Positions 1 to 64,000 of a stretch of DNA of 64,000 nucleotides are shown in pieces. The position numbers were made by a program, and so were the translations under genes. This DNA comes from Roseomonas sp. OT10 (GTDB taxonomy: Bacteria > Pseudomonadota > Alphaproteobacteria > Acetobacterales > Acetobacteraceae): assembly GCF_020991085.1 (NCBI RefSeq), contig NZ_CP087719.1, forward strand, positions 2,810,001-2,874,000. Direction: 5' to 3'. Each line of letters begins with the position of its first letter. The first letter of the stretch is position 1. The notes beneath the pieces are model-generated. The model saw nothing but the letters and a program-made list of their open reading frames with translations, did not search any database and was not told the DNA's origin.

Positions 1-65
1 GCGACCAGCCCGGCCCAGACCAGCAGGGCGTGGCGCAGGATCGCGCGCGCCGACCGCTCACTCAT
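1..65 (-). CDS. Small cytochrome oxidase subunit (subunit IV-like), partial
   Basis: Only the first 21 codons are present, beginning MSERSARAILRHALLVWAGL and running off the left edge. The ATG overlaps the stop of the subunit III gene (ATGA), so it is the next gene of the same operon. The basic N-terminus followed by the start of a hydrophobic helix, and the position after coxC, fit the small prokaryotic subunit IV (CtaF-like) of caa3 oxidases. The identification rests mostly on position. Confidence 0.45.
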   Translation of the reverse strand, partial: MSERSARAILRHALLVWAGLV

Positions 66-685
66 GTCCGGCCGCCCAGGTAGAGCAACGGGTAGAGGAC
101 GATCCAGACCACATCCACCAGATGCCAGTACAGCGCCGCGGCCTGGAAGGCGGGGCTCGACAGCGGGCGGTCGCCGCGCCGGGCCTGCCGGGCGAACCAG
201 CCCACGACCAGCAGCCCGCCGGCGAGGTGCAGCGCGTGCAGGGCGGTCGTCGCCCAGTAAAGCCCGAAGAACAGCCGCGCCCCCGGCTCGGCTAGGCGGA
301 AGCCGTCGCCGGGCCAGAGGTTCCGGCGCAGGTCCTCCGACCACTCGAAGCCCTTGAGCGCGAGGAAGCCCGCGCCCAGCAGCAGCACCGCCGCCATCCC
401 GCGCAGGGCCAGCCGGCGCAGTCCCGCGCGCGCGGCCTCGCTGCCCACGGCCATCGCCGCGCTGCTGGCCAGCAGCAGCAGCGTGTTCGCCGTGCCCAGC
501 ACGACATCCGTCTCCCGCCCCGCCGCCGCGAAGCCCGCCGGGTGCAGCCAGCGGTTCACCGCGAAGGCGAGGAGCAGCCCGCCGAACAGCATCGCCTCGC
601 TGCCCAGGAAGACCCAGGTGCCGAACTGCGCCGCCTCCCGCTGGCGGCGCGGGCTGTCCCAGGGTTCGTGCAGCACCTCGCTCAT
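62..685 (-). CDS. ctaE: Cytochrome c oxidase subunit III
   Basis: This 207-residue integral membrane protein is subunit III of the haem-copper oxidase encoded with it. It has about five hydrophobic helices, the family-like opening QFGTWVFLGSEAMLFGGLLL at about residues 17-36, and a C-terminal HALHLAGGLLVVG ... YWHLVDVVWIVLYPLLYL segment typical of COX3. It is shorter than the seven-helix mitochondrial type, as expected for bacterial caa3 enzymes. The ATG overlaps the coxA stop by four bases (ATGA) and its own stop overlaps the next start, indicating coupled translation. Subunit III does not carry the redox centres; it stabilises the core. Confidence 0.93.
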   Translation of the reverse strand: MSEVLHEPWDSPRRQREAAQFGTWVFLGSEAMLFGGLLLAFAVNRWLHPAGFAAAGRETDVVLGTANTLLLLASSAAMAVGSEAARAGLRRLALRGMAAVLLLGAGFLALKGFEWSEDLRRNLWPGDGFRLAEPGARLFFGLYWATTALHALHLAGGLLVVGWFARQARRGDRPLSSPAFQAAALYWHLVDVVWIVLYPLLYLGGRT

Positions 686-2385
686 GTCTCGCGCACCCCC
701 ATCCCCGTCTCCCGCCCCTGGTCGCGGTGCGGGTCGCGGTGGTCGTGGCCCGGGCCCTCGTTCCCGGGGTGGTAGAGGTAGGGCCCCTCCTCCACCACGG
801 GGGGCGAGCGGAAGTTGCCGCGCGGCGGCGGCGAGGCGGTGCGCCATTCCAGCCCCGTCGCGTCCCAGGGGTCCTCCTCCGCCCGCTCGCCCCAGACCAG
901 CGACCAGGCGAGGTAGCCCATCGGCAGCAGGTAGGCCGCGGCCAGGATCACGGCGCCGCCGGAGGCGAGGACGTGCCAGACCTGGAACTCCTCCGGATAG
1001 GCGCCGTAGCGGCGCGGCATGCCGAGGAAGCCCATCAGGAACATCGGGAAGAAGGTGAAGCAGAAGCCGAAGAACATCAGCACCGCGGCGAAGCGCGCCC
1101 AGGCGTCGGGCGGCATGCAGCCGGTGATCTTGGGCCACCAGAAGTGCAGCCCGCCGTAGAAGGCCGTCACCGCCCCGCCCACCATGATGAAGTGGAAGTG
1201 GGCCACGACGTAGTAGGTGTCCGTGACGTGGCGGTTGACGGGGACCGAGGCCAGCACCAGCCCGGTCAGCCCGCCGATGGTGAACAGGCCGATGAAGCCC
1301 AGCGCGTAGAGCATCGGCGCCTGGAAGGTGATCTGGCCGCGGTAGAGGGTGAAGGACCAGTTGAACACCTTGATCGCCGAGGGCACGGCGATGACGAAGG
1401 AGAGGAAGGAGAAGACCAGCGAGGCGTAGAGCGACTGGCCGGAGACGAACATGTGGTGCCCCCAGACCAGGAAGCCCAGCAGCGCGATCATCAGGATCGC
1501 GTAGACCATGAAGCTGTAGCCGAAGAGGCGACGGCGGGCGAAGCAGGGCACGATCTCGCTGATCACGCCGAAGGCCGGCAGGATCATGATGTAGACCGCC
1601 GGGTGCGAGTAGAACCAGAACAGGTGCTGGAACAGCAGCGGATCGCCGCCCCGCGCGGGGTCGAAGACCGGCAGGCCGAAGGCGCGCTCCGCCACCACCA
1701 GCAGCAGCGCCGCCGTCAGCACGGGCGTCGCCAGCACCATCACCAGCGCCGTGCCGTAGATCGACCAGACGAAGAGCGGCAGGCGGAACCACCCCATCCC
1801 CGGCGCGCGCAGCAGGTGGACGGTGGCGAGCATGTTCACCCCCGTCGCGACGGAGGAGAAGCCGACCAGCACCACGGCCAGCGCCGCCGCCAGCACGTTG
1901 GAATGGGCATAGCCGGTGGACAGCGGCGTGTAGAAGGTCCAGCCCGTGTCCACGCCGCCGAACAGCAGCGCGGCCAGCAGCAGCAGGCCCGCCGCCATGA
2001 AGAGATACCAGGAGAACAGGTTCAGCCGCGGGAAGGCCAGGTCGCGCGCGCCGATCATCAGCGGCAGCAGGAAGTTGCCCAGCGTGTTGGGAATGGCCGG
2101 CACCAGGAAGAACCAGACCATCACCAGCCCGTGCAGGGTGAACAGCCGGTTGTACCCCTCGGCCGAGACGAGGTCCTGCGCCGGGGTGAACAGCTCCAGC
2201 CGGATCATCACCGCCGCCGCGCCGCCCAGGAAGAAGAAGCCGGTCAGCGCCGCGGCGTAGAGCAGCGCGACGCGCTTGTGGTCCGTGGTCAGCAGCCAGG
2301 AGGCGAGGCCCGTCTCCGCCGTCAGGTAGCTGCCGCCTCCCCGGCGCGGTCCCGCCACCGCCCCGCGCGCCGCGATCCCGCTCAT
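682..2385 (-). CDS. ctaD: Cytochrome c oxidase subunit I (A2-type caa3 oxidase)
   Basis: This 567-residue, roughly 12-helix catalytic subunit reduces O2 and pumps protons in the inner membrane. Visible landmarks are the active-site helix FYSHPAVYIMILPAFG (about residue 262, CuB histidine and cross-linked tyrosine), the CuB histidine pair in WGHHMF (about 310), the K-channel lysine in SAIKVFNW, and the haem ligands in HFHFIMVG (about 396). The glutamate of the usual HPEVY motif is replaced by alanine and preceded by Tyr-Ser, the signature of A2-type oxidases. The start was chosen because ATG at 2385 overlaps the coxB stop (ATGA) and is followed by the MSGIAARG N-terminus. The C-terminal tail after the last helix is His/Asp-rich. 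Confidence 0.96.
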   Translation of the reverse strand: MSGIAARGAVAGPRRGGGSYLTAETGLASWLLTTDHKRVALLYAAALTGFFFLGGAAAVMIRLELFTPAQDLVSAEGYNRLFTLHGLVMVWFFLVPAIPNTLGNFLLPLMIGARDLAFPRLNLFSWYLFMAAGLLLLAALLFGGVDTGWTFYTPLSTGYAHSNVLAAALAVVLVGFSSVATGVNMLATVHLLRAPGMGWFRLPLFVWSIYGTALVMVLATPVLTAALLLVVAERAFGLPVFDPARGGDPLLFQHLFWFYSHPAVYIMILPAFGVISEIVPCFARRRLFGYSFMVYAILMIALLGFLVWGHHMFVSGQSLYASLVFSFLSFVIAVPSAIKVFNWSFTLYRGQITFQAPMLYALGFIGLFTIGGLTGLVLASVPVNRHVTDTYYVVAHFHFIMVGGAVTAFYGGLHFWWPKITGCMPPDAWARFAAVLMFFGFCFTFFPMFLMGFLGMPRRYGAYPEEFQVWHVLASGGAVILAAAYLLPMGYLAWSLVWGERAEEDPWDATGLEWRTASPPPRGNFRSPPVVEEGPYLYHPGNEGPGHDHRDPHRDQGRETGMGVRET

Positions 2386-3320
2386 CGTTCCGCCCCCAAC
2401 CCGCGCAGATAGGCCACCAGGCGCTGCACCTCCCCCTCCCCCAGCAGCCCGGCGAAGGAGGGCATCAGCGGCTCGAACCCCGCCACCACGTCGCGCCCCG
2501 GCTGGAGGATGGAATCGCGCAGATACGCCTCGTCCGCCCGCACGACGCGCCCGTCGGCGAGCGGCACGTCGCGGCCGAACACCCCCTCCAGCCGCGGGGC
2601 GCGCACCGCCGAGCCGCCGGCATGGCAGCCGGCGCAGCCGAGCGAGACGAACAGCGCCGCTCCCTCCCGCCCGAGGTCGTCGCCCTCCGGCTGCGCGGCA
2701 CGCCAGCGCGCGTAGTCCTCCGGCTCCAGCACCGTGACGCTGCCGCCCATGCGGGCATGCAGCGTGCCGCAGAACTCGGCGCAGAACAGGTGGAAGGTCC
2801 CCGTCCGCGTGGGCGTGAAACGGAGCTGCGTCAGGCGGCCGGGCAGCACGTCCTGCTTGATGCGGAACTCGGGGACGAAGAAGGAATGGATCACATCCTC
2901 CGACGTCATCAGCAGCCGCACCGCCTCGCCGCGCGGCAGGTGCAGCGCGTCGATCTCGCGAGCGCCGTTCGGGTGCTGCGCCTTCCACATCCACTGCCGG
3001 GCGGTGACGTGGATCTCCAGCGCCTCCGGGGGCGACCGCTCAGCGCCCAGCTCCGCCGAGCCGGCCCAGGCGAAGAGGAACAGCGCCAGCAGCAGCGTCG
3101 CGAAGGTCCAGCCGATCTCGACCTCCGACTGCACCAGCTCCGGCATCGCGCCGCGCTTCGCGCGGGAGCCGCGCCGGTAGCGGATGGCGAAGCCCAGCAC
3201 GAGGGCAAGCACCAGCGCCACCACCGCCGTGGAGAGCCCGACCAGCAGCCAGGCATCCGCGTCCACCATGCGCGCGGTGTCGGACGCCGCCTCCGGCCAC
3301 AGGCGCAGACCGCCGCTCAT
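2382..3320 (-). CDS. ctaC: Cytochrome c oxidase subunit II fused to cytochrome c
   Basis: This 312-residue protein accepts electrons from cytochrome c and carries them to subunit I. It has two N-terminal membrane helices, then a cupredoxin domain with the CuA ligands (His in VIHSFFVPEF, then FCAEFCGTLHARM, about residues 148-190). A fused C-terminal cytochrome c domain follows, with CAGCH near residue 227 and the likely axial Met in PLMPSF. The fusion makes the enzyme a caa3-type oxidase. The ATG overlaps the upstream SCO stop by four bases, and the gene is followed by subunits I and III in the usual order. Confidence 0.95.
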   Translation of the reverse strand: MSGGLRLWPEAASDTARMVDADAWLLVGLSTAVVALVLALVLGFAIRYRRGSRAKRGAMPELVQSEVEIGWTFATLLLALFLFAWAGSAELGAERSPPEALEIHVTARQWMWKAQHPNGAREIDALHLPRGEAVRLLMTSEDVIHSFFVPEFRIKQDVLPGRLTQLRFTPTRTGTFHLFCAEFCGTLHARMGGSVTVLEPEDYARWRAAQPEGDDLGREGAALFVSLGCAGCHAGGSAVRAPRLEGVFGRDVPLADGRVVRADEAYLRDSILQPGRDVVAGFEPLMPSFAGLLGEGEVQRLVAYLRGLGAER

Positions 3321-4312
3321 GCCCGCCGCGCCCGCCGCCGCGACAGGCTCCACAGCAGCCCGCCCAGCCCCAGCAGCGTGACGCCCATGCCCACCACCAG
3401 CACGCGGCGGACCAGCGGCACCGCGAATCCGTCCCCCAGCCCGAAGCCGGCGCAGAGCAGGCGCAGCCGCTCGCCCAGCCGCGCCAGCCCCGTACCTCCG
3501 TCCCCGCCTCGCGCGGCCGTCTCCAGCGCTGCGCGCAGCGCCGGCGGCTCCGGCACCAGCCCGTCCAGCACGGCGGTCACGCGCCCCGCCGGGTCCAGCA
3601 CCAGCGCGCCGAGCGGATGTGCGTACTCCCCCGTCGCCGGGTCGCGCCATGCCCGGTAGCCCAGCGCCGCCTGTGCCGCCGCCAGCTCCCCGGGCGCCGC
3701 AGTCAGGAACAGCGCGGCCGGCGCCACGGGCGAATCCCCCAGCCGCGCCTGCTTCGCCGCCGCCGCCTCCCCGGGCCCGTCGCGCGGATCGAGCCCCAGG
3801 ACGAGCAACGCGTAATCCGTCCCCGGCCGCAGCCCGCTGCGCTCCAGCCCCGCCGCAGCCAGTCCCAGCGCGGTGCCGCACAGCACGGTGCAGCGGTAGT
3901 CCGCCAGCACCAGCAGCGCCGGCCGACCGTCCAGCAGCGCCGCCGGTGTGGCCATGCGCCCGGCGTCCGTGGTCAGCGCCAGCCCGGGCGGCAGCTGCGC
4001 GCCGGGCGGCGGGTCCAGTGCGATCCCGTCCGGCGGGGCGGCAAAGGCCGGCACGGCAAGGAACAGCCCGAGCAGGGGGAGAGCACGTCTCTTGCGGGGT
4101 GCCTGTCCGGCCGCCGGACCAGGGGGAGGCGCCGCCTCCCCCTGGAACCCCCGCCGCCGGGGCCCGAAGCCGGGCCCCGGACCCCGGGCGGGAGTCTGGT
4201 GCCGGGTGGCACCGTCAGCCTGCGGGCTGAACCCGGAGCGCGCGCGGACAGGCGGGGCGCCGGAAGACGATTCCAGGCCACGCGCGCGGACGCCAAACCC
4301 GCCGGAGGTCAT
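3317..4312 (-). CDS. SCO family copper chaperone, start inside repeat R1
   Basis: SCO proteins deliver copper to CuA of subunit II, the next gene. The recognisable protein starts at a signal sequence (RALPLLGLFLAVPAFA). It contains the copper motif CTVLC (CxxxC) and a distal His in EYAHPLG, and ends in a C-terminal membrane helix plus basic tail. No ATG, GTG or TTG lies in frame just before the signal sequence. The nearest is ATG 4312, in the central hairpin of repeat R1. A further ATG at 4447 overlaps the upstream stop (ATGA) and may be the original start before the repeat was inserted. The protein would therefore have about 75-120 repeat-derived N-terminal residues, unless a non-standard start is used. 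Function is fairly sure; the start is not. Confidence 0.8.
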   Translation of the reverse strand: MTSGGFGVRARGLESSSGAPPVRARSGFSPQADGATRHQTPARGPGPGFGPRRRGFQGEAAPPPGPAAGQAPRKRRALPLLGLFLAVPAFAAPPDGIALDPPPGAQLPPGLALTTDAGRMATPAALLDGRPALLVLADYRCTVLCGTALGLAAAGLERSGLRPGTDYALLVLGLDPRDGPGEAAAAKQARLGDSPVAPAALFLTAAPGELAAAQAALGYRAWRDPATGEYAHPLGALVLDPAGRVTAVLDGLVPEPPALRAALETAARGGDGGTGLARLGERLRLLCAGFGLGDGFAVPLVRRVLVVGMGVTLLGLGGLLWSLSRRRARRA

Positions 4313-4411
4313 CGACCTCCGGCGCGCCGACGCGTCTGTGAATGAGGGTCCAGGGGCTCTGCTCCTGGCGGATAGGGGGGGCCGGCGGGGAAAGGCAGCG
4401 CCTTTCCCCCC
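4119..4411 (-). repeat. Structured dispersed repeat R1 (between act/cox operon genes)
   Basis: First of five related elements. Read on the minus strand it has, in order: a hairpin aaaggc-gct-gccttt; an imperfect hairpin with outer arms ccagg/cctgg (4350-4368); a 10-bp stem with 3-nt loop (4301-4323, arms gccggaggtc/gacctccggc); a conserved block ggttcagcccgcaggct; ccagactcccgcc; a GC hairpin; and a terminal perfect 12-bp stem with 3-nt loop (4119-4145). No transposase or open flanking gene accompanies it. It separates the 136-residue protein from SCO and is in the same direction as transcription. Its closest relative in the window is R2. Confidence 0.85.
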
Positions 4412-4443
4412 GGTCGCGGCCGGCCACCAGCCCGACGCCCCCC

Positions 4444-4854
4444 TCATCGCGCCCTCCCCGGCCGCGCCGCCTCGGGCCGCACCGGCAGGGGCACGCCCGG
4501 TTCCGGCGTCTCCAGCGGCGCCCAGGCGGCATCGCCGCGCGCCGCCAGGATGGCCATGGCGCGGGCGACGGGGATGCGGACCAGGCCACGGGCGCGGTCC
4601 TGCCAGGCATAGCCTTCGACCTGCGCCCGCTGTTCCGGGGCCATGGCGTCGCGGGTCTCGGCGGAGCGCGCCTCCAGGCGCGGCGGCGGGACGACGGCGG
4701 GCCGCGGGATGGCGGTGTCCGGCCTGGCCCAGTGGAACCAGGCGGCGACCCCGGCCAGGGTGAGGAGGAGGAGCGCCGCCGTCCCCAGCCCCGCGCCCAG
4801 GATGGCGCGCAGGTTCAGCCGTTCGGGTTCGCGACGGCGGGCGCTCTCAGCCAT
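4444..4854 (-). CDS. Small membrane protein of the act-cox operon, unknown function
   Basis: This 136-residue protein has a basic N-terminus (residues 1-15), one membrane helix (about 18-40) and an extracytoplasmic domain with the stretch YAWQDRARGLVRIPVARAMA. The pattern 'Tyr-x-Trp-x-Asp ... Val-Arg-Ile-Pro ... Arg-Ala-Met' is one I associate with small proteins between alternative complex III and oxidase genes, but I cannot assign a role. It overlaps actF by eight bases and its stop forms ATGA with a start codon at 4447. An accessory or assembly factor of the supercomplex is an inference from position. Confidence 0.75.
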   Translation of the reverse strand: MAESARRREPERLNLRAILGAGLGTAALLLLTLAGVAAWFHWARPDTAIPRPAVVPPPRLEARSAETRDAMAPEQRAQVEGYAWQDRARGLVRIPVARAMAILAARGDAAWAPLETPEPGVPLPVRPEAARPGRAR

Positions 4855-5914
4855 CGGGCGCCTCCATCCGGCGCAGGAGCCGCCCGGCCCGGGGACTGTA
4901 GGCGAGGCCGAGCCAGATCCCTCCCACCGCCAGCAGGCCGAGCAGGGCCGCCGGCAGCACGGCCGGCCCGAAGGCCGGCGCCACGATCCAGCACAGGTGC
5001 AGCCCGAAGCCGGCCAGGGTCGCGGCGCCCAGCCCCGCCAGGGCTGCGGGGCTGCGCCGGGTCCCGGGCCACAGCAGCGCCGCCAGGGGGATCAGGGCCG
5101 AGAGCAGGAAGGACGCGCCTTGCAGGGCCAGCCAGCCCGCGCCCCCGCGGTGCAGGAACCAGCGCGCCTTGTCCGGCAGGTCGCCGTACCAGGCGACCAG
5201 GTACTGCACGAAGCCGAGATAGAGCGCCCCGAGCACGGCGGCGAAGAGCAGCGCGGCGAGGTCCCGCACCACCCTTCCCCGGGCCGGGCGCAGCAGCGCC
5301 GCCCAGGCGAGGGCGGCCATCATCTGCATCACCAGCGCCGCCACCCCGAAGGCGGTCGAGGTGAAGCGCGGGTCGAGCGAGAGCAACCAGTCCAGCGCCA
5401 CCAGCGTCACCGCGCCCAGGTGGAAGACCAGCCCCAGCGCCCCGGCCAGCACCCGCCCGCCGCCGCGCAGGCGCAGCAGCGCCCAGCCCAGCAGGCACCA
5501 GACGCCCCAGGCCCCCAGCGTGCGCAGCCGGAAGCCGGTGGGGTTGAGGTAGAGCCGCGCCACGTCCGGCGCCGCCGCGGCTGCCGGATCGCTTGCCCAG
5601 GGGTAGAGCGCGACGAGGCCGAGCAGCAGGGGCAGCAGCAGCGGCAGGAAGGCCGGCAACCCCAGCGCCGCCGGGGCCAGGGCGGGACGCAGCGCCGCGC
5701 CCCAGCGCCCGCCGGTCAGCGCGTGCACCGCCAGCAGCGCCACCGCCCCCAGCGCGACGGAGGCCCAGAAGGCGAGCCCGATCAGCCAGCCCGCCGCCGG
5801 GGCGGCCGGCGCGAGCAGTGCCCAGAGCCCCAGCACGACGGTGGCCGCGAGACCGAGGAGCAGGGCGCGCCCCGTGCGCTCGCCCAGCCAGGCGATCGGG
5901 TCGGCACCGGTCAT
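4847..5914 (-). CDS. actF: Alternative complex III membrane subunit ActF
   Basis: This 355-residue polytopic protein of about ten hydrophobic helices belongs to the NrfD/PsrC-like ActC/ActF pair that anchors alternative complex III (quinol:cytochrome c / oxidase oxidoreductase). Segments such as LVALDWLLSLDPRFTSTAFG and LHLCWIVAPAF are typical of ActF. ATG 5914 overlaps the actE stop (ATGA), and the gene overlaps the next one. It follows the canonical order A-B-C-D-E-F. ActF is usually about 400 residues, so this version is somewhat compact. Confidence 0.88.
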   Translation of the reverse strand: MTGADPIAWLGERTGRALLLGLAATVVLGLWALLAPAAPAAGWLIGLAFWASVALGAVALLAVHALTGGRWGAALRPALAPAALGLPAFLPLLLPLLLGLVALYPWASDPAAAAAPDVARLYLNPTGFRLRTLGAWGVWCLLGWALLRLRGGGRVLAGALGLVFHLGAVTLVALDWLLSLDPRFTSTAFGVAALVMQMMAALAWAALLRPARGRVVRDLAALLFAAVLGALYLGFVQYLVAWYGDLPDKARWFLHRGGAGWLALQGASFLLSALIPLAALLWPGTRRSPAALAGLGAATLAGFGLHLCWIVAPAFGPAVLPAALLGLLAVGGIWLGLAYSPRAGRLLRRMEAPDG

Positions 5915-6537
5915 GGCGCCTCTCCCCGGCCCTCGCCCAGCGCGGCGGCCGCCTCCGGCGCCTCGGCCAGGGTGGCGTGGCGGGAGAGTTGCAGCGCCCG
6001 GATATAGGCGGCGATGGCCCAGCGGTCGGCGGGCTCCACCCGGTCGGCGTAGGAATACATCACGCCGTAGCCGCGGGTGATGACCTCCACGAAGTACCCC
6101 GCCGGCACCGCCCGCAGCCGGCGGGTGTGGTAGGAGGGCGGGGAAGGGAAGCCGCGCCGCACGATGATCCCGTCGCCCTCCCCCGCCGCGCCGTGGCAAG
6201 GCTGGCAGGCGATGGCGAAGCGCTCCTGCCCCCGCGCCAGCAGCGCGGCGGTGACGGGCGGCGGCGCCGGCTCCTCCAGCACGGCATCGCGCGCCACCAC
6301 CCCGGGCGGCAGCGGCCGGGACACCACGCCGCCGGGCCAGGCATCCGTGGCCCCCTGGGGGTCGAGACGCTTCTGTTGCGCCATCTCCTGCCGGCAGCCG
6401 GCCAGGGCAAGCGCCGTCCCGAGCAACAGGAAGGCCAGGCGGGTCGCGCGGTGGCTGGCCCCCGGGGGGGAAGGCTCCGCCTTTCCCCCCGGACCCCCCC
6501 TATCCGCCAGGAGCAGAGCCCCTGGACCCCCATTCAC
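5911..6537 (-). CDS. actE: Alternative complex III monohaem cytochrome c lipoprotein ActE, start inside repeat R2
   Basis: The recognisable protein begins with a lipoprotein signal (LAFLLLGTALALAGC, lipobox Cys codon at 6394-6396). It carries one haem site CQPCHG and a likely axial Met in GYGVMYSYADR, matching ActE, an electron carrier of alternative complex III on the periplasmic side. Upstream of the signal the only in-frame start is GTG 6537, which lies in repeat R2. About 33 residues before the hydrophobic core would therefore be repeat-encoded. The repeat runs antisense here. The stop overlaps actF (ATGA). Function is well supported; the start is uncertain. Confidence 0.82.
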   Translation of the reverse strand: MNGGPGALLLADRGGPGGKAEPSPPGASHRATRLAFLLLGTALALAGCRQEMAQQKRLDPQGATDAWPGGVVSRPLPPGVVARDAVLEEPAPPPVTAALLARGQERFAIACQPCHGAAGEGDGIIVRRGFPSPPSYHTRRLRAVPAGYFVEVITRGYGVMYSYADRVEPADRWAIAAYIRALQLSRHATLAEAPEAAAALGEGRGEAP

Positions 6538-6753
6538 AGACGCGTCGGCGCGCCGGAGGTCGATGACCTCCGGCGGGTTCGGCGTCGGCGCGCGTGGCCT
6601 GGAATGTCCTGTTGGCGCCCCGCCTGTCCACGCGCTCCCCGGATTCAGCCCGCAGGCTGCCGGCAAGCACCCGGTGCCAGACTCCCGCCGGGGTTCGGGG
6701 GCCGGCTCGCCCCCGGCGGAGGGGGGTCCGGGGGCGAGGCAGCGCCTCCCCCC
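6464..6753 (+). repeat. Structured dispersed repeat R2 (between actD and actE)
   Basis: Second element of the family, with its forward strand opposite to the operon. It has the same order of parts as R1: hairpin aaggc-tcc-gcctt at 6471-6483, imperfect hairpin 6507-6525, 10-bp/3-nt hairpin 6552-6574, block gattcagcccgcaggct, ccagactcccgcc, a cgggggc/gcccccg hairpin, and a terminal gaggc-agc-gcctc hairpin near 6740. It is very similar to R1 over the central 150 nt (subfamily A, with the shared cattcacagacgcgtcgg segment). It fills the actD-actE junction. Confidence 0.85.
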
Positions 6754-6770
6754 GGGGGTGCCGCCGGCTC

Positions 6771-7295
6771 TCACGCCACCACCCGCCGGACGGAGAGCGG
6801 CGCCAGCCCGTCGAGCAGCGCGGCCAGCCGGGCCTCGTCGGCCTCCGGGTCCGCGACGGCGAGGAAGAAGCGGTCCTGGCTGGCGCGGCCGATGTCGTGG
6901 GCGTCGAAGACAGGGTGGTTCAGGCGCGGCAGGCCGGTGGAGACGAGGAAGAACCCGACGCCGGTGAAGGTGGCGCCGAGGATTCCCGCCTCGAAGGACA
7001 GCACGAGGAAAACCTGCCAGGTGTTCAGCGGCCGCCCGCCCAGCACGATGGGGTAGTCGATCACCGCCGCGTACCAGCACATCGCGAAGACGAAGCCGGC
7101 CGAGAGCAGCCCGCCCACCAGCATCGCCGGGCGCACCGGCGGGGTGGGCAGGGCCAGCGCCTCGGCCAGACCTTCCACTGCGAAGGGGGTGTGCGCGTCC
7201 AGCCCGCGCAGCCCCGCCCGCCGTGCACGCCGGGCGGCGTCGATCAGCGTCTCCGGGTCGCGGAACTCGGCGAGGAGGAGCGGCGTCGCGTTCAT
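6771..7295 (-). CDS. actD: Alternative complex III subunit ActD (DUF3341)
   Basis: This 174-residue protein has two membrane helices (about residues 60-80 and 95-120) between soluble ends. The order and motifs are those of ActD: an N-terminal LLLAEFRDPETLIDAARRAR, a central YPIVLGGRPLNTWQVF, and a C-terminal FDAHDIGRASQDRFFLAV. ActD is a non-haem peripheral/membrane subunit of alternative complex III. ATG 7295 overlaps the actC stop (ATGA). Repeat R2 follows immediately after the stop. Confidence 0.9.
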   Translation of the reverse strand: MNATPLLLAEFRDPETLIDAARRARRAGLRGLDAHTPFAVEGLAEALALPTPPVRPAMLVGGLLSAGFVFAMCWYAAVIDYPIVLGGRPLNTWQVFLVLSFEAGILGATFTGVGFFLVSTGLPRLNHPVFDAHDIGRASQDRFFLAVADPEADEARLAALLDGLAPLSVRRVVA

Positions 7296-8650
7296 GCGCC
7301 GCGTTCCCGGTCACGCAGCAGCTTGCCCAGGTCGTGCATGGCGATCACCGGCAGCAGCCGCGCGAAGACGAGGAAGAGCAGCAGGAAGAAGCCGATCGTG
7401 CCGGCCAGCAGCGACCAGTCCCAGAAGGTCGGCCGGAAGACGGCATGCATCGCCGGCAGGTGGCCGTGCGAGAGCGTGTTCCAGATGATGAGGACGCGCT
7501 CCAGCCACATGCCGAGGTTCAGCACCAGCGAGACCGTCACCACCGCGACGATGCTCTCCCGCGCCCGTGCCGACCACAGCAGTTGCGGCACCAGCACGTT
7601 GCAGGCGAGCAGCACGGCGTAGAGCGGCGCGTAGGGGCTGGCGAACAGGAAGGCGACGTGCCCGCGCTCCGCGCCGTCGCCGCCGTACCAGGCGGTGAAC
7701 CACTCCGTCAGGTAGGAGAGGCCGAGCACCAGCGAGCCCGCCAGGATCACCTTCGCCATCGCCGCGAAATGGCGGTGCGTAAGGACGGCCTGCAGACCCA
7801 GCCCCCAGCGCATCAGCGCCGCCACCACGACGCACATGCCGAAGCCGGAGAAGAGAGCGCCGGCGACGAAGTAGGGCGGGAAGATGCTCTCCGACCAGCC
7901 GGGCATCAGGCTGGCGGCGAAGTCCATCCCCACCACGCTGTGCACGGACACCACCAGCGGCAGCGCCATCGCCGCCATGGTGCGATAGACCCTCTCGTGC
8001 AGGTGCCAGTGCCGCGCCGAGCCGCGCCAGCCCATCGCCAGCACGCCATAGGCCAGCCGCGCCCCGCGTCCTTTTCGCCCCTGACCCTGGGCCCGGTCGC
8101 GCAGCGTGGCGAGGTCGGGGATCAGCCCCAGCCACCAGAACAGCGCCGAGAAGATCAGGTAGGTCGAGATCGCCGCTGCGTCCCACACCAGCGCGGAGCG
8201 CCACTGCGGCCACAGGTCCATCGTGTTCGGATAGGGCAGGATCCAGTAGGCCCGGTACGGCCGCCCCAGGTGCAGGATCGGGAACAGCCCGGCGATGGCG
8301 CCAGCGAAAAGCGTCATCACCTCCGCGAAGCGGTTGATCGCCGCGCGCCAGGGCTGCCGCGTCAGCAGCAGCGCGGCGGAGATGAAGGTGCCGGCATGGC
8401 CGATGCCCAGCCACCAGACGAAGTTCGCGATGGCGAAGCCCCAGACGACGCTGGTGTTCACCCCCCAGACCCCCACGCCCTCGGCGAAGAGCCAGCCGAT
8501 CGAGACGAGCATCAGCCCCGTCCCCAGCACCCCCGCCGCGAAGGCGATCCAGTACGGCCGCCCCACCCGCCGCCGCAGCAACGGGTCCGCGACCGCGCCC
8601 ACCAGAGAGCCGTAGGTCGCCTCGCGCGGGAGCAGGCCATCGGTGCTCAT
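7292..8650 (-). CDS. actC: Alternative complex III quinol-binding membrane subunit ActC (NrfD-like)
   Basis: This 452-residue polytopic membrane protein of the NrfD/PsrC superfamily is the probable quinol-oxidising subunit of alternative complex III. It has about ten hydrophobic helices, the family-like segment WWLGIGHAGTFISAALLL at about residues 79-96, and TEWFTAWYGGD in a periplasmic loop. The start ATG 8650 (MSTDGLLPREATYG) fits the family N-terminus. It is separated from actB by repeat R3, and no strong ribosome binding site is seen just before it. The stop overlaps actD. Confidence 0.92.
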   Translation of the reverse strand: MSTDGLLPREATYGSLVGAVADPLLRRRVGRPYWIAFAAGVLGTGLMLVSIGWLFAEGVGVWGVNTSVVWGFAIANFVWWLGIGHAGTFISAALLLTRQPWRAAINRFAEVMTLFAGAIAGLFPILHLGRPYRAYWILPYPNTMDLWPQWRSALVWDAAAISTYLIFSALFWWLGLIPDLATLRDRAQGQGRKGRGARLAYGVLAMGWRGSARHWHLHERVYRTMAAMALPLVVSVHSVVGMDFAASLMPGWSESIFPPYFVAGALFSGFGMCVVVAALMRWGLGLQAVLTHRHFAAMAKVILAGSLVLGLSYLTEWFTAWYGGDGAERGHVAFLFASPYAPLYAVLLACNVLVPQLLWSARARESIVAVVTVSLVLNLGMWLERVLIIWNTLSHGHLPAMHAVFRPTFWDWSLLAGTIGFFLLLFLVFARLLPVIAMHDLGKLLRDRERGA

Positions 8651-8668
8651 GCCGTGATGCCCGTGGCC

Positions 8669-8982
8669 CGGGGGGAGACGCCGCCTCCCCCCGCACCCCC
8701 CCTCAGCCGGGGACGGGCCGGCCCCCGGACCCCGGCGGGAGTCTGGTGCTGTGTGGGAAGGGCGTGGTCTGTGGGCTGAACCCGGGGAACGTATGGTCGG
8801 ACGGGATTCAAGGGCGAAGACGCTGGCAGCGGGCGAGGCGGCCGTGCCCGCCGGAAGCCCATGGCCGCCGGCGCATCGACCCCGAAGCAGGTTGCCTCGC
8901 AGCAGCGCCCCCTGGGTCCAGGGCACGCAGTGTCCTGGCGGATGAGGGGTACGGGGGGCAAGGCGGAGCCTTTCCCCCGGGG
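8669..8982 (-). repeat. Structured dispersed repeat R3 (between actB and actC)
   Basis: Third element, sense with respect to the operon. Read on the minus strand it has aaaggc/gccttg, hairpin 8918-8938 (inner stem cac/gtg), a 10-3-10 hairpin at 8850-8872 with different inner arms from R1/R2, block gggttcagccc, ccagactcccgccgg, and a terminal gaggc..gtctc hairpin (8669-8693). It fills the whole 346-nt actB-actC gap, which otherwise has no gene. Short ORFs inside it are repeat-derived and unsupported. It belongs with R5 by its second hairpin. Confidence 0.82.
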
Positions 8983-8996
8983 AACCGGCGCCCCGC

Positions 8997-11780
8997 TCAC
9001 TCCACCTCCGGGTGGCGCAGCGCCGCGAGGTAGGTGGTGCGCGGGCGCGTGCCGAGGTGTTCCAGCAGCGCGTAGTGGGCGGGGGAGCGGCGCAGGGCCA
9101 CGACCTCCTCGGCGGGGTTGTTCAGGTTGCCGAAGCTGATGGCCTGGGCGGGGCAGGCGGACTGGCAGGCGGTGACGACCTCGCCCGCGGCGAGGGGGCG
9201 TTCCTCCTTCGCGGCGGTGCGGCGGGCGGCGCTGAGGCGCTGGACGCAGTAGGTGCACTTCTCCATCACGCCGCGGGCGCGCACCGTCACCTCCGGGTTG
9301 CGCTGCGCCGCGAGGGTGGGGGCGCCGAGATTCGCGTATTCCTGGCCGTCGGCATAGCCGCGGAAGTTGAAGCGCCGGACCTTGTAGGGGCAGTTGGCCT
9401 GGCAGAAGCGCGTGCCGATGCAGCGGTTGTAGACCTGCGCGTTCAGCCCTTCCGCATCATGGACCGAGGCGGCGACGGGGCAGACGGGCTCGCAGGGCGC
9501 GTGCTCGCAATGCATGCAGGGGACGGGCTGGAAGCCCGGGCACGGATCGGTCTCGGGACCGGCCTCGTAGGTGTCGATGCGCAGCCAGTGCATGTCGCGG
9601 CCGCGCGCGACCTCCTCGGGGCCCACGACGGGGACGTTGTTCTCGCTCTGGCAGGCGACGACGCAGGCGTTGCAGCCGATGCAGCGCGTCGTGTCGATCA
9701 CCATGGCCCAGGCCGCATCGGCGTCGCGCGGCAAGGGGGGGTTGAAGCTTGGCGGATCGGGGTGGGGCGTCCCGGCCGGCGGTACCGGGGCGGTACGGAA
9801 CAGCGTGGCCGCCTCGCCCTCCAGCGGCGCTTCCGGGCCCAGGCGCAGCAGAGTGCCTGGCTGGCCGGTGGGCTCCAGCATCAGCCCCGGCATGGCCCAG
9901 GGCGCGTCCGGTCGGCGCAGCGCGTAGGCGTCCGCCCCCACCCCGTCGCCGATGGCGCCCGCGCGGCGGCGTCCGCCGCCCAGCGCCACGGCCACCACGC
10001 CGGGCGCCATGCCGGGGCGCGGGAGCGCGGGCAGCTCCAGCGCGCGCCCGTCCAGCGTCAGGCGGACCAGCGCGCCCTCCTCCACCCCGCGGCGGCGCGC
10101 CTCCTCCGGCGCCAGCAGCGCGGCATTGCCCCAGACCTGGCGGGTCAGCGGGCGCGGGCATTCCTGCAGCCAGGGATTGTTGGCGAAGCGCCCGTCCCAG
10201 AGCGCGGCGTCGGGGCGCAGCAGCAGCGTCAGCCCCTCGGCGGGCACGGGGGGCAGGGGCGGCAGGCGCGGCGCGCCCGCGTCCACGGCGGGGGCGGCGC
10301 TGTCCGGCACCACCCCGTCGCGCAGCACCCGGCGCCACCAGGGCTCGAACCCCTCCCCCGCGCGCCCGGCGGCCCAGGTCTCGCGCACGGCGTCGCGGGC
10401 GGAGAGGTCGTCGCGCCCCAGCAGCACGCCCAGCAGCCAGTGGGCCGGCCGGGTCGCCTGGTAGAGCGGCGTGATCAGCGGCTGCGCGACGGCGGCGGTG
10501 CCGTCCGTGGCGCGCAGGTCACCCCATTCCTCCAACGGGTGGGTCTCCGGCAGGTGCCAGCGGCAGGCCGCCGCCGTCTCGTCCCGCCAGGGGCCGAGAT
10601 GGACGGAGAAGGCGCCCGAATCCCGCAGCGCCGCCTCCCAGCCCAGCGCCGCCGGGGCATCGTGGCCGGGGTTGGCACCGAGGATGACGAGCGTGTCCAC
10701 CCGCCGCTCCCGCAGCGCCCCGACCAGTGCCGCGAGGGTGGCGGGCGGCTCCGCCGGGCCGACGGGTTCGGTCAGCGCCACGGGGGCGGCGAGCCGGGCG
10801 TTGATCCAGTGGGCCAGGGCGTGCAGCTCCGGCGGCTGCCACTCGCCGACAAGGATCAGCGCCTCGCCGGGATGGGCCAGCAGGTCGGCCGTCGCGGCAT
10901 CGAGGAAGCGCGCGGCCTCGGGCGGCAGGTCCGGCGCGGGCAGCCCGGCGCCCAGCCGCGCCGCCAGCGCCACGGCTAGGTCGCGCACCAGCCCGGGCGG
11001 AGCGGCAAGGCGGCGGTCCGCCTTGGCGCCCGTGGCACTCATCACCGGCTCGGCGGCGTAGAGCCGCGCGGTGGTCTCGCCGCCGCGTTGCGCCGACCGG
11101 CGTGCCGCGAAGGCCCGGGCGTGGCGGATCTGGTCCGGCCCCGGGCCCAGCGGGTCGGCGTCCAGCGCCAGCACCATGGCGGCCCGCTCCAGGCGGGGCC
11201 GCGCCGCCAGCGGCCGCCCGAAGGCCAGGGCCGCGCCGGCCAGCGCGTTCGCCTCCCCCACCGCCTCGTGCGCATGGTGGCGCAGCGCCGGGAAGCGGGC
11301 GCGCAGCTCCCCGATCAGCCGCAGCAGGGTGGGCGAGGCGACATGGCCCGTCAGCAGCGCCAGCCCCTCGCCGCCCCGCGCCTCCAGCGCCCGCAGCCGG
11401 GGCGACAGGTCGGCGAGGAAGGCCTCCCGCGAGGCGATGCGCCCCTCCCGGCGCAGGGTGCGGGAGCGGTCGGGATCGTAGAGCGACAGCACCGCCGCCT
11501 CGGCGAAGACATCCGTGGCGCCGAGGCTCGCCGGGTGGTCCGGGTTGCCCTCCACCTTGGTCGGGCGCCCCTCGACCGAGGTCACCACCACCCCGCGGCC
11601 ATAGCCGCCCAGCGGCAGCACGGTGGCGAAGCGGCGCGGCAGGCCCGGCCCCTCGCCTACCTCCTGCTCCACGGCGGGGACGATCTCCTCCGGCGGCTCG
11701 CCGCAGGCGGTCAGCGCGGCGGCCGAGGCCAGCAGCGCCAGCGCCGCCTGCCGGCGGGACAGGGGCGGCGCCCCGCTCAC
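8997..11780 (-). CDS. actB: Alternative complex III ActB (molybdopterin-like domain fused to 4Fe-4S ferredoxin domain)
   Basis: This 927-residue periplasmic subunit starts at GTG 11780, which overlaps the actA stop (GTGA). The N-terminus has a twin-arginine signal (LSRRQAALALL) ending at a possible lipobox Cys (LTAC). The first roughly 650 residues resemble molybdopterin oxidoreductases, which in ActB do not bind the cofactor. The C-terminal part (about 695-875) has four cysteine clusters: CIGCNACVVAC, CMHCEHAPCEPVCP, CIGTRFCQANCP and CTYC...CQSACP. These are expected to hold the Fe-S clusters that pass electrons from the membrane subunit to the haems of ActA/ActE. Confidence 0.95.
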   Translation of the reverse strand: MSGAPPLSRRQAALALLASAAALTACGEPPEEIVPAVEQEVGEGPGLPRRFATVLPLGGYGRGVVVTSVEGRPTKVEGNPDHPASLGATDVFAEAAVLSLYDPDRSRTLRREGRIASREAFLADLSPRLRALEARGGEGLALLTGHVASPTLLRLIGELRARFPALRHHAHEAVGEANALAGAALAFGRPLAARPRLERAAMVLALDADPLGPGPDQIRHARAFAARRSAQRGGETTARLYAAEPVMSATGAKADRRLAAPPGLVRDLAVALAARLGAGLPAPDLPPEAARFLDAATADLLAHPGEALILVGEWQPPELHALAHWINARLAAPVALTEPVGPAEPPATLAALVGALRERRVDTLVILGANPGHDAPAALGWEAALRDSGAFSVHLGPWRDETAAACRWHLPETHPLEEWGDLRATDGTAAVAQPLITPLYQATRPAHWLLGVLLGRDDLSARDAVRETWAAGRAGEGFEPWWRRVLRDGVVPDSAAPAVDAGAPRLPPLPPVPAEGLTLLLRPDAALWDGRFANNPWLQECPRPLTRQVWGNAALLAPEEARRRGVEEGALVRLTLDGRALELPALPRPGMAPGVVAVALGGGRRRAGAIGDGVGADAYALRRPDAPWAMPGLMLEPTGQPGTLLRLGPEAPLEGEAATLFRTAPVPPAGTPHPDPPSFNPPLPRDADAAWAMVIDTTRCIGCNACVVACQSENNVPVVGPEEVARGRDMHWLRIDTYEAGPETDPCPGFQPVPCMHCEHAPCEPVCPVAASVHDAEGLNAQVYNRCIGTRFCQANCPYKVRRFNFRGYADGQEYANLGAPTLAAQRNPEVTVRARGVMEKCTYCVQRLSAARRTAAKEERPLAAGEVVTACQSACPAQAISFGNLNNPAEEVVALRRSPAHYALLEHLGTRPRTTYLAALRHPEVE

Positions 11781-12433
11781 CGGTGGCACCGCGAGCAGTC
11801 GGTCAGGTGCTCGGTGCGGATCATGTAGTCGCGGATCAGCGCTTCGCCCCGCGCCCGCTGGTCGGGCGGCGGGGTCCAGCGCATGTCGTAGACCGCCTCG
11901 CGCGGGCGCAGGTTCGGCGCCGGGTCGCGGTGGCAGTCCAGGCACCAGCCCATGGTCAGCGGCGCGGCCTGGCGCAGCTGCTGCATCCGGTCCACCGCGC
12001 CGTGGCAGGTGGAGCAGCCGACGCCCTTCGCGACATGGATGCTGTGGTCGAAATAAACGTAGTCCGGCAGGCGATGGACCCGCACCCAGCGCAGCGGCAC
12101 GTCCCGCGCCAGCGATTCGCGCACCGGCGCCAGGATCGCCGCGTTGGTCCAGAGCTGGGAATGGCAGGCCATGCAGGTCTGGGTCGGCGGCAGGCCGGCG
12201 AAGCGCGACCGCTCGGCGCCCGTGTGACAGTTGCGGCAGTCGAGCCCGAGGCCGCCGACATGGTGCGCGTGGCTGAACTGCACCGGCTGCTCCACCGTCA
12301 CGTCCTGCCGCGTCACGTGCGGGGTGAAGGGCAGCGCGACCAGCAGCCCCAGCCCGCCCAGCAGCAGCGCGGCGCCGCCGAGCAGCCCGGCCCGGGCGAG
12401 GGTGGTGGCGACGGGGGGAAAGAGCTGCGCCAT
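11777..12433 (-). CDS. actA: Alternative complex III pentahaem cytochrome c ActA
   Basis: This 218-residue protein has one N-terminal membrane helix (about 14-35) and exactly five CxxCH haem sites: CRNCH, CMACH, CSTCH, CLDCH and CSRCH at about residues 64, 87, 139, 163 and 213. This matches pentahaem ActA, which receives electrons from ActB and sits on the periplasmic face. It is the first gene of the operon, with its ATG at 12433 and a 331-nt divergent gap before it. Confidence 0.95.
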   Translation of the reverse strand: MAQLFPPVATTLARAGLLGGAALLLGGLGLLVALPFTPHVTRQDVTVEQPVQFSHAHHVGGLGLDCRNCHTGAERSRFAGLPPTQTCMACHSQLWTNAAILAPVRESLARDVPLRWVRVHRLPDYVYFDHSIHVAKGVGCSTCHGAVDRMQQLRQAAPLTMGWCLDCHRDPAPNLRPREAVYDMRWTPPPDQRARGEALIRDYMIRTEHLTDCSRCHR

Positions 12434-12764
12434 GCGCCCGACCTAGCGTCGGCGATCACGCCGGCCGCGGCGGTGGTTCGGCGCGGGAGGGTGTGGCACG
12501 ACTCTCGGCACGGCCCGGGGACCTTGTGTCCGGCCACGGCACAGGTCCAGCGCGGCGCTGATGAAGAAGCCGCAACGCGCTTCAACAAGCGGCGATCATC
12601 GTCCGGGTCCGGGGCGGGCACCACCCGCTGTCCCGCCTGCCCTCCCTGCCCCGCCCCTCGGTCCCGGGCGGCGGCGGCGGGCGTCGCGGCACCGGCTACC
12701 GGCGGAGCGTGCCTAATCGGCCCAGGGTGCTAGGATGGCGGCAGCCACCGTCAGGAGAGCCTTC
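12434..12764. promoter_or_regulatory. Divergent spacer between actA operon and M20 amidohydrolase
   Basis: This 331-nt gap must hold the promoter of the whole act-cox operon (minus strand) and that of the amidohydrolase (plus strand). I see no convincing -35/-10 pair on either strand and no repeat element here. The amidohydrolase has a clear ribosome binding site (caggagag) at its 3' end, 6-12 nt before the start. Confidence 0.4.
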
Positions 12765-13964
12765 ATGCAGGATGTCGTCACCCGGATCCGCGAGTATCAC
12801 CCGGAGCTGACGGCCATCCGCCGCGACATCCACGCTCATCCCGAGCTGGGGCTGGAGGAGCGCCGGACCGCGGCGCTGGTGGCGGCGAAGCTGCGCGAAT
12901 GGGGCGTCGAGGTGGCGGACGGGGTCGGGGTGACCGGCGTGGTCGGCACGGTGCGCGGCACCCGGCCGGGGCAGCGGGCCATCGGCCTGCGCGCCGACAT
13001 GGACGCGCTGGCCATCCACGAGGAGACCGGCCTGCCGCATGCCTCCACCACCCCAGGGGTGATGCATGCCTGCGGCCATGACGGCCACACCACCATGCTG
13101 CTCGGCGCGGCCCGCTACCTCGCGGAGAACCGGGACTTCGCCGGCACCGTCCACCTGATCTTCCAGCCGGCCGAGGAGGGCCGCGGCGGCGCCAAGGCGA
13201 TGATCGCCGACGGTCTGTTCGACCGCTTCCCCTGCGATGCGGTCTACGGGCTGCACAACTCCCCGGGCATGCCGGTCGGGCGGTTCGGCACGCGCCATGG
13301 CGCGATGATGGCGGCGGCGGACAGCTGGTACGTCACCTTCCGCGGCACCGGCGGCCATGGCGGCTCCACCCCGCATCTGGCGACCGACGCAACCGTGGTG
13401 CTGGGCCACTTCCTGCTGGCGCTGCAGACCATCGTGCCGCGCAACGTCGCGGCCTCGGAGATGGCGGTGGTCAGCGTCGGCCACGTCGCCGGCGGCTCGC
13501 CGATCTCGCCCAACGTGATGCCGGCCGAGATCGCCGTCGCCGGCACCGCCCGCAGCTACGCCCCGGCGGTGCGCGACCTGCTGGAGCGCCGGCTGGGCGA
13601 GCTGGCGGCCGCCATGGCGGCGGCGCAGGGCTGCACGGCGGAGTTCCGCTATCACCGCGGCGTGCCGGCCGTGATCAATGCCGACGAGCAGGTCGGGGTG
13701 GAGCTGGCGGCCGCCGCCTCGCTGGTCGGCGAGGCGCAGGTGGACCCGGATGTCCGCCCCTCGACCGGCGGCGAGGATTTCTCCGAGATGATGAACCGCG
13801 TGCCGGGGGCCTTCATGCGCATCGGCAACGGCGTCGGCCCGGATGGCCGCTTCCACGGGCTGCACACGCCGCTCTACGACTTCAACGACGAGATCCTGCC
13901 GCTGGGCGCCGCCTACTGGGTGTCGCTGGTGCGGCAGGAGCTGGGCCTCGGCCAGCAGGGCTGA
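12765..13964 (+). CDS. M20 family amidohydrolase (hippurate hydrolase-like)
   Basis: This 399-residue cytoplasmic metallopeptidase-type enzyme would hydrolyse N-acyl amino acids or similar amides. Metal and catalytic motifs are visible: HAHPELG near the N-terminus, GLRADMDAL, CGHDGHT (Cys and His ligands), AEEGRGGAKAM, and the C-terminal STGGEDFSEM with the last His in FHGLHTPLYD. ATG 12765 was chosen over an upstream ATG at 12735 because a good ribosome binding site precedes it and the protein then starts MQDVVTRIREYHPEL, as in the family. The exact substrate cannot be read from the sequence. Confidence 0.9.
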   Translation: MQDVVTRIREYHPELTAIRRDIHAHPELGLEERRTAALVAAKLREWGVEVADGVGVTGVVGTVRGTRPGQRAIGLRADMDALAIHEETGLPHASTTPGVMHACGHDGHTTMLLGAARYLAENRDFAGTVHLIFQPAEEGRGGAKAMIADGLFDRFPCDAVYGLHNSPGMPVGRFGTRHGAMMAAADSWYVTFRGTGGHGGSTPHLATDATVVLGHFLLALQTIVPRNVAASEMAVVSVGHVAGGSPISPNVMPAEIAVAGTARSYAPAVRDLLERRLGELAAAMAAAQGCTAEFRYHRGVPAVINADEQVGVELAAAASLVGEAQVDPDVRPSTGGEDFSEMMNRVPGAFMRIGNGVGPDGRFHGLHTPLYDFNDEILPLGAAYWVSLVRQELGLGQQG

Positions 13965-14008
13965 GGCCGGGAGGACGCGGGGGGAAGGATCGCCCCCCCG
14001 CGCGCCGT

Positions 14009-14782
14009 TCACTCCGCCGCGGCGGCGTAAGGGCGCATCCCCTGGCCGGACGGAAGCTCGAACAGCCCGTCCGGCAGGCCGCCGATGAAGGCCAGCGTCT
14101 CCTCCAGCGCCACGACGTCGGCATACTTGGCGTGCATGTCGCAGAGGTTGATGGCATGGCTGGCCTGGCTGCGGTCGAAGCAGCCCTCCTCCACCACCGC
14201 GATCCGGTAGTTCAGCGAGAAGGCGTCCAGCACCGTCGCCCGCACGCAGCCCGAGGTGGTGGTGCCGGTGACGAGCACGCTGTCCGCGCCGAGCAGGGTG
14301 AGGAAGGAGGCCATGGGCGTGCCCTCGAAGCCGGAGGGCTTGAGCTTCTCGATGACGATGTCCTGCGGGCCGGGCGCGATCTCGTCGACGATGTCGTTGC
14401 CGTCGCGGTTGGTCGCGATGGTGCGCGGCGCCTCGCCGTTGCGCCGGTTCTTCCAGGACCAGGAGCCCGCATCCCAGTTGTCCGCCCGGCGGGTGCCGGT
14501 GGTGTAGAGGATCGGCAGCCCCTTGGCGCGGCAGGCCTCCACCAGCTTCGCGATGGCCGCGACGCCGTCCCAGGCCTCCTCGCCGCAGGAGTTCCGCCAG
14601 CGCTTGATCGATTCCAGGATCGGCTCGGGCTTGTCGCCGCAGAAGGCATAGTTCACGTCCACGATGATCAGGGCCGGCCGCTTCCCGAAGCCCTGCCGCG
14701 CCCCGTAGCCGGCCGCCGCGAAGACCTGCTTGTCCCGCTCCGTCAGGAACTGGTTCCAGATCGGTTCCTTCTTGGTCTCCAT
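14009..14782 (-). CDS. Isochorismatase-like cysteine hydrolase
   Basis: This 257-residue enzyme has the cysteine hydrolase fold: Asp in LIIVDVNYAF, Lys in IEKLKPSGF, and Cys in TGTTTSGCVRATVLDA form the expected D-K-C triad. The length and N-terminal extension resemble N-carbamoylsarcosine or maleamate amidohydrolases more than true isochorismatases. It is the last gene of an ABC-importer operon (ATPase, permease, binding protein, hydrolase; 14 nt after the binding protein). It therefore probably cleaves the imported amide. A ribosome binding site (gaggagag) precedes the ATG. Confidence 0.85.
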   Translation of the reverse strand: METKKEPIWNQFLTERDKQVFAAAGYGARQGFGKRPALIIVDVNYAFCGDKPEPILESIKRWRNSCGEEAWDGVAAIAKLVEACRAKGLPILYTTGTRRADNWDAGSWSWKNRRNGEAPRTIATNRDGNDIVDEIAPGPQDIVIEKLKPSGFEGTPMASFLTLLGADSVLVTGTTTSGCVRATVLDAFSLNYRIAVVEEGCFDRSQASHAINLCDMHAKYADVVALEETLAFIGGLPDGLFELPSGQGMRPYAAAAE

Positions 14783-14796
14783 CACGCTCTCCTCTC

Positions 14797-15795
14797 TCAG
14801 ATGGTCGGCGCGATGCGCCGCTGGAACTGCATGTCGATGATCGCGTCGTAGGGCACGTCCGTCTTCAGGATGTCGGCCGTGCGGACGACGCGGTGCCCGG
14901 TCGCCCATGCCTCGGGGCTGACGAAGCCGTCGCGGCTCCAGAGGCCGTCGGCGAAGGTCCGGTCGAGGGTGGCCTTGATGTCCGCGACTGGCGCGGTGGG
15001 CCATTCCTTGCGTGCGAAGGCCGCGGCCTCGTCCGGGTCGGCATAGGCCGCCTTCAGCCCGCGCGCCACGGCACGGACGAAGCCCTCCACCATCTTCGGG
15101 TCCTGCTCCATGCTCTCGAGGCGGATGTTCAGCGTGGAGTAGGCATAGGGGCCGAGCTCCTTCGGCACGTTGAAGAAGGGCTCGTCCCAGACGTTCTGCG
15201 CCACGCCCTGCGTCAGGATCGGCTCGGTGATGACGCCGATATCGGCGGCGCGGGCGCGCATGGCGGCGAAGATCGGCGCCGTCGCCAGCTCGCTCATCGT
15301 CACGTCGCGGCGCGCGTCCAGGTTCCAGGTCCGGAGCAGGTAGCGCGTGATGGAGTTCGGCGTGCCGCCGAACAGGCCGGTCGCGAGCGTCTTGCCCTTC
15401 ACGAAGGCAGCGAAGTCGCGATCCTTGGGCGAGGTGCCCTTGCGCGCGACGAAGTAGACGTTCCCGCGGTCCACCACGTTGCAGACGGCGCGCAGCTCCG
15501 CCCCCTTCGCCTTGGCGAAGGCGTTGTGCTCGGGCCCGCCGATGAAGGCGAAGGCCTGCTTGGTCAGCACCGCGTTGGTGTGCCCGGCGCCGCTCTCCAC
15601 CGTGAGGATCCTGAGCGACAGCCCCTCCTCCGTGAAGTAGCCCTTGTGCCCGGCCAGGTAGAGCGGAAGGTAGCCGACCAGGTGGCCCGGCTCGGCCACG
15701 ATGATCTCCTTGGCCTGGGCGCGGGCGAGGCGCGGCATCGCCAGCGCGCCGGCGGCGGCGCCGAGCAGCAGGCGCCGGCTGGGGTTCAGCATCAT
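14797..15795 (-). CDS. ABC transporter substrate-binding protein (NMT1/SsuA-like)
   Basis: This 332-residue periplasmic protein has a twin-arginine type leader (SRRLLLGAAAGALAMPRLARA, about residues 6-26). The mature domain is like NMT1/THI5 and nitrate/sulfonate-binding proteins (PLYLAGHKGYFTEEGL, FIGGPEHNAFAKAKG). It captures a small organic ligand for the permease and ATPase encoded upstream. The ligand is unknown; pairing with an amidohydrolase-type enzyme suggests an N-containing compound. Confidence 0.9.
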   Translation of the reverse strand: MMLNPSRRLLLGAAAGALAMPRLARAQAKEIIVAEPGHLVGYLPLYLAGHKGYFTEEGLSLRILTVESGAGHTNAVLTKQAFAFIGGPEHNAFAKAKGAELRAVCNVVDRGNVYFVARKGTSPKDRDFAAFVKGKTLATGLFGGTPNSITRYLLRTWNLDARRDVTMSELATAPIFAAMRARAADIGVITEPILTQGVAQNVWDEPFFNVPKELGPYAYSTLNIRLESMEQDPKMVEGFVRAVARGLKAAYADPDEAAAFARKEWPTAPVADIKATLDRTFADGLWSRDGFVSPEAWATGHRVVRTADILKTDVPYDAIIDMQFQRRIAPTI

Positions 15796-15817
15796 GACGG
15801 CAACTCCTTGCAGGGGA

Positions 15818-16690
15818 TCAGTGGCGCACGTGCTTCATCAGCACGCGTTCGAGCTGCGAGACGGCGACGTACATCAGCACCGAGAGGGTGGAGAGGACGA
15901 GCACGGCGACCCAGACCAGCCCGATCTCGTAGGTCTGGCCGGCATAGAGGATCGTGCGCCCCAGCCCGTGCTGCGAGGAGATGAATTCCCCCACCACCGC
16001 GCCCGTGAGGGCGAGGCCGATGTTCACGCGCAGGACGGAGATGCCCCAGGGCAGGCAGGCCGGCACCACCAGCTTGCGGAAGACCTGCCAGCGCGAGGCG
16101 CCCAGCGAGTAGAGCAGCTTCTCATGGTCGCGATCCACCGCCTTCACGCCGGCATAGGTGGTCAGGGCGGAGACGACGACGGTCAGCGCCATGCCCAGCG
16201 CCACCTTGGAGGCGAGGCCGATGCCGAAGACCAGGATGACCAGCGGCGCCAGCGCCAGCTTCGGGATGGATTCGAAGCAGATGATGTAGGGCTGCACGAT
16301 GGCGGCGTAGTTGCGCGACCACCAGAAGGAGAGGCCCCAGGCCGTGCCCAGGGTGGTGCCGAGGATGAAGCCCAGGATGGTGGCCCGGAAGGTGTACCAG
16401 GTGTCCACCGCCGCGTCGCCGCTGCGCACGAAGATGCCGAGCGTCTCGGCGATGGCGCTGGGGCGCGACCAGAAGAAGGCGTCCACGGCACCGGTGGCGG
16501 CGCCGTACTCCCATGCCGCGATCGCGGCGATGAGCACGCCGATCTGGCAGCCCGCGATCATCCAGCCCGGCCAGATGCGCTCCTGCGGCAGCCGCCGCGC
16601 GCGGAAGGGCGACAGCTTCGGCCGCGGCGGCGCGGCGGCGGTGGCCAGGGTGGGGTCGGCCGTGCCGGCCGGCGTGGCGATCTCGTTCAT
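15818..16690 (-). CDS. ABC transporter permease (nitrate/sulfonate/taurine type)
   Basis: This 290-residue permease has about six helices and a BPD_transp_1 domain. The EAA-like loop is visible as SLGASRWQVFRKLVVPACLPWGISVLR at about residues 195-221, which docks the ATPase. A proline/alanine-rich cytoplasmic N-terminus (about 40 residues) precedes the first helix. It lies 15 nt after the ATPase gene in the same operon. Confidence 0.9.
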   Translation of the reverse strand: MNEIATPAGTADPTLATAAAPPRPKLSPFRARRLPQERIWPGWMIAGCQIGVLIAAIAAWEYGAATGAVDAFFWSRPSAIAETLGIFVRSGDAAVDTWYTFRATILGFILGTTLGTAWGLSFWWSRNYAAIVQPYIICFESIPKLALAPLVILVFGIGLASKVALGMALTVVVSALTTYAGVKAVDRDHEKLLYSLGASRWQVFRKLVVPACLPWGISVLRVNIGLALTGAVVGEFISSQHGLGRTILYAGQTYEIGLVWVAVLVLSTLSVLMYVAVSQLERVLMKHVRH

Positions 16691-16705
16691 GCGCGCTCTC
16701 CCGGC

Positions 16706-17500
16706 TCAGGCGGCCTGCGCCACGTCGTCGTGCGGATCGTGGCCCAGCAGGTCCAGGCAGCGGGCCTTCACCGCGGCGAATTCCGGCGTCAGCGCGACGC
16801 TGCGCGGCCGCGGCCGGCGCAGCGGCACCTCCAGCGTCTCGACGATGCGGCCCGGGCGCGCGGCCATGACCTGGATGGTGTCCGAGAGGTAGACCGCCTC
16901 CTCCACGTCATGGGTGACGAAGATCACCGTCTTGCGGAAGTCCTGCCACAGCTGCAGCAGCCATTCCTGCATGCGGCTGCGCGTCTGCGCGTCCAGCGCC
17001 CCGAAGGGCTCGTCGAGCAGCACGATCTCCGTGTCGAAGAGCAGCGTGCGCAGCAGCGCGGCACGCTGCTTCATCCCGCCCGACAGCGCGGAGGGATAGG
17101 CGCTCTCGAACCCGCCGAGCCCGTAGCGGTGCAGGTAGGGCAGCGCATAGGCGCGCGCCTCCTTCACCGAGGCGCCGCGGATCTCCAGGCCCAGGATCAC
17201 GTTGTCCAGCACGGTGCGCCAGGGCAGCAGAAGGTCCTTCTGCAGCATGTAGCCGACGCGGCCGATGGTTCCGGTGGCATCCTGGCCGTCGATCACGATC
17301 ACGCCGTCGCTGGGCGTCAGCAGCCCCGCCACGGCGTTGAAGATGGTGCTCTTGCCGCAGCCGGAGGGGCCGATGAGGCTGACGAAGGTGCCGGGCGCGA
17401 CGGCCAGATCCACGCCGCCGAGGGCGACGAAGGTGCTGCCGTCGGGCCGAACGAACTCGTGCCGGACGGCGCGCAGTTCCACCTTGGGGGGCGTTCGCAT
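16706..17500 (-). CDS. ABC transporter ATP-binding protein (nitrate/sulfonate/taurine type)
   Basis: This 264-residue ATPase has the Walker A motif GPSGCGKST, Q-loop region YMLQKDLLLPW, signature LSGGMKQRAAL, Walker B IVLLDEPFGALD and the H-loop in FVTHDVEEA. It powers the importer with the downstream permease and binding protein. It is the first gene of the operon, with ATG at 17500. An upstream in-frame ATG (17686) was rejected because the family N-terminus aligns at 17500 and the upstream extension covers the likely promoter. Confidence 0.93.
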   Translation of the reverse strand: MRTPPKVELRAVRHEFVRPDGSTFVALGGVDLAVAPGTFVSLIGPSGCGKSTIFNAVAGLLTPSDGVIVIDGQDATGTIGRVGYMLQKDLLLPWRTVLDNVILGLEIRGASVKEARAYALPYLHRYGLGGFESAYPSALSGGMKQRAALLRTLLFDTEIVLLDEPFGALDAQTRSRMQEWLLQLWQDFRKTVIFVTHDVEEAVYLSDTIQVMAARPGRIVETLEVPLRRPRPRSVALTPEFAAVKARCLDLLGHDPHDDVAQAA

Positions 17501-17568
17501 GACGCGCGCTCCTGGCTCTACGGGTGGCAGGGGTGGGTGCGGGCCGATTGGCGGGCAACCCGGCGACG

Positions 17569-17582
17569 TGAATTGCAATTCA
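17569..17582. promoter_or_regulatory. AT-rich palindrome, candidate operator of the ABC operon
   Basis: The sequence tgaattgcaattca is a perfect 14-bp palindrome; pairing continues on both sides after one mismatch (acg/tgt). It lies 69 nt before the ATPase start codon, between divergent transcription units. It stands out in a GC-rich spacer, so it may be the site of a dimeric repressor. No regulator gene of an obvious family is adjacent, except the response regulator at 17756. Confidence 0.45.
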
Positions 17583-17755
17583 TGTGCCAAGGCAGCCGTC
17601 CCCCGGCGCGGGCGTAATTCCGCGCTGCCCGTGGCCCCGGCCGCCCCTAGGCGGGCAGCCTGCCCACCATTGCGGAAGCTCATCAAAAACCCGTGGCTGG
17701 CCGTGCCTCCCCGCCGGACCTACATTCCGCCGCAACGCGCCGCTGGGAGTGAGTC

Positions 17756-18436
17756 ATGCGCATACTGCTGGTCGAGGACGATGCCGAAGTCGCGCGCTTC
17801 GTCGCCAAGGGCCTGCGCGAGGCCGGACATACCGTCGAGCAGTCCTCGAATGGCCGCGACGGGCTGTTCCTGGCCGCCTCGGAATCCTTCGACCTGCTGG
17901 TGCTGGACCGGATGCTGCCCGGCGGGGTGGATGGCGTCCGGCTCGTCGAGACGCTGCGGGCCCAGGGGAACAAGACGCCCGTCCTGTTCCTCTCCGCCCT
18001 CAGCGCGGTGGACGAGCGGGTCAAGGGGCTCAAGGCGGGTGGCGACGACTACCTCACCAAGCCCTTCGCCTTCGCGGAGCTGCTCGCCCGGGTGGAGGCC
18101 CTGGCGCGCCGGCCGGCCGTCGATGCCCCCACCACCCGGCTGAAGGTGGCCGACCTGGAGCTGGACCTGCTCTCCCGCTCGGTCACCCGGGCCGGCAAGC
18201 GGATCGACGTGCAGCCGCGCGAGTTCCGCCTGCTGGAGCACCTGATGCGCCATGCCGGGCAGGTGGTGACGCGCACGATGCTGCTGGAGAAGGTCTGGGA
18301 CTACCATTTCGACCCGCAGACCAACGTCATCGACGTCCATGTCTCCCGCCTGCGGCAGAAGCTGGACAAGGGCTTCGACAAGCCGCTGATCCATACGGTG
18401 CGCAACGCCGGCTACATGCTGCGCGCGGAGGCCTGA
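17756..18436 (+). CDS. OmpR-family response regulator
   Basis: This 226-residue transcription factor has a receiver domain (acidic pair EDD at 7-9, phospho-acceptor Asp in LLVLDRMLPG about residue 51, conserved Lys in YLTKPFAF) and a C-terminal winged-helix domain (PREFRLLEHLMRHAGQVVTR; VIDVHVSRLRQKLD). It is co-transcribed with the histidine kinase: its TGA overlaps the kinase ATG by one base (TGATG). The type resembles metal or envelope-stress regulators, but the signal is unknown. It is transcribed divergently from the ABC importer. Confidence 0.93.
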   Translation: MRILLVEDDAEVARFVAKGLREAGHTVEQSSNGRDGLFLAASESFDLLVLDRMLPGGVDGVRLVETLRAQGNKTPVLFLSALSAVDERVKGLKAGGDDYLTKPFAFAELLARVEALARRPAVDAPTTRLKVADLELDLLSRSVTRAGKRIDVQPREFRLLEHLMRHAGQVVTRTMLLEKVWDYHFDPQTNVIDVHVSRLRQKLDKGFDKPLIHTVRNAGYMLRAEA

Positions 18437-19950
18437 TGCCCGGCGCCGGGCCGGAGGGCGGGACGCCGCGGGCCGTCCCGCTGCGCCCGCTGCGCCGGCT
18501 GCTGGGCGGGGCCGGCTTCCGCATCGCCGCCTTCTTCGCCCTCGTCTTCCTGGTCGCCGGCCTCGCCTTCGGCGGCGTGCTGTGGTGGAGCAGCGCCGGG
18601 GCGCTGGACCGGCGCACGGATGCGGCGATCCGGGTCGAGACCACCTCCCTGCTGGAACGCTGGCGGGAGGCCGGCCAGTCCGGGGTGGCCGAGAGCATCG
18701 CCGAGCGGCTGGCCGAGGATGTCGAGGACCAGACCCTCTACCTGCTCACCGACCGCGGCGGCCGGCGCCTGGCGGGCAACCTCGACGCGCCGGCCGGCGG
18801 CGTGCTGGACCCGGCGCAGCGCTGGCAGAGCCTCGCCCTGCTGCGCGAGGGGGTGCGGACCGAGGCGCGGATCTTCCAGGCGGAGTTGCCGGATGGCTCC
18901 CGCCTCGTCGTCGGGCGCGACGTCGAGGACAAGCTGCGCCTGCGCGAGCTGCTGACGGAGGGGTTGGCCTGGGCTGCCGCCGCCGCGCTGCTGCTGGCCG
19001 TGGCAGGCGCCTGGATGGTGCGGCGCGCGCTGGAGGCGCGGCTGCAGCCGGCCGCCGAGACCGCCGCGGCGATCGCCCGCGGCGATCTCAGCCAGCGCGT
19101 CCCCCTCTCCGGCCGGGAGGACGAGTTCGACCGGCTGAGCCTGACGATGAACGCGATGCTGGACCACATCGCGACGCTGATGGAGGGCGTGCGGGGCGTC
19201 TCCGACGCCATCGCGCACGACCTGCGCACCCCCATCGCCCGTGCCCGCGCCAAGCTGGAGGAGGCGGTGGAGGAGGCGGATGCGGGCCGCGCCGACCAGG
19301 AGACGCTGCGGCAGGCGCTGGAGCAGGGAATCGCCGACCTGGACGGCATCACCCGGGTCTTCCAGGCGGTGCTGCGCATCGCCGAGGTGGAGGCCGGCGC
19401 CCGCCGGGCCGCCTTCGCCCCTTTCGACCTCGCCCCGGTGCTCGAGGACGCGGCCGAGCTCTACGGCGCCTCGGCGGAGGCGCGCGGGCAGGTCCTGGCC
19501 ACCGAGATCCTGCCCGACGCGGCGCTGGACGGCCTGCCCCTGGTCGGGGACCGCGACCTGCTGCTGCAGGCGGTGGCGAACCTGCTGGACAATGCCGTGA
19601 AGTTCACCCAGCCCGGCGGCCGGGTGGAGCTGTCGGCCCATGCCGGGGTGGGCCGCCGGGGCCGCGTGGTCCGGGTGGAGGTGGCCGATGACGGCCCCGG
19701 CCTTTCCCCCGCCGAGCGCGGGCGGGCGGGCGAGCGGTTCTTCCGGGCCGACGGCGCGCGGGCCACGCCCGGCTCCGGGCTCGGCCTCTCCCTGGTGCGC
19801 GCCGTGGCGGCCCTGCACGAGGGGGAGGTGCTGCTGACCGACGCGCATCCCGGCGCCGATCCGCCGGGGCTGCGCGTCACCGTGATCCTGCCCCTGGCCC
19901 GGTCCGCCAGCGCCGCCGCGCCGGCCCATGCGGTCGCCACGGCGGCATGA
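18436..19950 (+). CDS. Sensor histidine kinase
   Basis: This 504-residue membrane kinase has helix 1 at about residues 27-49, a periplasmic sensor region, helix 2 at about 175-195, and HAMP (about 196-245). The H-box is DAIAHDLRTPIARARAKLEE (His about 261), followed by the N-box LLDNAVKF, the G1 motif VADDGPGLS and the G2 motif GSGLGLSLVRAV. It phosphorylates the response regulator encoded immediately upstream. The C-terminal roughly 15 residues are Ala-rich. Confidence 0.93.
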   Translation: MPGAGPEGGTPRAVPLRPLRRLLGGAGFRIAAFFALVFLVAGLAFGGVLWWSSAGALDRRTDAAIRVETTSLLERWREAGQSGVAESIAERLAEDVEDQTLYLLTDRGGRRLAGNLDAPAGGVLDPAQRWQSLALLREGVRTEARIFQAELPDGSRLVVGRDVEDKLRLRELLTEGLAWAAAAALLLAVAGAWMVRRALEARLQPAAETAAAIARGDLSQRVPLSGREDEFDRLSLTMNAMLDHIATLMEGVRGVSDAIAHDLRTPIARARAKLEEAVEEADAGRADQETLRQALEQGIADLDGITRVFQAVLRIAEVEAGARRAAFAPFDLAPVLEDAAELYGASAEARGQVLATEILPDAALDGLPLVGDRDLLLQAVANLLDNAVKFTQPGGRVELSAHAGVGRRGRVVRVEVADDGPGLSPAERGRAGERFFRADGARATPGSGLGLSLVRAVAALHEGEVLLTDAHPGADPPGLRVTVILPLARSASAAAPAHAVATAA

Positions 19951-19999
19951 CCGTCCTTTCATCCGCCGCCCACCGCGACGCAGCGGCGGGCGGGCCAGA

Positions 20000-20302
20000 A
20001 TGGGCGGCATGCGAGCGTTGCTGTCGCCGCACCTCCTGCTCCTGATCGGCATCGCCGGCCCCCCGGCGGCGTCGCTCATGCCCCATGCGAGCCCGGCGGC
20101 CGAGACCGCCTGGAGGGTGCGGCCCGAAAGCCCCGAGTACTGCGCGGAACTGGTCGCCCGGCTGGCCCGGACCGATGGCGGCACGGCCGACCCGGCGCGC
20201 AGCCTGGGCCAGGAAGGCGCGCGGCTCTGCCAGGCGGGCCATACCCGCACCGGCATCGCCAAGCTGCGCCGCGCCATCCGCGAGGCGCAGTCGACGCGGT
20301 AG
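20000..20302 (+). CDS. Small secreted protein of unknown function
   Basis: This 100-residue protein has a hydrophobic N-terminal signal-like segment (ALLSPHLLLLIGIAGPPAASL) and a short mature domain with two cysteines (EYCAELVARLAR and EGARLCQAGH), possibly a disulfide. The pattern 'Cys ... Gly-x-Ala-x-Leu-Cys-x-x-Gly' is like small periplasmic proteins found near two-component systems, but I do not recognise a named family. It follows the kinase by 49 nt and is probably co-transcribed. An in-frame upstream ATG at 19928 overlaps the kinase and was rejected. Confidence 0.6.
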   Translation: MGGMRALLSPHLLLLIGIAGPPAASLMPHASPAAETAWRVRPESPEYCAELVARLARTDGGTADPARSLGQEGARLCQAGHTRTGIAKLRRAIREAQSTR

Positions 20303-20313
20303 GGCGGGCCGGG

Positions 20314-20904
20314 TCAGCGCAGGTTGGTCGGGTCGTGCAGCCGCATCGGCCCCACGGGCAGGCCGTGCATGACCCGAAGCAGCTGCGTCGCCAGCCCGGC
20401 ATCCTCCAGCGCGCCGTGCAGGGCGTCTTCGCGGGACAGGCCGATGGCGGCGCTGGCCGCGGCCAGCCCGGCGCTCCCCCCCGGGCGGTGGCGGCGCCAG
20501 GCGCGCAGGGTGCAGTACTCGCCCTGCCACGGGCTGCGCAGGCCCAGCCGGTCGAACTCCCCGCCCAGCATGCGGCGGTCGAAGGACAGGTTGTGGGCGC
20601 ACCCCACGGCGCCGGCGAAGAACGCCGCCACCTCCCTCGCATGGGCGGCGAAGGGCGGCTGGCGCGCCAGGAAGCGGTCGGACATGCCGTGCACCCGGGC
20701 GGCGCCGGGATGGCAGCGCCGTCCCGGTGCGAAGACGAGGTGCAGCGTCGCCACCGGCTCCAGGGCCGCATCCAGCCGCACGGCGCCGAGCGAGACCACC
20801 CGGTCGTCGCCGGTGCAGCCCGTGGTCTCCGTGTCGAAGACCACGACCTCCACGCCTTCCGGCAGGCGGGGGACAGGTGGGGCGGCAAGGGCAGGCGCAG
20901 GCAT
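20314..20904 (-). CDS. DnaQ-like 3'-5' exonuclease
   Basis: This 196-residue protein has the DEDDh exonuclease signature: FDTETTG (Asp, Glu), the middle Asp in HNLSFDRRML, and His/Asp in LHGALEDAGLA. It resembles the proofreading epsilon-type exonucleases or exonuclease domains in DNA repair. It is not the replicative epsilon subunit itself with certainty, because the C-terminal polymerase-binding tail is absent. Single gene, convergent with the small secreted protein. Confidence 0.85.
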   Translation of the reverse strand: MPAPALAAPPVPRLPEGVEVVVFDTETTGCTGDDRVVSLGAVRLDAALEPVATLHLVFAPGRRCHPGAARVHGMSDRFLARQPPFAAHAREVAAFFAGAVGCAHNLSFDRRMLGGEFDRLGLRSPWQGEYCTLRAWRRHRPGGSAGLAAASAAIGLSREDALHGALEDAGLATQLLRVMHGLPVGPMRLHDPTNLR

Positions 20905-21026
20905 GTGCGGTGGTTAGAGCAGATCGGCGCCGCCCGGAACCACCGCCGCCCCGGCGCGCCATGCCGCCGGGCGTTGCAACGCGGCCCGCCGGCGGGCACC
21001 CTCGCGGCAAGAACGAGGAGGAACGC

Positions 21027-23123
21027 ATGATCCAGCGTGCGGCCGCGGCCGCCTTGCTCGCCGCCCTTTCCATGCCCGGCCTGGCCGAAGCCCGCATCAC
21101 CCGGCTGGAGATCGAGCGCACCGAGCCCGCCTTCGGCGGCCGCGCCTTCGGCAGCGTCGGTGCCTACCAGCGGCTGATCGGCAAGGCGCATGGCGAGGTG
21201 GACCCCGCCCTGCCCGGCAACGCGATCATCCAGGACATCGCGCTCGCCCCGCGCAACGCGCGCGGCATGGTGGAATACGTCACCGATATCGAGATCCTGC
21301 GCCCCGCCGTGCTGGCCCAGGGCAGCGGCGTGCTGCTGGTGGACGTGCCGAACCGCGGCAACAAGCGGCTGCTCGGCACCTACAACATCGGTGCCGGGCT
21401 GCGGAACGACAATGCCGAGGCGGGGGACGGCTTCCTCCAGGAACGCGGCATGACGCTGGTCTTCGTCGCCTGGCAGCCGGACGTGGCCCCGGGGGATGGG
21501 CGCATGACCATGACCGTGCCCGTGGCGCGCAACCCGGACGGGACACCCATCACCGGCGTGGTGCGGTCGGAACTGGTGACGGCGGCGACACGCAAGACGC
21601 TGAACCTCTCCTCCGGTCACTTCACCACGCTGACCCACACCTCCTATCCGACCGTCTCCACCGACAACCGCGCCGCGCTGCCGGACGGCTTCCGCCCCAC
21701 CCTGACGGTGCGGGCGCGGGAGCAGGACCCGCGCGTGGCCATCCCGAACGAGGACTGGTCCTTCGCCAACTGCGAGGGCGCCGCGCCACGGGCGAGCGAG
21801 ACGGAGATCTGCCTGCCCGCCGGCTTCCAGCCCGGCCGGCTCTACGAGCTGACCTACCGCGCCCGCGACCCGCTGGTGCTCGGCCTGGGCTATGCCGCGC
21901 TGCGCGACGTGGCGTCCTTCCTGAAGAACGAGCGCGAGGGGAACCCGGCGTACCGCGAGGGCCAGGTCGCGCTGCTGCACGGCACCAGCCAGAGCGGGCG
22001 CAACATGCGCCTGTTCCTCCATCTGGGCTTCAACGCCGACGAGCAGGGGAGGCGCGCCTATGACGGCATGATCCCGCATATCGGCGGCGGGCTGGCCGCG
22101 ATGAACATCCGCTTCGCCCAGCCCGGCCGCGCCTGGGGCGAGCAGGTGGACCACCTCTACCCCGCCTACGACTACCCCTTCGCCTATGGCCGCGTGGCCG
22201 ACCCGGTCACCGGGCGGAACCAGGGCGTGCTGGACCGTTGCGACGCGAACAACACCTGCCCGCGCATCGTCCATGCCGCCACCGCGCTGGAGATGTGGGA
22301 AGGGCGGCAGTCGCTCGGCCTGACCGACCCGCTGGGCGAGCGCGACCTGGCGGAGCACCCTTCCACCCGCACCTACATCATGGCCAGCACGCAGCACGGC
22401 GCCTGGACCCAGCCCATGCCGAAGCAGCCGCCCTTCGGCCTCTGCCAGCAGCAGCCCAACCCCAACCCGCAGATCCACACCATGCGCGCCCTCCTCGTCG
22501 CGCTCACCGACTGGGTGGCGCGCGACGTGGCGCCGCCGCCCAGCGCGCATCCGCGCCTCGCCGACGGCACGCTGGTGAAGCCGGAGGAGGTGCGCTTCCC
22601 CGCCATCCCGTCCAACGCCTATGGCGGCACGGAACGGCCGGCGGTGCGCTTCCTGCGCGTCACCAACCCGCTGCGCGTGCTCGATTTCGGCCCCGGCTAC
22701 GACGCGGCCAACAGCAGTGGCGTCATCAGCCAGGAGCCGCCGCGGCAGGGCGACCGGGAATACGGGCTGCGCGTGCCGCAGGTGGATGCGGACGGCAACG
22801 ACCTGGCCGGCGTGCGCTCCGTGACGCTGCGCGTGCCGGTGGGGACCTATACCGGCTGGAACCTCGGCCGCGCCGGCCGCTTCGAGGATGGGTTCTGCTC
22901 CCTCTCCGGCAGCCACATCCCCTTCGCCGCCACCCGCGCGGAGCGTGAGGCCGCCGGCGATGCCCGCCCCTCGCTGGAGGAACGCTATCCCGACCGCGCC
23001 GGCTACGTCGCCAAGGTGCGCGCGGCGGCGGAGGAGCTGGTGCGTGACCGCTTCCTCCTGCCGCAGGATGCCGCCGCCATCGTCGCGGCGGCCGAGCGCG
23101 ACGGGCCGCGGGCGCATCCCTGA
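21027..23123 (+). CDS. Secreted alpha/beta-hydrolase domain protein
   Basis: This 698-residue protein has a cleavable signal (AAAAALLAALSMPGLAEA). It resembles the large alpha/beta hydrolase-domain family, with an N-terminal beta-rich part (ITRLEIERTEPAFGGRAFG) and a nucleophile elbow GTSQSGRNMR at about residue 331. It is probably an esterase or amidase-like periplasmic enzyme whose substrate cannot be inferred. A strong ribosome binding site (gaggagga) precedes ATG 21027. It is followed by two strong hairpins before the next gene. Confidence 0.82.
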   Translation: MIQRAAAAALLAALSMPGLAEARITRLEIERTEPAFGGRAFGSVGAYQRLIGKAHGEVDPALPGNAIIQDIALAPRNARGMVEYVTDIEILRPAVLAQGSGVLLVDVPNRGNKRLLGTYNIGAGLRNDNAEAGDGFLQERGMTLVFVAWQPDVAPGDGRMTMTVPVARNPDGTPITGVVRSELVTAATRKTLNLSSGHFTTLTHTSYPTVSTDNRAALPDGFRPTLTVRAREQDPRVAIPNEDWSFANCEGAAPRASETEICLPAGFQPGRLYELTYRARDPLVLGLGYAALRDVASFLKNEREGNPAYREGQVALLHGTSQSGRNMRLFLHLGFNADEQGRRAYDGMIPHIGGGLAAMNIRFAQPGRAWGEQVDHLYPAYDYPFAYGRVADPVTGRNQGVLDRCDANNTCPRIVHAATALEMWEGRQSLGLTDPLGERDLAEHPSTRTYIMASTQHGAWTQPMPKQPPFGLCQQQPNPNPQIHTMRALLVALTDWVARDVAPPPSAHPRLADGTLVKPEEVRFPAIPSNAYGGTERPAVRFLRVTNPLRVLDFGPGYDAANSSGVISQEPPRQGDREYGLRVPQVDADGNDLAGVRSVTLRVPVGTYTGWNLGRAGRFEDGFCSLSGSHIPFAATRAEREAAGDARPSLEERYPDRAGYVAKVRAAAEELVRDRFLLPQDAAAIVAAAERDGPRAHP

Positions 23124-23132
23124 GGACCTTGC

Positions 23133-23167
23133 GCCCGGCCCCGGGGGTCGCGTCCCCCGGGCCGGGC
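23133..23167 (+). terminator. Strong GC hairpin after the secreted hydrolase
   Basis: A 14-bp stem with one bulged C and a 6-nt loop (arms beginning gcccggcc and ending gccgggc) lies 10 nt after the stop. There is no U-tract, so intrinsic termination is uncertain, but it could stabilise the mRNA 3' end. Confidence 0.5.
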
Positions 23168-23178
23168 GCCCGGCGTGA

Positions 23179-23203
23179 GGTGGGGGAGTTCACCTCCCCC
23201 ACC
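23179..23203 (+). terminator. Second perfect hairpin in the same spacer
   Basis: A perfect 10-bp stem (ggtgggggag/ctcccccacc) with a 5-nt loop ttcac, 12 nt after the first hairpin and 43 nt before the amidohydrolase start. It may be a terminator pair or may affect translation of the downstream gene. Confidence 0.45.
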
Positions 23204-23246
23204 CTTCACGGCCATCATCGGCCCCTGCCACCCAGGGAAAGCCGAG

Positions 23247-24440
23247 ATGACCGCCGACCTTCTGCTGCGAAACGTCCGCCCCTGGGGCGGGGAGCCGCGC
23301 GACGTCGCGGTCCTCGCCGGCCGCATCGCCCCGCCCGGCACGCTGCCGCCCCCGGGCACGGCCGAGGTGGACGGACTCGGCGCCATCCTGCTGCCGGGGC
23401 TGGTGGAGGCGCACACCCACCTCGACAAGACGATGCTGGGCATGCCGTGGTACCGCAACGAAGTGGGGCCGCGGCTGATCGACCGCATCGAGAACGAGCG
23501 CGTCGAGAAGAAGCGCCTGGGCATCGAGCCGCACCGGCAGTCGATGCGCCAAGCGGTGCGCTGCCTCGGCCATGGCTCCACCCACATCCGCAGCCATGTG
23601 GACGTGGACACGGAGATCGGCCTCGCCGGCATCGAGGGCGTGATGGCCACGCGCGAGGCGATGCGCGGCTGGATCGACATCGAGATCGTCGCCTTCCCGC
23701 AATCCGGCCTGCTCGCCCGTCCCGGCACGCTGGAGCTGCTGGAGGAGGCGCTGCGGATGGGCTCGGAGGTGGTGGGCGGGCTCGACCCCTGCGGCATCGA
23801 TGCCGACCCGAAGGGGCATCTGGACGCGATCTTCGGCCTCGCCGAGCGGCACGGAAAGCCGCTGGACATCCACCTGCACGAGACGGGGGAGCTGGGCGCC
23901 TTCTCCACGCGGCTGATCCTGGACCGCACCCGGGCGCTGGGGATGCAGGGCCGGGTCACGATCAGCCACGCCTTCTGCCTGGGCTCCACCGAGCCCGGGC
24001 TGGTGGAGCCGTTGCTGGACGGCATCGCGGAGCTGGACGTGCGGATCATGACGCTGGGCACGGCCAGCCGCCCCGTCCCCCCCATCCTGCCGCTGACGGC
24101 GCGCGGCATCACCGTCTGCTCGGGCAATGACGGCATCCGCGACACCTGGAACCCCTACGGCAACGGCGACATGCTGGAGCGCGCGATGCTGCTCGGCCTG
24201 CGCAACAACTGCCGCCGCGACGACGAGGTGGAGGTGGCGCTGCGCGTCTGCACCGAGGGCGGCGCGCGGACCATGGCGCTGGAGGGCTATGGCGTGGCCC
24301 CCGGCTGCCGTGCCGACCTGGTGCTGGTGGAAGGCGAGACGCTGGCCGAGGCGGTGGTCAACCATGCCCCCCGCCCGCTGGTGGTGAAGGCGGGCCGGGT
24401 GGTGGCCCGCGGCGGCAAGGCGCTGGTGCAGGCCCCGTGA
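23247..24440 (+). CDS. Metal-dependent amidohydrolase (cytosine deaminase-like)
   Basis: This 397-residue enzyme keeps all metal-site elements of the cytosine-deaminase-type amidohydrolases: HTH in GLVEAHTHLDKT (about residue 53), His in DIHLHETGE, His in TISHAFCLGS, and Asp in CSGNDGIRDTW. It would deaminate or hydrolyse a small N-heterocycle or amide. The start ATG 23247 follows a ribosome binding site (aggga). Its stop overlaps the GTG of a second amidohydrolase, so the two are translationally coupled and probably work in one pathway. Confidence 0.87.
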   Translation: MTADLLLRNVRPWGGEPRDVAVLAGRIAPPGTLPPPGTAEVDGLGAILLPGLVEAHTHLDKTMLGMPWYRNEVGPRLIDRIENERVEKKRLGIEPHRQSMRQAVRCLGHGSTHIRSHVDVDTEIGLAGIEGVMATREAMRGWIDIEIVAFPQSGLLARPGTLELLEEALRMGSEVVGGLDPCGIDADPKGHLDAIFGLAERHGKPLDIHLHETGELGAFSTRLILDRTRALGMQGRVTISHAFCLGSTEPGLVEPLLDGIAELDVRIMTLGTASRPVPPILPLTARGITVCSGNDGIRDTWNPYGNGDMLERAMLLGLRNNCRRDDEVEVALRVCTEGGARTMALEGYGVAPGCRADLVLVEGETLAEAVVNHAPRPLVVKAGRVVARGGKALVQAP

Positions 24441-25939
24441 CGGCCCCTGGCCCGCACCCGTCGCTCCCCTGGGGCCGGCTGGAGGGCCCCACCCTGCTCA
24501 CCGCCCGCTGGGTGCTGGGGCACGAGGCGGGGCGCCACCTCCTGCTGCGCGAGGGCGAGCTGGTCTTCGAGGATGGCGCCGTCACCTTCGCCGGGCATGG
24601 CTATGCCGGCCCGGTGGCGCGGCGCGTGGACTACGGCGCGGCGCTGATCGCGCCGGGCTTCGTGGACCTCGACGCGCTGTCGGACCTCGACACCACCATC
24701 CTCGGCTTCGACAACCAGCCCGCCTGGCGCAAGGGCCGCGTCTGGCCGCGCAGCTACGTCGAGGCCGGCCCCTTCGAGATGTATTCGCCGCAGGAGCTGG
24801 CCTTCCAGAAGCGCTACGCCTTCGCGCACCTGCTGCGCAACGGCATCACCACGGCGCTGCCCATCGCCTCGCTGTTCTACCGGGAATGGGGGGAGACGGT
24901 GGAGGAGTTCACCGCCGCCGCCGAGGCCGCGGAGGCGCTGAACCTGCGCGTCTGGCTCGGCCCCGCCTATCGCAGCGGCGGGCAGGTGGTGGAGGCGGAT
25001 GGCCGCATCGTCGCCGATTTCGACGCGCCGCGCGGGCTGCGCGGGCTGGAGGAGGCCATCGCCTTCTGCCGCGCGAACGAGGGCCGCGCCGGCGGGCTGG
25101 TCCGCACCATGCTCGCCCCCGACCGGGTGGAGACCTGCACGCCGGACCTGCTCCGCCGCACCGCCGCGGCGGCCGCCGATCTCGGCGTGCCCTGGCGCCA
25201 GCACGCCCTGCAATCGGCGCAGGAGGTGGCGATCGTGCGCGACCTGCACGGCACCACGCCGGCGGAATGGCTGGCCTCGCTCGGCGTGCTCTCGCCCCGG
25301 CTGATCGTGCCGCACGCCACCGTCGTCTCCGGCCGCGACCTGGCGCTGCTGCGCGACGGCGGCGTCACCATCGCGCACTGCCCGCTGGTGACGGCGCGCG
25401 GCGGGGCGGCGATCGACAGCTTCGCGCGCTACCGGGCGATGGGGCTGAACCTCGGCCTGGGCACGGACACCTGGCCGGCGGACATGCTGCTGAACATGCA
25501 GATCGGCCTCCTGCTCTGCCGGGTGCGGGAGGGCCGCGCCGATGCCTGCCGCGCCGAGGACTTGTTCGACGCCGCGACCCTGGGCGGGGCGCGGGCGCTG
25601 GGGCGCGACGACCTCGGCCGCCTCGCGCCGGGCGCGCGGGCGGATATCGTGGTCTGGGACCTCGCCGCTTCGCATCTGGGGCAGGTGATCGACCCGGTGC
25701 AGACGTTGCTGCTCTCCGGCCGGGGGACGGATGCGCGCACGGTGATCGTGGACGGCCGCGCCTCGATGCAGGAGGGGGAGATCCCCGGGGTGGACTGGGC
25801 GGCATGGGGCGTGCAGGCCCAGGCGCAGTTCGACCGGCTGGTGTCCCTCTACCCGAGGCGCACCTTCGGCCATCCGCCGGCGGAGGCGATCTTCTCCTCC
25901 GCCTATCCCGTCCGCCGCGCCGCGAAGGAACCGACGTGA
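24437..25939 (+). CDS. Amidohydrolase-superfamily protein lacking the HxH motif
   Basis: This 500-residue protein starts at GTG 24437, overlapping the upstream stop (GTGA). It has the amidohydrolase barrel layout, with His in WRQHALQSAQE and VPHATVVSG, a further AHCPLVTARGG, and Asp in LGTDTWPADML. At the position of the expected HxH metal pair it has GFVDLDALSDLDTT, where Asp replaces His. It may use a changed metal site or be non-catalytic. Its stop overlaps the next GTG. The context (amidohydrolase before, flavin reductase after) suggests a shared catabolic operon. Confidence 0.83.
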   Translation: MTAPGPHPSLPWGRLEGPTLLTARWVLGHEAGRHLLLREGELVFEDGAVTFAGHGYAGPVARRVDYGAALIAPGFVDLDALSDLDTTILGFDNQPAWRKGRVWPRSYVEAGPFEMYSPQELAFQKRYAFAHLLRNGITTALPIASLFYREWGETVEEFTAAAEAAEALNLRVWLGPAYRSGGQVVEADGRIVADFDAPRGLRGLEEAIAFCRANEGRAGGLVRTMLAPDRVETCTPDLLRRTAAAAADLGVPWRQHALQSAQEVAIVRDLHGTTPAEWLASLGVLSPRLIVPHATVVSGRDLALLRDGGVTIAHCPLVTARGGAAIDSFARYRAMGLNLGLGTDTWPADMLLNMQIGLLLCRVREGRADACRAEDLFDAATLGGARALGRDDLGRLAPGARADIVVWDLAASHLGQVIDPVQTLLLSGRGTDARTVIVDGRASMQEGEIPGVDWAAWGVQAQAQFDRLVSLYPRRTFGHPPAEAIFSSAYPVRRAAKEPT

Positions 25940-26607
25940 CCGAGACCACCCCGCCGGAAACCCAGGGCTTCGACTTCGCCGCGCTCACGCCCCGCGAGCG
26001 CTACAAGCTGATGATCGGCACGATCATCCCGCGGCCGATCGCCTGGGTCACCACGCGCGATGCCCAGGGCCGCGCCAATGCCGGGCCCTACAGCTTCTTC
26101 AACTGCCTCTCGGCCGACCCGCCGATCGTCGCGCTGGGCGTCGAGTACCGCGCCGACGGCTCGCAGAAGGACACGTCGAGGAACATCCGCGACACCGGCT
26201 GCTTCACCGTCAACATCGTCTCCAACGCGCTGGTCGAGGCGATGAACGTCACCGCCGTGCCGTTCCCCGCGGGGGTGGACGAACTGGCCGAGGCAGGGCT
26301 GGAGATGCGGCCGGGCACGGCGATCGACAGCCCGCGAATCGCGGGCGCGGTGGCCTCGCTGGAATGCCGGCTGGATTCTTTCCTGCCGCTCCGCAACTCG
26401 CGCGACATCATCCTGGGCGAGATCGTCTACGTGCACGTGGTGGCCGGCGCGGTGAACGAGAGCCTGCACGTCGACCCGGCGCTGATCGACGCGGTGGGGC
26501 GCCTGGGCGGTCACGGCTACTCCACCATCCGCGACCGCTTCGACCTGCCGACGATGAGCGTCGAGGCCTATCGCGACGGGCGCATCCCGGGCCGCACCCC
26601 CGGCTGA
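25936..26607 (+). CDS. Flavin reductase-like FMN-binding protein
   Basis: This 223-residue protein has the flavin-reductase-like split beta-barrel: IIPRPIAWVTTRDAQGRANAGPYS at about residues 29-52, FTVNIVSNALVEAMN, and a C-terminal GRLGGHGYSTIRDRFDLP. Members bind FMN and often feed reduced flavin to monooxygenases. Here no oxygenase is adjacent, so it may have another redox role. GTG 25936 overlaps the stop of the upstream amidohydrolase, so it is the third gene of that operon. Confidence 0.87.
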   Translation: MTETTPPETQGFDFAALTPRERYKLMIGTIIPRPIAWVTTRDAQGRANAGPYSFFNCLSADPPIVALGVEYRADGSQKDTSRNIRDTGCFTVNIVSNALVEAMNVTAVPFPAGVDELAEAGLEMRPGTAIDSPRIAGAVASLECRLDSFLPLRNSRDIILGEIVYVHVVAGAVNESLHVDPALIDAVGRLGGHGYSTIRDRFDLPTMSVEAYRDGRIPGRTPG

Positions 26608-26626
26608 CCGGGGCGGGCCCCAGGGG

Positions 26627-27361
26627 TCAGGCCGGCCCGATCTCCCGGAACAGCCGGCCCCAGCCGGTGACACGCCGCGGGTCCACGCCGGCGATGGCCA
26701 GGCTCTTCCACACGACCGTGGCGATGGTGTCGTAGACGGGCAGGCCCAGCTCAGCCTCCAGCGCCTCGACCAGCGGCGCGGCGCGCAGGTTGGTGCAGAC
26801 CACGGCCAGGGCCTGGGGCCCGGCCGCCGCGACCTCGCGCGCCATGGCCGAGAGCTGGTCCGCCGTGACCTCGGAGAAGGAGAAGTTGTCGCGCAGGCCC
26901 AGGTGGCGCTCGCCGGCACAGGCATGGCCGAGGCCGGCGTAGTTGGCGACGATCCTCGCCTGCACGTCGTCGGTGTAGGGGGTGACGAGGCCGAGCCGGC
27001 TCACCCCCGTGCGCGCCAGGATCTCGTTCAGCGCCAGCATGGAGGTGGTGGCGGGGATGCCCGTCGCCTCGGTGATGCGGCGGCAGAGCCGCTCATCCGC
27101 CTCGAAGCCGAGCCAGCCGGAGGAGGTGCCGTTCCAGGCGATGACATCCACCTTGGCATGGGCCAGCAGCTCCGCCGCGGCCAGGATCGCCGTGTCGTCG
27201 AACTGCGCCAGCGCGCTGTCGGACAGGGCGATCTCCGTCACCCTGAAGCGGCCGAAATGCGCCGAGACCTCCGGCAGCCCGGCGACCATGGCGGAGGTCA
27301 CCGGCTCCAGCACCGTGTTGGAGGAGGGGGTCAGCATTCCCAGCAGCACGCGCTTCGTCAT
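26627..27361 (-). CDS. Asp/Glu racemase / maleate isomerase-like protein
   Basis: This 244-residue protein of the Asp/Glu/hydantoin racemase fold has the N-terminal LLGMLTPSSNTVLEPV and a C-terminal LAVVCTNLRAAPLVEALE with a candidate catalytic Cys. The first cysteine of maleate isomerases appears replaced (AWNGTSSGWLG), so the reaction may differ. It is the third of a minus-strand set (AllA-like, PuuE-like, racemase-like), with ATG 27361 overlapping the deacetylase stop. It converges on the flavin reductase gene. Confidence 0.82.
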   Translation of the reverse strand: MTKRVLLGMLTPSSNTVLEPVTSAMVAGLPEVSAHFGRFRVTEIALSDSALAQFDDTAILAAAELLAHAKVDVIAWNGTSSGWLGFEADERLCRRITEATGIPATTSMLALNEILARTGVSRLGLVTPYTDDVQARIVANYAGLGHACAGERHLGLRDNFSFSEVTADQLSAMAREVAAAGPQALAVVCTNLRAAPLVEALEAELGLPVYDTIATVVWKSLAIAGVDPRRVTGWGRLFREIGPA

Positions 27362-28290
27362 GGCCGGTCCTCGTTCAGCCCGTGGCCGGGATAGGGATGC
27401 GTCGCCAACCAGTGCCTCGCGATGTCGATGCGCCGGGTGACCCAGACCCTGTCGTGCTTCCCGATGTGGTCCAGCAGCCGCGCCAGGCCGGCCGACCGTG
27501 CCGGATGCCCGATCAGCCGCATGTGCAGCCCGACCGACATCATCTTCGGCCGTTCCGCACCCTCGGCGTAGAGGGTGTCGAAGGCGTCGCGCACGAAGCT
27601 GAACCATTCGTCGGAGGTGCCAACGGAGCTGGCGTACTTGCCGTCGTTGTTGGTCAGCGAATAGGGCACGACGAGGTGCCCCTTGCCCTCCACCGTGACC
27701 CACCAGGGCAGTTCGTCCGCGTAGGAATCGCTGTCGTAGAGGAAGCCGCCTTCCTCCACGACCAGCCGCCGCGTGTTCACGCCGGGTCCGTAGCGGCAGT
27801 ACCAGCCGTCCGGGCGGTGCCCCACCGTGCGTTGCAGGGATTCGACGGCGCGGCGGATATGCTCGCGCTCCTCCTCCTCGGACAGCTGCCAGTGCTTCAC
27901 CCAGCGCCAGCCGTGGCAGCAGACGTCGTAGCCGGCCGCGCGGATGGCCGCCGCGGCCTCCGGGTTGCGCTCCAGCGCCAGGGCGCAGCCGAACACCGTC
28001 AGCGGCATCCCGCGCTCCTGGAACAGCCGCAGCAGGCGCCAGAAGCCGACCCGGCTGCCGTACTCGAACATGCCCTCGGCGGCGAGGTCGCGGCCGCTGT
28101 GGATCTGGCTGGGGCCCATCGCCTCGGTCAGCCCGTGCTCGGAGAAGCCCTCGCCATCCTGCATCGAGGGCTCCGAGCCCTCCTCGTAGTTCATCACGAA
28201 GTTGACCGCGACCCGCGCGCCCCCGGGCCATCGCGGGTCGGGCGGGTTGGCGCCGTATCCGAGGAAGTCGCGCCGCACCTCATAGGCCAT
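27358..28290 (-). CDS. Polysaccharide deacetylase-fold protein (PuuE allantoinase-like)
   Basis: This 310-residue protein resembles PuuE-type allantoinases. It has MNYEEGSEPSMQDGEGFSE near residues 33-51, HGWRWVKHWQLSEEEE with conserved His, YDSDSYADELP, and SVGLHMRLIGHPAR near the C-terminus. PuuE opens the allantoin ring without using the classical amidohydrolase fold. The next gene is ureidoglycolate lyase-like, which strengthens a ureide role. Start ATG 28290 shares one base with the upstream stop. A related deacetylase with another substrate is possible. Confidence 0.83.
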   Translation of the reverse strand: MAYEVRRDFLGYGANPPDPRWPGGARVAVNFVMNYEEGSEPSMQDGEGFSEHGLTEAMGPSQIHSGRDLAAEGMFEYGSRVGFWRLLRLFQERGMPLTVFGCALALERNPEAAAAIRAAGYDVCCHGWRWVKHWQLSEEEEREHIRRAVESLQRTVGHRPDGWYCRYGPGVNTRRLVVEEGGFLYDSDSYADELPWWVTVEGKGHLVVPYSLTNNDGKYASSVGTSDEWFSFVRDAFDTLYAEGAERPKMMSVGLHMRLIGHPARSAGLARLLDHIGKHDRVWVTRRIDIARHWLATHPYPGHGLNEDRP

Positions 28291-28757
28291 CACGCCGCCT
28301 CCACGGTGAAGGGCGTCACGTCCACGAACTCCTCGTCGCCCGCCGTGCCGTCCAGCCACATGCTGATGGCGAAGCGCCCCGGCGCGTCCAGCACGGTCAG
28401 CCCGTGGTGCCAGACATCCGCGCCATAGGTCACGCCCTGGCCGGGCGAGGCGACGAAGGCCGCCGCCTGCGTCATGTCCGGCCCGCCGCCCGGCGCGTGC
28501 GGCGCCACCAGCACGAGGTAGCGCACCGGGTCGAGCGGGACGAAGCTCTGCGACGAGAAGGCGTGCCGCTCCATCTTCTCCACCCGGAAGGGCAGAGAGG
28601 ACGGGGCGCGCATCGCGAGCGACAGGCTGGGATGCGCCCCGGGGCGGCGGTTCTCCAGCCTCTGGTCGAAGTAGGTGCGGCCCGGCAGGGTCGGCGGGTC
28701 GAGCACCTGGCCGAAGGGGGCGAAGGCCTCGGCAGTCAGGGGAATGGCGCGCATCAT
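28290..28757 (-). CDS. Ureidoglycolate lyase-like protein
   Basis: This 155-residue cupin-like protein matches AllA: IPLTAEAFAPFGQVLD at the N-terminus, MERHAFSSQSFVPLDPVRYLV, then GVTYGADVWHHGLTVLD with the metal-binding-like His pair, and FAISMWLDGT. Ureidoglycolate lyase releases urea and glyoxylate from ureidoglycolate in allantoin breakdown. It sits directly before the PuuE-like gene, consistent with the same pathway, although other allantoin genes (allantoicase, urease) are absent here. Confidence 0.85.
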   Translation of the reverse strand: MMRAIPLTAEAFAPFGQVLDPPTLPGRTYFDQRLENRRPGAHPSLSLAMRAPSSLPFRVEKMERHAFSSQSFVPLDPVRYLVLVAPHAPGGGPDMTQAAAFVASPGQGVTYGADVWHHGLTVLDAPGRFAISMWLDGTAGDEEFVDVTPFTVEAA

Positions 28758-28823
28758 CGGGCTCCTGCCCGGAAGACGGCTCGGGACGGGCGTGGCATCG
28801 GGTCCTCCCTTCGGCTCGGCGGC

Positions 28824-29816
28824 TCAGTAGCCGCGCACGGGATCGACGCGGTTGGGCAGCGGCCGGCCCTCGCGTTCCGCGCGCAGGTTGGCGAAGAGGA
28901 TGTCCAGCGTGCGGTCGTTGTAGACCAGCGGGTCGTCCGCCGACATGTGCGGGGTGATGAACATCCCCTTCGTGCGCCAGAGCCGGTGACCGGGCGGCAG
29001 GGGCTCCGGCACCGCGACATCCGTCAGCGCGGCGGCGAGGTGGCCGGCCTCCAGCAGGTCGCAGACGGCATCCTGGTCCCAGACGGCGCCGCGCGCGATG
29101 TTCACCACGCCGGCCCCCCGCGGCAGCAGCGACAGCCGCTCGCGCGACAGCAGGCCGCGCGTCCGCGGGGTCAGCGGGCAGGCCAGCAGCAGGAAGTCGC
29201 AGCGCGGCAGCACCTGCTCCAGGTCGGACTCGCCCAGGACCTCGTCGCAATGCGGGTGCGGCCGCGCCGTGCCGCGCACGCCCAGGACGCGCATGCCGAA
29301 CTGCTTCGCGCGCTGCGCCACCGCGCTGCCCAGCGTGCCCAGCCCGACCAGGCCCAGCACCGCCCCGGCCAGGCTGGGTGCCAGCCTGGGGGCCCAGCAT
29401 GCCTCCCGCTGCTGCTCGGCGAAGAGCGGGATGTGGTTGCGCAGCATCAGCAGCGCCATGATGCCGAACTCGCCCGCCTTCTCGGCATGGGTGCCGCGGT
29501 TGTTCACCAGCACGAGGTCCGGTGGCACCCAGTCGAAGGGCAGCAGCCGGTCCAGCCCTGCCGAGGTGAAGGCCAGCACGCGCAGCCGCGGCGCGATCGC
29601 GCGCAGATCCGGGCGGCGCAGGTGGTCATGGGCGACCTTGGTCCAGGTCAGCAGCACCTCCGCCTCGCGCAGCGCCGGCACCAGCGCAGCGGGGTCATCC
29701 GAGAGGGACATCGCCGTCCCGGCCATGTCGGGGTTGCGTGCCAGCGCGGAGTCCCACTGCGCGCGGGTGATCCCCAGCGGATCGTCGCCGGGCGGATTCT
29801 GGATATGCAGTCGCAT
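28824..29816 (-). CDS. D-2-hydroxyacid dehydrogenase, NAD-dependent
   Basis: This 330-residue enzyme has the Rossmann motif GLVGLGTLGSAVAQRAKQFG (about residues 152-171) and the catalytic Arg in VNIARGAVWD, Glu in VPEPLPPG and His in ITPHMSADD. It reduces a 2-oxo acid to a D-2-hydroxy acid or the reverse; glyoxylate/hydroxypyruvate is plausible because glyoxylate would be released by the neighbouring AllA-like enzyme. It lies 66 nt upstream of that gene on the same strand and probably heads the transcription unit. Confidence 0.87.
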   Translation of the reverse strand: MRLHIQNPPGDDPLGITRAQWDSALARNPDMAGTAMSLSDDPAALVPALREAEVLLTWTKVAHDHLRRPDLRAIAPRLRVLAFTSAGLDRLLPFDWVPPDLVLVNNRGTHAEKAGEFGIMALLMLRNHIPLFAEQQREACWAPRLAPSLAGAVLGLVGLGTLGSAVAQRAKQFGMRVLGVRGTARPHPHCDEVLGESDLEQVLPRCDFLLLACPLTPRTRGLLSRERLSLLPRGAGVVNIARGAVWDQDAVCDLLEAGHLAAALTDVAVPEPLPPGHRLWRTKGMFITPHMSADDPLVYNDRTLDILFANLRAEREGRPLPNRVDPVRGY

Positions 29817-29860
29817 GCGCCCGGCATGGCACGAATCATGCCTGCTTCCCAGCCACCCGG

Positions 29861-29889
29861 TTGACAGCATGGGCCCGCCACGCTGCCAT
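29861..29889 (+). promoter_or_regulatory. Candidate promoter for the SDR-MBL genes
   Basis: A perfect -35 box ttgaca (29861-29866), a 17-nt spacer and a weak -10 box tgccat (29884-29889) lie about 100 nt before the SDR start. The -10 box matches only three consensus positions. Confidence 0.35.
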
Positions 29890-29993
29890 CCGTCGCAGGT
29901 CCAGCAATCGGAGCCGCCGCACCCGATGGGTCGTGCCTTCGCCCCACGCGCCGATGCGGCAGCGCCGTCCACCGGGTTCCGGGCCGCCGTCCG

Positions 29994-30758
29994 ATGATCG
30001 ACCTCCGCAACCGCCGCGCCCTGGTGACCGGGGCGGGCACCGACGGCATCGGCCGTGCCGCCGCCCGCGCCCTGGCGGCGGCCGGCGCGCGCGTGGCCGT
30101 GCACCACCTGGCCGAGCCGGAGGCGGCCGCCGCCCTGGCCGCCGAATGCGGCGGCGTGGCGCTGCAAGCTGACCTGGCCGAGCCCGGTGCGGCGGCCGCG
30201 CTGCCGCACCGCGCGGCCGAGGCGCTGGGCGGCCTGGACATCCTGGTCGGCAATGCCGCCATGCTGCTGCGCAAGCCCCTGACCGACACCAGCGAGGCGG
30301 AGTTCGCCCGGGTGCAGGCCGTGAACCTCGCCGCGCCCTTCGCCCTGGCGCGGGAAGCGGCGGCGATCATGCGTGCCGCCGGGCGGGGCGGACGGATCGT
30401 GCTGACCTCCTCGGTGAACCAGTGGATGCCCAATCCGGGGCTGGTGGCCTATGGCACCTCCAAGGCGGCGATCGGCGGGCTGGTGCGGCAGCTCGCGCTG
30501 GAGCTGGCCGCCGAGGGCATCACGGTGAACGCCGTGGCGCCGGGCACCATCCTGACCGACATCAACCGCGCCCGGCACGGCGACGCCGAATGGCGGGCGG
30601 CGAAGCTCGCCCTGATCCCGGCGGACCGGCTCGGCCGGCCGGAGGACGTGGCAGGCGTGATTGCCTTCCTGGCGAGCGACCTCGCCGCCTATGTCACGGG
30701 CACGACGCTCGCGGTGGATGGCGGGCTGTCGCTGATGGGGATGGGCACCCGCGCATGA
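29994..30758 (+). CDS. Short-chain dehydrogenase/reductase
   Basis: This 254-residue classical SDR has TGAGTDGIG (cofactor motif), Ser in VLTSSVN, the catalytic YGTSK, and the C-terminal YVTGTTLAVDGG. It oxidises or reduces an alcohol/ketone with NAD(P). The substrate is unknown. The stop overlaps the ATG of an MBL-fold gene, so the two are coupled. Confidence 0.9.
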   Translation: MIDLRNRRALVTGAGTDGIGRAAARALAAAGARVAVHHLAEPEAAAALAAECGGVALQADLAEPGAAAALPHRAAEALGGLDILVGNAAMLLRKPLTDTSEAEFARVQAVNLAAPFALAREAAAIMRAAGRGGRIVLTSSVNQWMPNPGLVAYGTSKAAIGGLVRQLALELAAEGITVNAVAPGTILTDINRARHGDAEWRAAKLALIPADRLGRPEDVAGVIAFLASDLAAYVTGTTLAVDGGLSLMGMGTRA

Positions 30759-31534
30759 GCTGGGAGGCCTATGCGATCCGCTACGCCGAGGACCCGCTGC
30801 GCCCCGGCCACCGCAGCTTCCTCGACGGCTCGGGCGGCGCCGAGCCGATGCCCCTCGCCTACCTGACCTTCGTGCTGCGCGGGCCGGAGGGGGTGGTGAT
30901 GGTGGACACCGGCGCCGACGACGGGGTGGTGGCGCGGCTGGGCAAGCGACCGCTCGCCAATGTCGCGGCCGCGCTGGGGGCGCTGGGGATCGACCCGGGC
31001 GAGGTCCGCACGGTGGTCCAGACCCACCTGCACTGGGACCATGCCGGGGGCACCGCGCTCTTCCCGAACGCCGTCTTCCATCTGCAGGCGCGGGAGCTGG
31101 CCTATGTGAACGGTCCCGCGATGCGCCACCCGCTGCTGCGCGCCGGCTACGAGCCGGGCGAGATCGCCGGCATGACGGCGCTGCTGCATGCCGGGCGCCT
31201 GACCCTGCACGACGGATGCTGGTCCGGCCCCGGCGGGATCGAGGCCTTCCATGTCGGTGGCCATACGGACGGGTTGCAGGCCCTGGCCTTCCCCACCCGG
31301 CGCGGCCGGCTCTGCCTGGCCGGGGATTCGGCCGCCTTCCGGGCCAATCTGGAGCGTCGGGTCCCCTTCCCGTCCCTCTATTCCGTGGGCGACGCGCTGG
31401 ATGCCTTCGACCGCGTGCTGGAGGCGGCGGGCGGGCGGGCCGAGGCGGTCCTCCCCGGCCACGACCCCTGGGTGATGCAGGCGCACCCCGCCGCACATCC
31501 GGGTACCGAGGGCTGGATCGTCCGGCTGGACTGA
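30755..31534 (+). CDS. MBL-fold metallo-hydrolase
   Basis: This 259-residue enzyme has the metal motif [10 protein letters not shown] (about residues 87-96), a further His in VGGHTDG, Asp in LAGDSAAF and a C-terminal PGHDP, giving the full MBL-fold metal set. It resembles lactonase-like family members (AttM/AhlL type), but the acyl-homoserine-lactone role is only a possibility. Coupled to the upstream SDR by an ATGA overlap. Confidence 0.88.
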
Positions 31535-31673
31535 CCGCTCCCCGCCGCGCCGCTGTCCATGGCGCGGGGGCTCTGGCCGTCATCACCGCCACCAATGGCC
31601 AGCCGGGATGTTTCGCCTGGACATGGGCGCGCCGGGCGCCACCTTTGCCGCAACCGCGGAGAAGGAGTCTGCC

Positions 31674-32279
31674 ATGACCAAGGTTCTGGTCCTGTACCAT
31701 TCCATGTACGGCCATATCGAGACGATGGCCCATGCCGTCGCCGAGGGTGCGCGTAGCGCCGGCGCCGAGGCGGTGGTGAAGCGCGTGCCGGAGCTGATGA
31801 GCCCGGAGGCCTTCGCCAAGGCCGGCGGCAAGACCGACCAGGCCGCCCCGGTCGCCGACCCGCACGAGCTGGGCGACTACGACGCGATCATCGTCGGCAG
31901 CCCGACCCGCTACGGCCGCCTTACCTCGCAGATGGCGCAGTTCTGGGACCAGACCGGCGGGCTCTGGGCCAAGGGCGCGCTGATCGGCAAGGTCGGCGCC
32001 GCCTTCACCTCCACCGCCACCCAGCATGGCGGGCAGGAGACGACGCTGATGGGGCTGCACACCATGCTGCTGCACCACGGTCTGGTGCTGGTCGGCCTGC
32101 CCTACTCGGCGGCCGGGCAGATGACGCTGGACGAGATCACCGGCGGCTCGCCCTACGGCGTGACGACCATCGCCGGCGGCCAGGGGCAGCGCCAGCCCTC
32201 CGCGAACGAGCTGGACATGGCGAAGTTCCAGGGCGCGCACGTCGCGAAGATCGCGGCGAAGCTGACGGGCGGGGCCTGA
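31674..32279 (+). CDS. wrbA: NAD(P)H:quinone oxidoreductase WrbA
   Basis: This 201-residue flavodoxin-fold enzyme has the FMN-binding [12 protein letters not shown] at residues 8-19 and [18 protein letters not shown]. It also has the type IV quinone-reductase tail [20 protein letters not shown]. It performs two-electron quinone reduction, protecting against redox cycling. A clear ribosome binding site (ggagaaggag) lies before ATG 31674. Confidence 0.94.
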
Positions 32280-32349
32280 GCACGGCCCAACCCCGCCCGG
32301 CGGCCGGGGCGGCCGGAGGCCACCGGGCGGCGGCCGGTGCGGGCGGGCG

Positions 32350-34230
32350 TCACCCAGCCGCGGCCACGCGGTTGCGGCCCCCGCGCTTCGCCTCGTAGAG
32401 CGCGGCATCCGCCGCCGCGACCAGGCCGGCCACCCCCGCCTCCGCCCCGCCGGGGCGCGGCATGGCGGAGGCCACGCCCAGGCTCGCCGTCACCACCCCC
32501 CAGGGCGGATTGCCGGCATGCGGCATGCCGGCCGCCTCCACGGCGGCGCGGACGGCCTCCGCCACCTGCAACGCATCGGGGGCGGCGGTATCGGGCAGGA
32601 TGGCGGCGAACTCCTCGCCGCCATAGCGTGCCGCGAGGTCGCCCGGCCGGCGCAGGGACCGCGCGATGGCATCGGCCGCGACCCGCAGGCACTCGTCGCC
32701 CTCCGGATGGCCATAGGTGTCGTTGAACACCTTGAAGCGATCCAGGTCGAGGAGGAGCAGCGACAGGGGGCGGCCCTCCCGCGCGGCGCGCGACCATTCC
32801 CGCGCCAGCGCCTCGTCCAGCCCGCGCCGGTTCGTCAGGCCGGTCAGCCCGTCCGTGCTGGCCAGCGTCTCCAGCGCGGCCTCGGCCGTCTTCCGCGCGG
32901 TGATGTCGCGCACCATGGCCACCGCGCCGTCCTGGGCGCCGGTCGTCGGGTGGTGCACCTTGCGCAGAAGGGTTTCCACCCAGATCTGACGCCCGTCGCG
33001 GCGCCGCATGCGATAGACGAAGGTGCCCTCCTCCTCCCGCCCGGCGAGCAGCGCCTCGAACCGCTCGCGGACGGCCGCGGCATCCTGGGGATCGACATTG
33101 TCGAAGGCGGAGCGCCCCAGCAGCACCTCCGGCCGCTTGCCGAGCAGGGCCTGCGAGGCGGGCGAGACGTAGCGGCGGCGCCAGTCGGGGCCGAGCCGCA
33201 CGATCATCTCGCTCGAACGCTCCGCCAGCAGCCGGAACTCCGCCTCGCTGTCGCGCAGGGCGCGGTGGGCCGCCTGCCGCGCCCGGGCCAGCGACGCCAG
33301 CCGCAGGCCGAGCGCCCCGATGACGATGGCCACCAGCACCGTCGTCGCCGCGCGCGAGGCAGTGCTGACGCGCCACTTCTCCAGCGTCCGGTCGGCGGAG
33401 GCGCCGATCACGACGTAGAGCGGATAGCCCGGCGTGCGGAAGACGGAATAGACCCTCTCGCCATCCGGCGAAGGGCCGATGTCCGGCGCCTGGCCGGGCG
33501 CCGCGGGGTTCATCCGGGCGCGCAGCCAGTCGCCATCCTTCAGGCCGCCCGCCGCGTCCGCGGGGTCGTAGGGATGCAGGACGAGGGCGTCGCCCCGCTC
33601 GTTCATGCCGGCGATGACGCCATCCTCGCCGACATCGAGATCCGCGTGGATCTTAGCGAGGCTGTCGCCGCGCAGCCCGGCCATGACCACCCCGGCGAAG
33701 CGGCCCTGCGCATCGGACAGGCGGCGCGAGAAGGTGACCATCCAGGTGCCGAGGAAGGAGCTCCAGACCGGCAGGGCGATGTGCAGGCCCGACTCCGGCG
33801 TGTCCCGGTGGTAGCGGAAGAATTCCTGCCCGGATTCGTTCGCGCCCACCGGCGCCTGGTTCAGCGAGCTGGCGACGACCTGGCCATCCTGGTCGAGGAC
33901 GACGACCACGTAGTTCTTCTCCAGCGGCCCCATCGTCTCGGTGAGGCGGCGGTCCACCCGGTCCCGCAGCCCCAGCCCCTTCCCCGTCTCCTGCAGCTCG
34001 TCGACCAGGCCGGCGAGCAAGGTGTCGGTCAGGCTGGCGGTGGTGCCCATCCGCCCCGCCAGGGCCCGGGCCAAGTTGTCCGTGCCGGTCTCCACCTCCT
34101 CCAGATGCGCCCGGCGGTCGTTCCAGGCGTGCCAAGCCTCCGTCCCCAGCAGCGCCGCGCAGCCGATGACGGCATAGGCGACGGCCCGGAAGCTCATCGA
34201 ACGGAAGGGGCGGCTTGCCGGCTCCGGCAT
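32350..34230 (-). CDS. Membrane diguanylate cyclase with PAS and GGDEF domains
   Basis: This 626-residue protein has an N-terminal helix (about residues 15-32), an extracytoplasmic sensor (dCache-like, about 33-290), a second helix (about 296-315), a PAS domain (about 330-450) and a GGDEF domain. The active loop is YGGEEF, preceded by an RPGD inhibitory (I) site five residues upstream, so the cyclase should be product-inhibited. It would make c-di-GMP in response to a periplasmic and/or PAS-sensed signal. An in-frame ATG at 34326 was rejected; ATG 34230 fits the charged N-terminus before the helix. Confidence 0.92.
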   Translation of the reverse strand: MPEPASRPFRSMSFRAVAYAVIGCAALLGTEAWHAWNDRRAHLEEVETGTDNLARALAGRMGTTASLTDTLLAGLVDELQETGKGLGLRDRVDRRLTETMGPLEKNYVVVVLDQDGQVVASSLNQAPVGANESGQEFFRYHRDTPESGLHIALPVWSSFLGTWMVTFSRRLSDAQGRFAGVVMAGLRGDSLAKIHADLDVGEDGVIAGMNERGDALVLHPYDPADAAGGLKDGDWLRARMNPAAPGQAPDIGPSPDGERVYSVFRTPGYPLYVVIGASADRTLEKWRVSTASRAATTVLVAIVIGALGLRLASLARARQAAHRALRDSEAEFRLLAERSSEMIVRLGPDWRRRYVSPASQALLGKRPEVLLGRSAFDNVDPQDAAAVRERFEALLAGREEEGTFVYRMRRRDGRQIWVETLLRKVHHPTTGAQDGAVAMVRDITARKTAEAALETLASTDGLTGLTNRRGLDEALAREWSRAAREGRPLSLLLLDLDRFKVFNDTYGHPEGDECLRVAADAIARSLRRPGDLAARYGGEEFAAILPDTAAPDALQVAEAVRAAVEAAGMPHAGNPPWGVVTASLGVASAMPRPGGAEAGVAGLVAAADAALYEAKRGGRNRVAAAG

Positions 34231-34392
34231 GCGGGATTCCTGACCAGGCGGAAGGCCGGGGCGATGCCCCGCAGTTGCCCGGGCTGGGCCGGGGCGCAGC
34301 TTCCCGCGCGACGGCTCCGGCGGCAAGGCGGACCAGCCCGCTGCACCCCGCCCGGCGCGCCCCCCCGGACCGCCCGCGCCGAGGCGGAGAGG

Positions 34393-35361
34393 CTACCCCT
34401 CCGCCGCCAGCCGCGACGCGGCGATCGCCTCCTCCACCCGCAGCGCGGCGTCCAGCGCGGCGCGCCCCACCGCCCCGTCCGCCTCGACCGGCGCGCCGTC
34501 CAGGCAGGCGGCGGCGAAGGCGGCGTGCTCCGCCTCCAGGCTGTCGCGGTCCTGCCAGGAGGCGTGCGCGCCGCCGAAGCCCGGAAGCTGCTCCAGCGCC
34601 TCGCCCTCGCCCTTGCGGACGACGTGCAGGGTGCGGGCGAGGAAATCCATCTGGAGGTAACCCTCGCTGCCGAACAGGCGCAGCCGGCGCTCCATCTTCA
34701 GGCTGACGCGGCTCGCGGTCAGCGTCGCCACGCCCCCGTTGCCGAACCGCAGCCGGGCATTGGCGATATCCGTCCGCTGCGAGGCTACGTTGGCCCCCAC
34801 CGCATCCACCCCCACCAGCGGCGCGCCGAAGACCATCAGCGCGAGGTCCAGGTCGTGGATCATCAGGTCCAGCACCACCGGCACGTCCAGTGAGCGCGGG
34901 CGGAAGGGGGCGATCCGCACCGCCTCCAGATACAATGGCTTCCCGACCCGGGCGGCGATCCCGCCCCCCTCCCGCATCGCCGCCATCCCGGCGGAGAATC
35001 GTTCGAGCTGCCCGACCTGGAGCACCCGGCCCTTGGCGGCGGCCAGGGCGATGAGGGCATCCGCCTCGGCCAGGGTGGCGGCGATGGGCTTCTCCACCAG
35101 CACGTGCTTCCCCGCCTCCAGCGCGGCGGTGGCCAGCCCGGCGTGGTAGGCGGTGGGGGCGGCGACGATCAGCGCGTCGGCGGCGGCGATCAGCGCCTCG
35201 GCCGGCAGGGCGGGGGCGCCGGCCTCCGCCGCCACGGCGGCGGCCCGGGCGGGGTCGGCATCGGCCACGCCCACCAGCTCGGTGCGGGCACCCTTGGCCG
35301 CCTTCAGCGCGTGGAACCGCCCGAAATGCCCCACGCCCAGCACGCCCAGCTTCAGCCGCAT
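34393..35361 (-). CDS. Gfo/Idh/MocA family oxidoreductase
   Basis: This 322-residue NAD(P)-dependent dehydrogenase has the dinucleotide motif GVLGVGHFGRFHALK at residues 6-20, EKP in VLVEKPIAAT (about 93) and HDLDLAL in the C-terminal domain. It likely acts on a sugar or sugar-like compound; the substrate is unknown. It is transcribed divergently from secD and follows no obvious operon. Confidence 0.9.
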   Translation of the reverse strand: MRLKLGVLGVGHFGRFHALKAAKGARTELVGVADADPARAAAVAAEAGAPALPAEALIAAADALIVAAPTAYHAGLATAALEAGKHVLVEKPIAATLAEADALIALAAAKGRVLQVGQLERFSAGMAAMREGGGIAARVGKPLYLEAVRIAPFRPRSLDVPVVLDLMIHDLDLALMVFGAPLVGVDAVGANVASQRTDIANARLRFGNGGVATLTASRVSLKMERRLRLFGSEGYLQMDFLARTLHVVRKGEGEALEQLPGFGGAHASWQDRDSLEAEHAAFAAACLDGAPVEADGAVGRAALDAALRVEEAIAASRLAAEG

Positions 35362-35575
35362 GGTCCTTCGGCCCTCCTTGGCCTTCCTGGGACCGGGCTC
35401 TAGAGCGGATCGCCCCCGGCGGGAACCGGCCCCGCCGCGCGGTGGGGGCGACGGCCCGGTTTCACTCCGCGACTCGCCGTCGCTTGCATCGCCGGCCCCC
35501 TCACAGCATCTTCCGGCCCGCCCGACCCCGACCTGGCTACGCCAGGGGGTCCAACCAGGGGATGCCTGCCCGGAC

Positions 35576-37165
35576 ATGCTGTACTTCGCGCGGTGGAAGG
35601 TTGCCGCGATCCTCGGCGTCATCGCGCTCGGTATCCTGCTCTGCCTTCCCAACCTCCTGCCCCGCTCCGTCCTGCCGGACTGGGCGGCGCACCGCCAGAT
35701 CTCGCTCGGCCTCGACCTGCGCGGCGGCTCCTACCTGCTGCTGGAGGTCGATCTGGACGCGGTGGTGCGCGACCGGCTGGAGGCCCTGGCCGACGGCGCC
35801 CGCACCCGCTTCCGCACCGGCAACATCGGCTATACCGCCATCGCCTCCAGCCCCGGCGACCGCCGCCTGACCGTCCGCCTGCGCGACCCCGCCCAGGCCG
35901 AGACCGCGGCGGCGCAGCTGCGCGAGCTGGCCAACCCCGTGCCGCTGGGCACGGGGGGCGTGACCGGACCGGACATCGACGTGGCCACCGCCCCGGACGG
36001 CACGGTCACCGCCACCCTCTCCGATGCGGGGCTGCGCGCCCGCGCCACCGGCGCGGTGGAGCAGTCCATCGAGATCGTCCGCCGCCGCGTGGACGAGACG
36101 GGCGTGGCCGAGGCGCTGGTCGCCCGCCAGGGGCAGAACCGCGTCCTGGTCCAGCTGCCGGGCGTCGAGGACCCGAACCGGCTGAAGCAGCTGCTCGGCC
36201 GCACCGCGCGCATGACCTTCCACCTGCTGGACGAGAACGCCAACCCGCAGGCCACCGTCCCCCCGCCGGGCACCCAGTTCCTGATGGGCGAACGCGACGG
36301 CCAGCGCTATGCCGTGCGCCGGCAGGTGGCGGTGGACGGCGCCAACCTCTCTGACGCCCGCGCCGGGCAGGACCCGCAGACCCACCAGTGGGTGGTGAAC
36401 TTCACCTTCGATTCCATCGGCACCCGCCGCTTCGCCGACATCACCCGGGCCAATACGGGCCGGCCCTTCGCCATCGTCCTCGACGACAAGGTGATCACCG
36501 CCCCCGTCATCCGAGAGCCGATCACCGGCGGCCGCGGCCAGATCAGCGGCCAGTTCAACGCGGCCTCGGCCAACGACCTCGCCGTGCTGCTGCGCGCCGG
36601 CGCCCTGCCCGCGCCGCTGACGGTGGTGGAGGAGCGGACGGTCGGGCCGGAGCTGGGGGCGGACGCCATCCGCGCCGGTCTGCTGGCGCTGATGACCGGC
36701 ACGCTGCTGGTGCTGGCCTATATGGGCCTCGCCTACGGGCTGTTCGGCTGGTTCGCCAACATCGCCCTGCTGATCAACCTGATCCTGATGGGCGCGGCCA
36801 TGTCGCTGCTCCAGGCGACGCTGACCCTGCCCGGCATCGCCGGCGTGGTGCTGACCCTGGGCACGGCGGTGGACGCGAACATCCTGATCAACGAGCGAAT
36901 CCGCGAGGAGGTCCAGGCCGGGCGCTCGCCCGTCCAGGCGCTGGAGGCGGGGTTCAGCAAGGCCTACGCCACCATCGTGGACAGCAACCTGACCAACCTG
37001 ATCGCCATGGCCTGCCTCTACGCCTTCGGTTCCGGGCCGGTGAAGGGCTTCGCCATCACCGTCACCATCGGCACGATTGTCCACCTCTTCACCGCCACGA
37101 CACTGGTCCGCCTGATGATCTCCTGGTGGTACCGCTCGCGCCGCCCGCGCGAGCTGCCGGTCTGA
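35576..37165 (+). CDS. secD: Protein translocase subunit SecD
   Basis: This 529-residue membrane protein has helix 1 at about 9-28, a large periplasmic domain with GLDLRGGSYLLLEVD near residue 44, and five C-terminal helices containing the conserved GTAVDANILINERIREE. With SecF it forms the SecDF complex that uses the proton gradient to help SecYEG export. ATG 35576 was chosen at the start of the hydrophobic leader. It is followed by secF after 12 nt. Confidence 0.96.
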   Translation: MLYFARWKVAAILGVIALGILLCLPNLLPRSVLPDWAAHRQISLGLDLRGGSYLLLEVDLDAVVRDRLEALADGARTRFRTGNIGYTAIASSPGDRRLTVRLRDPAQAETAAAQLRELANPVPLGTGGVTGPDIDVATAPDGTVTATLSDAGLRARATGAVEQSIEIVRRRVDETGVAEALVARQGQNRVLVQLPGVEDPNRLKQLLGRTARMTFHLLDENANPQATVPPPGTQFLMGERDGQRYAVRRQVAVDGANLSDARAGQDPQTHQWVVNFTFDSIGTRRFADITRANTGRPFAIVLDDKVITAPVIREPITGGRGQISGQFNAASANDLAVLLRAGALPAPLTVVEERTVGPELGADAIRAGLLALMTGTLLVLAYMGLAYGLFGWFANIALLINLILMGAAMSLLQATLTLPGIAGVVLTLGTAVDANILINERIREEVQAGRSPVQALEAGFSKAYATIVDSNLTNLIAMACLYAFGSGPVKGFAITVTIGTIVHLFTATTLVRLMISWWYRSRRPRELPV

Positions 37166-37177
37166 GGGAGGACCGCC

Positions 37178-38155
37178 ATGCTCCGCCTGCTCTCCCGCCC
37201 GCTCTTCCGGGTCGTCCCCGACGGCACGCGCATCCGCTTCATGCGCGGCCGCTACATGGGGCTGATCGTCTCGCTCCTCCTCTCCACCGCCTCCCTGATC
37301 CTCGCCTTCCATCCGGGGCTGGAGAAGGGCATCGACTTCAAGGGCGGCATCCTGATGGAGGCCCGCACCCCCGCCCCCGCCGATCTGGGCCAGATCCGCG
37401 CCGCGGTGGACCGGCTGGGCCTCGGCGAGGCAGGCGTGCAGGAGTTCGGCGACGCCAACTCCGTCCTGCTCCGCCTGCCGGTGCAGGGCGAGGAGGCGCA
37501 GACCCAGCAGGCGGTGAACCGCGTCCGCGCGACGCTGGAGCAGCTCGCCCCCGGCACGCGCATCGTGCGGGTGGACGCGGTGGGCAACCGCGTCTCGGAC
37601 GAGCTGTTCCTGAACGGGCTCTACGCCCTCGGCTTCTCGCTGCTGGCGATGCTGATCTACATCTGGTTCCGCTTCGAGTGGCAGTTCGCCGTCGGCGCGG
37701 TGACCACGCTGATCCTCGACACCACCAAGGCGGTGGGCTTCCTCGTCGTCACGGGGATCGAGTTCAACCTGACCACCGTCGCCGCCATCCTGACCATCAT
37801 CGGCTTCGGCGTGAACGACAAGGTCGTGGTCTATGACCGCGTGCGCGAGAACCTGCGCAAGTACAAGACCATGCCGCTGCGCGACCTGATCGACCTGTCG
37901 ATCAACCAGACGCTGAACCGCACCGTCGGCACCTCCGCCACGCTGCTGCTCTCCGCCCTGCCGCTGGCGCTGTTCGGCGGCGACGCGCTGTCGGGCTTCG
38001 CCTGGGTGACGCTGTTCGGCATCGTGGTGGCGACCTCCTCCTCGATCTTCATCGCCGCCCCGCTGCTGCTGTTCCTGGGCGAGCACCGGCTGCGCCGCGA
38101 GGTCCAGGCGCGGCCCGCGGCGGCGGCGAACAAGCCCGCCGCCTCCCGCCCGTAG
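37178..38155 (+). CDS. secF: Protein translocase subunit SecF
   Basis: This 325-residue partner of SecD has a first helix, FKGGILMEART in the periplasmic domain, and the helix-4 signature ILTIIGFGVNDKVVVYDRVREN. A ribosome binding site (gggagga) precedes ATG 37178. It completes the secD-secF pair. No yajC is seen in the window. Confidence 0.96.
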   Translation: MLRLLSRPLFRVVPDGTRIRFMRGRYMGLIVSLLLSTASLILAFHPGLEKGIDFKGGILMEARTPAPADLGQIRAAVDRLGLGEAGVQEFGDANSVLLRLPVQGEEAQTQQAVNRVRATLEQLAPGTRIVRVDAVGNRVSDELFLNGLYALGFSLLAMLIYIWFRFEWQFAVGAVTTLILDTTKAVGFLVVTGIEFNLTTVAAILTIIGFGVNDKVVVYDRVRENLRKYKTMPLRDLIDLSINQTLNRTVGTSATLLLSALPLALFGGDALSGFAWVTLFGIVVATSSSIFIAAPLLLFLGEHRLRREVQARPAAAANKPAASRP

Positions 38156-38169
38156 GAAGGCGGCGGGCG

Positions 38170-39117
38170 ATGCGGACGGGACGGCGCGGCACCCTCCTTG
38201 GGCTCGGGGCGGTGGGGGCGGCCCTGCTGGCGCCGCGCGCGCCCGCCCGGGCGGCCCCGACCGTCACCCTGCTGGTCCCAGGGCCGGAGGGCGGGTCCTC
38301 CGACCAGTGGCTGCGTGCCTTCGCCCCCTTCCTGGAGCGGCACCTGCCCCGCCGCTCCGTCACCGTCCTGGCCCGGCCCGGAGCGAACGGCCTCGCCATG
38401 CTGCGGGAACTGGCCGAGGCCCGGCCGGACGGGCGGCTGCTCGGCTACATCCAGGCGCCGGAGTTCCTGACGCGCGCGGTCGAGCAGGGCGAGGCGGACC
38501 TGCTCTCCCGCCTGCGCTTCCTGGGTGCCGTGACCGAGGAGCCGCTGGTCCTCGTCACCCCGCCCGGCACGGAGCTGGCGGCGCTGCGCGCCCTGCCCTC
38601 CCCCGGCGTGCTGGGGCTGCCGCCGCCGAACTCCGTGGCCGCGCTGGCGGCCACGGCAGTGATCGGCCCGCTCAACCTGTCCGCCCTGCACTTCCCCTCC
38701 GCCGCCGCGGCGCGGCAGGCGGCGCTCTCCGGCAATGTCAGCGCGGCGCTGGTGCGGCTGTCCGATGCCATCGCCGCGCTGCGGGACGGCAAGCTCTCCG
38801 CGCTCGGCCTCTCCGGCGAGCAGCGCAGCCCCCTGCTGCCCGAGGCGCCGACCCTGGCGGAGCAGGGCCTGCCGCTGCGGAGCACGTCGCGGCGGGGCTT
38901 CGTCCTGCCGGCGGGGATCGCCGAGGATCAGGCGCGCCCCCTGACCGAGGCTCTGCGCCAGGTGGTCGAGGACCCGGAATTCGCCGCCCAGAGCCAGGCG
39001 ACCGGCCTCTTGCCGTCCTATCTGGATGGCGCGGCCTGGACCGCCGCCGTGCAGGGCGACCTGGCGGCGCTGCAACGCCGCTGGGTGGCCGAGCCCTGGA
39101 CCCCGCGGCCGGGCTGA
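38170..39117 (+). CDS. Bug-family (tripartite tricarboxylate type) substrate-binding protein
   Basis: This 315-residue periplasmic protein has a leader with basic start (MRTGRRGTLLGLGAVGAALL) and the Bug-type body: VARPG-like VTVLARPGANGLAML, a middle LGLPPPNSVAALAA and a C-terminal PLTEALRQVVEDPEFAAQ. Such proteins bind carboxylates, often with TctAB membrane partners, which are absent here. It lies 14 nt after secF and may be co-transcribed, although functionally unrelated. Confidence 0.87.
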   Translation: MRTGRRGTLLGLGAVGAALLAPRAPARAAPTVTLLVPGPEGGSSDQWLRAFAPFLERHLPRRSVTVLARPGANGLAMLRELAEARPDGRLLGYIQAPEFLTRAVEQGEADLLSRLRFLGAVTEEPLVLVTPPGTELAALRALPSPGVLGLPPPNSVAALAATAVIGPLNLSALHFPSAAAARQAALSGNVSAALVRLSDAIAALRDGKLSALGLSGEQRSPLLPEAPTLAEQGLPLRSTSRRGFVLPAGIAEDQARPLTEALRQVVEDPEFAAQSQATGLLPSYLDGAAWTAAVQGDLAALQRRWVAEPWTPRPG

Positions 39118-39182
39118 GCGGGCCCCGCCGGCGGTCCATGAGTCGTGCAGCCGCCACAGCCCCGCCCGGCGGCGGCGGGCGC

Positions 39183-39212
39183 TTGACCCCCACCGGCCGC
39201 CCTCACCATAAC
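39183..39212 (+). promoter_or_regulatory. Candidate ileS promoter
   Basis: -35 ttgacc (39183-39188), an 18-nt spacer and -10 cataac (39207-39212) lie in the 271-nt gap before ileS, giving a leader of about 170 nt. The -35 box is close to the alphaproteobacterial consensus. Confidence 0.45.
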
Positions 39213-39255
39213 TAGCGCCATGCTCCGGCGGGTCCTTCACGCGCGAATTACCGGC

Positions 39256-39277
39256 CCGGCCCTCGTCTGAGGGCCGG
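39256..39277 (+). promoter_or_regulatory. Hairpin in the ileS leader
   Basis: A perfect 9-bp stem (ccggccctc/gagggccgg) with a 4-nt loop gtct lies downstream of the predicted ileS promoter. It has no U-tract. It could be a terminator for upstream transcripts or a control element of ileS; no T-box features are seen. Confidence 0.45.
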
Positions 39278-39388
39278 CACCCCGACGCGACCCCCCCTTG
39301 CGCGCCCCCTGCCCGCGCCTCCGGCCCGCCCTTCCGCTTCGGAACCGCCCGCCGGACGCGCCTTCCGGAAGAGCCCCCGAAGACCGCC

Positions 39389-42220
39389 ATGACCGACGCC
39401 ACGACCGAGACGACCCGCCCCACGACAGACTGGCGCGGCTCCGTCTTCCTCCCGCGAACCCCCTTCCCGATGAAGGGCGACCTGCCGAAGCGGGAGCCGG
39501 ACTGGCTGGCCCGCTGGCAGCGGCTGGGGCTGTGGGACCGGCTGCGGGCGGAATCCGCCGGCAGGCCGAGCTTCGTCCTGCATGACGGCCCGCCCTATGC
39601 GAACGGGCCGCTGCATATCGGGCACGCGCTGAACAAGATCCTGAAGGACGTCATCAACCGCGCCGCCCAGATGTCCGGGCGCGACGCGAACTACGTCCCC
39701 GGCTGGGACTGCCACGGCCTGCCGATCGAGTGGAAGGTCGAGGAGGAGTACCGGAAGAAGGGCCGCGACAAGGACGCCGTGCCGGTGCTGGACTTCCGCG
39801 CCGAGTGCCGCGCCTATGCCGCCCACTGGCTAAACGTGCAGCGCGAGGAGTTCCAGCGCCTGGGCGTCTTCGGCGACTGGGCGGGGCGCTACGCGACCAT
39901 GGACCTGTCCTCCGAGGCGGTGATCGCGGGCGAGATCGGCAAGTTCCTGCTCAACGGCTCGCTCTACCGCGGCCTGCGCCCGGTGATGTGGAGCCCGGTC
40001 GAGAAGACCGCGCTGGCCGATGCGGAGGTCGAGTACCACGACCACACCAGCCCGACCCTGCACGCGCTGTTCCCGGTGGTCTCCGCCGCAAAGGGCGAGC
40101 TGGACGGTGCGCGGGTGGTGATCTGGACCACCACCCCCTGGACCATGCCGGGCAACCGCGCCGTCGCCTATGGCGAGGAGATCGACTACGCCCTGCTGCA
40201 TGTGGACGCGGTGGCGGAGGGCTCGCTGCTCCGCCCGGGCCTCACCCTGCTGGTGGCCCTGCCGCTGCTGCCCGCCTTCGCCAAGGAGACGGGGCTCGCG
40301 GCGCATACCGTCCGCCGCGTGCTGAAGGGCAGCGAGCTGGCCGGGACGATCCTGGCGCATCCGCTGCGCGGCTGGGCCGGGGCGGCCGGCGGCTACGACT
40401 TCGACGTCCCCCTGCTGCCGGGCGACTTCGTCACCGCCGATGCGGGCACGGGCTTCGTCCACATCGCCCCCGGCCATGGCGAGGACGACTTCAACCTCGG
40501 CCGGATCTTCGGCCTGCCCGTGCCGGAGACGGTGGCCGATGACGGCACCTACACCGTGCAGGCGCCGGGCTTCGCCGGCCTGCACGTCTTCAAGGCGCAC
40601 GAGGCCGTCTGGGCGGCGATCGCCTCGATGGGCAACCTCGCGGCCAAGGGGTCGCTGGTCCATTCCTACCCGCATTCCTGGCGCTCCAAGAAGCCGGTGA
40701 TCTTCCGCGCCACCCCGCAGTGGTTCATCGCCATGGATGACGGCAACGCCATCCGGGAGAAGGCGCTGGACGCCCTCTCGCGCACGCATTTCGTGCCGGA
40801 GGCGGGGCGCAACCGCCTGACCTCGATGATCGCGGCGCGGCCGGACTGGTGCATCAGCCGCCAGCGCGCCTGGGGCGTGCCGATCCCCGTCTTCGTGGAC
40901 AAGCGCACGGGCGAGCCGCTGCGCGACGCGGCGGTGATCGAGCGCGTGGTCTGCGCCTTCCGTGAGGAGGGGGCGGATGCCTGGTACAAGCCGGGCGCCG
41001 CCCAGCGCTTCCTGGGCAACGACCGCAACCCGGACGACTACGAGCAGGTGATGGACATCGTGGACGTGTGGTTCGAGTCCGGCTCGACTCACGCCTTCAC
41101 CCTGACGCCGGAGCGCGGCCTGCCCTTCCCGGCCGATCTCTACCTCGAAGGCTCGGACCAGCACCGCGGCTGGTTCCACTCCTCCCTGCTGGAGAGCATC
41201 GGCACGCGCGGCGTGGCGCCCTTCAAGGCGCTGCTGACGCACGGCTTCACGCTCGACGAGTCCGGGCGGAAGATGTCGAAGTCGCTGGGCAACGTCACCG
41301 CGCCACAGGAGGTGACCAAGAAGTACGGCGCCGACATCCTGCGCCTGTGGGTGATGAACGCCGACACCACCGAGGACCAGCGCATCGGCCCGCGCATCCT
41401 GGAGCAGACGGCGGAGCTGTACCGGCGGCTGCGCAACACGCTGCGCTGGCTGCTGGGCAACCTCGACGGCTTCTCGGATGCGGAGCGGGTTCCCCACGCC
41501 GAGCTGCCGGAGCTGGAGCTCTGGGTGCTGCACCGGCTCGCCGAGCTGGATGCGCGGCTACGCCAGGCGGTGGCCGACCATGACTGGACGGGGGTCTACC
41601 CCGAGATCCACGCCTTCTGCGCCGCCGACCTCTCCGCCTTCTACTTCGACGTGCGCAAGGACAGCCTCTACTGCGACGCGGCGGACAGCCCGCGGCGCCG
41701 CGCCGCCCGCACCGTGCTGGACGCGCTGCACCGCTGCCTGACCACCTGGCTGGCCCCCGTCCTTCCCTTCACGGCGGAGGAGGCCTGGCTGGCCCGCTTC
41801 CCCGCCGAGGACGGGTCGGTGCACCTCGAACCCTTCCCCGACATCCCGGCGGAGTGGCGCGACGACGCCCTGGCGGCGAAATGGGCGCGGGTGCGGGAGC
41901 TGCGCGGGCTGGTGACGGCCGAGCTGGAGAAGGCCCGCGCCGCCGGCACCATCGGCTCCAGCCTGCAGGCCGCGCCGACCCTCGCCGTGCCCGCGGAGGA
42001 GGCGTCGCTGCTGCCGCCGGAGCTGTGGGCGGAGGTCTGCATCACCTCCGGCTTCACCCTGGAACCGGCGGATGCCCCCGCGGCGGCCTTCGCCCGGGCC
42101 GAGGGCGAGAAATGCGCCCGCTGCTGGCGCGTCCTGCCCGAGGTCGGGAGCGGCCGCCACGCCGATCTCTGCCTGCGCTGCGACGCGGCGGTGCCGGCCA
42201 GCGGGGCACAGGCGGCATGA
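39389..42220 (+). CDS. ileS: Isoleucyl-tRNA synthetase
   Basis: This 943-residue class I synthetase has HIGH in LHIGHALNK (about residue 76), KMSKS in RKMSKSLGN (about 627), the editing domain between them (including WTTTPWTMPGNRA), an anticodon-binding domain, and a C-terminal zinc finger (CARCWR...CLRC, about 908-930). It charges tRNA-Ile in the cytoplasm. The stop overlaps the lspA ATG (ATGA), and the gene order ileS-lspA-bamF is common in alphaproteobacteria. Confidence 0.97.
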   Translation: MTDATTETTRPTTDWRGSVFLPRTPFPMKGDLPKREPDWLARWQRLGLWDRLRAESAGRPSFVLHDGPPYANGPLHIGHALNKILKDVINRAAQMSGRDANYVPGWDCHGLPIEWKVEEEYRKKGRDKDAVPVLDFRAECRAYAAHWLNVQREEFQRLGVFGDWAGRYATMDLSSEAVIAGEIGKFLLNGSLYRGLRPVMWSPVEKTALADAEVEYHDHTSPTLHALFPVVSAAKGELDGARVVIWTTTPWTMPGNRAVAYGEEIDYALLHVDAVAEGSLLRPGLTLLVALPLLPAFAKETGLAAHTVRRVLKGSELAGTILAHPLRGWAGAAGGYDFDVPLLPGDFVTADAGTGFVHIAPGHGEDDFNLGRIFGLPVPETVADDGTYTVQAPGFAGLHVFKAHEAVWAAIASMGNLAAKGSLVHSYPHSWRSKKPVIFRATPQWFIAMDDGNAIREKALDALSRTHFVPEAGRNRLTSMIAARPDWCISRQRAWGVPIPVFVDKRTGEPLRDAAVIERVVCAFREEGADAWYKPGAAQRFLGNDRNPDDYEQVMDIVDVWFESGSTHAFTLTPERGLPFPADLYLEGSDQHRGWFHSSLLESIGTRGVAPFKALLTHGFTLDESGRKMSKSLGNVTAPQEVTKKYGADILRLWVMNADTTEDQRIGPRILEQTAELYRRLRNTLRWLLGNLDGFSDAERVPHAELPELELWVLHRLAELDARLRQAVADHDWTGVYPEIHAFCAADLSAFYFDVRKDSLYCDAADSPRRRAARTVLDALHRCLTTWLAPVLPFTAEEAWLARFPAEDGSVHLEPFPDIPAEWRDDALAAKWARVRELRGLVTAELEKARAAGTIGSSLQAAPTLAVPAEEASLLPPELWAEVCITSGFTLEPADAPAAAFARAEGEKCARCWRVLPEVGSGRHADLCLRCDAAVPASGAQAA

Positions 42221-42741
42221 TCCGCCCCGGGCTGCTGACCGCGTTGCTGGTGCTGGTCGCCGACCAGGCCAGCAAGTGGTGGATGGCCACGGTCATCGGC
42301 CTGCCCCAGGTCGGGCACGTCCCGCTGATCGAGGCCGGGCCCTTCTCGCTCGACCTCACCATGGTCTGGAACCGGGGCGTCACCTTCGGCCTGCTGGCGG
42401 GCGACGCCCCCTGGCACGGCTGGGCCCTGGCCGGGCTGGCCCTGGTGGTGGCCGCCGTGCTGCTGCGCTGGATGGTCCGGGCGGAAACCCGCTTCGTCGC
42501 CGTGGCGCTGGGCGCCGTCATCGGCGGGGCGGTCGGCAACGTCATCGACCGGCTGCGCTTCGGGGCGGTGTTCGACTTCGTCGATGCCTCCGCCTGGGGC
42601 TGGCACTGGTACGTCTTCAACGTGGCCGACGCGGCCATCGTGCTGGGGGTGCTCGCCCTGGTGGCGGATGCGCTGTTCCGCTCGCCGCCCGTCAAAGACC
42701 CCTCGACCAAACCCGACGCCGTGTCTAAGGAGCCGGCATGA
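42217..42741 (+). CDS. lspA: Lipoprotein signal peptidase
   Basis: This 174-residue inner-membrane aspartyl peptidase with four helices has the catalytic Asp residues in VIDRLRFGAVFDFVD and FNVADAAIVLG. It removes signal peptides from lipoproteins, including probably BamF encoded next. Start ATG 42217 overlaps the ileS stop, and its stop overlaps bamF. Confidence 0.96.
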   Translation: MIRPGLLTALLVLVADQASKWWMATVIGLPQVGHVPLIEAGPFSLDLTMVWNRGVTFGLLAGDAPWHGWALAGLALVVAAVLLRWMVRAETRFVAVALGAVIGGAVGNVIDRLRFGAVFDFVDASAWGWHWYVFNVADAAIVLGVLALVADALFRSPPVKDPSTKPDAVSKEPA

Positions 42742-43313
42742 TGCGCGCCTGCCTGATCGCCGTCCGCTCGGCTGCCGTCCTGGCCCTGCCGCTGGCCATG
42801 GCCGCCTGCGGCCAGGACACCGCCCGCACCCTGGGCTTCACCCGCGACGCCCCGGACGAGTTCCAGGTCGTCACCCGCGCCCCCCTCTCCATGCCGCCCG
42901 CCCTCGGCAACCTGCCCCCGCCCCGCCCCGGCGCGGTCCGGCCGCAGGAGCTGACGGCGAGCCAGTCGGCCGAGAGCGCCCTGGTCCCCTCCGCCGCGCT
43001 GGAACGCCGCGGCGGCGGCACCCAGTCCCGCTCCGAGGCCTCGCTCGTCGCCCAGGCCGGCGGCGGGCGCCCGGTGGATGATTCCATCCGCCGCGTGGTG
43101 GACGAGGAGAGCCTGCGCCTCGACCGCCCGAACCGCAGCCTGACCGACCGGCTGATGTTCTGGCAGGACCCGCCGCCGCCCGGCACCGCCCTCGATCCGC
43201 AGCGCGAGAGCCAGCGCCTGCGGGAGAACGCCGCCCTCGGCCGCTCGCCGGGGGATGGCGAGACGCCGGTGATCCAGCGGCGCCAGCCCGGCCTGTTCGA
43301 ACGGCTGTTCTGA
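42738..43313 (+). CDS. bamF: BamF-like lipoprotein (DUF3035)
   Basis: This 191-residue lipoprotein (signal ending AMAAC, lipobox Cys at about 24) is followed by the DUF3035 signature TRDAPDEFQVVTRAPLSMPP and a proline/glycine-rich, low-complexity middle. The C-terminus has GLFERLF. In alphaproteobacteria this family is BamF, an outer-membrane assembly partner of BamA. ATG 42738 overlaps the lspA stop, and the peptidase upstream would process it. Confidence 0.85.
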   Translation: MMRACLIAVRSAAVLALPLAMAACGQDTARTLGFTRDAPDEFQVVTRAPLSMPPALGNLPPPRPGAVRPQELTASQSAESALVPSAALERRGGGTQSRSEASLVAQAGGGRPVDDSIRRVVDEESLRLDRPNRSLTDRLMFWQDPPPPGTALDPQRESQRLRENAALGRSPGDGETPVIQRRQPGLFERLF

Positions 43314-43382
43314 CCCGCCCCTGACCTCCCGGCCGCCGCTCCCGCCGCCTATGCTGGCGGGGCGGAACACCGGGAGCGGGAC

Positions 43383-44498
43383 ATGCGCGTGATCGTCGTG
43401 GGCGCCGGAATACTGGGCGCCAGCGCCGCCTATCACCTGGCCAGGGCCGGGGCGAAGGTCGTGCTGCTGGATGACGCGCGGGAGGGCCGGGCCACCGCCG
43501 CCGGGGCGGGGATCGTCTGCCCCTGGGCCTCCGCCAACGAGGACCCCGACTGGTACGCCATCGCCGCCGGCGGCGCGCGCTTCTACCCCGGGCTGGTGCA
43601 GGCGCTGGCCGATCTCGGCGAGGCCGACCTCGGCTACCGCCGCGTCGGCGCCCTCTGCGCCCCGGGGGACGAGGATTCGCTGGAGATCGTCGAGGCCCGG
43701 CTGCGCGCCCGTGCCGTCGAGGCCCCCGAGGCCGGCGAGATCACCCGCCTGCCGCCCGAAGAGGCGCGCGCCCTCTTCCCCGCCCTGCACCCCGACCGCG
43801 CCGCGATCCATGTCGCCGGCGGCGCCCGGCTGGACGGCCGCCGGCTGGCCGCGGCGCTGCGCCGCGCCGCCGTCCACCACGGCGCCATCGAGGGTGGCGA
43901 GGCCACGGCCCTGACCGCCTGGGGCGAGCGGGTGACCGGTGTGCGCGTCGAGGAAGGCCCGGTCTTCGAGGCCGACGCCGTGCTGCTCGCCGCCGGGGCC
44001 TGGGCGCCGCCGCTGCTGGCGCCGCTCGGGCTGCGGCTGGACGTGCCGCCGCAGCGCGGGCAGATCGCGCACCTCGCCCTGCCCGGCCAGGACACGTCGC
44101 ACTGGCCCGTGCTGCTGCCCGGCACCAGTCACTACCTGCTGGCCTTCGACGATTCCCGCGTGGTGGTCGGCGCGACGCGTGAGACCGGCTCGGGCTTCGA
44201 CCACCGCCTCACCGCCGCCGGCGTCCACGAGGTGCTGGGCCAGGCCCTCGCCGTCGCCCCCGGGCTGGGCCACGCGACGCTGCTGGAGGTGCGGATCGGC
44301 TTCCGGCCGATGAGCCCGGACGGCAAGCCCCTCCTCGGCCCGGTGCCGTCGCGTCCGGGACTGTGGATCGGCAATGGCCTGGGGCCGAACGGGCTGACCC
44401 AGGGCCCCTTCGCCGGGGCGCTGCTGGCGGACGCCATCCTGGGCCGGCCGACAGCGCTGGGCCTCGCCGCCTACGACCCGATGCGCGCGATGCGCTGA
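43383..44498 (+). CDS. FAD-dependent oxidoreductase (DadA/glycine oxidase-like)
   Basis: This 371-residue flavoprotein has the FAD-binding IVVGAGILGASAAYHLARAG at residues 4-23 and the DAO C-terminal signature GFRPMSPDGKPLLGPV followed by GNGLGPNGLTQGP. It would oxidise a D-amino acid or a secondary amine. Substrate unknown. The 433-nt gap after it holds repeat R4. Confidence 0.9.
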   Translation: MRVIVVGAGILGASAAYHLARAGAKVVLLDDAREGRATAAGAGIVCPWASANEDPDWYAIAAGGARFYPGLVQALADLGEADLGYRRVGALCAPGDEDSLEIVEARLRARAVEAPEAGEITRLPPEEARALFPALHPDRAAIHVAGGARLDGRRLAAALRRAAVHHGAIEGGEATALTAWGERVTGVRVEEGPVFEADAVLLAAGAWAPPLLAPLGLRLDVPPQRGQIAHLALPGQDTSHWPVLLPGTSHYLLAFDDSRVVVGATRETGSGFDHRLTAAGVHEVLGQALAVAPGLGHATLLEVRIGFRPMSPDGKPLLGPVPSRPGLWIGNGLGPNGLTQGPFAGALLADAILGRPTALGLAAYDPMRAMR

Positions 44499-44595
44499 GG
44501 CACGTCGCGCCCGTGACCCTCAGAGAGAGCCCCGTCCCCCCCTACGACGGACGGCGCGATGCCCTGATCCGTGCCAACTCGAGGTGCAGCCCGTT
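44499..44595. other. Spacer 5' of repeat R4
   Basis: Nothing recognisable is seen in these bases; no promoter or gene is supported. The element proper starts at about 44596. Confidence 0.3.
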
Positions 44596-44912
44596 CCCCG
44601 GGGACAAGGCTCCGCCTCGCCCCCGTACCCCCACTCCGCCAGGACCCTGCGGGCCCTGGACCCGATCAGTGCTGCCGCGGGACAGCCTGCGACGGGGTCG
44701 AGGCGCCGAGGAGCCAGGCTCCTCGGCGGGACCGGCCGCCGCTCTCGCGGACGCCCTCTGAAGCTTTTTCAGAGTCCCCCCCTGTCCACGCGTCGTCAGG
44801 GTTCAGCCCGCAGGCTGACGCCACCATACGGAACCAATTCCCAGCGGGGTCCGGGGCCCGCTTGTGGCCCCGGCGGAGGGGGGTCCGGGGGCGAGGCAGC
44901 GCCTCCCCCCGG
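44596..44912 (+). repeat. Structured dispersed repeat R4
   Basis: Fourth element, between the convergent FAD oxidoreductase and rsmD. It has the hairpin aaggctccgcct, the second hairpin 44639-44659 (inner stem ccc/ggg), the 10-3-10 hairpin 44705-44727 (gccgaggagc/gctcctcggc) and an extra perfect hairpin ctctgaa/ttcagag (44756-44774) in the variable segment. Then follow gggttcagcccgcaggct, a ggggcc/ggccc hairpin and the terminal gaggc-agc-gcctc hairpin (44893-44905). Its 3' end lies 20 nt from the rsmD stop. Confidence 0.85.
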
Positions 44913-44931
44913 TCCGGCGCCCGAACCCACC

Positions 44932-45498
44932 TTATGGCGCGGCCTCCTCGCCCCGCCGCAGCACCAGCATCCGCGCCGCGCCGTGGGCGCGTTCGGCCAG
45001 GAGGTCCCAGCCAGGGAGTGCCGGTGGCGCTTCGGCCTTGCCGAGTTCCAGGCAGGCGACCGCGCCCGGCGCCACCCAGCCGGCGCGTTCCAGCGCGGGC
45101 AGGGCGGCGGCGGTGAGGTCCTGGCCATAGGGCGGGTCGAGGAAGAGCAGGCCGCAGGGGGCATCGGCGCGAGGGGGCTTGCGGGCATCCACCGCCAGCA
45201 CCCGCGCCTCCGCCCCCAGCGCGGCGAGGTTGGCGCGCAGCGCGGCCAGGGCTGCGCGGTCGTTCTCCAGGAAGGTGGCGCGGGCGGCGCCGCGGGAGAG
45301 CGCCTCCAGCCCGAAGGCGCCCGTGCCGGCGAAGGCGTCCAGCACCACGGCGCCCTCCACCAGATCGCGCCCGCCCCAGGGCGCGTGCCAGAGCATGTCG
45401 AACAGTGCTTGGCGCACGCGCTCCGCGGTGGGGCGGGTGGAGGGGCCGGGCGGTGCCTGCAGGGCGCGGCCGCGCCAGCGCCCGGCGATGATCCTCAC
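44932..45498 (-). CDS. rsmD: 16S rRNA (guanine966-N2)-methyltransferase RsmD
   Basis: This 188-residue enzyme starts MRIIAGRWRGRAL, with TRPTAERVRQALFDML, AdoMet motif VLDAFAGTGAFGLEALSRG, and the catalytic LLFLDPPYG. It methylates G966 of 16S rRNA during 30S assembly. The start overlaps the upstream monooxygenase gene by four bases; the stop is TAA at 44932. It ends a minus-strand operon headed by the glutamine-hydrolase and rluB genes. Confidence 0.94.
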   Translation of the reverse strand: MRIIAGRWRGRALQAPPGPSTRPTAERVRQALFDMLWHAPWGGRDLVEGAVVLDAFAGTGAFGLEALSRGAARATFLENDRAALAALRANLAALGAEARVLAVDARKPPRADAPCGLLFLDPPYGQDLTAAALPALERAGWVAPGAVACLELGKAEAPPALPGWDLLAERAHGAARMLVLRRGEEAAP

Positions 45499-45806
45499 GC
45501 CGGGATCGGCTGCAGGACCCGGCGCTCCCGCGACGCGAGGCGGTCCAGCGCGTCGCCCAGCACCAGCGCGCGGAAATGCGGCGCCTGCTGGTGGGCGAGG
45601 AAGGCCGCCTCGTCGTCATAGACCTCGTAGATGACGAAGCGGTGGTCGTCCGCCGCGTCGCGGTGCGCGACGTACTGGCGGCAGCCGGGCTCGTCCCGCC
45701 GCACCGCCTCGGCCACGCGCGCGAGGAGGGAGGCGACGGCCTCCGCCTCGCCGGGCCTGGCCTGCCACAGGGCAAGGATGACGTAGCCGCCGGCCATGGC
45801 GCTCAC
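45495..45806 (-). CDS. Antibiotic biosynthesis monooxygenase-domain (quinol monooxygenase-like) protein
   Basis: This 103-residue protein starts at GTG 45806 (overlapping the rluB stop, GTGA). The ABM fold is suggested by YVILALWQARPGEAEAV, EPGCRQYVAHRDAAD and FVIYEVYDDEAAFLAHQQAPHF. ABM proteins are cofactor-independent oxygenases or enzymes of aldehyde/quinol metabolism; a specific role is not clear. An internal ATG (45797) is an alternative start. Confidence 0.82.
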   Translation of the reverse strand: MSAMAGGYVILALWQARPGEAEAVASLLARVAEAVRRDEPGCRQYVAHRDAADDHRFVIYEVYDDEAAFLAHQQAPHFRALVLGDALDRLASRERRVLQPIPA

Positions 45807-47008
45807 TCCTTCATCTTCCGCTTGGCCCCCCAGGGGGTGCGGTAGGGATCGCCCGCCGAGCGGGCGCGCGGCGGGCGGGCGCGCTTCTCCGCGGGCCCGG
45901 CGGGCTCCTCCTCCCCGGCCGTCCGGTCGCGGCCGCGCACCACGCGGGGCGGGGCGTCGAGGCCGAGCTGGTCGCGCATGACCTTGGCGTTGACCTCCTC
46001 CACCGCGCCCTTGGGCAGGTTGCCGAGTTGGAAGGGGCCATAGGCCGTGCGGATCAGCCGCGTCACCTGAAGGCCGAGATGGGCCAGCACGCGGCGGACC
46101 TCGCGGTTCTTGCCCTCGTGCAGCGCCACCGTCAGCCAGGCATTGGTGCCCTGGCGGGAATCCAGCCCGGCCTGGATCGGGCCATAGGCCACGCCCTCCA
46201 CCGTGACGCCGCGCGCGAGCTTCGCCAGCGCCGCCTCGTCCACCCGGCCATGGACGCGGGCGCGGTAGCGGCGGATCCAGCCGTTGGCGGGCAGCTCCAG
46301 CTTCCGCGCCAGCGCACCGTCATTGGTCAGCAGCAGCAGCCCCTCGCTGGTCAGGTCCAGCCGCCCGACCGAGATCAGCCGCGGCAGGCCGGGGGGCAGG
46401 CGCTCGAAGACCGTCGGCCGGCCCTGCGGGTCCTTGTGCGTGGTGACGAGGCCGTCCGGCTTGTGGTGGCGGAACAGCCGGGTGCGCTCCGGCGCGGCGA
46501 CCGGCCGGCCGTCCACCGTCACCGCGTCGCCCGGCTGGAGGAAGGTGGCGGGGGTGGCGACGACCCGGCCCGCCATCTTCACCCTTCCCTCGGCGATCAG
46601 CGCCTCGGCGGCGCGGCGGCTGGCGATGCCGGCGCGGGCCAGGAAGCGGGCGATGCGCTCGCCGCGCGCGGGGTCCTCCGCCTCCTCCTCGCCGGCCGGT
46701 TCGCCGGGGCCATCGCCCAGGGGGACGTCGGACACGGTCTGCGCGGCGGCGAGGCTGGCGGCCTCCTCGGTCCGGGGCATGGCAGGGGCGGGGCGTCGCG
46801 GCGCACGCGGCTTCGCGGCGGGGCGCGGCGGATCGAGATGCTCTACCGCCGTCTGCGCGGCGGCGAGGCTCGCGGCCTCCTGTGGCGGCGGGGCGGGGGG
46901 CTCGGCGCCGCGCGGCGAATCCACCGGGGCCTGTGCCGTGGCGAGGGCCTCCGCCCCCGCCTTCGGGCGCCGACGGCGGGGCTTGGCGGGATCGGCCGGG
47001 TCGCTCAT
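45803..47008 (-). CDS. rluB: rRNA pseudouridine synthase RluB with disordered N-terminal extension
   Basis: This 401-residue protein starts with about 120 disordered Pro/Ala/Glu-rich residues, including a duplicated segment EAASLAAAQT at residues 44-53 and 82-91. An S4 domain follows (RIARFLARAGIASRRAAEALIAEGRV), then the RsuA-type synthase domain with GRLDLTSEGLLLLTNDG (catalytic Asp) and GKNREVRRVLAHLGLQVTRL. It modifies 23S rRNA. The C-terminus is again basic and low-complexity. ATG 47008 overlaps the upstream stop (ATGA). Confidence 0.92.
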   Translation of the reverse strand: MSDPADPAKPRRRRPKAGAEALATAQAPVDSPRGAEPPAPPPQEAASLAAAQTAVEHLDPPRPAAKPRAPRRPAPAMPRTEEAASLAAAQTVSDVPLGDGPGEPAGEEEAEDPARGERIARFLARAGIASRRAAEALIAEGRVKMAGRVVATPATFLQPGDAVTVDGRPVAAPERTRLFRHHKPDGLVTTHKDPQGRPTVFERLPPGLPRLISVGRLDLTSEGLLLLTNDGALARKLELPANGWIRRYRARVHGRVDEAALAKLARGVTVEGVAYGPIQAGLDSRQGTNAWLTVALHEGKNREVRRVLAHLGLQVTRLIRTAYGPFQLGNLPKGAVEEVNAKVMRDQLGLDAPPRVVRGRDRTAGEEEPAGPAEKRARPPRARSAGDPYRTPWGAKRKMKE

Positions 47009-47796
47009 GCCGGCACCGCCTCGCCCCGCTTCGCCACGCCCGCGGCCGTGGCGCCAGGCATGGAGGCGCGGCAGGCAGCGACGAAGGCGGCGAGGATGTC
47101 GCCGTCGCGCGGGTCCACCCCGTATTCCGGATGCCACTGCACACCCAGGCAGAAGCGGTAGCCGGGGTGCTCGATCGCCTCCACCACCCCGTCCGGCGCG
47201 GTGCCGGAGACGATCGCGCCGCGCCCCGGCCGGGCCACCGCCTGGTGGTGCGCGCTGTTCACCGACAGCGTCGCGGCCCCCCCGGTCACGCGGGCGAGCA
47301 GCGTGCCCGGCTCCACGCGCACTTCGTGGCCCGGCTCCGTGCGGGGATTGGGCTGCTCGTGCGCCAGCGCGTCGGGAATGCTGTCCGGGATGTGCTGGAT
47401 CAGCGTGCCGCCGAGCGCCACGGCAAGAAGCTGCTCGCCGCCGCAGATGCCCAGCACGGGGATGTCGCGCGCGAGCGCGCCGCGCAGGACCGCCAGTTCG
47501 AACGCCGTCCGGGTCTCCTTCAGCGTCACCGTCGCATGCCGCTCCGCCGCGCCGTAGAGCGCCGGGTCCACGTCGAAGGCGCCGCCCGTGACCACGAGCC
47601 CGTCGAGCCGGTCGAGGTAGGCGTCCGCCAGTTCGGGAAGGTGCGGCAGGGCGATGGGCAGCCCGCCGGCCGCCGCGATGGCCGAGAGGTAGTTCTGGCG
47701 GATGGCGTACCAGGGCAGCTTCGACCAGCCGCCGGCCTCCTCCGCATCCAGGGTCAGGCCGATCAGGGGGGGCCGATCAGAAGGGGGCGAGGTCAT
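47005..47796 (-). CDS. Gamma-glutamyl-gamma-aminobutyrate hydrolase-like class I amidotransferase (PuuD family)
   Basis: This 263-residue enzyme has the nucleophile Cys in VLGICGGEQLLAV and the His-x-Glu in GVQWHPEY, plus a DGLVVTGGAFDVDP motif. PuuD cleaves gamma-glutamyl-GABA in putrescine breakdown, but no other puu genes are adjacent, so the substrate may differ. First gene of the rluB-rsmD operon, with ATG at 47796. Confidence 0.87.
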   Translation of the reverse strand: MTSPPSDRPPLIGLTLDAEEAGGWSKLPWYAIRQNYLSAIAAAGGLPIALPHLPELADAYLDRLDGLVVTGGAFDVDPALYGAAERHATVTLKETRTAFELAVLRGALARDIPVLGICGGEQLLAVALGGTLIQHIPDSIPDALAHEQPNPRTEPGHEVRVEPGTLLARVTGGAATLSVNSAHHQAVARPGRGAIVSGTAPDGVVEAIEHPGYRFCLGVQWHPEYGVDPRDGDILAAFVAACRASMPGATAAGVAKRGEAVPA

Positions 47797-48010
47797 CCTG
47801 GTTTGGTAGGCGGGTGATGGGCGGCGGGCAAGCGGGACACAGGGCCCGCCGGCGGGTGGCTGACGCGGACGCCGCTCTCCGGCCGCGTCGCAGCATGGGA
47901 GGAACCTCTCCTTGCGGAACCGGCGCCTGCGATGGGCGTCGTTGCTTATGTGGCATAGCAGATCGTCACGCCCACGCGGCCCAAGCAAGCACCGCCGCGC
48001 ACCGCGCGGG

Positions 48011-48403
48011 TCAGGCGCCGTCCCGGATGTCACCCCGGATGTCACCCTGGGCCTCGTAGGCCCGCCTTGCCGCGACGATCCGGCGGTGATGCGTGTCGGC
48101 CCATCGCACCAGCCCCCGCATCGGGTCGAGGAAGGAGCGGCCCAGCTCCGTCAGCGCGTAGTCCACGCGCGGCGGCACCTCCGCGAAGACGGTGCGGCGG
48201 ACGAAGCCGTCCTGCTCCAGCCGGCGCAGAGTGCGCGACAGCATCTGCTTCGAGATGTCGCCGATCCCGCGCAGCAACTCGTTGAAGCGGCGCGTGCCGC
48301 CCTCCAGCTCGTGCAGCACCAGCAGGCTCCACTGGTCGCCGATCCGGTCCAGCACGTCCCGGATCGGGCAGGGCTGTCCGGGCGGTGGCTCCGGTTCGGT
48401 CAT
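48011..48403 (-). CDS. HxlR-family transcriptional regulator
   Basis: This 130-residue winged-helix regulator has CPIRDVLDRIGDQWSLLVLH with the N-terminal conserved Cys, RFNELLRGIGDISKQMLSRTLRRLEQDGFV, and PPRVDYALTELGRS. HxlR proteins sense reactive compounds and control a divergent oxidoreductase; here one starts 156 nt away. ATG 48403 was preferred over 48424 because a ribosome binding site (ggagag) precedes it. Confidence 0.9.
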   Translation of the reverse strand: MTEPEPPPGQPCPIRDVLDRIGDQWSLLVLHELEGGTRRFNELLRGIGDISKQMLSRTLRRLEQDGFVRRTVFAEVPPRVDYALTELGRSFLDPMRGLVRWADTHHRRIVAARRAYEAQGDIRGDIRDGA

Positions 48404-48559
48404 GCACTCTCCCCCCATGGTCACATGGGCCTGACCCGGTCACGCCGCGATGACGTCTTGTGGCCCTCTGTCGGGGCCCATACCTTCCGGCCCACGGTCC
48501 ACTTTCCGGACCTTATCACGAATCCAGACCACGCCCAGACCAAGCGAAGGATGCACGCC
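48404..48559. promoter_or_regulatory. Divergent HxlR/oxidoreductase promoter region
   Basis: 156 nt between the HxlR gene and the oxidoreductase. It contains short symmetric pieces (tccgg...ccgga around 48487-48514, and ccatggtcacatgg at 48416-48429) that could be HxlR operators. No strong -35/-10 pair is seen. Confidence 0.35.
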
Positions 48560-49171
48560 ATGGCCAAGGTCGCCCTCATCGGTGCCTCGGGAAATGCGGG
48601 AACCCGGATCCTGCGGGAGCTGTCGGACCGCGGCCACCAGGTCACCGCCATCGTCCGCCACCCGGAGAAGGTCGCGGCCCTGCCCGGCGTCACCGCGGTG
48701 AAGGGCGACGCCCACGACCGGGCCGGGCTCGCTGCCCTGCTGCGCGGCCACGACGCGGTGATCAGCGCCGTCCACTTCACCGCCAGCGACCCGGAGACGC
48801 TGATCGCGGCGGTGCGGGAGGCGGGGGTGCGGCGCTACCTCGTCGTCGGCGGCGCCGGCAGCCTGGAGGTCGCGCCCGGCCAGCGGCTGCTGGACCAGCC
48901 GGACTTCCCCGCCGCCTACAAGGCCGAGGCCACCGGCGGGGCGCAGTTCCTCGACCGGCTGCGGGGCGTGGACGATCTCGACTGGACCTTCCTCTCCCCC
49001 TCCGCGATGTTCGTGCCGGGCGAGCGGACGGGCCGCTTCCGCCTCGGCGGGGACGCGCTGCTGACGAACGAGCAGGGCTCCAGCATCTCCTTCGAGGACT
49101 ACGCCATCGCCCTGGTGGACGAGCTGGAGCGCCCCGCCCACATCCGCCAGCGCTTCACTGTCGGGTACTGA
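48560..49171 (+). CDS. NAD(P)-binding oxidoreductase (NmrA-like, SDR atypical)
   Basis: This 203-residue Rossmann protein has ALIGASGNAGTRILRELSDRGH at the N-terminus, VTAIVRHPEKV, and the atypical-SDR end. It resembles the YhfK/NmrA-like NAD(P)H oxidoreductases commonly paired with HxlR regulators. Start ATG 48560 (spacing to an aagg ribosome site) was preferred over ATG 48551. Its cellular substrate is unknown. Confidence 0.88.
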   Translation: MAKVALIGASGNAGTRILRELSDRGHQVTAIVRHPEKVAALPGVTAVKGDAHDRAGLAALLRGHDAVISAVHFTASDPETLIAAVREAGVRRYLVVGGAGSLEVAPGQRLLDQPDFPAAYKAEATGGAQFLDRLRGVDDLDWTFLSPSAMFVPGERTGRFRLGGDALLTNEQGSSISFEDYAIALVDELERPAHIRQRFTVGY

Positions 49172-49230
49172 GGTCCCCTCCCCGCGGACGGCGCCCACGC
49201 GGGGGGCGAGGCGTTGCGCCCTTCGCCCCC
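49172..49230. other. Spacer 5' of repeat R5, with an extra hairpin
   Basis: An additional stem (gggggcgag...cttcgccccc, 49202-49230) abuts repeat R5. Nothing else is recognisable. Confidence 0.4.
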
Positions 49231-49544
49231 GGAGGGAAGGCTCCGCCTTCCCCCCGATACCCCCCATCCGCCAGGACACTGCGTGCCCTGGACCCGGTGG
49301 GGCTACCGCGGGACAGCCGGATACGGGGTCACGTCGCCGGAGGTCATGGACCTCCGGCGGGTTCGGCCATCGCCCTCGCTGCCGCATTCTTCTGCTTTCC
49401 CTGCGCCTCGCCTGACCACGCGTTCTCCAGGTTAAGCCCGAAGGCCAAACCCCTGGCCACGGAGAGCCAGACGTCCGCCGGGGTCCGGGGGCCGGCTCGC
49501 CCCCGGCGGAGGGGGCATCGGGGGAGGTGGCGCCTCCCCCGGGG
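49231..49544 (+). repeat. Structured dispersed repeat R5
   Basis: Fifth element, between the NmrA-like gene and the aminotransferase. It has the hairpin gaaggctccgccttc, the second hairpin 49271-49291 (cac/gtg inner stem, identical to R3), the 10-3-10 hairpin 49336-49358 (gccggaggtc/gacctccggc), block caggttaagcccgaaggc, the cgggggc/gcccccg hairpin and the terminal gggggagg...cctccccc hairpin (49520-49540). It shares gctaccgcgggacagcc with R4. About 140 nt remain to the aminotransferase start, with no clear promoter. Confidence 0.84.
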
Positions 49545-49686
49545 AGCGGGCGCCCCGCCAGGAAGCCTCGCCGGAGCCATGGCGACCGGCCGCAGGAGCC
49601 CTGCGGACGGCGCGTTCATCCCCTCTTCCCCCCGCCCCCTGCCCGCCTGTAGGACCGCGCGCGACCTGCTCGGGAACGCCGCACCC

Positions 49687-50997
49687 ATGACCGCCTCCTC
49701 GCCCTCGATCGCCGACCTGTCCGACGCGGAGTTCGCCGCGCTCGCCGCGCGCACCCGCGCCGACTACGACGCCTTCCGGGGGCGCGGGCTGAAGCTGGAC
49801 ATGACGCGGGGCAAGCCGGCGCCGGAGCAGCTCTCGCTGAGCGAGGCGATGCTCACCCTGCCGGGCAATGGCGACGTCACAGCCGAGGACGGCACGGACG
49901 CGCGCAACTACGGAGGGCTGAACGGCCTGCCGGAGATGCGGGCCTTCTACGGCGCGATCCTGGGGGCGCCGGCGGCGCAGGTGGTGATCGGCGACAACTC
50001 CTCGCTCGCGCTGATGCACGACGTGGTGGCGCTGGCCTCGCGCAAGGGCGTGCCGGGCGGGGCGGCGCCCTGGGGGAAGGAGGAGGTGGTGACCTTCCTC
50101 TGTCCCGTCCCCGGCTATGACCGGCACTTCGTGATCTGCGAGGAGTACGGCATCCGCATGGTGCCGGTGCCGCTGACCGGCCAGGGCCCCGACATGGACC
50201 AGGTCGAGGCGCTGGTGGCGGAGGACGCGACCGTGAAGGGCATGTGGTGCGTGCCCCGCTACGGCAACCCGAGCGGCGAGATCTGGTCCGAGGAGACGGT
50301 GCGCCGCCTCGCCGCGATGAAGACCGCCGCCCCCGACTTCCGGCTGTTCTGGGACGACGCCTATGCCGTCCACCACCTGACGGAGGCGCGGCACGGGCTG
50401 GCGAACGTGCTGGAGCTGGCGGCGGCGGCCGGCAACCCGGACCGGCCGGTCGTCTTCGCCTCCACCTCCAAGGTGACGCTGGCCGGGGCGGGCATCGCGG
50501 CGCTGGCCGCCTCGCCGGCCAACGTCGCCTGGTACCTCGCCGCGGCTAGCGTGCGCACCATCGGGCCGGACAAGCTGAACCAGCTCCGCCACCTGCGCTT
50601 CCTGCGCGACCTGGAGGGGGTGCATGCGCACATGGCGCGGCACCGCGCGCTGATCGTGCCGAAGTTCGCGGCGGTGCAGGCGGCGCTGGAATCGCGCCTC
50701 GGCGGGCTGGGCGTGGCGCGCTGGACGAAGCCCGAGGGCGGCTACTTCATCAGCGTCGATGCCTGGCCCGGCACCGCCGGCCGCGTCGTGGCGCTGGCGA
50801 AGGAGGCCGGGCTGGCCCTGACGCCGGCCGGCTCCACCTGGCCCTACGGGAAGGACCCGCAGGACAGCAACCTGCGCCTCGCCCCCACCTTCCCCAGCCT
50901 GTCGGACGTGACGGCGGCCTCGGAGGGCATCGCCCTCTGCCTGCTGCTGGCCGCGATCGAGGCGCAGGAGGCGGTGCGGGGCGCGAAGGCCGGCTGA
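49687..50997 (+). CDS. Class I/II aminotransferase, aspartate aminotransferase (class Ic-like)
   Basis: This 436-residue PLP enzyme has LDMTRGKPAPEQLSLSEAML near the N-terminus, PGYDRHF, PRYGNPSGEIWSEE and the PLP lysine in FASTSKVTLAGAG. The motif TRGKPAPEQL is typical of the atypical (class Ic) aspartate/alanine aminotransferases related to MocR-type domains. It likely transfers amino groups in aspartate metabolism. Its TGA overlaps the tadA ATG by one base. Confidence 0.87.
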   Translation: MTASSPSIADLSDAEFAALAARTRADYDAFRGRGLKLDMTRGKPAPEQLSLSEAMLTLPGNGDVTAEDGTDARNYGGLNGLPEMRAFYGAILGAPAAQVVIGDNSSLALMHDVVALASRKGVPGGAAPWGKEEVVTFLCPVPGYDRHFVICEEYGIRMVPVPLTGQGPDMDQVEALVAEDATVKGMWCVPRYGNPSGEIWSEETVRRLAAMKTAAPDFRLFWDDAYAVHHLTEARHGLANVLELAAAAGNPDRPVVFASTSKVTLAGAGIAALAASPANVAWYLAAASVRTIGPDKLNQLRHLRFLRDLEGVHAHMARHRALIVPKFAAVQAALESRLGGLGVARWTKPEGGYFISVDAWPGTAGRVVALAKEAGLALTPAGSTWPYGKDPQDSNLRLAPTFPSLSDVTAASEGIALCLLLAAIEAQEAVRGAKAG

Positions 50998-51530
50998 TGC
51001 CGGGCCGGGCCGCCGCCCCCACTCCCGCCCCGGGCGGCCCGCCTGCGGGCATCGCACGGACCAGCACCCGAGAACCGGCCTCCATCGCCCTGGCCCTGGA
51101 GGAGGCGCGCGCCGCCGCCGCGCGGGGCGAGGTGCCGGTGGGCGCGGTGGTGACGGATGCGGCCGGCCGGGTGCTCGCCCGCGCCGGCAACGAGGTGGAG
51201 GCGCGCCGCGACCCCTCCGCCCATGCGGAGGTCCTGGCGCTGCGCGCCGCCGCCGCGGCGCGGGGGGACAAGCTGCTGCCCGACTGCACCCTGACCGTGA
51301 CGCTGGAGCCCTGCCCCATGTGCGCCCAGGCCGCCGCCTTCTTCCGGGTCCGCCGGGTCGCCTTCGGGGCCTACGACCCCAAGGGCGGCGGGGTGGAGCA
51401 CGGGGCGCGCATCTTCACCGCCGCCTCCTGCCACCACGTCCCGGAGGTGGTGGGCGGGCTGCGCGAGGCGGAATGCGCCGAGGTGCTGCGCGGCTTCTTC
51501 CGCGGGTTGCGGGGGGAGGCCGGCGCATGA
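50997..51530 (+). CDS. tadA: tRNA-adenosine(34) deaminase TadA
   Basis: This 177-residue enzyme has the zinc motif AHAEVLAL (His, Glu) and PCPMCAQAAAF (two Cys), with EVPVGAVV. It converts A34 to inosine in tRNA-Arg. The first roughly 28 residues are a Pro/Ala-rich extension longer than usual, so a downstream start is possible, but no in-frame ATG or GTG is clearly better. Stop overlaps tsaB (ATGA). Confidence 0.92.
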   Translation: MPGRAAAPTPAPGGPPAGIARTSTREPASIALALEEARAAAARGEVPVGAVVTDAAGRVLARAGNEVEARRDPSAHAEVLALRAAAAARGDKLLPDCTLTVTLEPCPMCAQAAAFFRVRRVAFGAYDPKGGGVEHGARIFTAASCHHVPEVVGGLREAECAEVLRGFFRGLRGEAGA

Positions 51531-52162
51531 GGCTGCTGGCCCTCGACGGCGCCCTGGCCCGCTGCTCGGCCGCGGTGTGGGAGGACGGCGCGGTGCTGGC
51601 CCAGGCGGCGCGGGACGGCGCCTTCGGCCATGCCGCGACGCTGCCGGCCCTGGCACGCGAGGTGCTGGCCGAGGCACCCGGCGCGCCGGAGGCGGTGGCC
51701 GTCACCCTCGGCCCCGGCGGCTTCACCGGGCTGCGCGCGGCGCTGGCACTGGCGCGCGGCCTGGCGCTGGGCTGGGGCGTGCCGTGCCTGGGCGTGACGG
51801 TGGGCGAGGCGCTGGCGGCCACCCTGGCCGACGCGCCGGAGCGCGTGTGGTGCGCGGTGGACACCAAGCGCGGCCGCATCGCGCTGGAACGGCTGGGCGA
51901 GGCCATCCCCCCCGCCGTCTTCGCCGAGGCGGACCTGCCCGCCCCGCCCGGCCCCGTCACCCTCGTCGGCGATGCCGCGCCCCAGGCCGCAGCCCGCCTG
52001 CTGGCGCGGGGCTTCGTCGCCCGGCTGGCCGATCCGCGCCGGCCGGATGCGGCGCAGGTCGCCGCCGTGGCCGCCGCCCGCCGCGCCGCCGGCCTGCCCG
52101 ACCGCCCGGCCGAGCCGATGTACCTGGAACCCCCGGCGGTGCGCCTGCCCGCGGGGGGCTGA
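51527..52162 (+). CDS. tsaB: tRNA threonylcarbamoyladenosine biosynthesis protein TsaB
   Basis: This 211-residue protein has the ASKHA-type start LLALDGALARCSAAVW, HAATLPALAREVL and TLGPGGFTGLRAALALARGL, typical of TsaB, the partner of TsaD in making t6A37 of tRNAs. ATG 51527 overlaps the tadA stop. RimI, which often follows, is absent here; xerC converges from the other side. Confidence 0.92.
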   Translation: MRLLALDGALARCSAAVWEDGAVLAQAARDGAFGHAATLPALAREVLAEAPGAPEAVAVTLGPGGFTGLRAALALARGLALGWGVPCLGVTVGEALAATLADAPERVWCAVDTKRGRIALERLGEAIPPAVFAEADLPAPPGPVTLVGDAAPQAAARLLARGFVARLADPRRPDAAQVAAVAAARRAAGLPDRPAEPMYLEPPAVRLPAGG

Positions 52163-52169
52163 TTGCGCC

Positions 52170-53099
52170 CTATCCGCCCTCCGCCCGGGGATGCGCCCGG
52201 CGCCAGGTGTCCAGCAGCGCCGCCGAATCCACCGCCGCATAGCGCTGGGTGGTGGAGAGGCTGGCATGGCCCAGCAGTTCCTGGATGACGCGCAGGTCGG
52301 CGCCGCCGCCCAGCAGGTGGGTGGCGAAGGAATGCCGCAGCGCGTGCGGCGTGGCCTGTTCCGGCAGGCCGGCGAGGCGGCGGAAGGTCTGCAGGCTGCG
52401 GCGTGCCACGGCATCGTTCAGCCGCTCGCCCCGCGCCCCCAGGAAGAGCGGCGCCTCCGGTGGCGCCCCCGCCCGGTGCCGCAGATAGGCGGCCACCGCC
52501 TGCTCCACGGCGGGCAGCACCGGGACCAGCCGCTCCTTGTCGCCCTTGCCGCGGATGCGCAGCGCCGCCCCGGCCCGGGGCGCGTCGCGGATGTCCAGCG
52601 ATAGCGCCTCGCTGATGCGCAGCCCGGCGCCGTAGAGCAGGGTGAAGAGCGCCACGTCGCGGGCAGCCAGGGCCGGATCGTCCTGGATGTCGCCGACCTC
52701 GCCCGCCACCTGCCGGGCCTGGCGCTCGGTCAGGGCACGCGGCACCGGCGGCCGCAGCCGGGGGCCACGCACCCCCGACAACGCGGCCGCGGAGACGGCG
52801 TGCCGCCTTGCCAGCCAGCGCAGGAAGCCACGCACCGCCGCAAGCTGCCGGGCGCGGGTGGCATTGCCCGCCCCGGCCGCGGCGCGGTGCGCCAGGAAGG
52901 CGCGCAGGTCCGCGGGACGCAGCGCCGACAGCGCGGCCAGGTCCGGCTCGCCGCCGAGGTGCTGCGCCAGGAAGCCCAGCAGGTCGGCGAGGTCCCGGCC
53001 ATAGGCGGCCAGGGTATGCGGGCTGGCACGGCGCTCCTGCGACAGCCAGTCGAGGTAGGCCAGGCGGGCGGCCGCGGCATCGGCGGGCGCCCCGGTCAT
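52170..53099 (-). CDS. xerC: Tyrosine recombinase XerC
   Basis: This 309-residue recombinase has an N-terminal core-binding domain (YLDWLSQERRASPHTLAAYG) and a catalytic domain with Arg in YGAGLRISEAL, His/Arg in TPHALRHSFATHLL, His in LLGHASLSTTQRY and the tyrosine nucleophile in that last motif. With XerD it resolves chromosome dimers at dif. Start ATG 53099 overlaps the DUF484 stop (ATGA). The dif site is not in the window. Confidence 0.94.
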   Translation of the reverse strand: MTGAPADAAAARLAYLDWLSQERRASPHTLAAYGRDLADLLGFLAQHLGGEPDLAALSALRPADLRAFLAHRAAAGAGNATRARQLAAVRGFLRWLARRHAVSAAALSGVRGPRLRPPVPRALTERQARQVAGEVGDIQDDPALAARDVALFTLLYGAGLRISEALSLDIRDAPRAGAALRIRGKGDKERLVPVLPAVEQAVAAYLRHRAGAPPEAPLFLGARGERLNDAVARRSLQTFRRLAGLPEQATPHALRHSFATHLLGGGADLRVIQELLGHASLSTTQRYAAVDSAALLDTWRRAHPRAEGG

Positions 53100-53758
53100 G
53101 GCCGCGCCAGCGCCGCCGCGGCCGCCTGGGCCAGGAAGAGCAGCCCCGCCCCGCCCCCGCGCAGCGGCAGCCGTCCCGGGTCGCGGGCCCCCAGCACCAG
53201 CAGCCGGGCACCACCGCCTCGGGAGGGGAGGCGCAGGAGGGCATCGCGCGCGATCAGCGCCGCGGCCTCCCCATGCAGGGGCGCGGCGTCCCCGGCCCCC
53301 GGGGCATCGCGCAGGCGCCAGTCCCGCCCGGGGGGCAGCAGCCGTGCCACCGCGCCGGCCGGCAGGGCCCGCCAGCGCGGCGCCGGCGGACCTTCCCGCG
53401 CCAGCACCACGGTCTCCAGCGCCAGCAGCGCCGGCCATTCCTGGGTGATCGCCTCCTGCGGATCGGCCGCGGCCAGAAGCGCCAGCACCGCCCGCTGAAC
53501 CCGCGTCGCGAGCTGGGCGGCCCGGCGGACCCGGTGCGCCGCCTCGGCCGCGGCGGTGCGCTCAGCCGCCAGCATCGCCGCCATGTGGTCGGCCAGCCTC
53601 TCGCCATGCACCCGGCGCGGCGGTTCCTGTGCGCGATAAAGGGACGGGTTCTCCGCCAGGAAGCGGGGATGGGCGGCGAGCCAGGCGGCGATCTCGGCCG
53701 CCGCTCGCGCCTCGTCAGGGTCCTCGGGCAGCGGGCGGGGGCGCGGGAGGGCATCCAT
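53096..53758 (-). CDS. DUF484 family protein
   Basis: This 220-residue protein has the DUF484 start: EIAAWLAAHPRFLAENPSLY, then a coiled/GAF-like body and Ala-rich C-terminus GLLFLAQAAAAALARP. Function unknown; the family lies beside xerC in many proteobacteria, as here (ATGA overlap). ATG 53758 was chosen by position before the conserved block. Confidence 0.88.
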   Translation of the reverse strand: MDALPRPRPLPEDPDEARAAAEIAAWLAAHPRFLAENPSLYRAQEPPRRVHGERLADHMAAMLAAERTAAAEAAHRVRRAAQLATRVQRAVLALLAAADPQEAITQEWPALLALETVVLAREGPPAPRWRALPAGAVARLLPPGRDWRLRDAPGAGDAAPLHGEAAALIARDALLRLPSRGGGARLLVLGARDPGRLPLRGGGAGLLFLAQAAAAALARP

Positions 53759-53981
53759 GCCGGCCCATCCTGCACCGCGCGGGGCATGGCGGCCAGGGCC
53801 CGGACCCAGGGGCGCATCAGCCCTGATGGTGCAGTGCAGCAGACCGGGGCCGAAAACGCTTCTGGTCGGGAAGCCGTATGGGCTAGGAAGGCGGGGACTT
53901 ACCGCTGGCTTCCCGCCACCCGGCCCGCGAGCACCCGATGTCCCTACCCCTGGCGACGGACCCGACGAGACCGTGAACCGC

Positions 53982-55337
53982 ATGCAGGCCGCCTTCCGGG
54001 CGCCGCCACCCGTCCCGCCCGCCGGCCTGTCGAGCCACCCCTCCCCCGGCACGGGGCTGCCGGAGCCCCCCGCGCCCTGGACCCGGCCGATCTGGTGGAT
54101 CGCCCTGGCCGGGGCGATGTCCACCGACATGCTGGGCTGGGCCTTCCAGAATCCCATCGTGAGCCCGGGCCTGTTCGTCCTGGTCTGGGCCGGCGCCTTC
54201 GTGGCCTGGCCGCGGACCATGCTCGAGGCCGCCACCATGTCCTGGCTGCCCTGGCTGATGCCGGTGCTGGGCTTCCTGTCCTTCCTGTGGTCCCGCGAAC
54301 CCCTCATCTCGGCGAAGATGGGGGTGGAGATGTTCTTCACCGTCCTGACCACCATGATGATGGCCCGGCAGCTGCCGGCGCGGAACATCATCGCCATCCT
54401 GCAGCTTGTCTGCCTGATCGGCGGCATCGCCAGCCTGGTCGACGGAACCACCCGCGACGGGCTGATCGGCATCTACGGATCGAAGAACTCCCTGTCCTAC
54501 TATGCCGGCCTGCTGATGATCACCTCCGTCGCCGTGCTGGTGGACGGCAAGCAGCCGTGGATCTTCCGGCTCCTGGCGCCGATCGGCATCGCGGCCTCCC
54601 CGGCGCTGCTCATCCAGGGCAACTCCGTCGGCGCCCTGGCGGCCTGCGCCGGCGCGACGATGGTGATGCTGGCCTTCACCACGATCCGCCTCGTGCCCGA
54701 CAGGTTCCGTGCCTCCTACGTCATGCTCTTCATCACGATCACGCTGCTGGTCGGCGCCATCGTGGGCACCGTGATCGCGCAGGAGAAGGCCGTCCTCCTC
54801 GAGATGGTCGGCAAGAGCGAGAACCTGACCGGCCGCGGCTATCTCTGGGCCAGGGCGACCGAGCTCATCCAGGAGCGGCCGCTCCTCGGATACGGCTACT
54901 ACGCCTTCTGGGTGCAGGACTACGTGGAGGCAGAGGGTCTCTGGCGCTACTCCCACGTCGCGGCGCGGATGGGCTTCCACTTCCACAATCTCTACTACCA
55001 GACGGCCATCGACCTCGGGCTGCTGGGCCTGGGCTGCATGATCGTCGTGCTGGTGCTGACGGCCGTGGCCGTGCTGGTGCGGGCGATACGCCATCCCGGC
55101 GGCGACAGCATCTTCTTCGTAGGCTTCCTCGTCTTCCTCTACGCCCGCACGATCAGCGAGGTGGAGTTCAACTACGTCTTCCAGTTCACGCAGCAGATCT
55201 TCGCGATGACCTGGATCTACGCGACGCAGTCCCAGCGACTGGCGCCGATCTGGGCCGGGCTGCGGCCCGGCCGCCGTGCCGTGTCCCGCCCGGTCGGCGC
55301 GGTCCGGCCGGCCCTGGCGGGCCCCCGCCAGGGCTGA
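53982..55337 (+). CDS. O-antigen ligase / exopolysaccharide polymerase-like membrane protein
   Basis: This 451-residue polytopic protein has about ten helices and the Wzy_C-type sequence RGYLWARATELIQERPLLGYGYYAFW followed by HFHNLYYQTAIDLGLLG. Such proteins (ExoQ/Wzy/WaaL families) polymerise or ligate polysaccharide chains. An upstream in-frame ATG (53757) overlaps the DUF484 start codon on the opposite strand and adds a nonhydrophobic stretch; ATG 53982 was preferred. GTG 53973 is an alternative. Confidence 0.85.
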   Translation: MQAAFRAPPPVPPAGLSSHPSPGTGLPEPPAPWTRPIWWIALAGAMSTDMLGWAFQNPIVSPGLFVLVWAGAFVAWPRTMLEAATMSWLPWLMPVLGFLSFLWSREPLISAKMGVEMFFTVLTTMMMARQLPARNIIAILQLVCLIGGIASLVDGTTRDGLIGIYGSKNSLSYYAGLLMITSVAVLVDGKQPWIFRLLAPIGIAASPALLIQGNSVGALAACAGATMVMLAFTTIRLVPDRFRASYVMLFITITLLVGAIVGTVIAQEKAVLLEMVGKSENLTGRGYLWARATELIQERPLLGYGYYAFWVQDYVEAEGLWRYSHVAARMGFHFHNLYYQTAIDLGLLGLGCMIVVLVLTAVAVLVRAIRHPGGDSIFFVGFLVFLYARTISEVEFNYVFQFTQQIFAMTWIYATQSQRLAPIWAGLRPGRRAVSRPVGAVRPALAGPRQG

Positions 55338-55635
55338 CTGCCGCCGGCGGGCGTGTAGCCCACGCGCGCAGAGCCGGGACGTGGTGACGGGCGGCCGAGG
55401 CCAGCGCGCGCTGCCGCTCGTCCGGGAGGACGGTGACACCGCCCCCAGTTGATCACGCCGATGTTATTTCCAACCCTGGATTGGGAACGGCTTACTCGGT
55501 CCCTTGATCCGGTCCGCCATACAGAACGACGATATAACAAATTGTTCTGATTGCAAATAATACAATCACAGGTGGATCAGAGGGACAGGAAAGCGTCCTG
55601 GTCGCCGCTTATACCGGCAGACATGGGATGATTGC
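55338..55635. promoter_or_regulatory. AT-rich spacer before the acyltransferase
   Basis: Roughly 298 nt with no gene. The last 140 nt are clearly AT-richer than anything else in the window. They contain a palindrome aacaaattgtt (55536-55546) and several TA-rich -10-like boxes (tataac 55533, tacaat 55561) without a good -35 partner. Likely promoter/operator DNA, possibly of foreign origin. Confidence 0.5.
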
Positions 55636-56661
55636 GTGCAAAACAACCTGGCTGGAATCCAATACCTGCGGGCCTTCGCGGCTCTTGCCGTCGTCGCCTA
55701 CCACGCCCTGGCGGAAGCAGGCGGTGGCTTCCTCGTCGGTGCCGCGGGCGTCGACCTGTTCTTCGTGATATCAGGCTTCATCATGTACGCGGTCGCCACG
55801 CGCCGCTCCCCCTCGCCCGGCTCCTTCCTCTGGAACCGCCTCGTCAGGGTGGCCCCGCCCTACTGGGCCATCACCGTGCTGCTCGTTTTCCTGTCGATCG
55901 TGTTCCCGTCCCTGGTGCCGGCCCTGAAGCCGGACCTCGGCCGCCTCCTGTCCTCCCTCGCCTTCATCCCCCATGCCGATCCCCAGGGGAACGTCTGGCC
56001 GATCCTGGTCCCCGGCTGGACGCTGAACTACGAGATGTTCTTCTATCTGGTCTTCGCGGCCGCGCTGACCTTCCCGCGCGCCTACCGCCTGGCGGTGACG
56101 ACGGCAGCGATGGTGGGGCTCGTGATGCTGGGCCTCATCGTCCGGCCAACCCACCCGATCCCCTTCACCTACACCCATCCCCTTCTGCTCGAGTTCGTCG
56201 CCGGCATCTGGATCGGCCATTTCTGGACCAGCAGGACCCTGCCCGGCAGGCGGATGGGCTGGCTGCTGATCGCGATGAGCCTGGGCTGCTTCGCGGCGCT
56301 CGGCGCCACCGGGTTCTACAGCGAGGCCTGGCGCGTCGTGCTCTGGGGCGTGCCTTCCGCCCTGCTGCTCGGCGGCGTCGTCTGCCTGGAGGCGCAGGGC
56401 GGCATCGCGCGGCTGCCCCTGCTGCACCGGATCGGCGACGCCTCCTACTCGCTGTACCTCACCCACACGCTGCTCGTGGCCGCGGCCTGGAAGGTGCTGT
56501 CGTTCCTGCCGCCGGTGGCCTTCGCCGGTGCCTGCATGCTGCTGGGCTCGTTGGTCGGCATTGCCTGCTACGGGCTGTTCGAGCGCCCGCTGACGGCCTG
56601 GCTGCGCGCATTGCCGGGCCGGTTCCGGAGCCGCCTCACCGTCGCGCCCGAACTGCCCTAG
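55636..56661 (+). CDS. Acyltransferase 3 family membrane protein
   Basis: This 341-residue polytopic protein has the acyltransferase-3 signature: LAGIQYLRAFAALAVVAYHA (with the conserved His), AGVDLFFVISGFIMY, NRLVRVAPPYW, and a C-terminal helix series ending before ERPLTAWLRALP. It would O-acylate a surface sugar, fitting the polymerase gene before it. It starts at GTG 55636. A hairpin follows. Confidence 0.92.
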   Translation: MQNNLAGIQYLRAFAALAVVAYHALAEAGGGFLVGAAGVDLFFVISGFIMYAVATRRSPSPGSFLWNRLVRVAPPYWAITVLLVFLSIVFPSLVPALKPDLGRLLSSLAFIPHADPQGNVWPILVPGWTLNYEMFFYLVFAAALTFPRAYRLAVTTAAMVGLVMLGLIVRPTHPIPFTYTHPLLLEFVAGIWIGHFWTSRTLPGRRMGWLLIAMSLGCFAALGATGFYSEAWRVVLWGVPSALLLGGVVCLEAQGGIARLPLLHRIGDASYSLYLTHTLLVAAAWKVLSFLPPVAFAGACMLLGSLVGIACYGLFERPLTAWLRALPGRFRSRLTVAPELP

Positions 56662-56671
56662 GTCCTTGGCG

Positions 56672-56702
56672 GGGAAGGCTGCCCCCGAGAGCGAGCCTTC
56701 CC
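56672..56702 (+). terminator. Hairpin after the acyltransferase
   Basis: A perfect 9-bp stem (gggaaggct/agccttccc) with a 13-nt loop, 11 nt after the stop; no U-tract. The stem resembles the first hairpin of the dispersed repeats, but no other repeat parts follow. Confidence 0.4.
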
Positions 56703-56850
56703 ATCGTCGTCAGGTGTCGGCCCCACCCGCGGATCGGGCGGCAGGGCGGTAGGCGACAGACAGGCGATGGCCGACCCGGATGCCCGGGGGCCGGACCGCC
56801 ATCCTACCATTCCGCGGGAGGCGGGCCCGCTGCGCCCCGGCAGGCCGCCG

Positions 56851-57507
56851 CTACCCGATCGTCTGTCCCGTCTTCTTCCAATCCGCCAGGAAGGCTTCCA
56901 GACCCTTGTCGGTCAGCGGGTGCTTGATCAGCCCGCGGATGACGTTGGGCGGCAGGGTCGCGACATGCGCGCCCAGCTTCGCCGCCTGGAGCAGGTGGAC
57001 GGTGTGCCGGATCGAGGCCACCAGCACCTCCGTCTTCAACTGCGGGTACTGGCGGTAGATCGTCATGATGTCGGCGATCAGCCCCATGCCGTCCTGGCCG
57101 ATGTCGTCCAGCCGGCCGACGAAGGGCGAGACGAAGGTGGCGCCGGCCTTCGCCGCCAGCAGCGCCTGGACCGGGGTGAAGCACAGGGTCACGTTGACCA
57201 TGGCCCCGTCGTTCACCATATGTTTGCACGCGCGCAGCCCCGCCTCGGTCAGCGGCACCTTCACGGCGACGTTGGGGGCGATGCGGCGCAGGAACTCGCC
57301 CTCCCGCATCATCCCGTCGTAATCCGTGGCCGTGACCTCGGCGGAGACGGGGCCCGGGGTGATCTCGCAGATCTCGGCGATCACCTCGGCCATGGGGCGG
57401 CCGGACTTGGCGATCAGGGAAGGGTTGGTGGTGACGCCGTCGAGCAGGCCGGACTCGGCCAGGGCGCGGATCTCGGACACCTCGGCGGTGTCGACGAAGA
57501 ACTTCAT
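56851..57507 (-). CDS. fsa: Fructose-6-phosphate aldolase / transaldolase-like
   Basis: This 218-residue protein has the FSA/TalC start [29 protein letters not shown], Schiff-base Lys in NVAVKVPLT, and [16 protein letters not shown]. It catalyses aldol cleavage/formation of fructose-6-phosphate or acts as a small transaldolase. It sits beside priA, as in many alphaproteobacteria. Transaldolase and aldolase subtypes cannot be separated here. Confidence 0.9.
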
Positions 57508-57544
57508 GCGGCGGACTCCCGTGTGCGCGGCGGTGGCATAGCCC

Positions 57545-59770
57545 ATGGCGACCCCGCGCAAGAAGCCCGTGGGCCCCGTCCGGCCCCGCGTCAAGGTTCT
57601 GCTGCCACTGCCCCTGGCGGGACCCTATGACTATCGCGTGCCCGAGGGCATGGCCGTTCCCCCGCCCGGCACCTTCGTCGAGGTGCCGCTGGGCGGGCGC
57701 GACCTGTGCGGCGTCGTCTGGGACGGCGCGCCGGACCCGACCCTGTCGGAAGCGCGGATCAAGGACGTCATCGGCACGCTGATCGTGCCGCCGATGACGG
57801 ACAGCCTGCGCCGCTTCGTGGACTGGGTGGCCGCCTACACGCTCGCGCCCCAGGGCGCGGTGCTGCGCATGGCGATGAGCGTGCCCTCCGCGCTGGAGCC
57901 GCCGGGGCAGCAGGCAGGCTGGCGCCTTTCGCCCTCCGGCGAGGCGGCGAAACGCGGCGCCCCCGGCTACCGGCTGACCGAGGGACGGCGGCGCATCCTG
58001 GACGTTCTGCTGCCCGGCGAGGCGCGGGCGGGGTCGGAGATCGCCGACGAATCCGGCGCCTCGCCCGGCGTGCTGCGCGGCATGGCCGAGGCGGGGCTGG
58101 TCGAGCCCGCCCTGCTGCCCCGGCCACCCGCCTTCCCCGCGCCCGACCCGGAGCATCCCGGCCCGGAGCTGATGCCGGAACAGGCGGAATCGGTGGCGTC
58201 CCTGCGCGCGCTGGTGGACCGCCGGCGCTTCGGGGTGACGCTGCTGGCGGGCGTTACCGGCTCCGGCAAGACGGAGGTGTACCTCGACGCGGTGGCGGAG
58301 TGCCTGCGCCAGGGGCGGCAGGCGCTGGTGCTGCTGCCGGAGATCGCGCTCTCCGCGCAGTGGCTGGAGCGGTTCCAGGCGCGCTTCGGCTGCCCGCCCG
58401 CGCTGTGGCATTCGGAGCTGGGCGGCAAGCGGCGGCGCAACACCTGGCGCGCGGTGGCGGAGGGGGAGGTGAAGGTCCTCGTCGGCGCCCGCTCCGCCTT
58501 GTTCCTGCCCTTCCCCGATCTCGGCCTGATCGTCGTGGACGAGGAGCACGAGACCGCCTTCAAGCAGGAGGAGGGCGTGATCTACCACGCGCGCGACATG
58601 GCGGTGGTGCGCGCCCGGCTGAACGACGCCGCCTGCGTGCTGGTCTCCGCGACCCCGTCGCTGGAGACGCTGACCAATGCGGAGGCGGGACGCTACACCG
58701 CGCTGCGCCTGCCCCGCCGCCACGGCGCCGCCGGGCTGCCGGAGGTCGGCGTGCTCGATCTCCGCAAGGTCCCGCCCGAGCGCGGCCGCTTCCTCTCGCC
58801 CCCCCTGGTCGCCGCCGTGCAGGAGACGCTGGCGAAGGGCGAGCAGGCGATGCTGTTCCTGAACCGCCGCGGCTATGCGCCCATGACGCTGTGCCGCGCC
58901 TGCGGCCACCGCATCCGCTGCCCCAACTGCACCGCCTGGCTGGTGGAGCACCGCGCCCAGCGCCGGCTGCAATGCCACCATTGCGGCCATGTCGAGCCGA
59001 TCCCCCAGTTCTGCCCGGAATGCGGCGCGGAAGGCAGCCTGACCGCGATCGGCCCGGGGGTGGAGCGGGTGCAGGAGGAGGCGGCGCAGCTCTTCCCCGA
59101 GGCGCGGCGGCTGGTCATGGCCTCCGACACCATCCCCGGCCCGGCGGCCGCGATGGAGGCGGCGCGGCAGATCGCCGAGCGCGAGGTGGACCTCATCATC
59201 GGCACCCAGATCGTCGCCAAGGGCTGGCACTTCCCGCATCTGACCCTGGTCGGCGTGGTGGATGCCGATCTCGGCCTCGCCGGCGGCGACCTGCGCGCGG
59301 CGGAGCGGACCGTTCAGCTTCTCCACCAGGTCGCCGGCCGCGCCGGCCGCGCCGAGAGCCCCGGCAAGGTGCTGCTGCAATCCTGGGTGCCGGAGCATCT
59401 GGTGATGCAGGCCCTCATCTCCGGCGACCTGGACAGCTTCATGGCCGAGGAGGCCGCCTCCCGCCGCCCCGATGGCTGGCCGCCCTTCGGCCGCCTCGCC
59501 GCGCTGATCGTGAGTTCGGAGGACGAGCGCGCCGCCGACCGCGTGGCCCGCGACCTCGGCCTTGCCGCGCCGGGCGGGGACGGCGTGCAGGTGCTGGGCC
59601 CTGCCCCGGCCCCCCTCTCCATGCTGCGGGGCCGGCACCGCCGCCGGCTGCTGCTCAAGGCCCGGCGCGACGTGGCGGTGCAGCCGCTGCTGTGGGACTG
59701 GCTGGGGCGGGTGGAGGTTCCGTCCGCCGTCCGGGTCCAGGTGGACGTGGACCCAGTCAGCTTCCTGTGA
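57545..59770 (+). CDS. priA: Primosomal protein N' (replication restart helicase PriA)
   Basis: This 741-residue helicase has a DNA-binding start ([18 protein letters not shown]), Walker [10 protein letters not shown] (about 237), DEEH in [19 protein letters not shown], and the zinc-binding Cys cluster about residues 450-495 ([25 protein letters not shown]). It restarts stalled replication forks. Divergent from fsa by 37 nt. Confidence 0.95.
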
Positions 59771-59785
59771 CCCGGCCGGCGGGGC

Positions 59786-60055
59786 TCAGCCGCCGCGCAG
59801 CGGAAATTCGCCCCGCCAGTCCCGCACCCATTCGTGCGGGGTCTCCGCCATCTCCTCCGGGGGGATTTCCTCCAGCAGGGCCTTGTGGTCCTCCGGCAGG
59901 TCCCCGTCCTGGTCGGGAGCCTCGGGGTCCGTCCCCTCCACCGGCTCGGCGACCGGGCCGGTGATGCCCGTATTCGCCGGCGGGTCGGAGGCGGGGAAGG
60001 ATTCCTCCACCGTCTCGTCGATCCGGGCCTCGTCCTTCTTGCGCGTTCCGCTCAT
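59786..60055 (-). CDS. Small acidic protein of unknown function
   Basis: This 89-residue, very acidic protein has VEESFPASDPPANTG at residues 16-30, the conserved core of small proteins found in many alphaproteobacteria, and ends WVRDWRGEFPLRGG. No domain or membrane segment is seen. ATG 60055 was chosen at the charged start (MSGTRKKDEARID). Confidence 0.7.
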   Translation of the reverse strand: MSGTRKKDEARIDETVEESFPASDPPANTGITGPVAEPVEGTDPEAPDQDGDLPEDHKALLEEIPPEEMAETPHEWVRDWRGEFPLRGG

Positions 60056-60169
60056 CGGGATCTCCCTGGCTGCGCTGCCCCGTCCGGAGCCTGCCTCGAG
60101 AGCGCGGCAGCCCGCCAGGGGTTCCAGGGGCCGCCACAACAAGAAGCGGCGGTCGCCCGGGACGCGGCC

Positions 60170-61036
60170 TCAGCTCCGGAAGACGACGGTCTTGCGGCCG
60201 TTCAGGATCACCCGCTGCTCGATGTGCCAGCGCACGGCCCGGGCCAGGACCCGGCGCTCGATGTCGCGGCCCTGGCGGATCAGCTCGTCCGGAGTGTCCT
60301 GGTGGCTCACCCGCTCCACGTCCTGCTCGATGATCGGGCCCTCGTCGAGGTCGGCCGTCACGTAGTGGGCGGTGGCGCCGATCAGCTTCACCCCGCGCGC
60401 GTGCGCCTGGTGGTAGGGGCGGGCGCCCTTGAAGCCGGGCAGGAAGGAGTGGTGAATGTTGATGCAGCGCCCGGCCAGCTTGGCCGCCAGCCCGTCCGAC
60501 AGAATCTGCATGTAGCGGGCGAGCACCACCAGCTCCGACTGTGTCTCCTGCACCAGGGCCCAGATCCGGGCCTCCTGCTCCATCTTGGTCTCGCGCGTGA
60601 CGGGCAGGTGGTGGAAGGGGATGCCGTCGAGGTCGAGATGGGCATAGGCCTCGCGCGGATGGTTGGAGACGATGGCGGTCGGCTCCATGTCCAGCTCGCC
60701 CAGCCGCCAGCGGTAGAGCAGGTCGGCCAGGCAATGGTCGAACTTCGAGGCCAGCAGCATCACCCGGTGCCGCTGCCGCCGGTCGCGCAGCGTCCAGGCC
60801 ATGCCGAAGCGGCCCGCCAGCACCTCCAGCCGCTGCCGCAGCCCGGCCGTGTCCGGCTCCCCCTCCCCCGGATGGTCCAGCACCACCCGCATGAAGAAGC
60901 GGCCGGTCTCCGTGTCGTCGAACTGCTGCGCCTCCAGGATGTTGCCGCCGGATTCGAAGATGCCGGTGGCCACCGCCGCGACGATGCCGGGGCGGTTGGG
61001 ACAGGACAGGGTCAGGATGTGCTGCGGATGGGGCAT
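60170..61036 (-). CDS. purU: Formyltetrahydrofolate deformylase
   Basis: This 288-residue enzyme has an N-terminal ACT domain ([20 protein letters not shown]) and the formyltransferase-like domain with [36 protein letters not shown] and QDVERVSH. It hydrolyses 10-formyl-THF to formate and THF, balancing one-carbon pools. The start was chosen at ATG 61036 by the ACT domain; an in-frame upstream start would enter the atp promoter region. Confidence 0.94.
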
Positions 61037-61150
61037 GGCCGCCCCCGGGTCGCGCGCGCCCGGCCCGCCGTCAAGCCGGCCAGCACCGGTTTCGCACCGG
61101 ATCGGCGCAGGATTCCGGCCCCGGCGGTGACGGAAGCGTAACCCGCCCGG

Positions 61151-61179
61151 TTGCCGCACGCCGGGGCCGCATGCTAAGG
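61151..61179 (+). promoter_or_regulatory. Candidate promoter of the F1-ATPase operon
   Basis: -35 ttgccg (61151-61156), 17-nt spacer, -10 ctaagg (61174-61179), about 80 nt before the atpH start. The match is moderate; it fits a main promoter for atpHAGDC. Confidence 0.4.
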
Positions 61180-61257
61180 CGCCCGCGCCGCAGCGGGGTT
61201 CCTCCGCCGCGCGCCCGGCCGCATGCCGCGGCCCAGCACAACGGTACGGGAACCTAC

Positions 61258-61860
61258 GTGGCCTCCGAAGCGACGACCGTCTCGCCCGACGCGCCCAGCG
61301 CGGCCCAGACCGCCGGGCCCGCCGGCGGACTCGCCCAGCGCTATGCGCGCGCCCTGCTCGACCTGGCGCGGGAGCGCCGGACGGTGGACCAGGTCGCCAC
61401 CGATGTGGACAACCTCCTGGCGCTGTGGCGCGACGACGCCCCCTTCCGCGCCTTCGTCTCCGACCCGCGCCTGGACTCGGCGGCGCAGCGCAAGGGCGCC
61501 TTCGCCGTCCTCGAGCGGGCGGGGATCGGCGGGGACGTCCGGAACCTGGTCGGCGTGCTGGTGAACAACCGCCGCCTTTCCGCCCTGCCCGCCGTGGCCC
61601 GGGCCTTCGGCACCCTGCTCGCCGAGCAGCGCGGCCAGGAGACCGCGGAGGTGACCACGGCCCATCCGCTCACGGACACGCAGCGCAACCAGATCGCCGC
61701 GCGCCTGACCGAGGCCGGGCACTCCAACGTCCGCCTGGTCGAGCACCTCGATCCGTCCATCCTGGGCGGGCTGGTCCTGAAGATCGGCTCCCGCCTCTAC
61801 GACACATCCATCAAGTCCAGGCTGCAGCGCCTGAGCTACGCCATGAAGGGGGCCGCCTGA
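61258..61860 (+). CDS. atpH: ATP synthase F1 subunit delta
   Basis: This 200-residue stalk subunit starts at GTG 61258. It has [18 protein letters not shown] and the C-terminal conserved [25 protein letters not shown]. It joins F1 to the peripheral stalk. atpA begins 2 nt after its stop. An in-frame ATG at 61171 was rejected because it lies by the predicted -10 box. Confidence 0.94.
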
Positions 61861-61862
61861 CT

Positions 61863-63395
61863 ATGGACATCCGTCCCGCCGAGATCTCCGAGATCCTCAA
61901 GCAGCAGATCGCCGGCTTCGACGCCGAGGCGAACGTGGCCGAGGTCGGCTCCGTCCTGACCGTCGGTGACGGCATCGCGCGCTGCTACGGCCTGCAGAAC
62001 GTCATGGCCGGCGAGATGGTCGAGTTCCCGAACGCCGGCGTGAAGGGCATGGCCCTGAACCTCGAGGCGGATAACGTCGGCGTCGTGATCTTCGGCGACG
62101 ACCGCGCCATCCGCGAGGGCGACACCGTCGCCCGCACCGGCACCATCGTGGACGTGCCCGTCGGCAAGGGCCTGCTCGGCCGCGTGGTCGACGGCCTGGG
62201 CAACCCGATCGACGGCAAGGGCCCGATCATGTTCACCGAGCGCCGGCTGGCCGAGGTGAAGGCGCCCGGCATCATCCCGCGCAAGTCGGTGCACGAGCCG
62301 ATGCAGACGGGCATCAAGGCGATCGACAGCCTGGTGCCGATTGGGCGCGGCCAGCGCGAGCTGGTGATCGGCGACCGCCAGACCGGCAAGTCCGCCGTGC
62401 TGCTGGACACCATCATCAACCAGAAGCCGATCAACGCCGGCGACGACGAGAGCAAGAAGCTCTACTGCATCTACGTCGCGGTCGGGCAGAAGCGCTCCAC
62501 CGTGGCCCAGCTGGTCCGCACGCTGGAGGAGCAGGGCGCGATGGAGTACTCCATCGTGGTCGCCGCCACCGCCTCCGACCCCGCCCCGCTGCAGTTCCTG
62601 GCGCCCTACACCGGCTGCGCCATGGGCGAGTACTTCCGCGACAACGGCATGCACGCCCTCATCATCTACGATGACCTGTCCAAGCAGGCCGTGGCCTACC
62701 GCCAGATGTCGCTGCTGCTGCGCCGCCCGCCGGGACGCGAGGCCTATCCGGGCGACGTGTTCTACCTGCACTCGCGCCTGCTGGAGCGCGCGGCGAAGAT
62801 GAACGACGACTTCGGCGCCGGCTCGCTCACCGCCCTGCCGGTCATCGAGACCCAGGCGGGCGACGTCTCCGCCTACATCCCGACCAACGTCATCTCCATC
62901 ACGGACGGCCAGATCTTCCTGGAGACGGAGCTGTTCTACAAGGGCATCCGCCCGGCCGTGAACGTCGGCCTCTCCGTGTCCCGCGTGGGCTCGGCGGCGC
63001 AGATCAAGGCGATGAAGCAGGTCGCCGGCAAGATGAAGCTGGAGCTGGCGCAGTACCGCGAGATGGCGGCCTTCGCGCAGTTCGCCTCCGACCTCGACGC
63101 CTCCACCCAGGCCCTGCTGGCCCGCGGCGCCCGGCTGACCGAGCTGCTGAAGCAGCCGCAGTACCAGCCCGTCCCGGTGGAGGAGCAGGTGGTCTCCCTC
63201 TTCGCCGGCACCCGCGGCTATCTCGACAAGATCGAGGTGAACCAGGTGACGCGCTTCGAGCAGCGCATGCTCTCCGAGATCAAGGCGGCCAAGCCGGAGA
63301 TCCTGGAGACGATCCGGAAGGAGCAGGCGATCTCGGGCGACACCGAGAAGAAGCTGATCGCCTTCCTCGACGGCTTCGCCAAGTCCTTCTCGTAA
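61863..63395 (+). CDS. atpA: ATP synthase F1 subunit alpha
   Basis: This 510-residue F1 alpha has the nucleotide-binding P-loop [10 protein letters not shown] (about residue 170), [17 protein letters not shown], and [17 protein letters not shown]. It forms the F1 hexamer with beta. Directly follows atpH and is followed by atpG after 25 nt, consistent with alphaproteobacterial F1 operons (atpHAGDC). Confidence 0.97.
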
Positions 63396-63420
63396 GGGCG
63401 CGGGTTAGGGAACACGCCCC

Positions 63421-64000
63421 ATGGCGAACCTGAAGGCCCTCCGGGCGCGCATCGCCTCGGTGAAATCCACCCGGAAGATCACCCAGGCGATGAAGATGGT
63501 CGCGGCGGCGAAGCTCCGCCGCGCCCAGGCGCAGGCCGAGGCGGCCCGCCCCTATGCCGAGCGGATGGGGCGCATGCTCGCCTCCCTCGGCGCCGCGGCG
63601 GCCAGCAGCCCGGAGGCGCCGAAGCTCCTCGTGGGCACCGGCTCCGACCAGACGCACCTGCTGGTCGTGGTGACCGGCGAGCGCGGGCTCGCCGGCGCCT
63701 TCAACACCAACGCCGCCCGCTACGCCCGGACCCGCATCCGCGAGCTCGAGGCCAAGGGCAAGACGGTCAAGGTGATCACGGTGGGCCGCAAGGGGACGGC
63801 CTTCCTCAAGCGCGAGATGGGCAGCCGGATCGTGCAGGAGATCTCCTACGCCTCCGTCAAGCGCGTCGGCTTCGACCAGGCGCAGGAGATCGCCGACCGC
63901 ATCACCGCGCTGCTGGAGGCGGGCGAGTTCGACGTCTGCACGCTGATCTACAACCGCTTCCGCTCCGTCATCTCCCAGGTGCCGGGCGAGCAGCAGCTGA
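63421..64000 (+). CDS. atpG: ATP synthase F1 subunit gamma, partial
   Basis: The first 193 codons, running off the right edge. It begins MANLKALRARIASVKSTRKI with the conserved TQAMKMVAAAKLRRAQ and the middle VVTGERGLAGAFNTNAAR. Gamma is the rotor shaft. The ribosome binding site is not strong, but the ATG at 63421 aligns with the family start. Confidence 0.95.
   Translation, partial: MANLKALRARIASVKSTRKITQAMKMVAAAKLRRAQAQAEAARPYAERMGRMLASLGAAAASSPEAPKLLVGTGSDQTHLLVVVTGERGLAGAFNTNAARYARTRIRELEAKGKTVKVITVGRKGTAFLKREMGSRIVQEISYASVKRVGFDQAQEIADRITALLEAGEFDVCTLIYNRFRSVISQVPGEQQL

Follow-up and report, generated by a model that had tools for sequence, protein, structure and literature searches.

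A large, structured, GC-rich repeat family behind bacterial stop codons, best read as a new family of MITE-like elements

What kind of element recurs five times within 64 kb of a bacterial chromosome, each time with the same series of hairpins? The question is raised by the window, the whole 64-kb stretch of DNA analysed here (C1:2810001-2874000 of genome G000), which lies on the 5.33-Mb main replicon, C1, of a genome of 5.69 Mb in all. An earlier note, made from the sequence alone, had described five copies of one element there, R1 to R5, with one fixed order of parts, and had suggested either a non-autonomous mobile element or a reused structured RNA. All five copies were confirmed, and the order of parts is common to them in alignments of 30 and 50 copies. 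They fall into subfamily A and a B-like form; positions below are those of the window.

4119-4420, (-) strand: R1, subfamily A, between called genes 4444-4854(-) and 3317-4054(-)
6453-6758, (+) strand: R2, subfamily A, between actD, 6771-7295(-), and a cytochrome c gene (ActE-like), 5911-6384(-)
about 8650-8996, (-) strand: R3, subfamily A, filling the actB-actC junction; boundaries estimated
8997-8999, (-) strand: proposed 5' copy of the R3 target duplication, TGA, which is the actB stop codon; judged from relatives
8647-8649, (-) strand: proposed 3' copy of the R3 target duplication, TGA in A-TGA-GC, at the actC start; judged from relatives
about 44546-44919, (+) strand: R4, B-like, between convergent genes 43383-44498(+) and rsmD, 44932-45498(-)
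49225-49548, (+) strand: R5, subfamily A, between 48551-49171(+) and 49687-50997(+)

The region that hosts R1, R2, and R3 is an alternative complex III/oxidase operon, whose ActC is 85% identical to a Roseomonas acroporae protein (the closest named relative among the loci listed). R2 opposes its flanking genes in orientation. The subfamily A copies (R1, R2, R3, and R5) are without the outer ends typical of subfamily B, and R4 has a degenerate B-type 5' end, GACGGACGGCGCGATG, at 44546 and is missing its outer 3' end. R1 and R2 open in frame into the next protein; we do not count this as evidence of coding, because 98 of 240 frames through subfamily A copies are open anyway (vs. 26.7% in mononucleotide shuffles).

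Where does the element end? The limits in the earlier note hold for the inner part, but the true ends of subfamily B, the commonest group and marked by GGGGGCAAGGC, lie about 45-50 nt further out on both sides, where TACGGACGGCGGGATG and its inverse form terminal inverted repeats. Most B copies measure 407-420 bp, with a maximum of 448 bp. Both ends are present in 34 non-redundant copies (41 pairs were listed, 34 once overlapping ones had been removed), and a TNA triplet stands on both flanks in 23 of these, the other 11 being without TNA on at least one side. The same triplet occurs twice in 18 of the 23 (10 TCA and 8 TGA) and unequal triplets in 5 (three TGA/TCA and two TGA/TAA); tested against shuffled flanks, the pairing is significant (P <= 5e-5), as is the G/C match (Fisher P = 0.001). 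The triplet is not part of the inverted repeat, since the TGA/TCA combination would then dominate, and it does not. Equal-triplet copies favor the target context C-TNA-G, with C before in 12 of 18 and G after in 14 of 18. Subfamily A, whose outer ends are absent, shows inner inverted complementarity only; its end matches are often due to chance, and our counts rest on filtered both-end copies only. The one target duplication proposed for subfamily A is that of R3. Of the features that define miniature inverted-repeat transposable elements (MITEs), subfamily B has terminal inverted repeats, target-site duplication, short size, many copies, and no transposase gene; the exception is an autonomous relative that shares its ends, which was not found among the loci inspected below.

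How large and how old is the family? The earlier note had called for a genome-wide search with the chance that no other copies would appear; many further copies were found. A 17-nt block of the element, GGTTCAGCCCGCAGGCT, occurs 152 times in the genome with at most one mismatch, and its reversed pattern does not occur. A profile of 30 copies, run on 864 kb (the window plus 40 stretches of 20 kb), gave 62 matches, of which 44 were strong (E < 1e-25, one partial), and no match to the reversed sequence. The window's 74% G+C would favor chance similarity among GC-rich spacers, but reversed-sequence controls of zero, together with alignments of 30 and 50 copies, make that explanation negligible. 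Many weak profile matches were palindromic cross-matches on the opposite strand. The strong matches were distributed as 5 in the window, 37 in 760 kb of C1, 2 in 20 kb of C2, and none in 20 kb of C3; the density in the C1 sample, about 49 copies per Mb, extrapolates to roughly 260 copies on C1. Searched with the B consensus, PLSDB plasmids gave no match. Most copies of subfamily A were picked for their resemblance to R1, and A/B proportions are therefore biased except in the sample of 34 copies considered below. Identity among 26 aligned B copies is 80-91% (mean 86%). The family is old, with no sign of a fresh burst, and we see no recent movement because these B copies are at most 91% identical. 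By eye, the same 26 copies appear mosaic, with alternative blocks in many combinations.

Are the copies insertions? We inspected the seven closest loci (L061-L067) of 59 listed by ActC. The actB-actC junction spans 346 nt in the window vs. 20-73 nt in these relatives, and the actD-actE junction 386 nt vs. 59-182 nt; the junction that holds R1 spans 5-110 nt in the seven. Because the junctions that they fill are short in all seven relatives, R1, R2, and R3 are insertions. Read by eye, six of the seven junctions (L062-L067) have the actC start codon overlapping the TGA that stops actB; the overlap reads ATGA in four loci and GTGA in the other two. In the window, actB closes with GAG-TGA, R3 follows, and actC starts at A-TGA-GC, where the A (position 8650, on the estimated boundaries) is the final base of R3. 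This single site suggests that the R3 insertion may have restored the actC start codon: in an RTGA stop/start overlap, the element's terminal A and the duplicated TGA would re-create the start, and the two genes would be pushed apart with neither lost. A few bases past a TGA stop is also where many copies of subfamily A, and several of those in relatives, start. R4 was dropped as an empty-site test, because a look at the rsmD loci of 14 congeners did not find its upstream gene next to rsmD. The mobile-element half of the earlier proposal is supported by the inverted repeats and target duplications, by the empty sites that seven relatives show, and by the high copy number.

How do the copies lie with respect to genes? 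The earlier note had placed some of them at gene starts; they sit at gene 3' ends instead. Gene calls came from a codon-usage caller trained on the window. Among 111 copies with both neighbors called (80 of 82 copies from G000 and 31 from relatives), 64 lay between convergent genes, 46 between tandem genes, and 1 between divergent genes. The sampled stretches, in which 34 of the 44 strong matches could be classified (the rest were de-duplicated, partial, at a stretch end, or without a neighbor), held 22 copies in 95 convergent intervals, 12 in 527 tandem intervals, and none in 96 divergent intervals, and none of the 34 extended more than 40 nt into a called gene. In this sample, subfamily B was mostly convergent (18/22) and subfamily A mostly tandem (8/12; Fisher P = 0.008). 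Tandem copies showed a mild bias in orientation, with 31 pointing with the genes and 15 against.

The ends of the B copies relate this position to the target site. Of the 34 end-defined copies, 25 have a duplicated triplet that on one side is exactly the TGA stop of a neighboring gene, on either strand, and the stop codon survives insertion because the duplicated triplet is that stop. Against what background should this be read? Stops make up 20.8% (600/2,880) of TGA/TCA sites outside coding interiors, 31.4% (370/1,177) of those in which C precedes TGA or G follows TCA, and 46.5% (119/256) of strict CTGAG/CTCAG non-coding sites. The excess is significant under all three backgrounds (P from about 6e-11 to 0.0013), with about 1.6-fold remaining under the strictest (P = 0.0013). 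The target rule combined with loss of harmful insertions accounts for much of it, and we make no claim of stop-codon targeting beyond the TNA rule, given that 46.5% of strict non-coding sites are stops. The commonest resident element of the IS5 family lies at a stop codon in 1 of its 12 copies, in a called gene in 4, and in other spacers in 7. One could go further and regard stop codons as safe harbors, where TNA duplication and the terminal A spare the stop and re-create an RTGA start, and the core as a 3'-end module re-used genus-wide between convergent genes while outer ends are exchanged between species. We hold this extension to be doubtful; if true, the element could enter tightly packed operons with no gene broken.

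What could move an element without a transposase gene? The target duplications at the same 12 copies of the commonest resident IS5-family element are likewise TNA, preceded by C in 10 copies and followed by G in 9, and five further IS5 loci (L297, L298, and L305-L307) also show TNA; the C-TNA-G target rule is common to resident IS5 elements and subfamily B. IS5 elements of this genome (NCBIfam NF033580) differ from the repeats in their terminal repeats (GAGCC... and similar). Inspection of 30 of the 34 DDE_Tnp_1 loci, of the IS5 loci, and of 7 others revealed no autonomous partner with B ends. Across 179 loci, three end pairs stood far apart (769-3529 bp); two of these use one end of an ordinary copy, and all three look like chance. 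A stand-alone DUF4096 protein was rejected as a domesticated partner, as it is present in all 15 genomes of the genus, with or without the element. On this evidence we consider it probable (roughly 0.78) that the repeats are non-autonomous, MITE-like transposable elements moved by an IS5-type transposase. The best reading is a new, large, structured family of bacterial MITEs, presumably moved in trans by an IS5-type transposase. An IS5-type DDE transposase would move the element; insertions inside genes and promoters would be lost, and the survivors would accumulate downstream of stop codons, chiefly between convergent genes.

The hairpins raise a separate question: what keeps them paired? Among 50 copies from four genomes (hand-picked from 96 listed), a structure of 44 pairs (2,200 cells in all) has standard pairs in 98.2% of cells, and changes on both sides, that is, compensatory ones, occur in 16 of the 44 pairs. 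Cells with double changes number 162, vs. 46.3 (SD 4.6) in shuffles and at most 15 with slid partners; these covariation figures are inflated, because the copies are related to one another and the alignment that was scored had also supplied the structure. Stems are 96-99.5% paired across the four genomes, with several pair types at one position, and outer arms and middle are paired far less well. Stem changes often occur as blocks in both arms. The earlier note had reckoned with relatives in which the same sequences would be unpaired spacers; the relatives show conserved pairing. Of its structured-RNA proposal, what stands is that pairing is maintained. The hairpins may serve folding of RNA at 3' ends, single-strand folding in transposition, or nothing, if copying-based correction is what keeps the palindromes.

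Could the repeats instead be RNA modules useful to the host, structured 3'-UTR or intercistronic elements (bidirectional terminators or mRNA stabilizers) that spread by separating convergent genes, with mobility secondary? Compensatory change that keeps the hairpins in four genomes fits this idea, as do the position at gene 3' ends with 1 of 111 copies divergent, the convergent location of 22 of 34 sampled copies when only 95 of 718 intervals are convergent, the bias of tandem copies toward the direction of the genes, and a core common to subfamilies and species that have different outer ends. However, a scan found no terminator-like site inside the window copies, no consistent hairpin precedes the central T-rich stretch, and neither the window nor three loci with copies match any Rfam 15 family; the 3'-end location, moreover, also follows from the target rule plus selection. 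We consider this explanation possible, with the odds clearly against it. In a similarly tentative alternative, mutation itself keeps the pairing, through template switching or gene conversion that perfects palindromes, and compensatory changes would then mean nothing for function. Such processes could also maintain palindromes because stem changes are blockwise and B copies mosaic, but stems that stay 96-99.5% paired in four genomes with several pair types per position, next to outer arms and a middle that are far less paired, speak against it.

Arrays of repetitive extragenic palindromes (REP/BIME) mobilized by a RAYT, a Y1 tyrosine transposase, likewise consist of palindromes close behind stop codons, in short units unlike the present ones (excerpts of PMC12306157). 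GC-rich palindromes behind stops in high copy number would suit them, as would the short hairpin cassettes, alike in style, that other genera of the bacterial family contain. The unit of about 410 bp and the TNA duplications do not, and a search for Y1 transposases (PF01797) gave no match in G000 while controls were positive in 5 of 14 genomes, which leaves this origin very improbable.

The MITE-like reading invites comparison with known families. Correia/NEMIS, ERIC, RUP, and YPAL elements are non-coding, as the present family appears to be, and likewise mostly intergenic, with inverted ends, target duplication, and high copy number; their transcripts fold, and some are read in frame into proteins, but they measure about 100-200 bp, are mostly A+T-rich, and have TA ends (excerpts of PMC2229807). 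Compared with known bacterial MITEs, the present family stands apart in its length of about 410-420 bp, very GC-rich composition, TNA duplication, and landing at stop codons. CIR repeats of Caulobacter and Brucella are likewise alphaproteobacterial and intergenic, with two conserved hairpin arms; they carry GANTC motifs, resemble MITEs in part, and are set apart here by their description (excerpts of PMC2229807). Size, composition, stop-codon landing spared by duplication, and a core better conserved than the ends are unusual in this family, and no description of it was found in the accessible parts of the open-licence literature. The family illustrates a way for a mobile repeat to build up hundreds of copies in a genome with a coding share of about 85%: the stop codon at the landing site is preserved by the element's own duplication. 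It also offers hairpin variants from four genomes, a natural series in which RNA action of repeats behind stops could be tested, and it occupies a sizeable share of convergent gaps (22 sampled copies per 95 intervals), which matters for studies of 3' ends in these bacteria.

How widespread is the family? The B consensus matches 11 of 15 genomes of the genus, G000 included, with at least 46 to 54 matches each in G003, G004, and G012 (40 candidates scored per genome), at least 12, 12, and 8 in G006, G013, and G014, and at least 1 to 3 in G001, G007, G009, and G011; this search gave no match in G002, G005, G008, and G010. Full copies in G003, G004, and G012 have the same parts in the same order with different outer ends, and target duplication was not established for them. 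The core is better conserved between species than the ends. The host's bacterial family also includes Lichenicola. Lichenicola cladoniae carries 1,369 REP-type palindromes (excerpts of PMC12306157). When a G003 copy was searched against 200 genomes of the bacterial family, at least 36 had matches (with 3 candidates scored per genome), and four of these belong to the genus; the matches outside it were short pieces, mostly of the terminal hairpins. The core may consist of hairpin units whose age and spread exceed those of the genus. Seven out-of-genus loci hold hairpin cassettes of similar style, and one of them, L360, matches most of the profile (E = 1.6e-13).

Two copies of the element in the act operon of the window, R1 and R2, are each crossed over their whole length by an open frame that leads into a signal peptide:

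3317-4447, minus strand: frame through R1, into the signal peptide of a SCO-like protein
5911-6774, minus strand: frame through R2, into the signal peptide of an ActE-like cytochrome c

These frames start with ATG or GTG, the start codon overlapping the stop of the upstream gene. Judged from sequence, it is possible that the ActE-like cytochrome c and the SCO-like protein carry N-terminal extensions of ~100 residues, encoded by R2 and R1, respectively. The product of 3317-4447, which we take to be SCO-like from its CxxxC motif, had no Pfam match.

Most copies of the element have a central T-rich stretch (columns ~194-210 of the 50-copy alignment), which stands out against the high GC content; no consistent hairpin was found 5' of it. 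Short GC-rich hairpin cassettes in the style of the element occur in other genera of the bacterial family (L354-L360), in the order hairpin, GGACCC linker, CCGCC, hairpin, and often near gene ends. The 182-nt actD-actE junction of Roseomonas acroporae (L061, ~11924-12105) contains different short repeats (GGCCGCGA..ACGGTGCAGC..), which by eye appear unrelated to the R1-R5 family.

Stand-alone DUF4096 proteins of ~200 residues, in which this domain is the only IS5-family transposase part and is joined to a conserved C-terminal part, are encoded on contig C1 of the OT10 genome:

882631-883236: stand-alone DUF4096 protein (L315)
1858521-1859126: stand-alone DUF4096 protein (L316)
5125128-5125706: stand-alone DUF4096 protein (L317)

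Each genome holds several diverged copies, with strong matches in 15/15 genomes of the genus. OT10 also carries 12 near-identical copies of an IS5-family insertion sequence of ~950 bp (L285-L296), and nine of these lie on contig C2 (286 kb).
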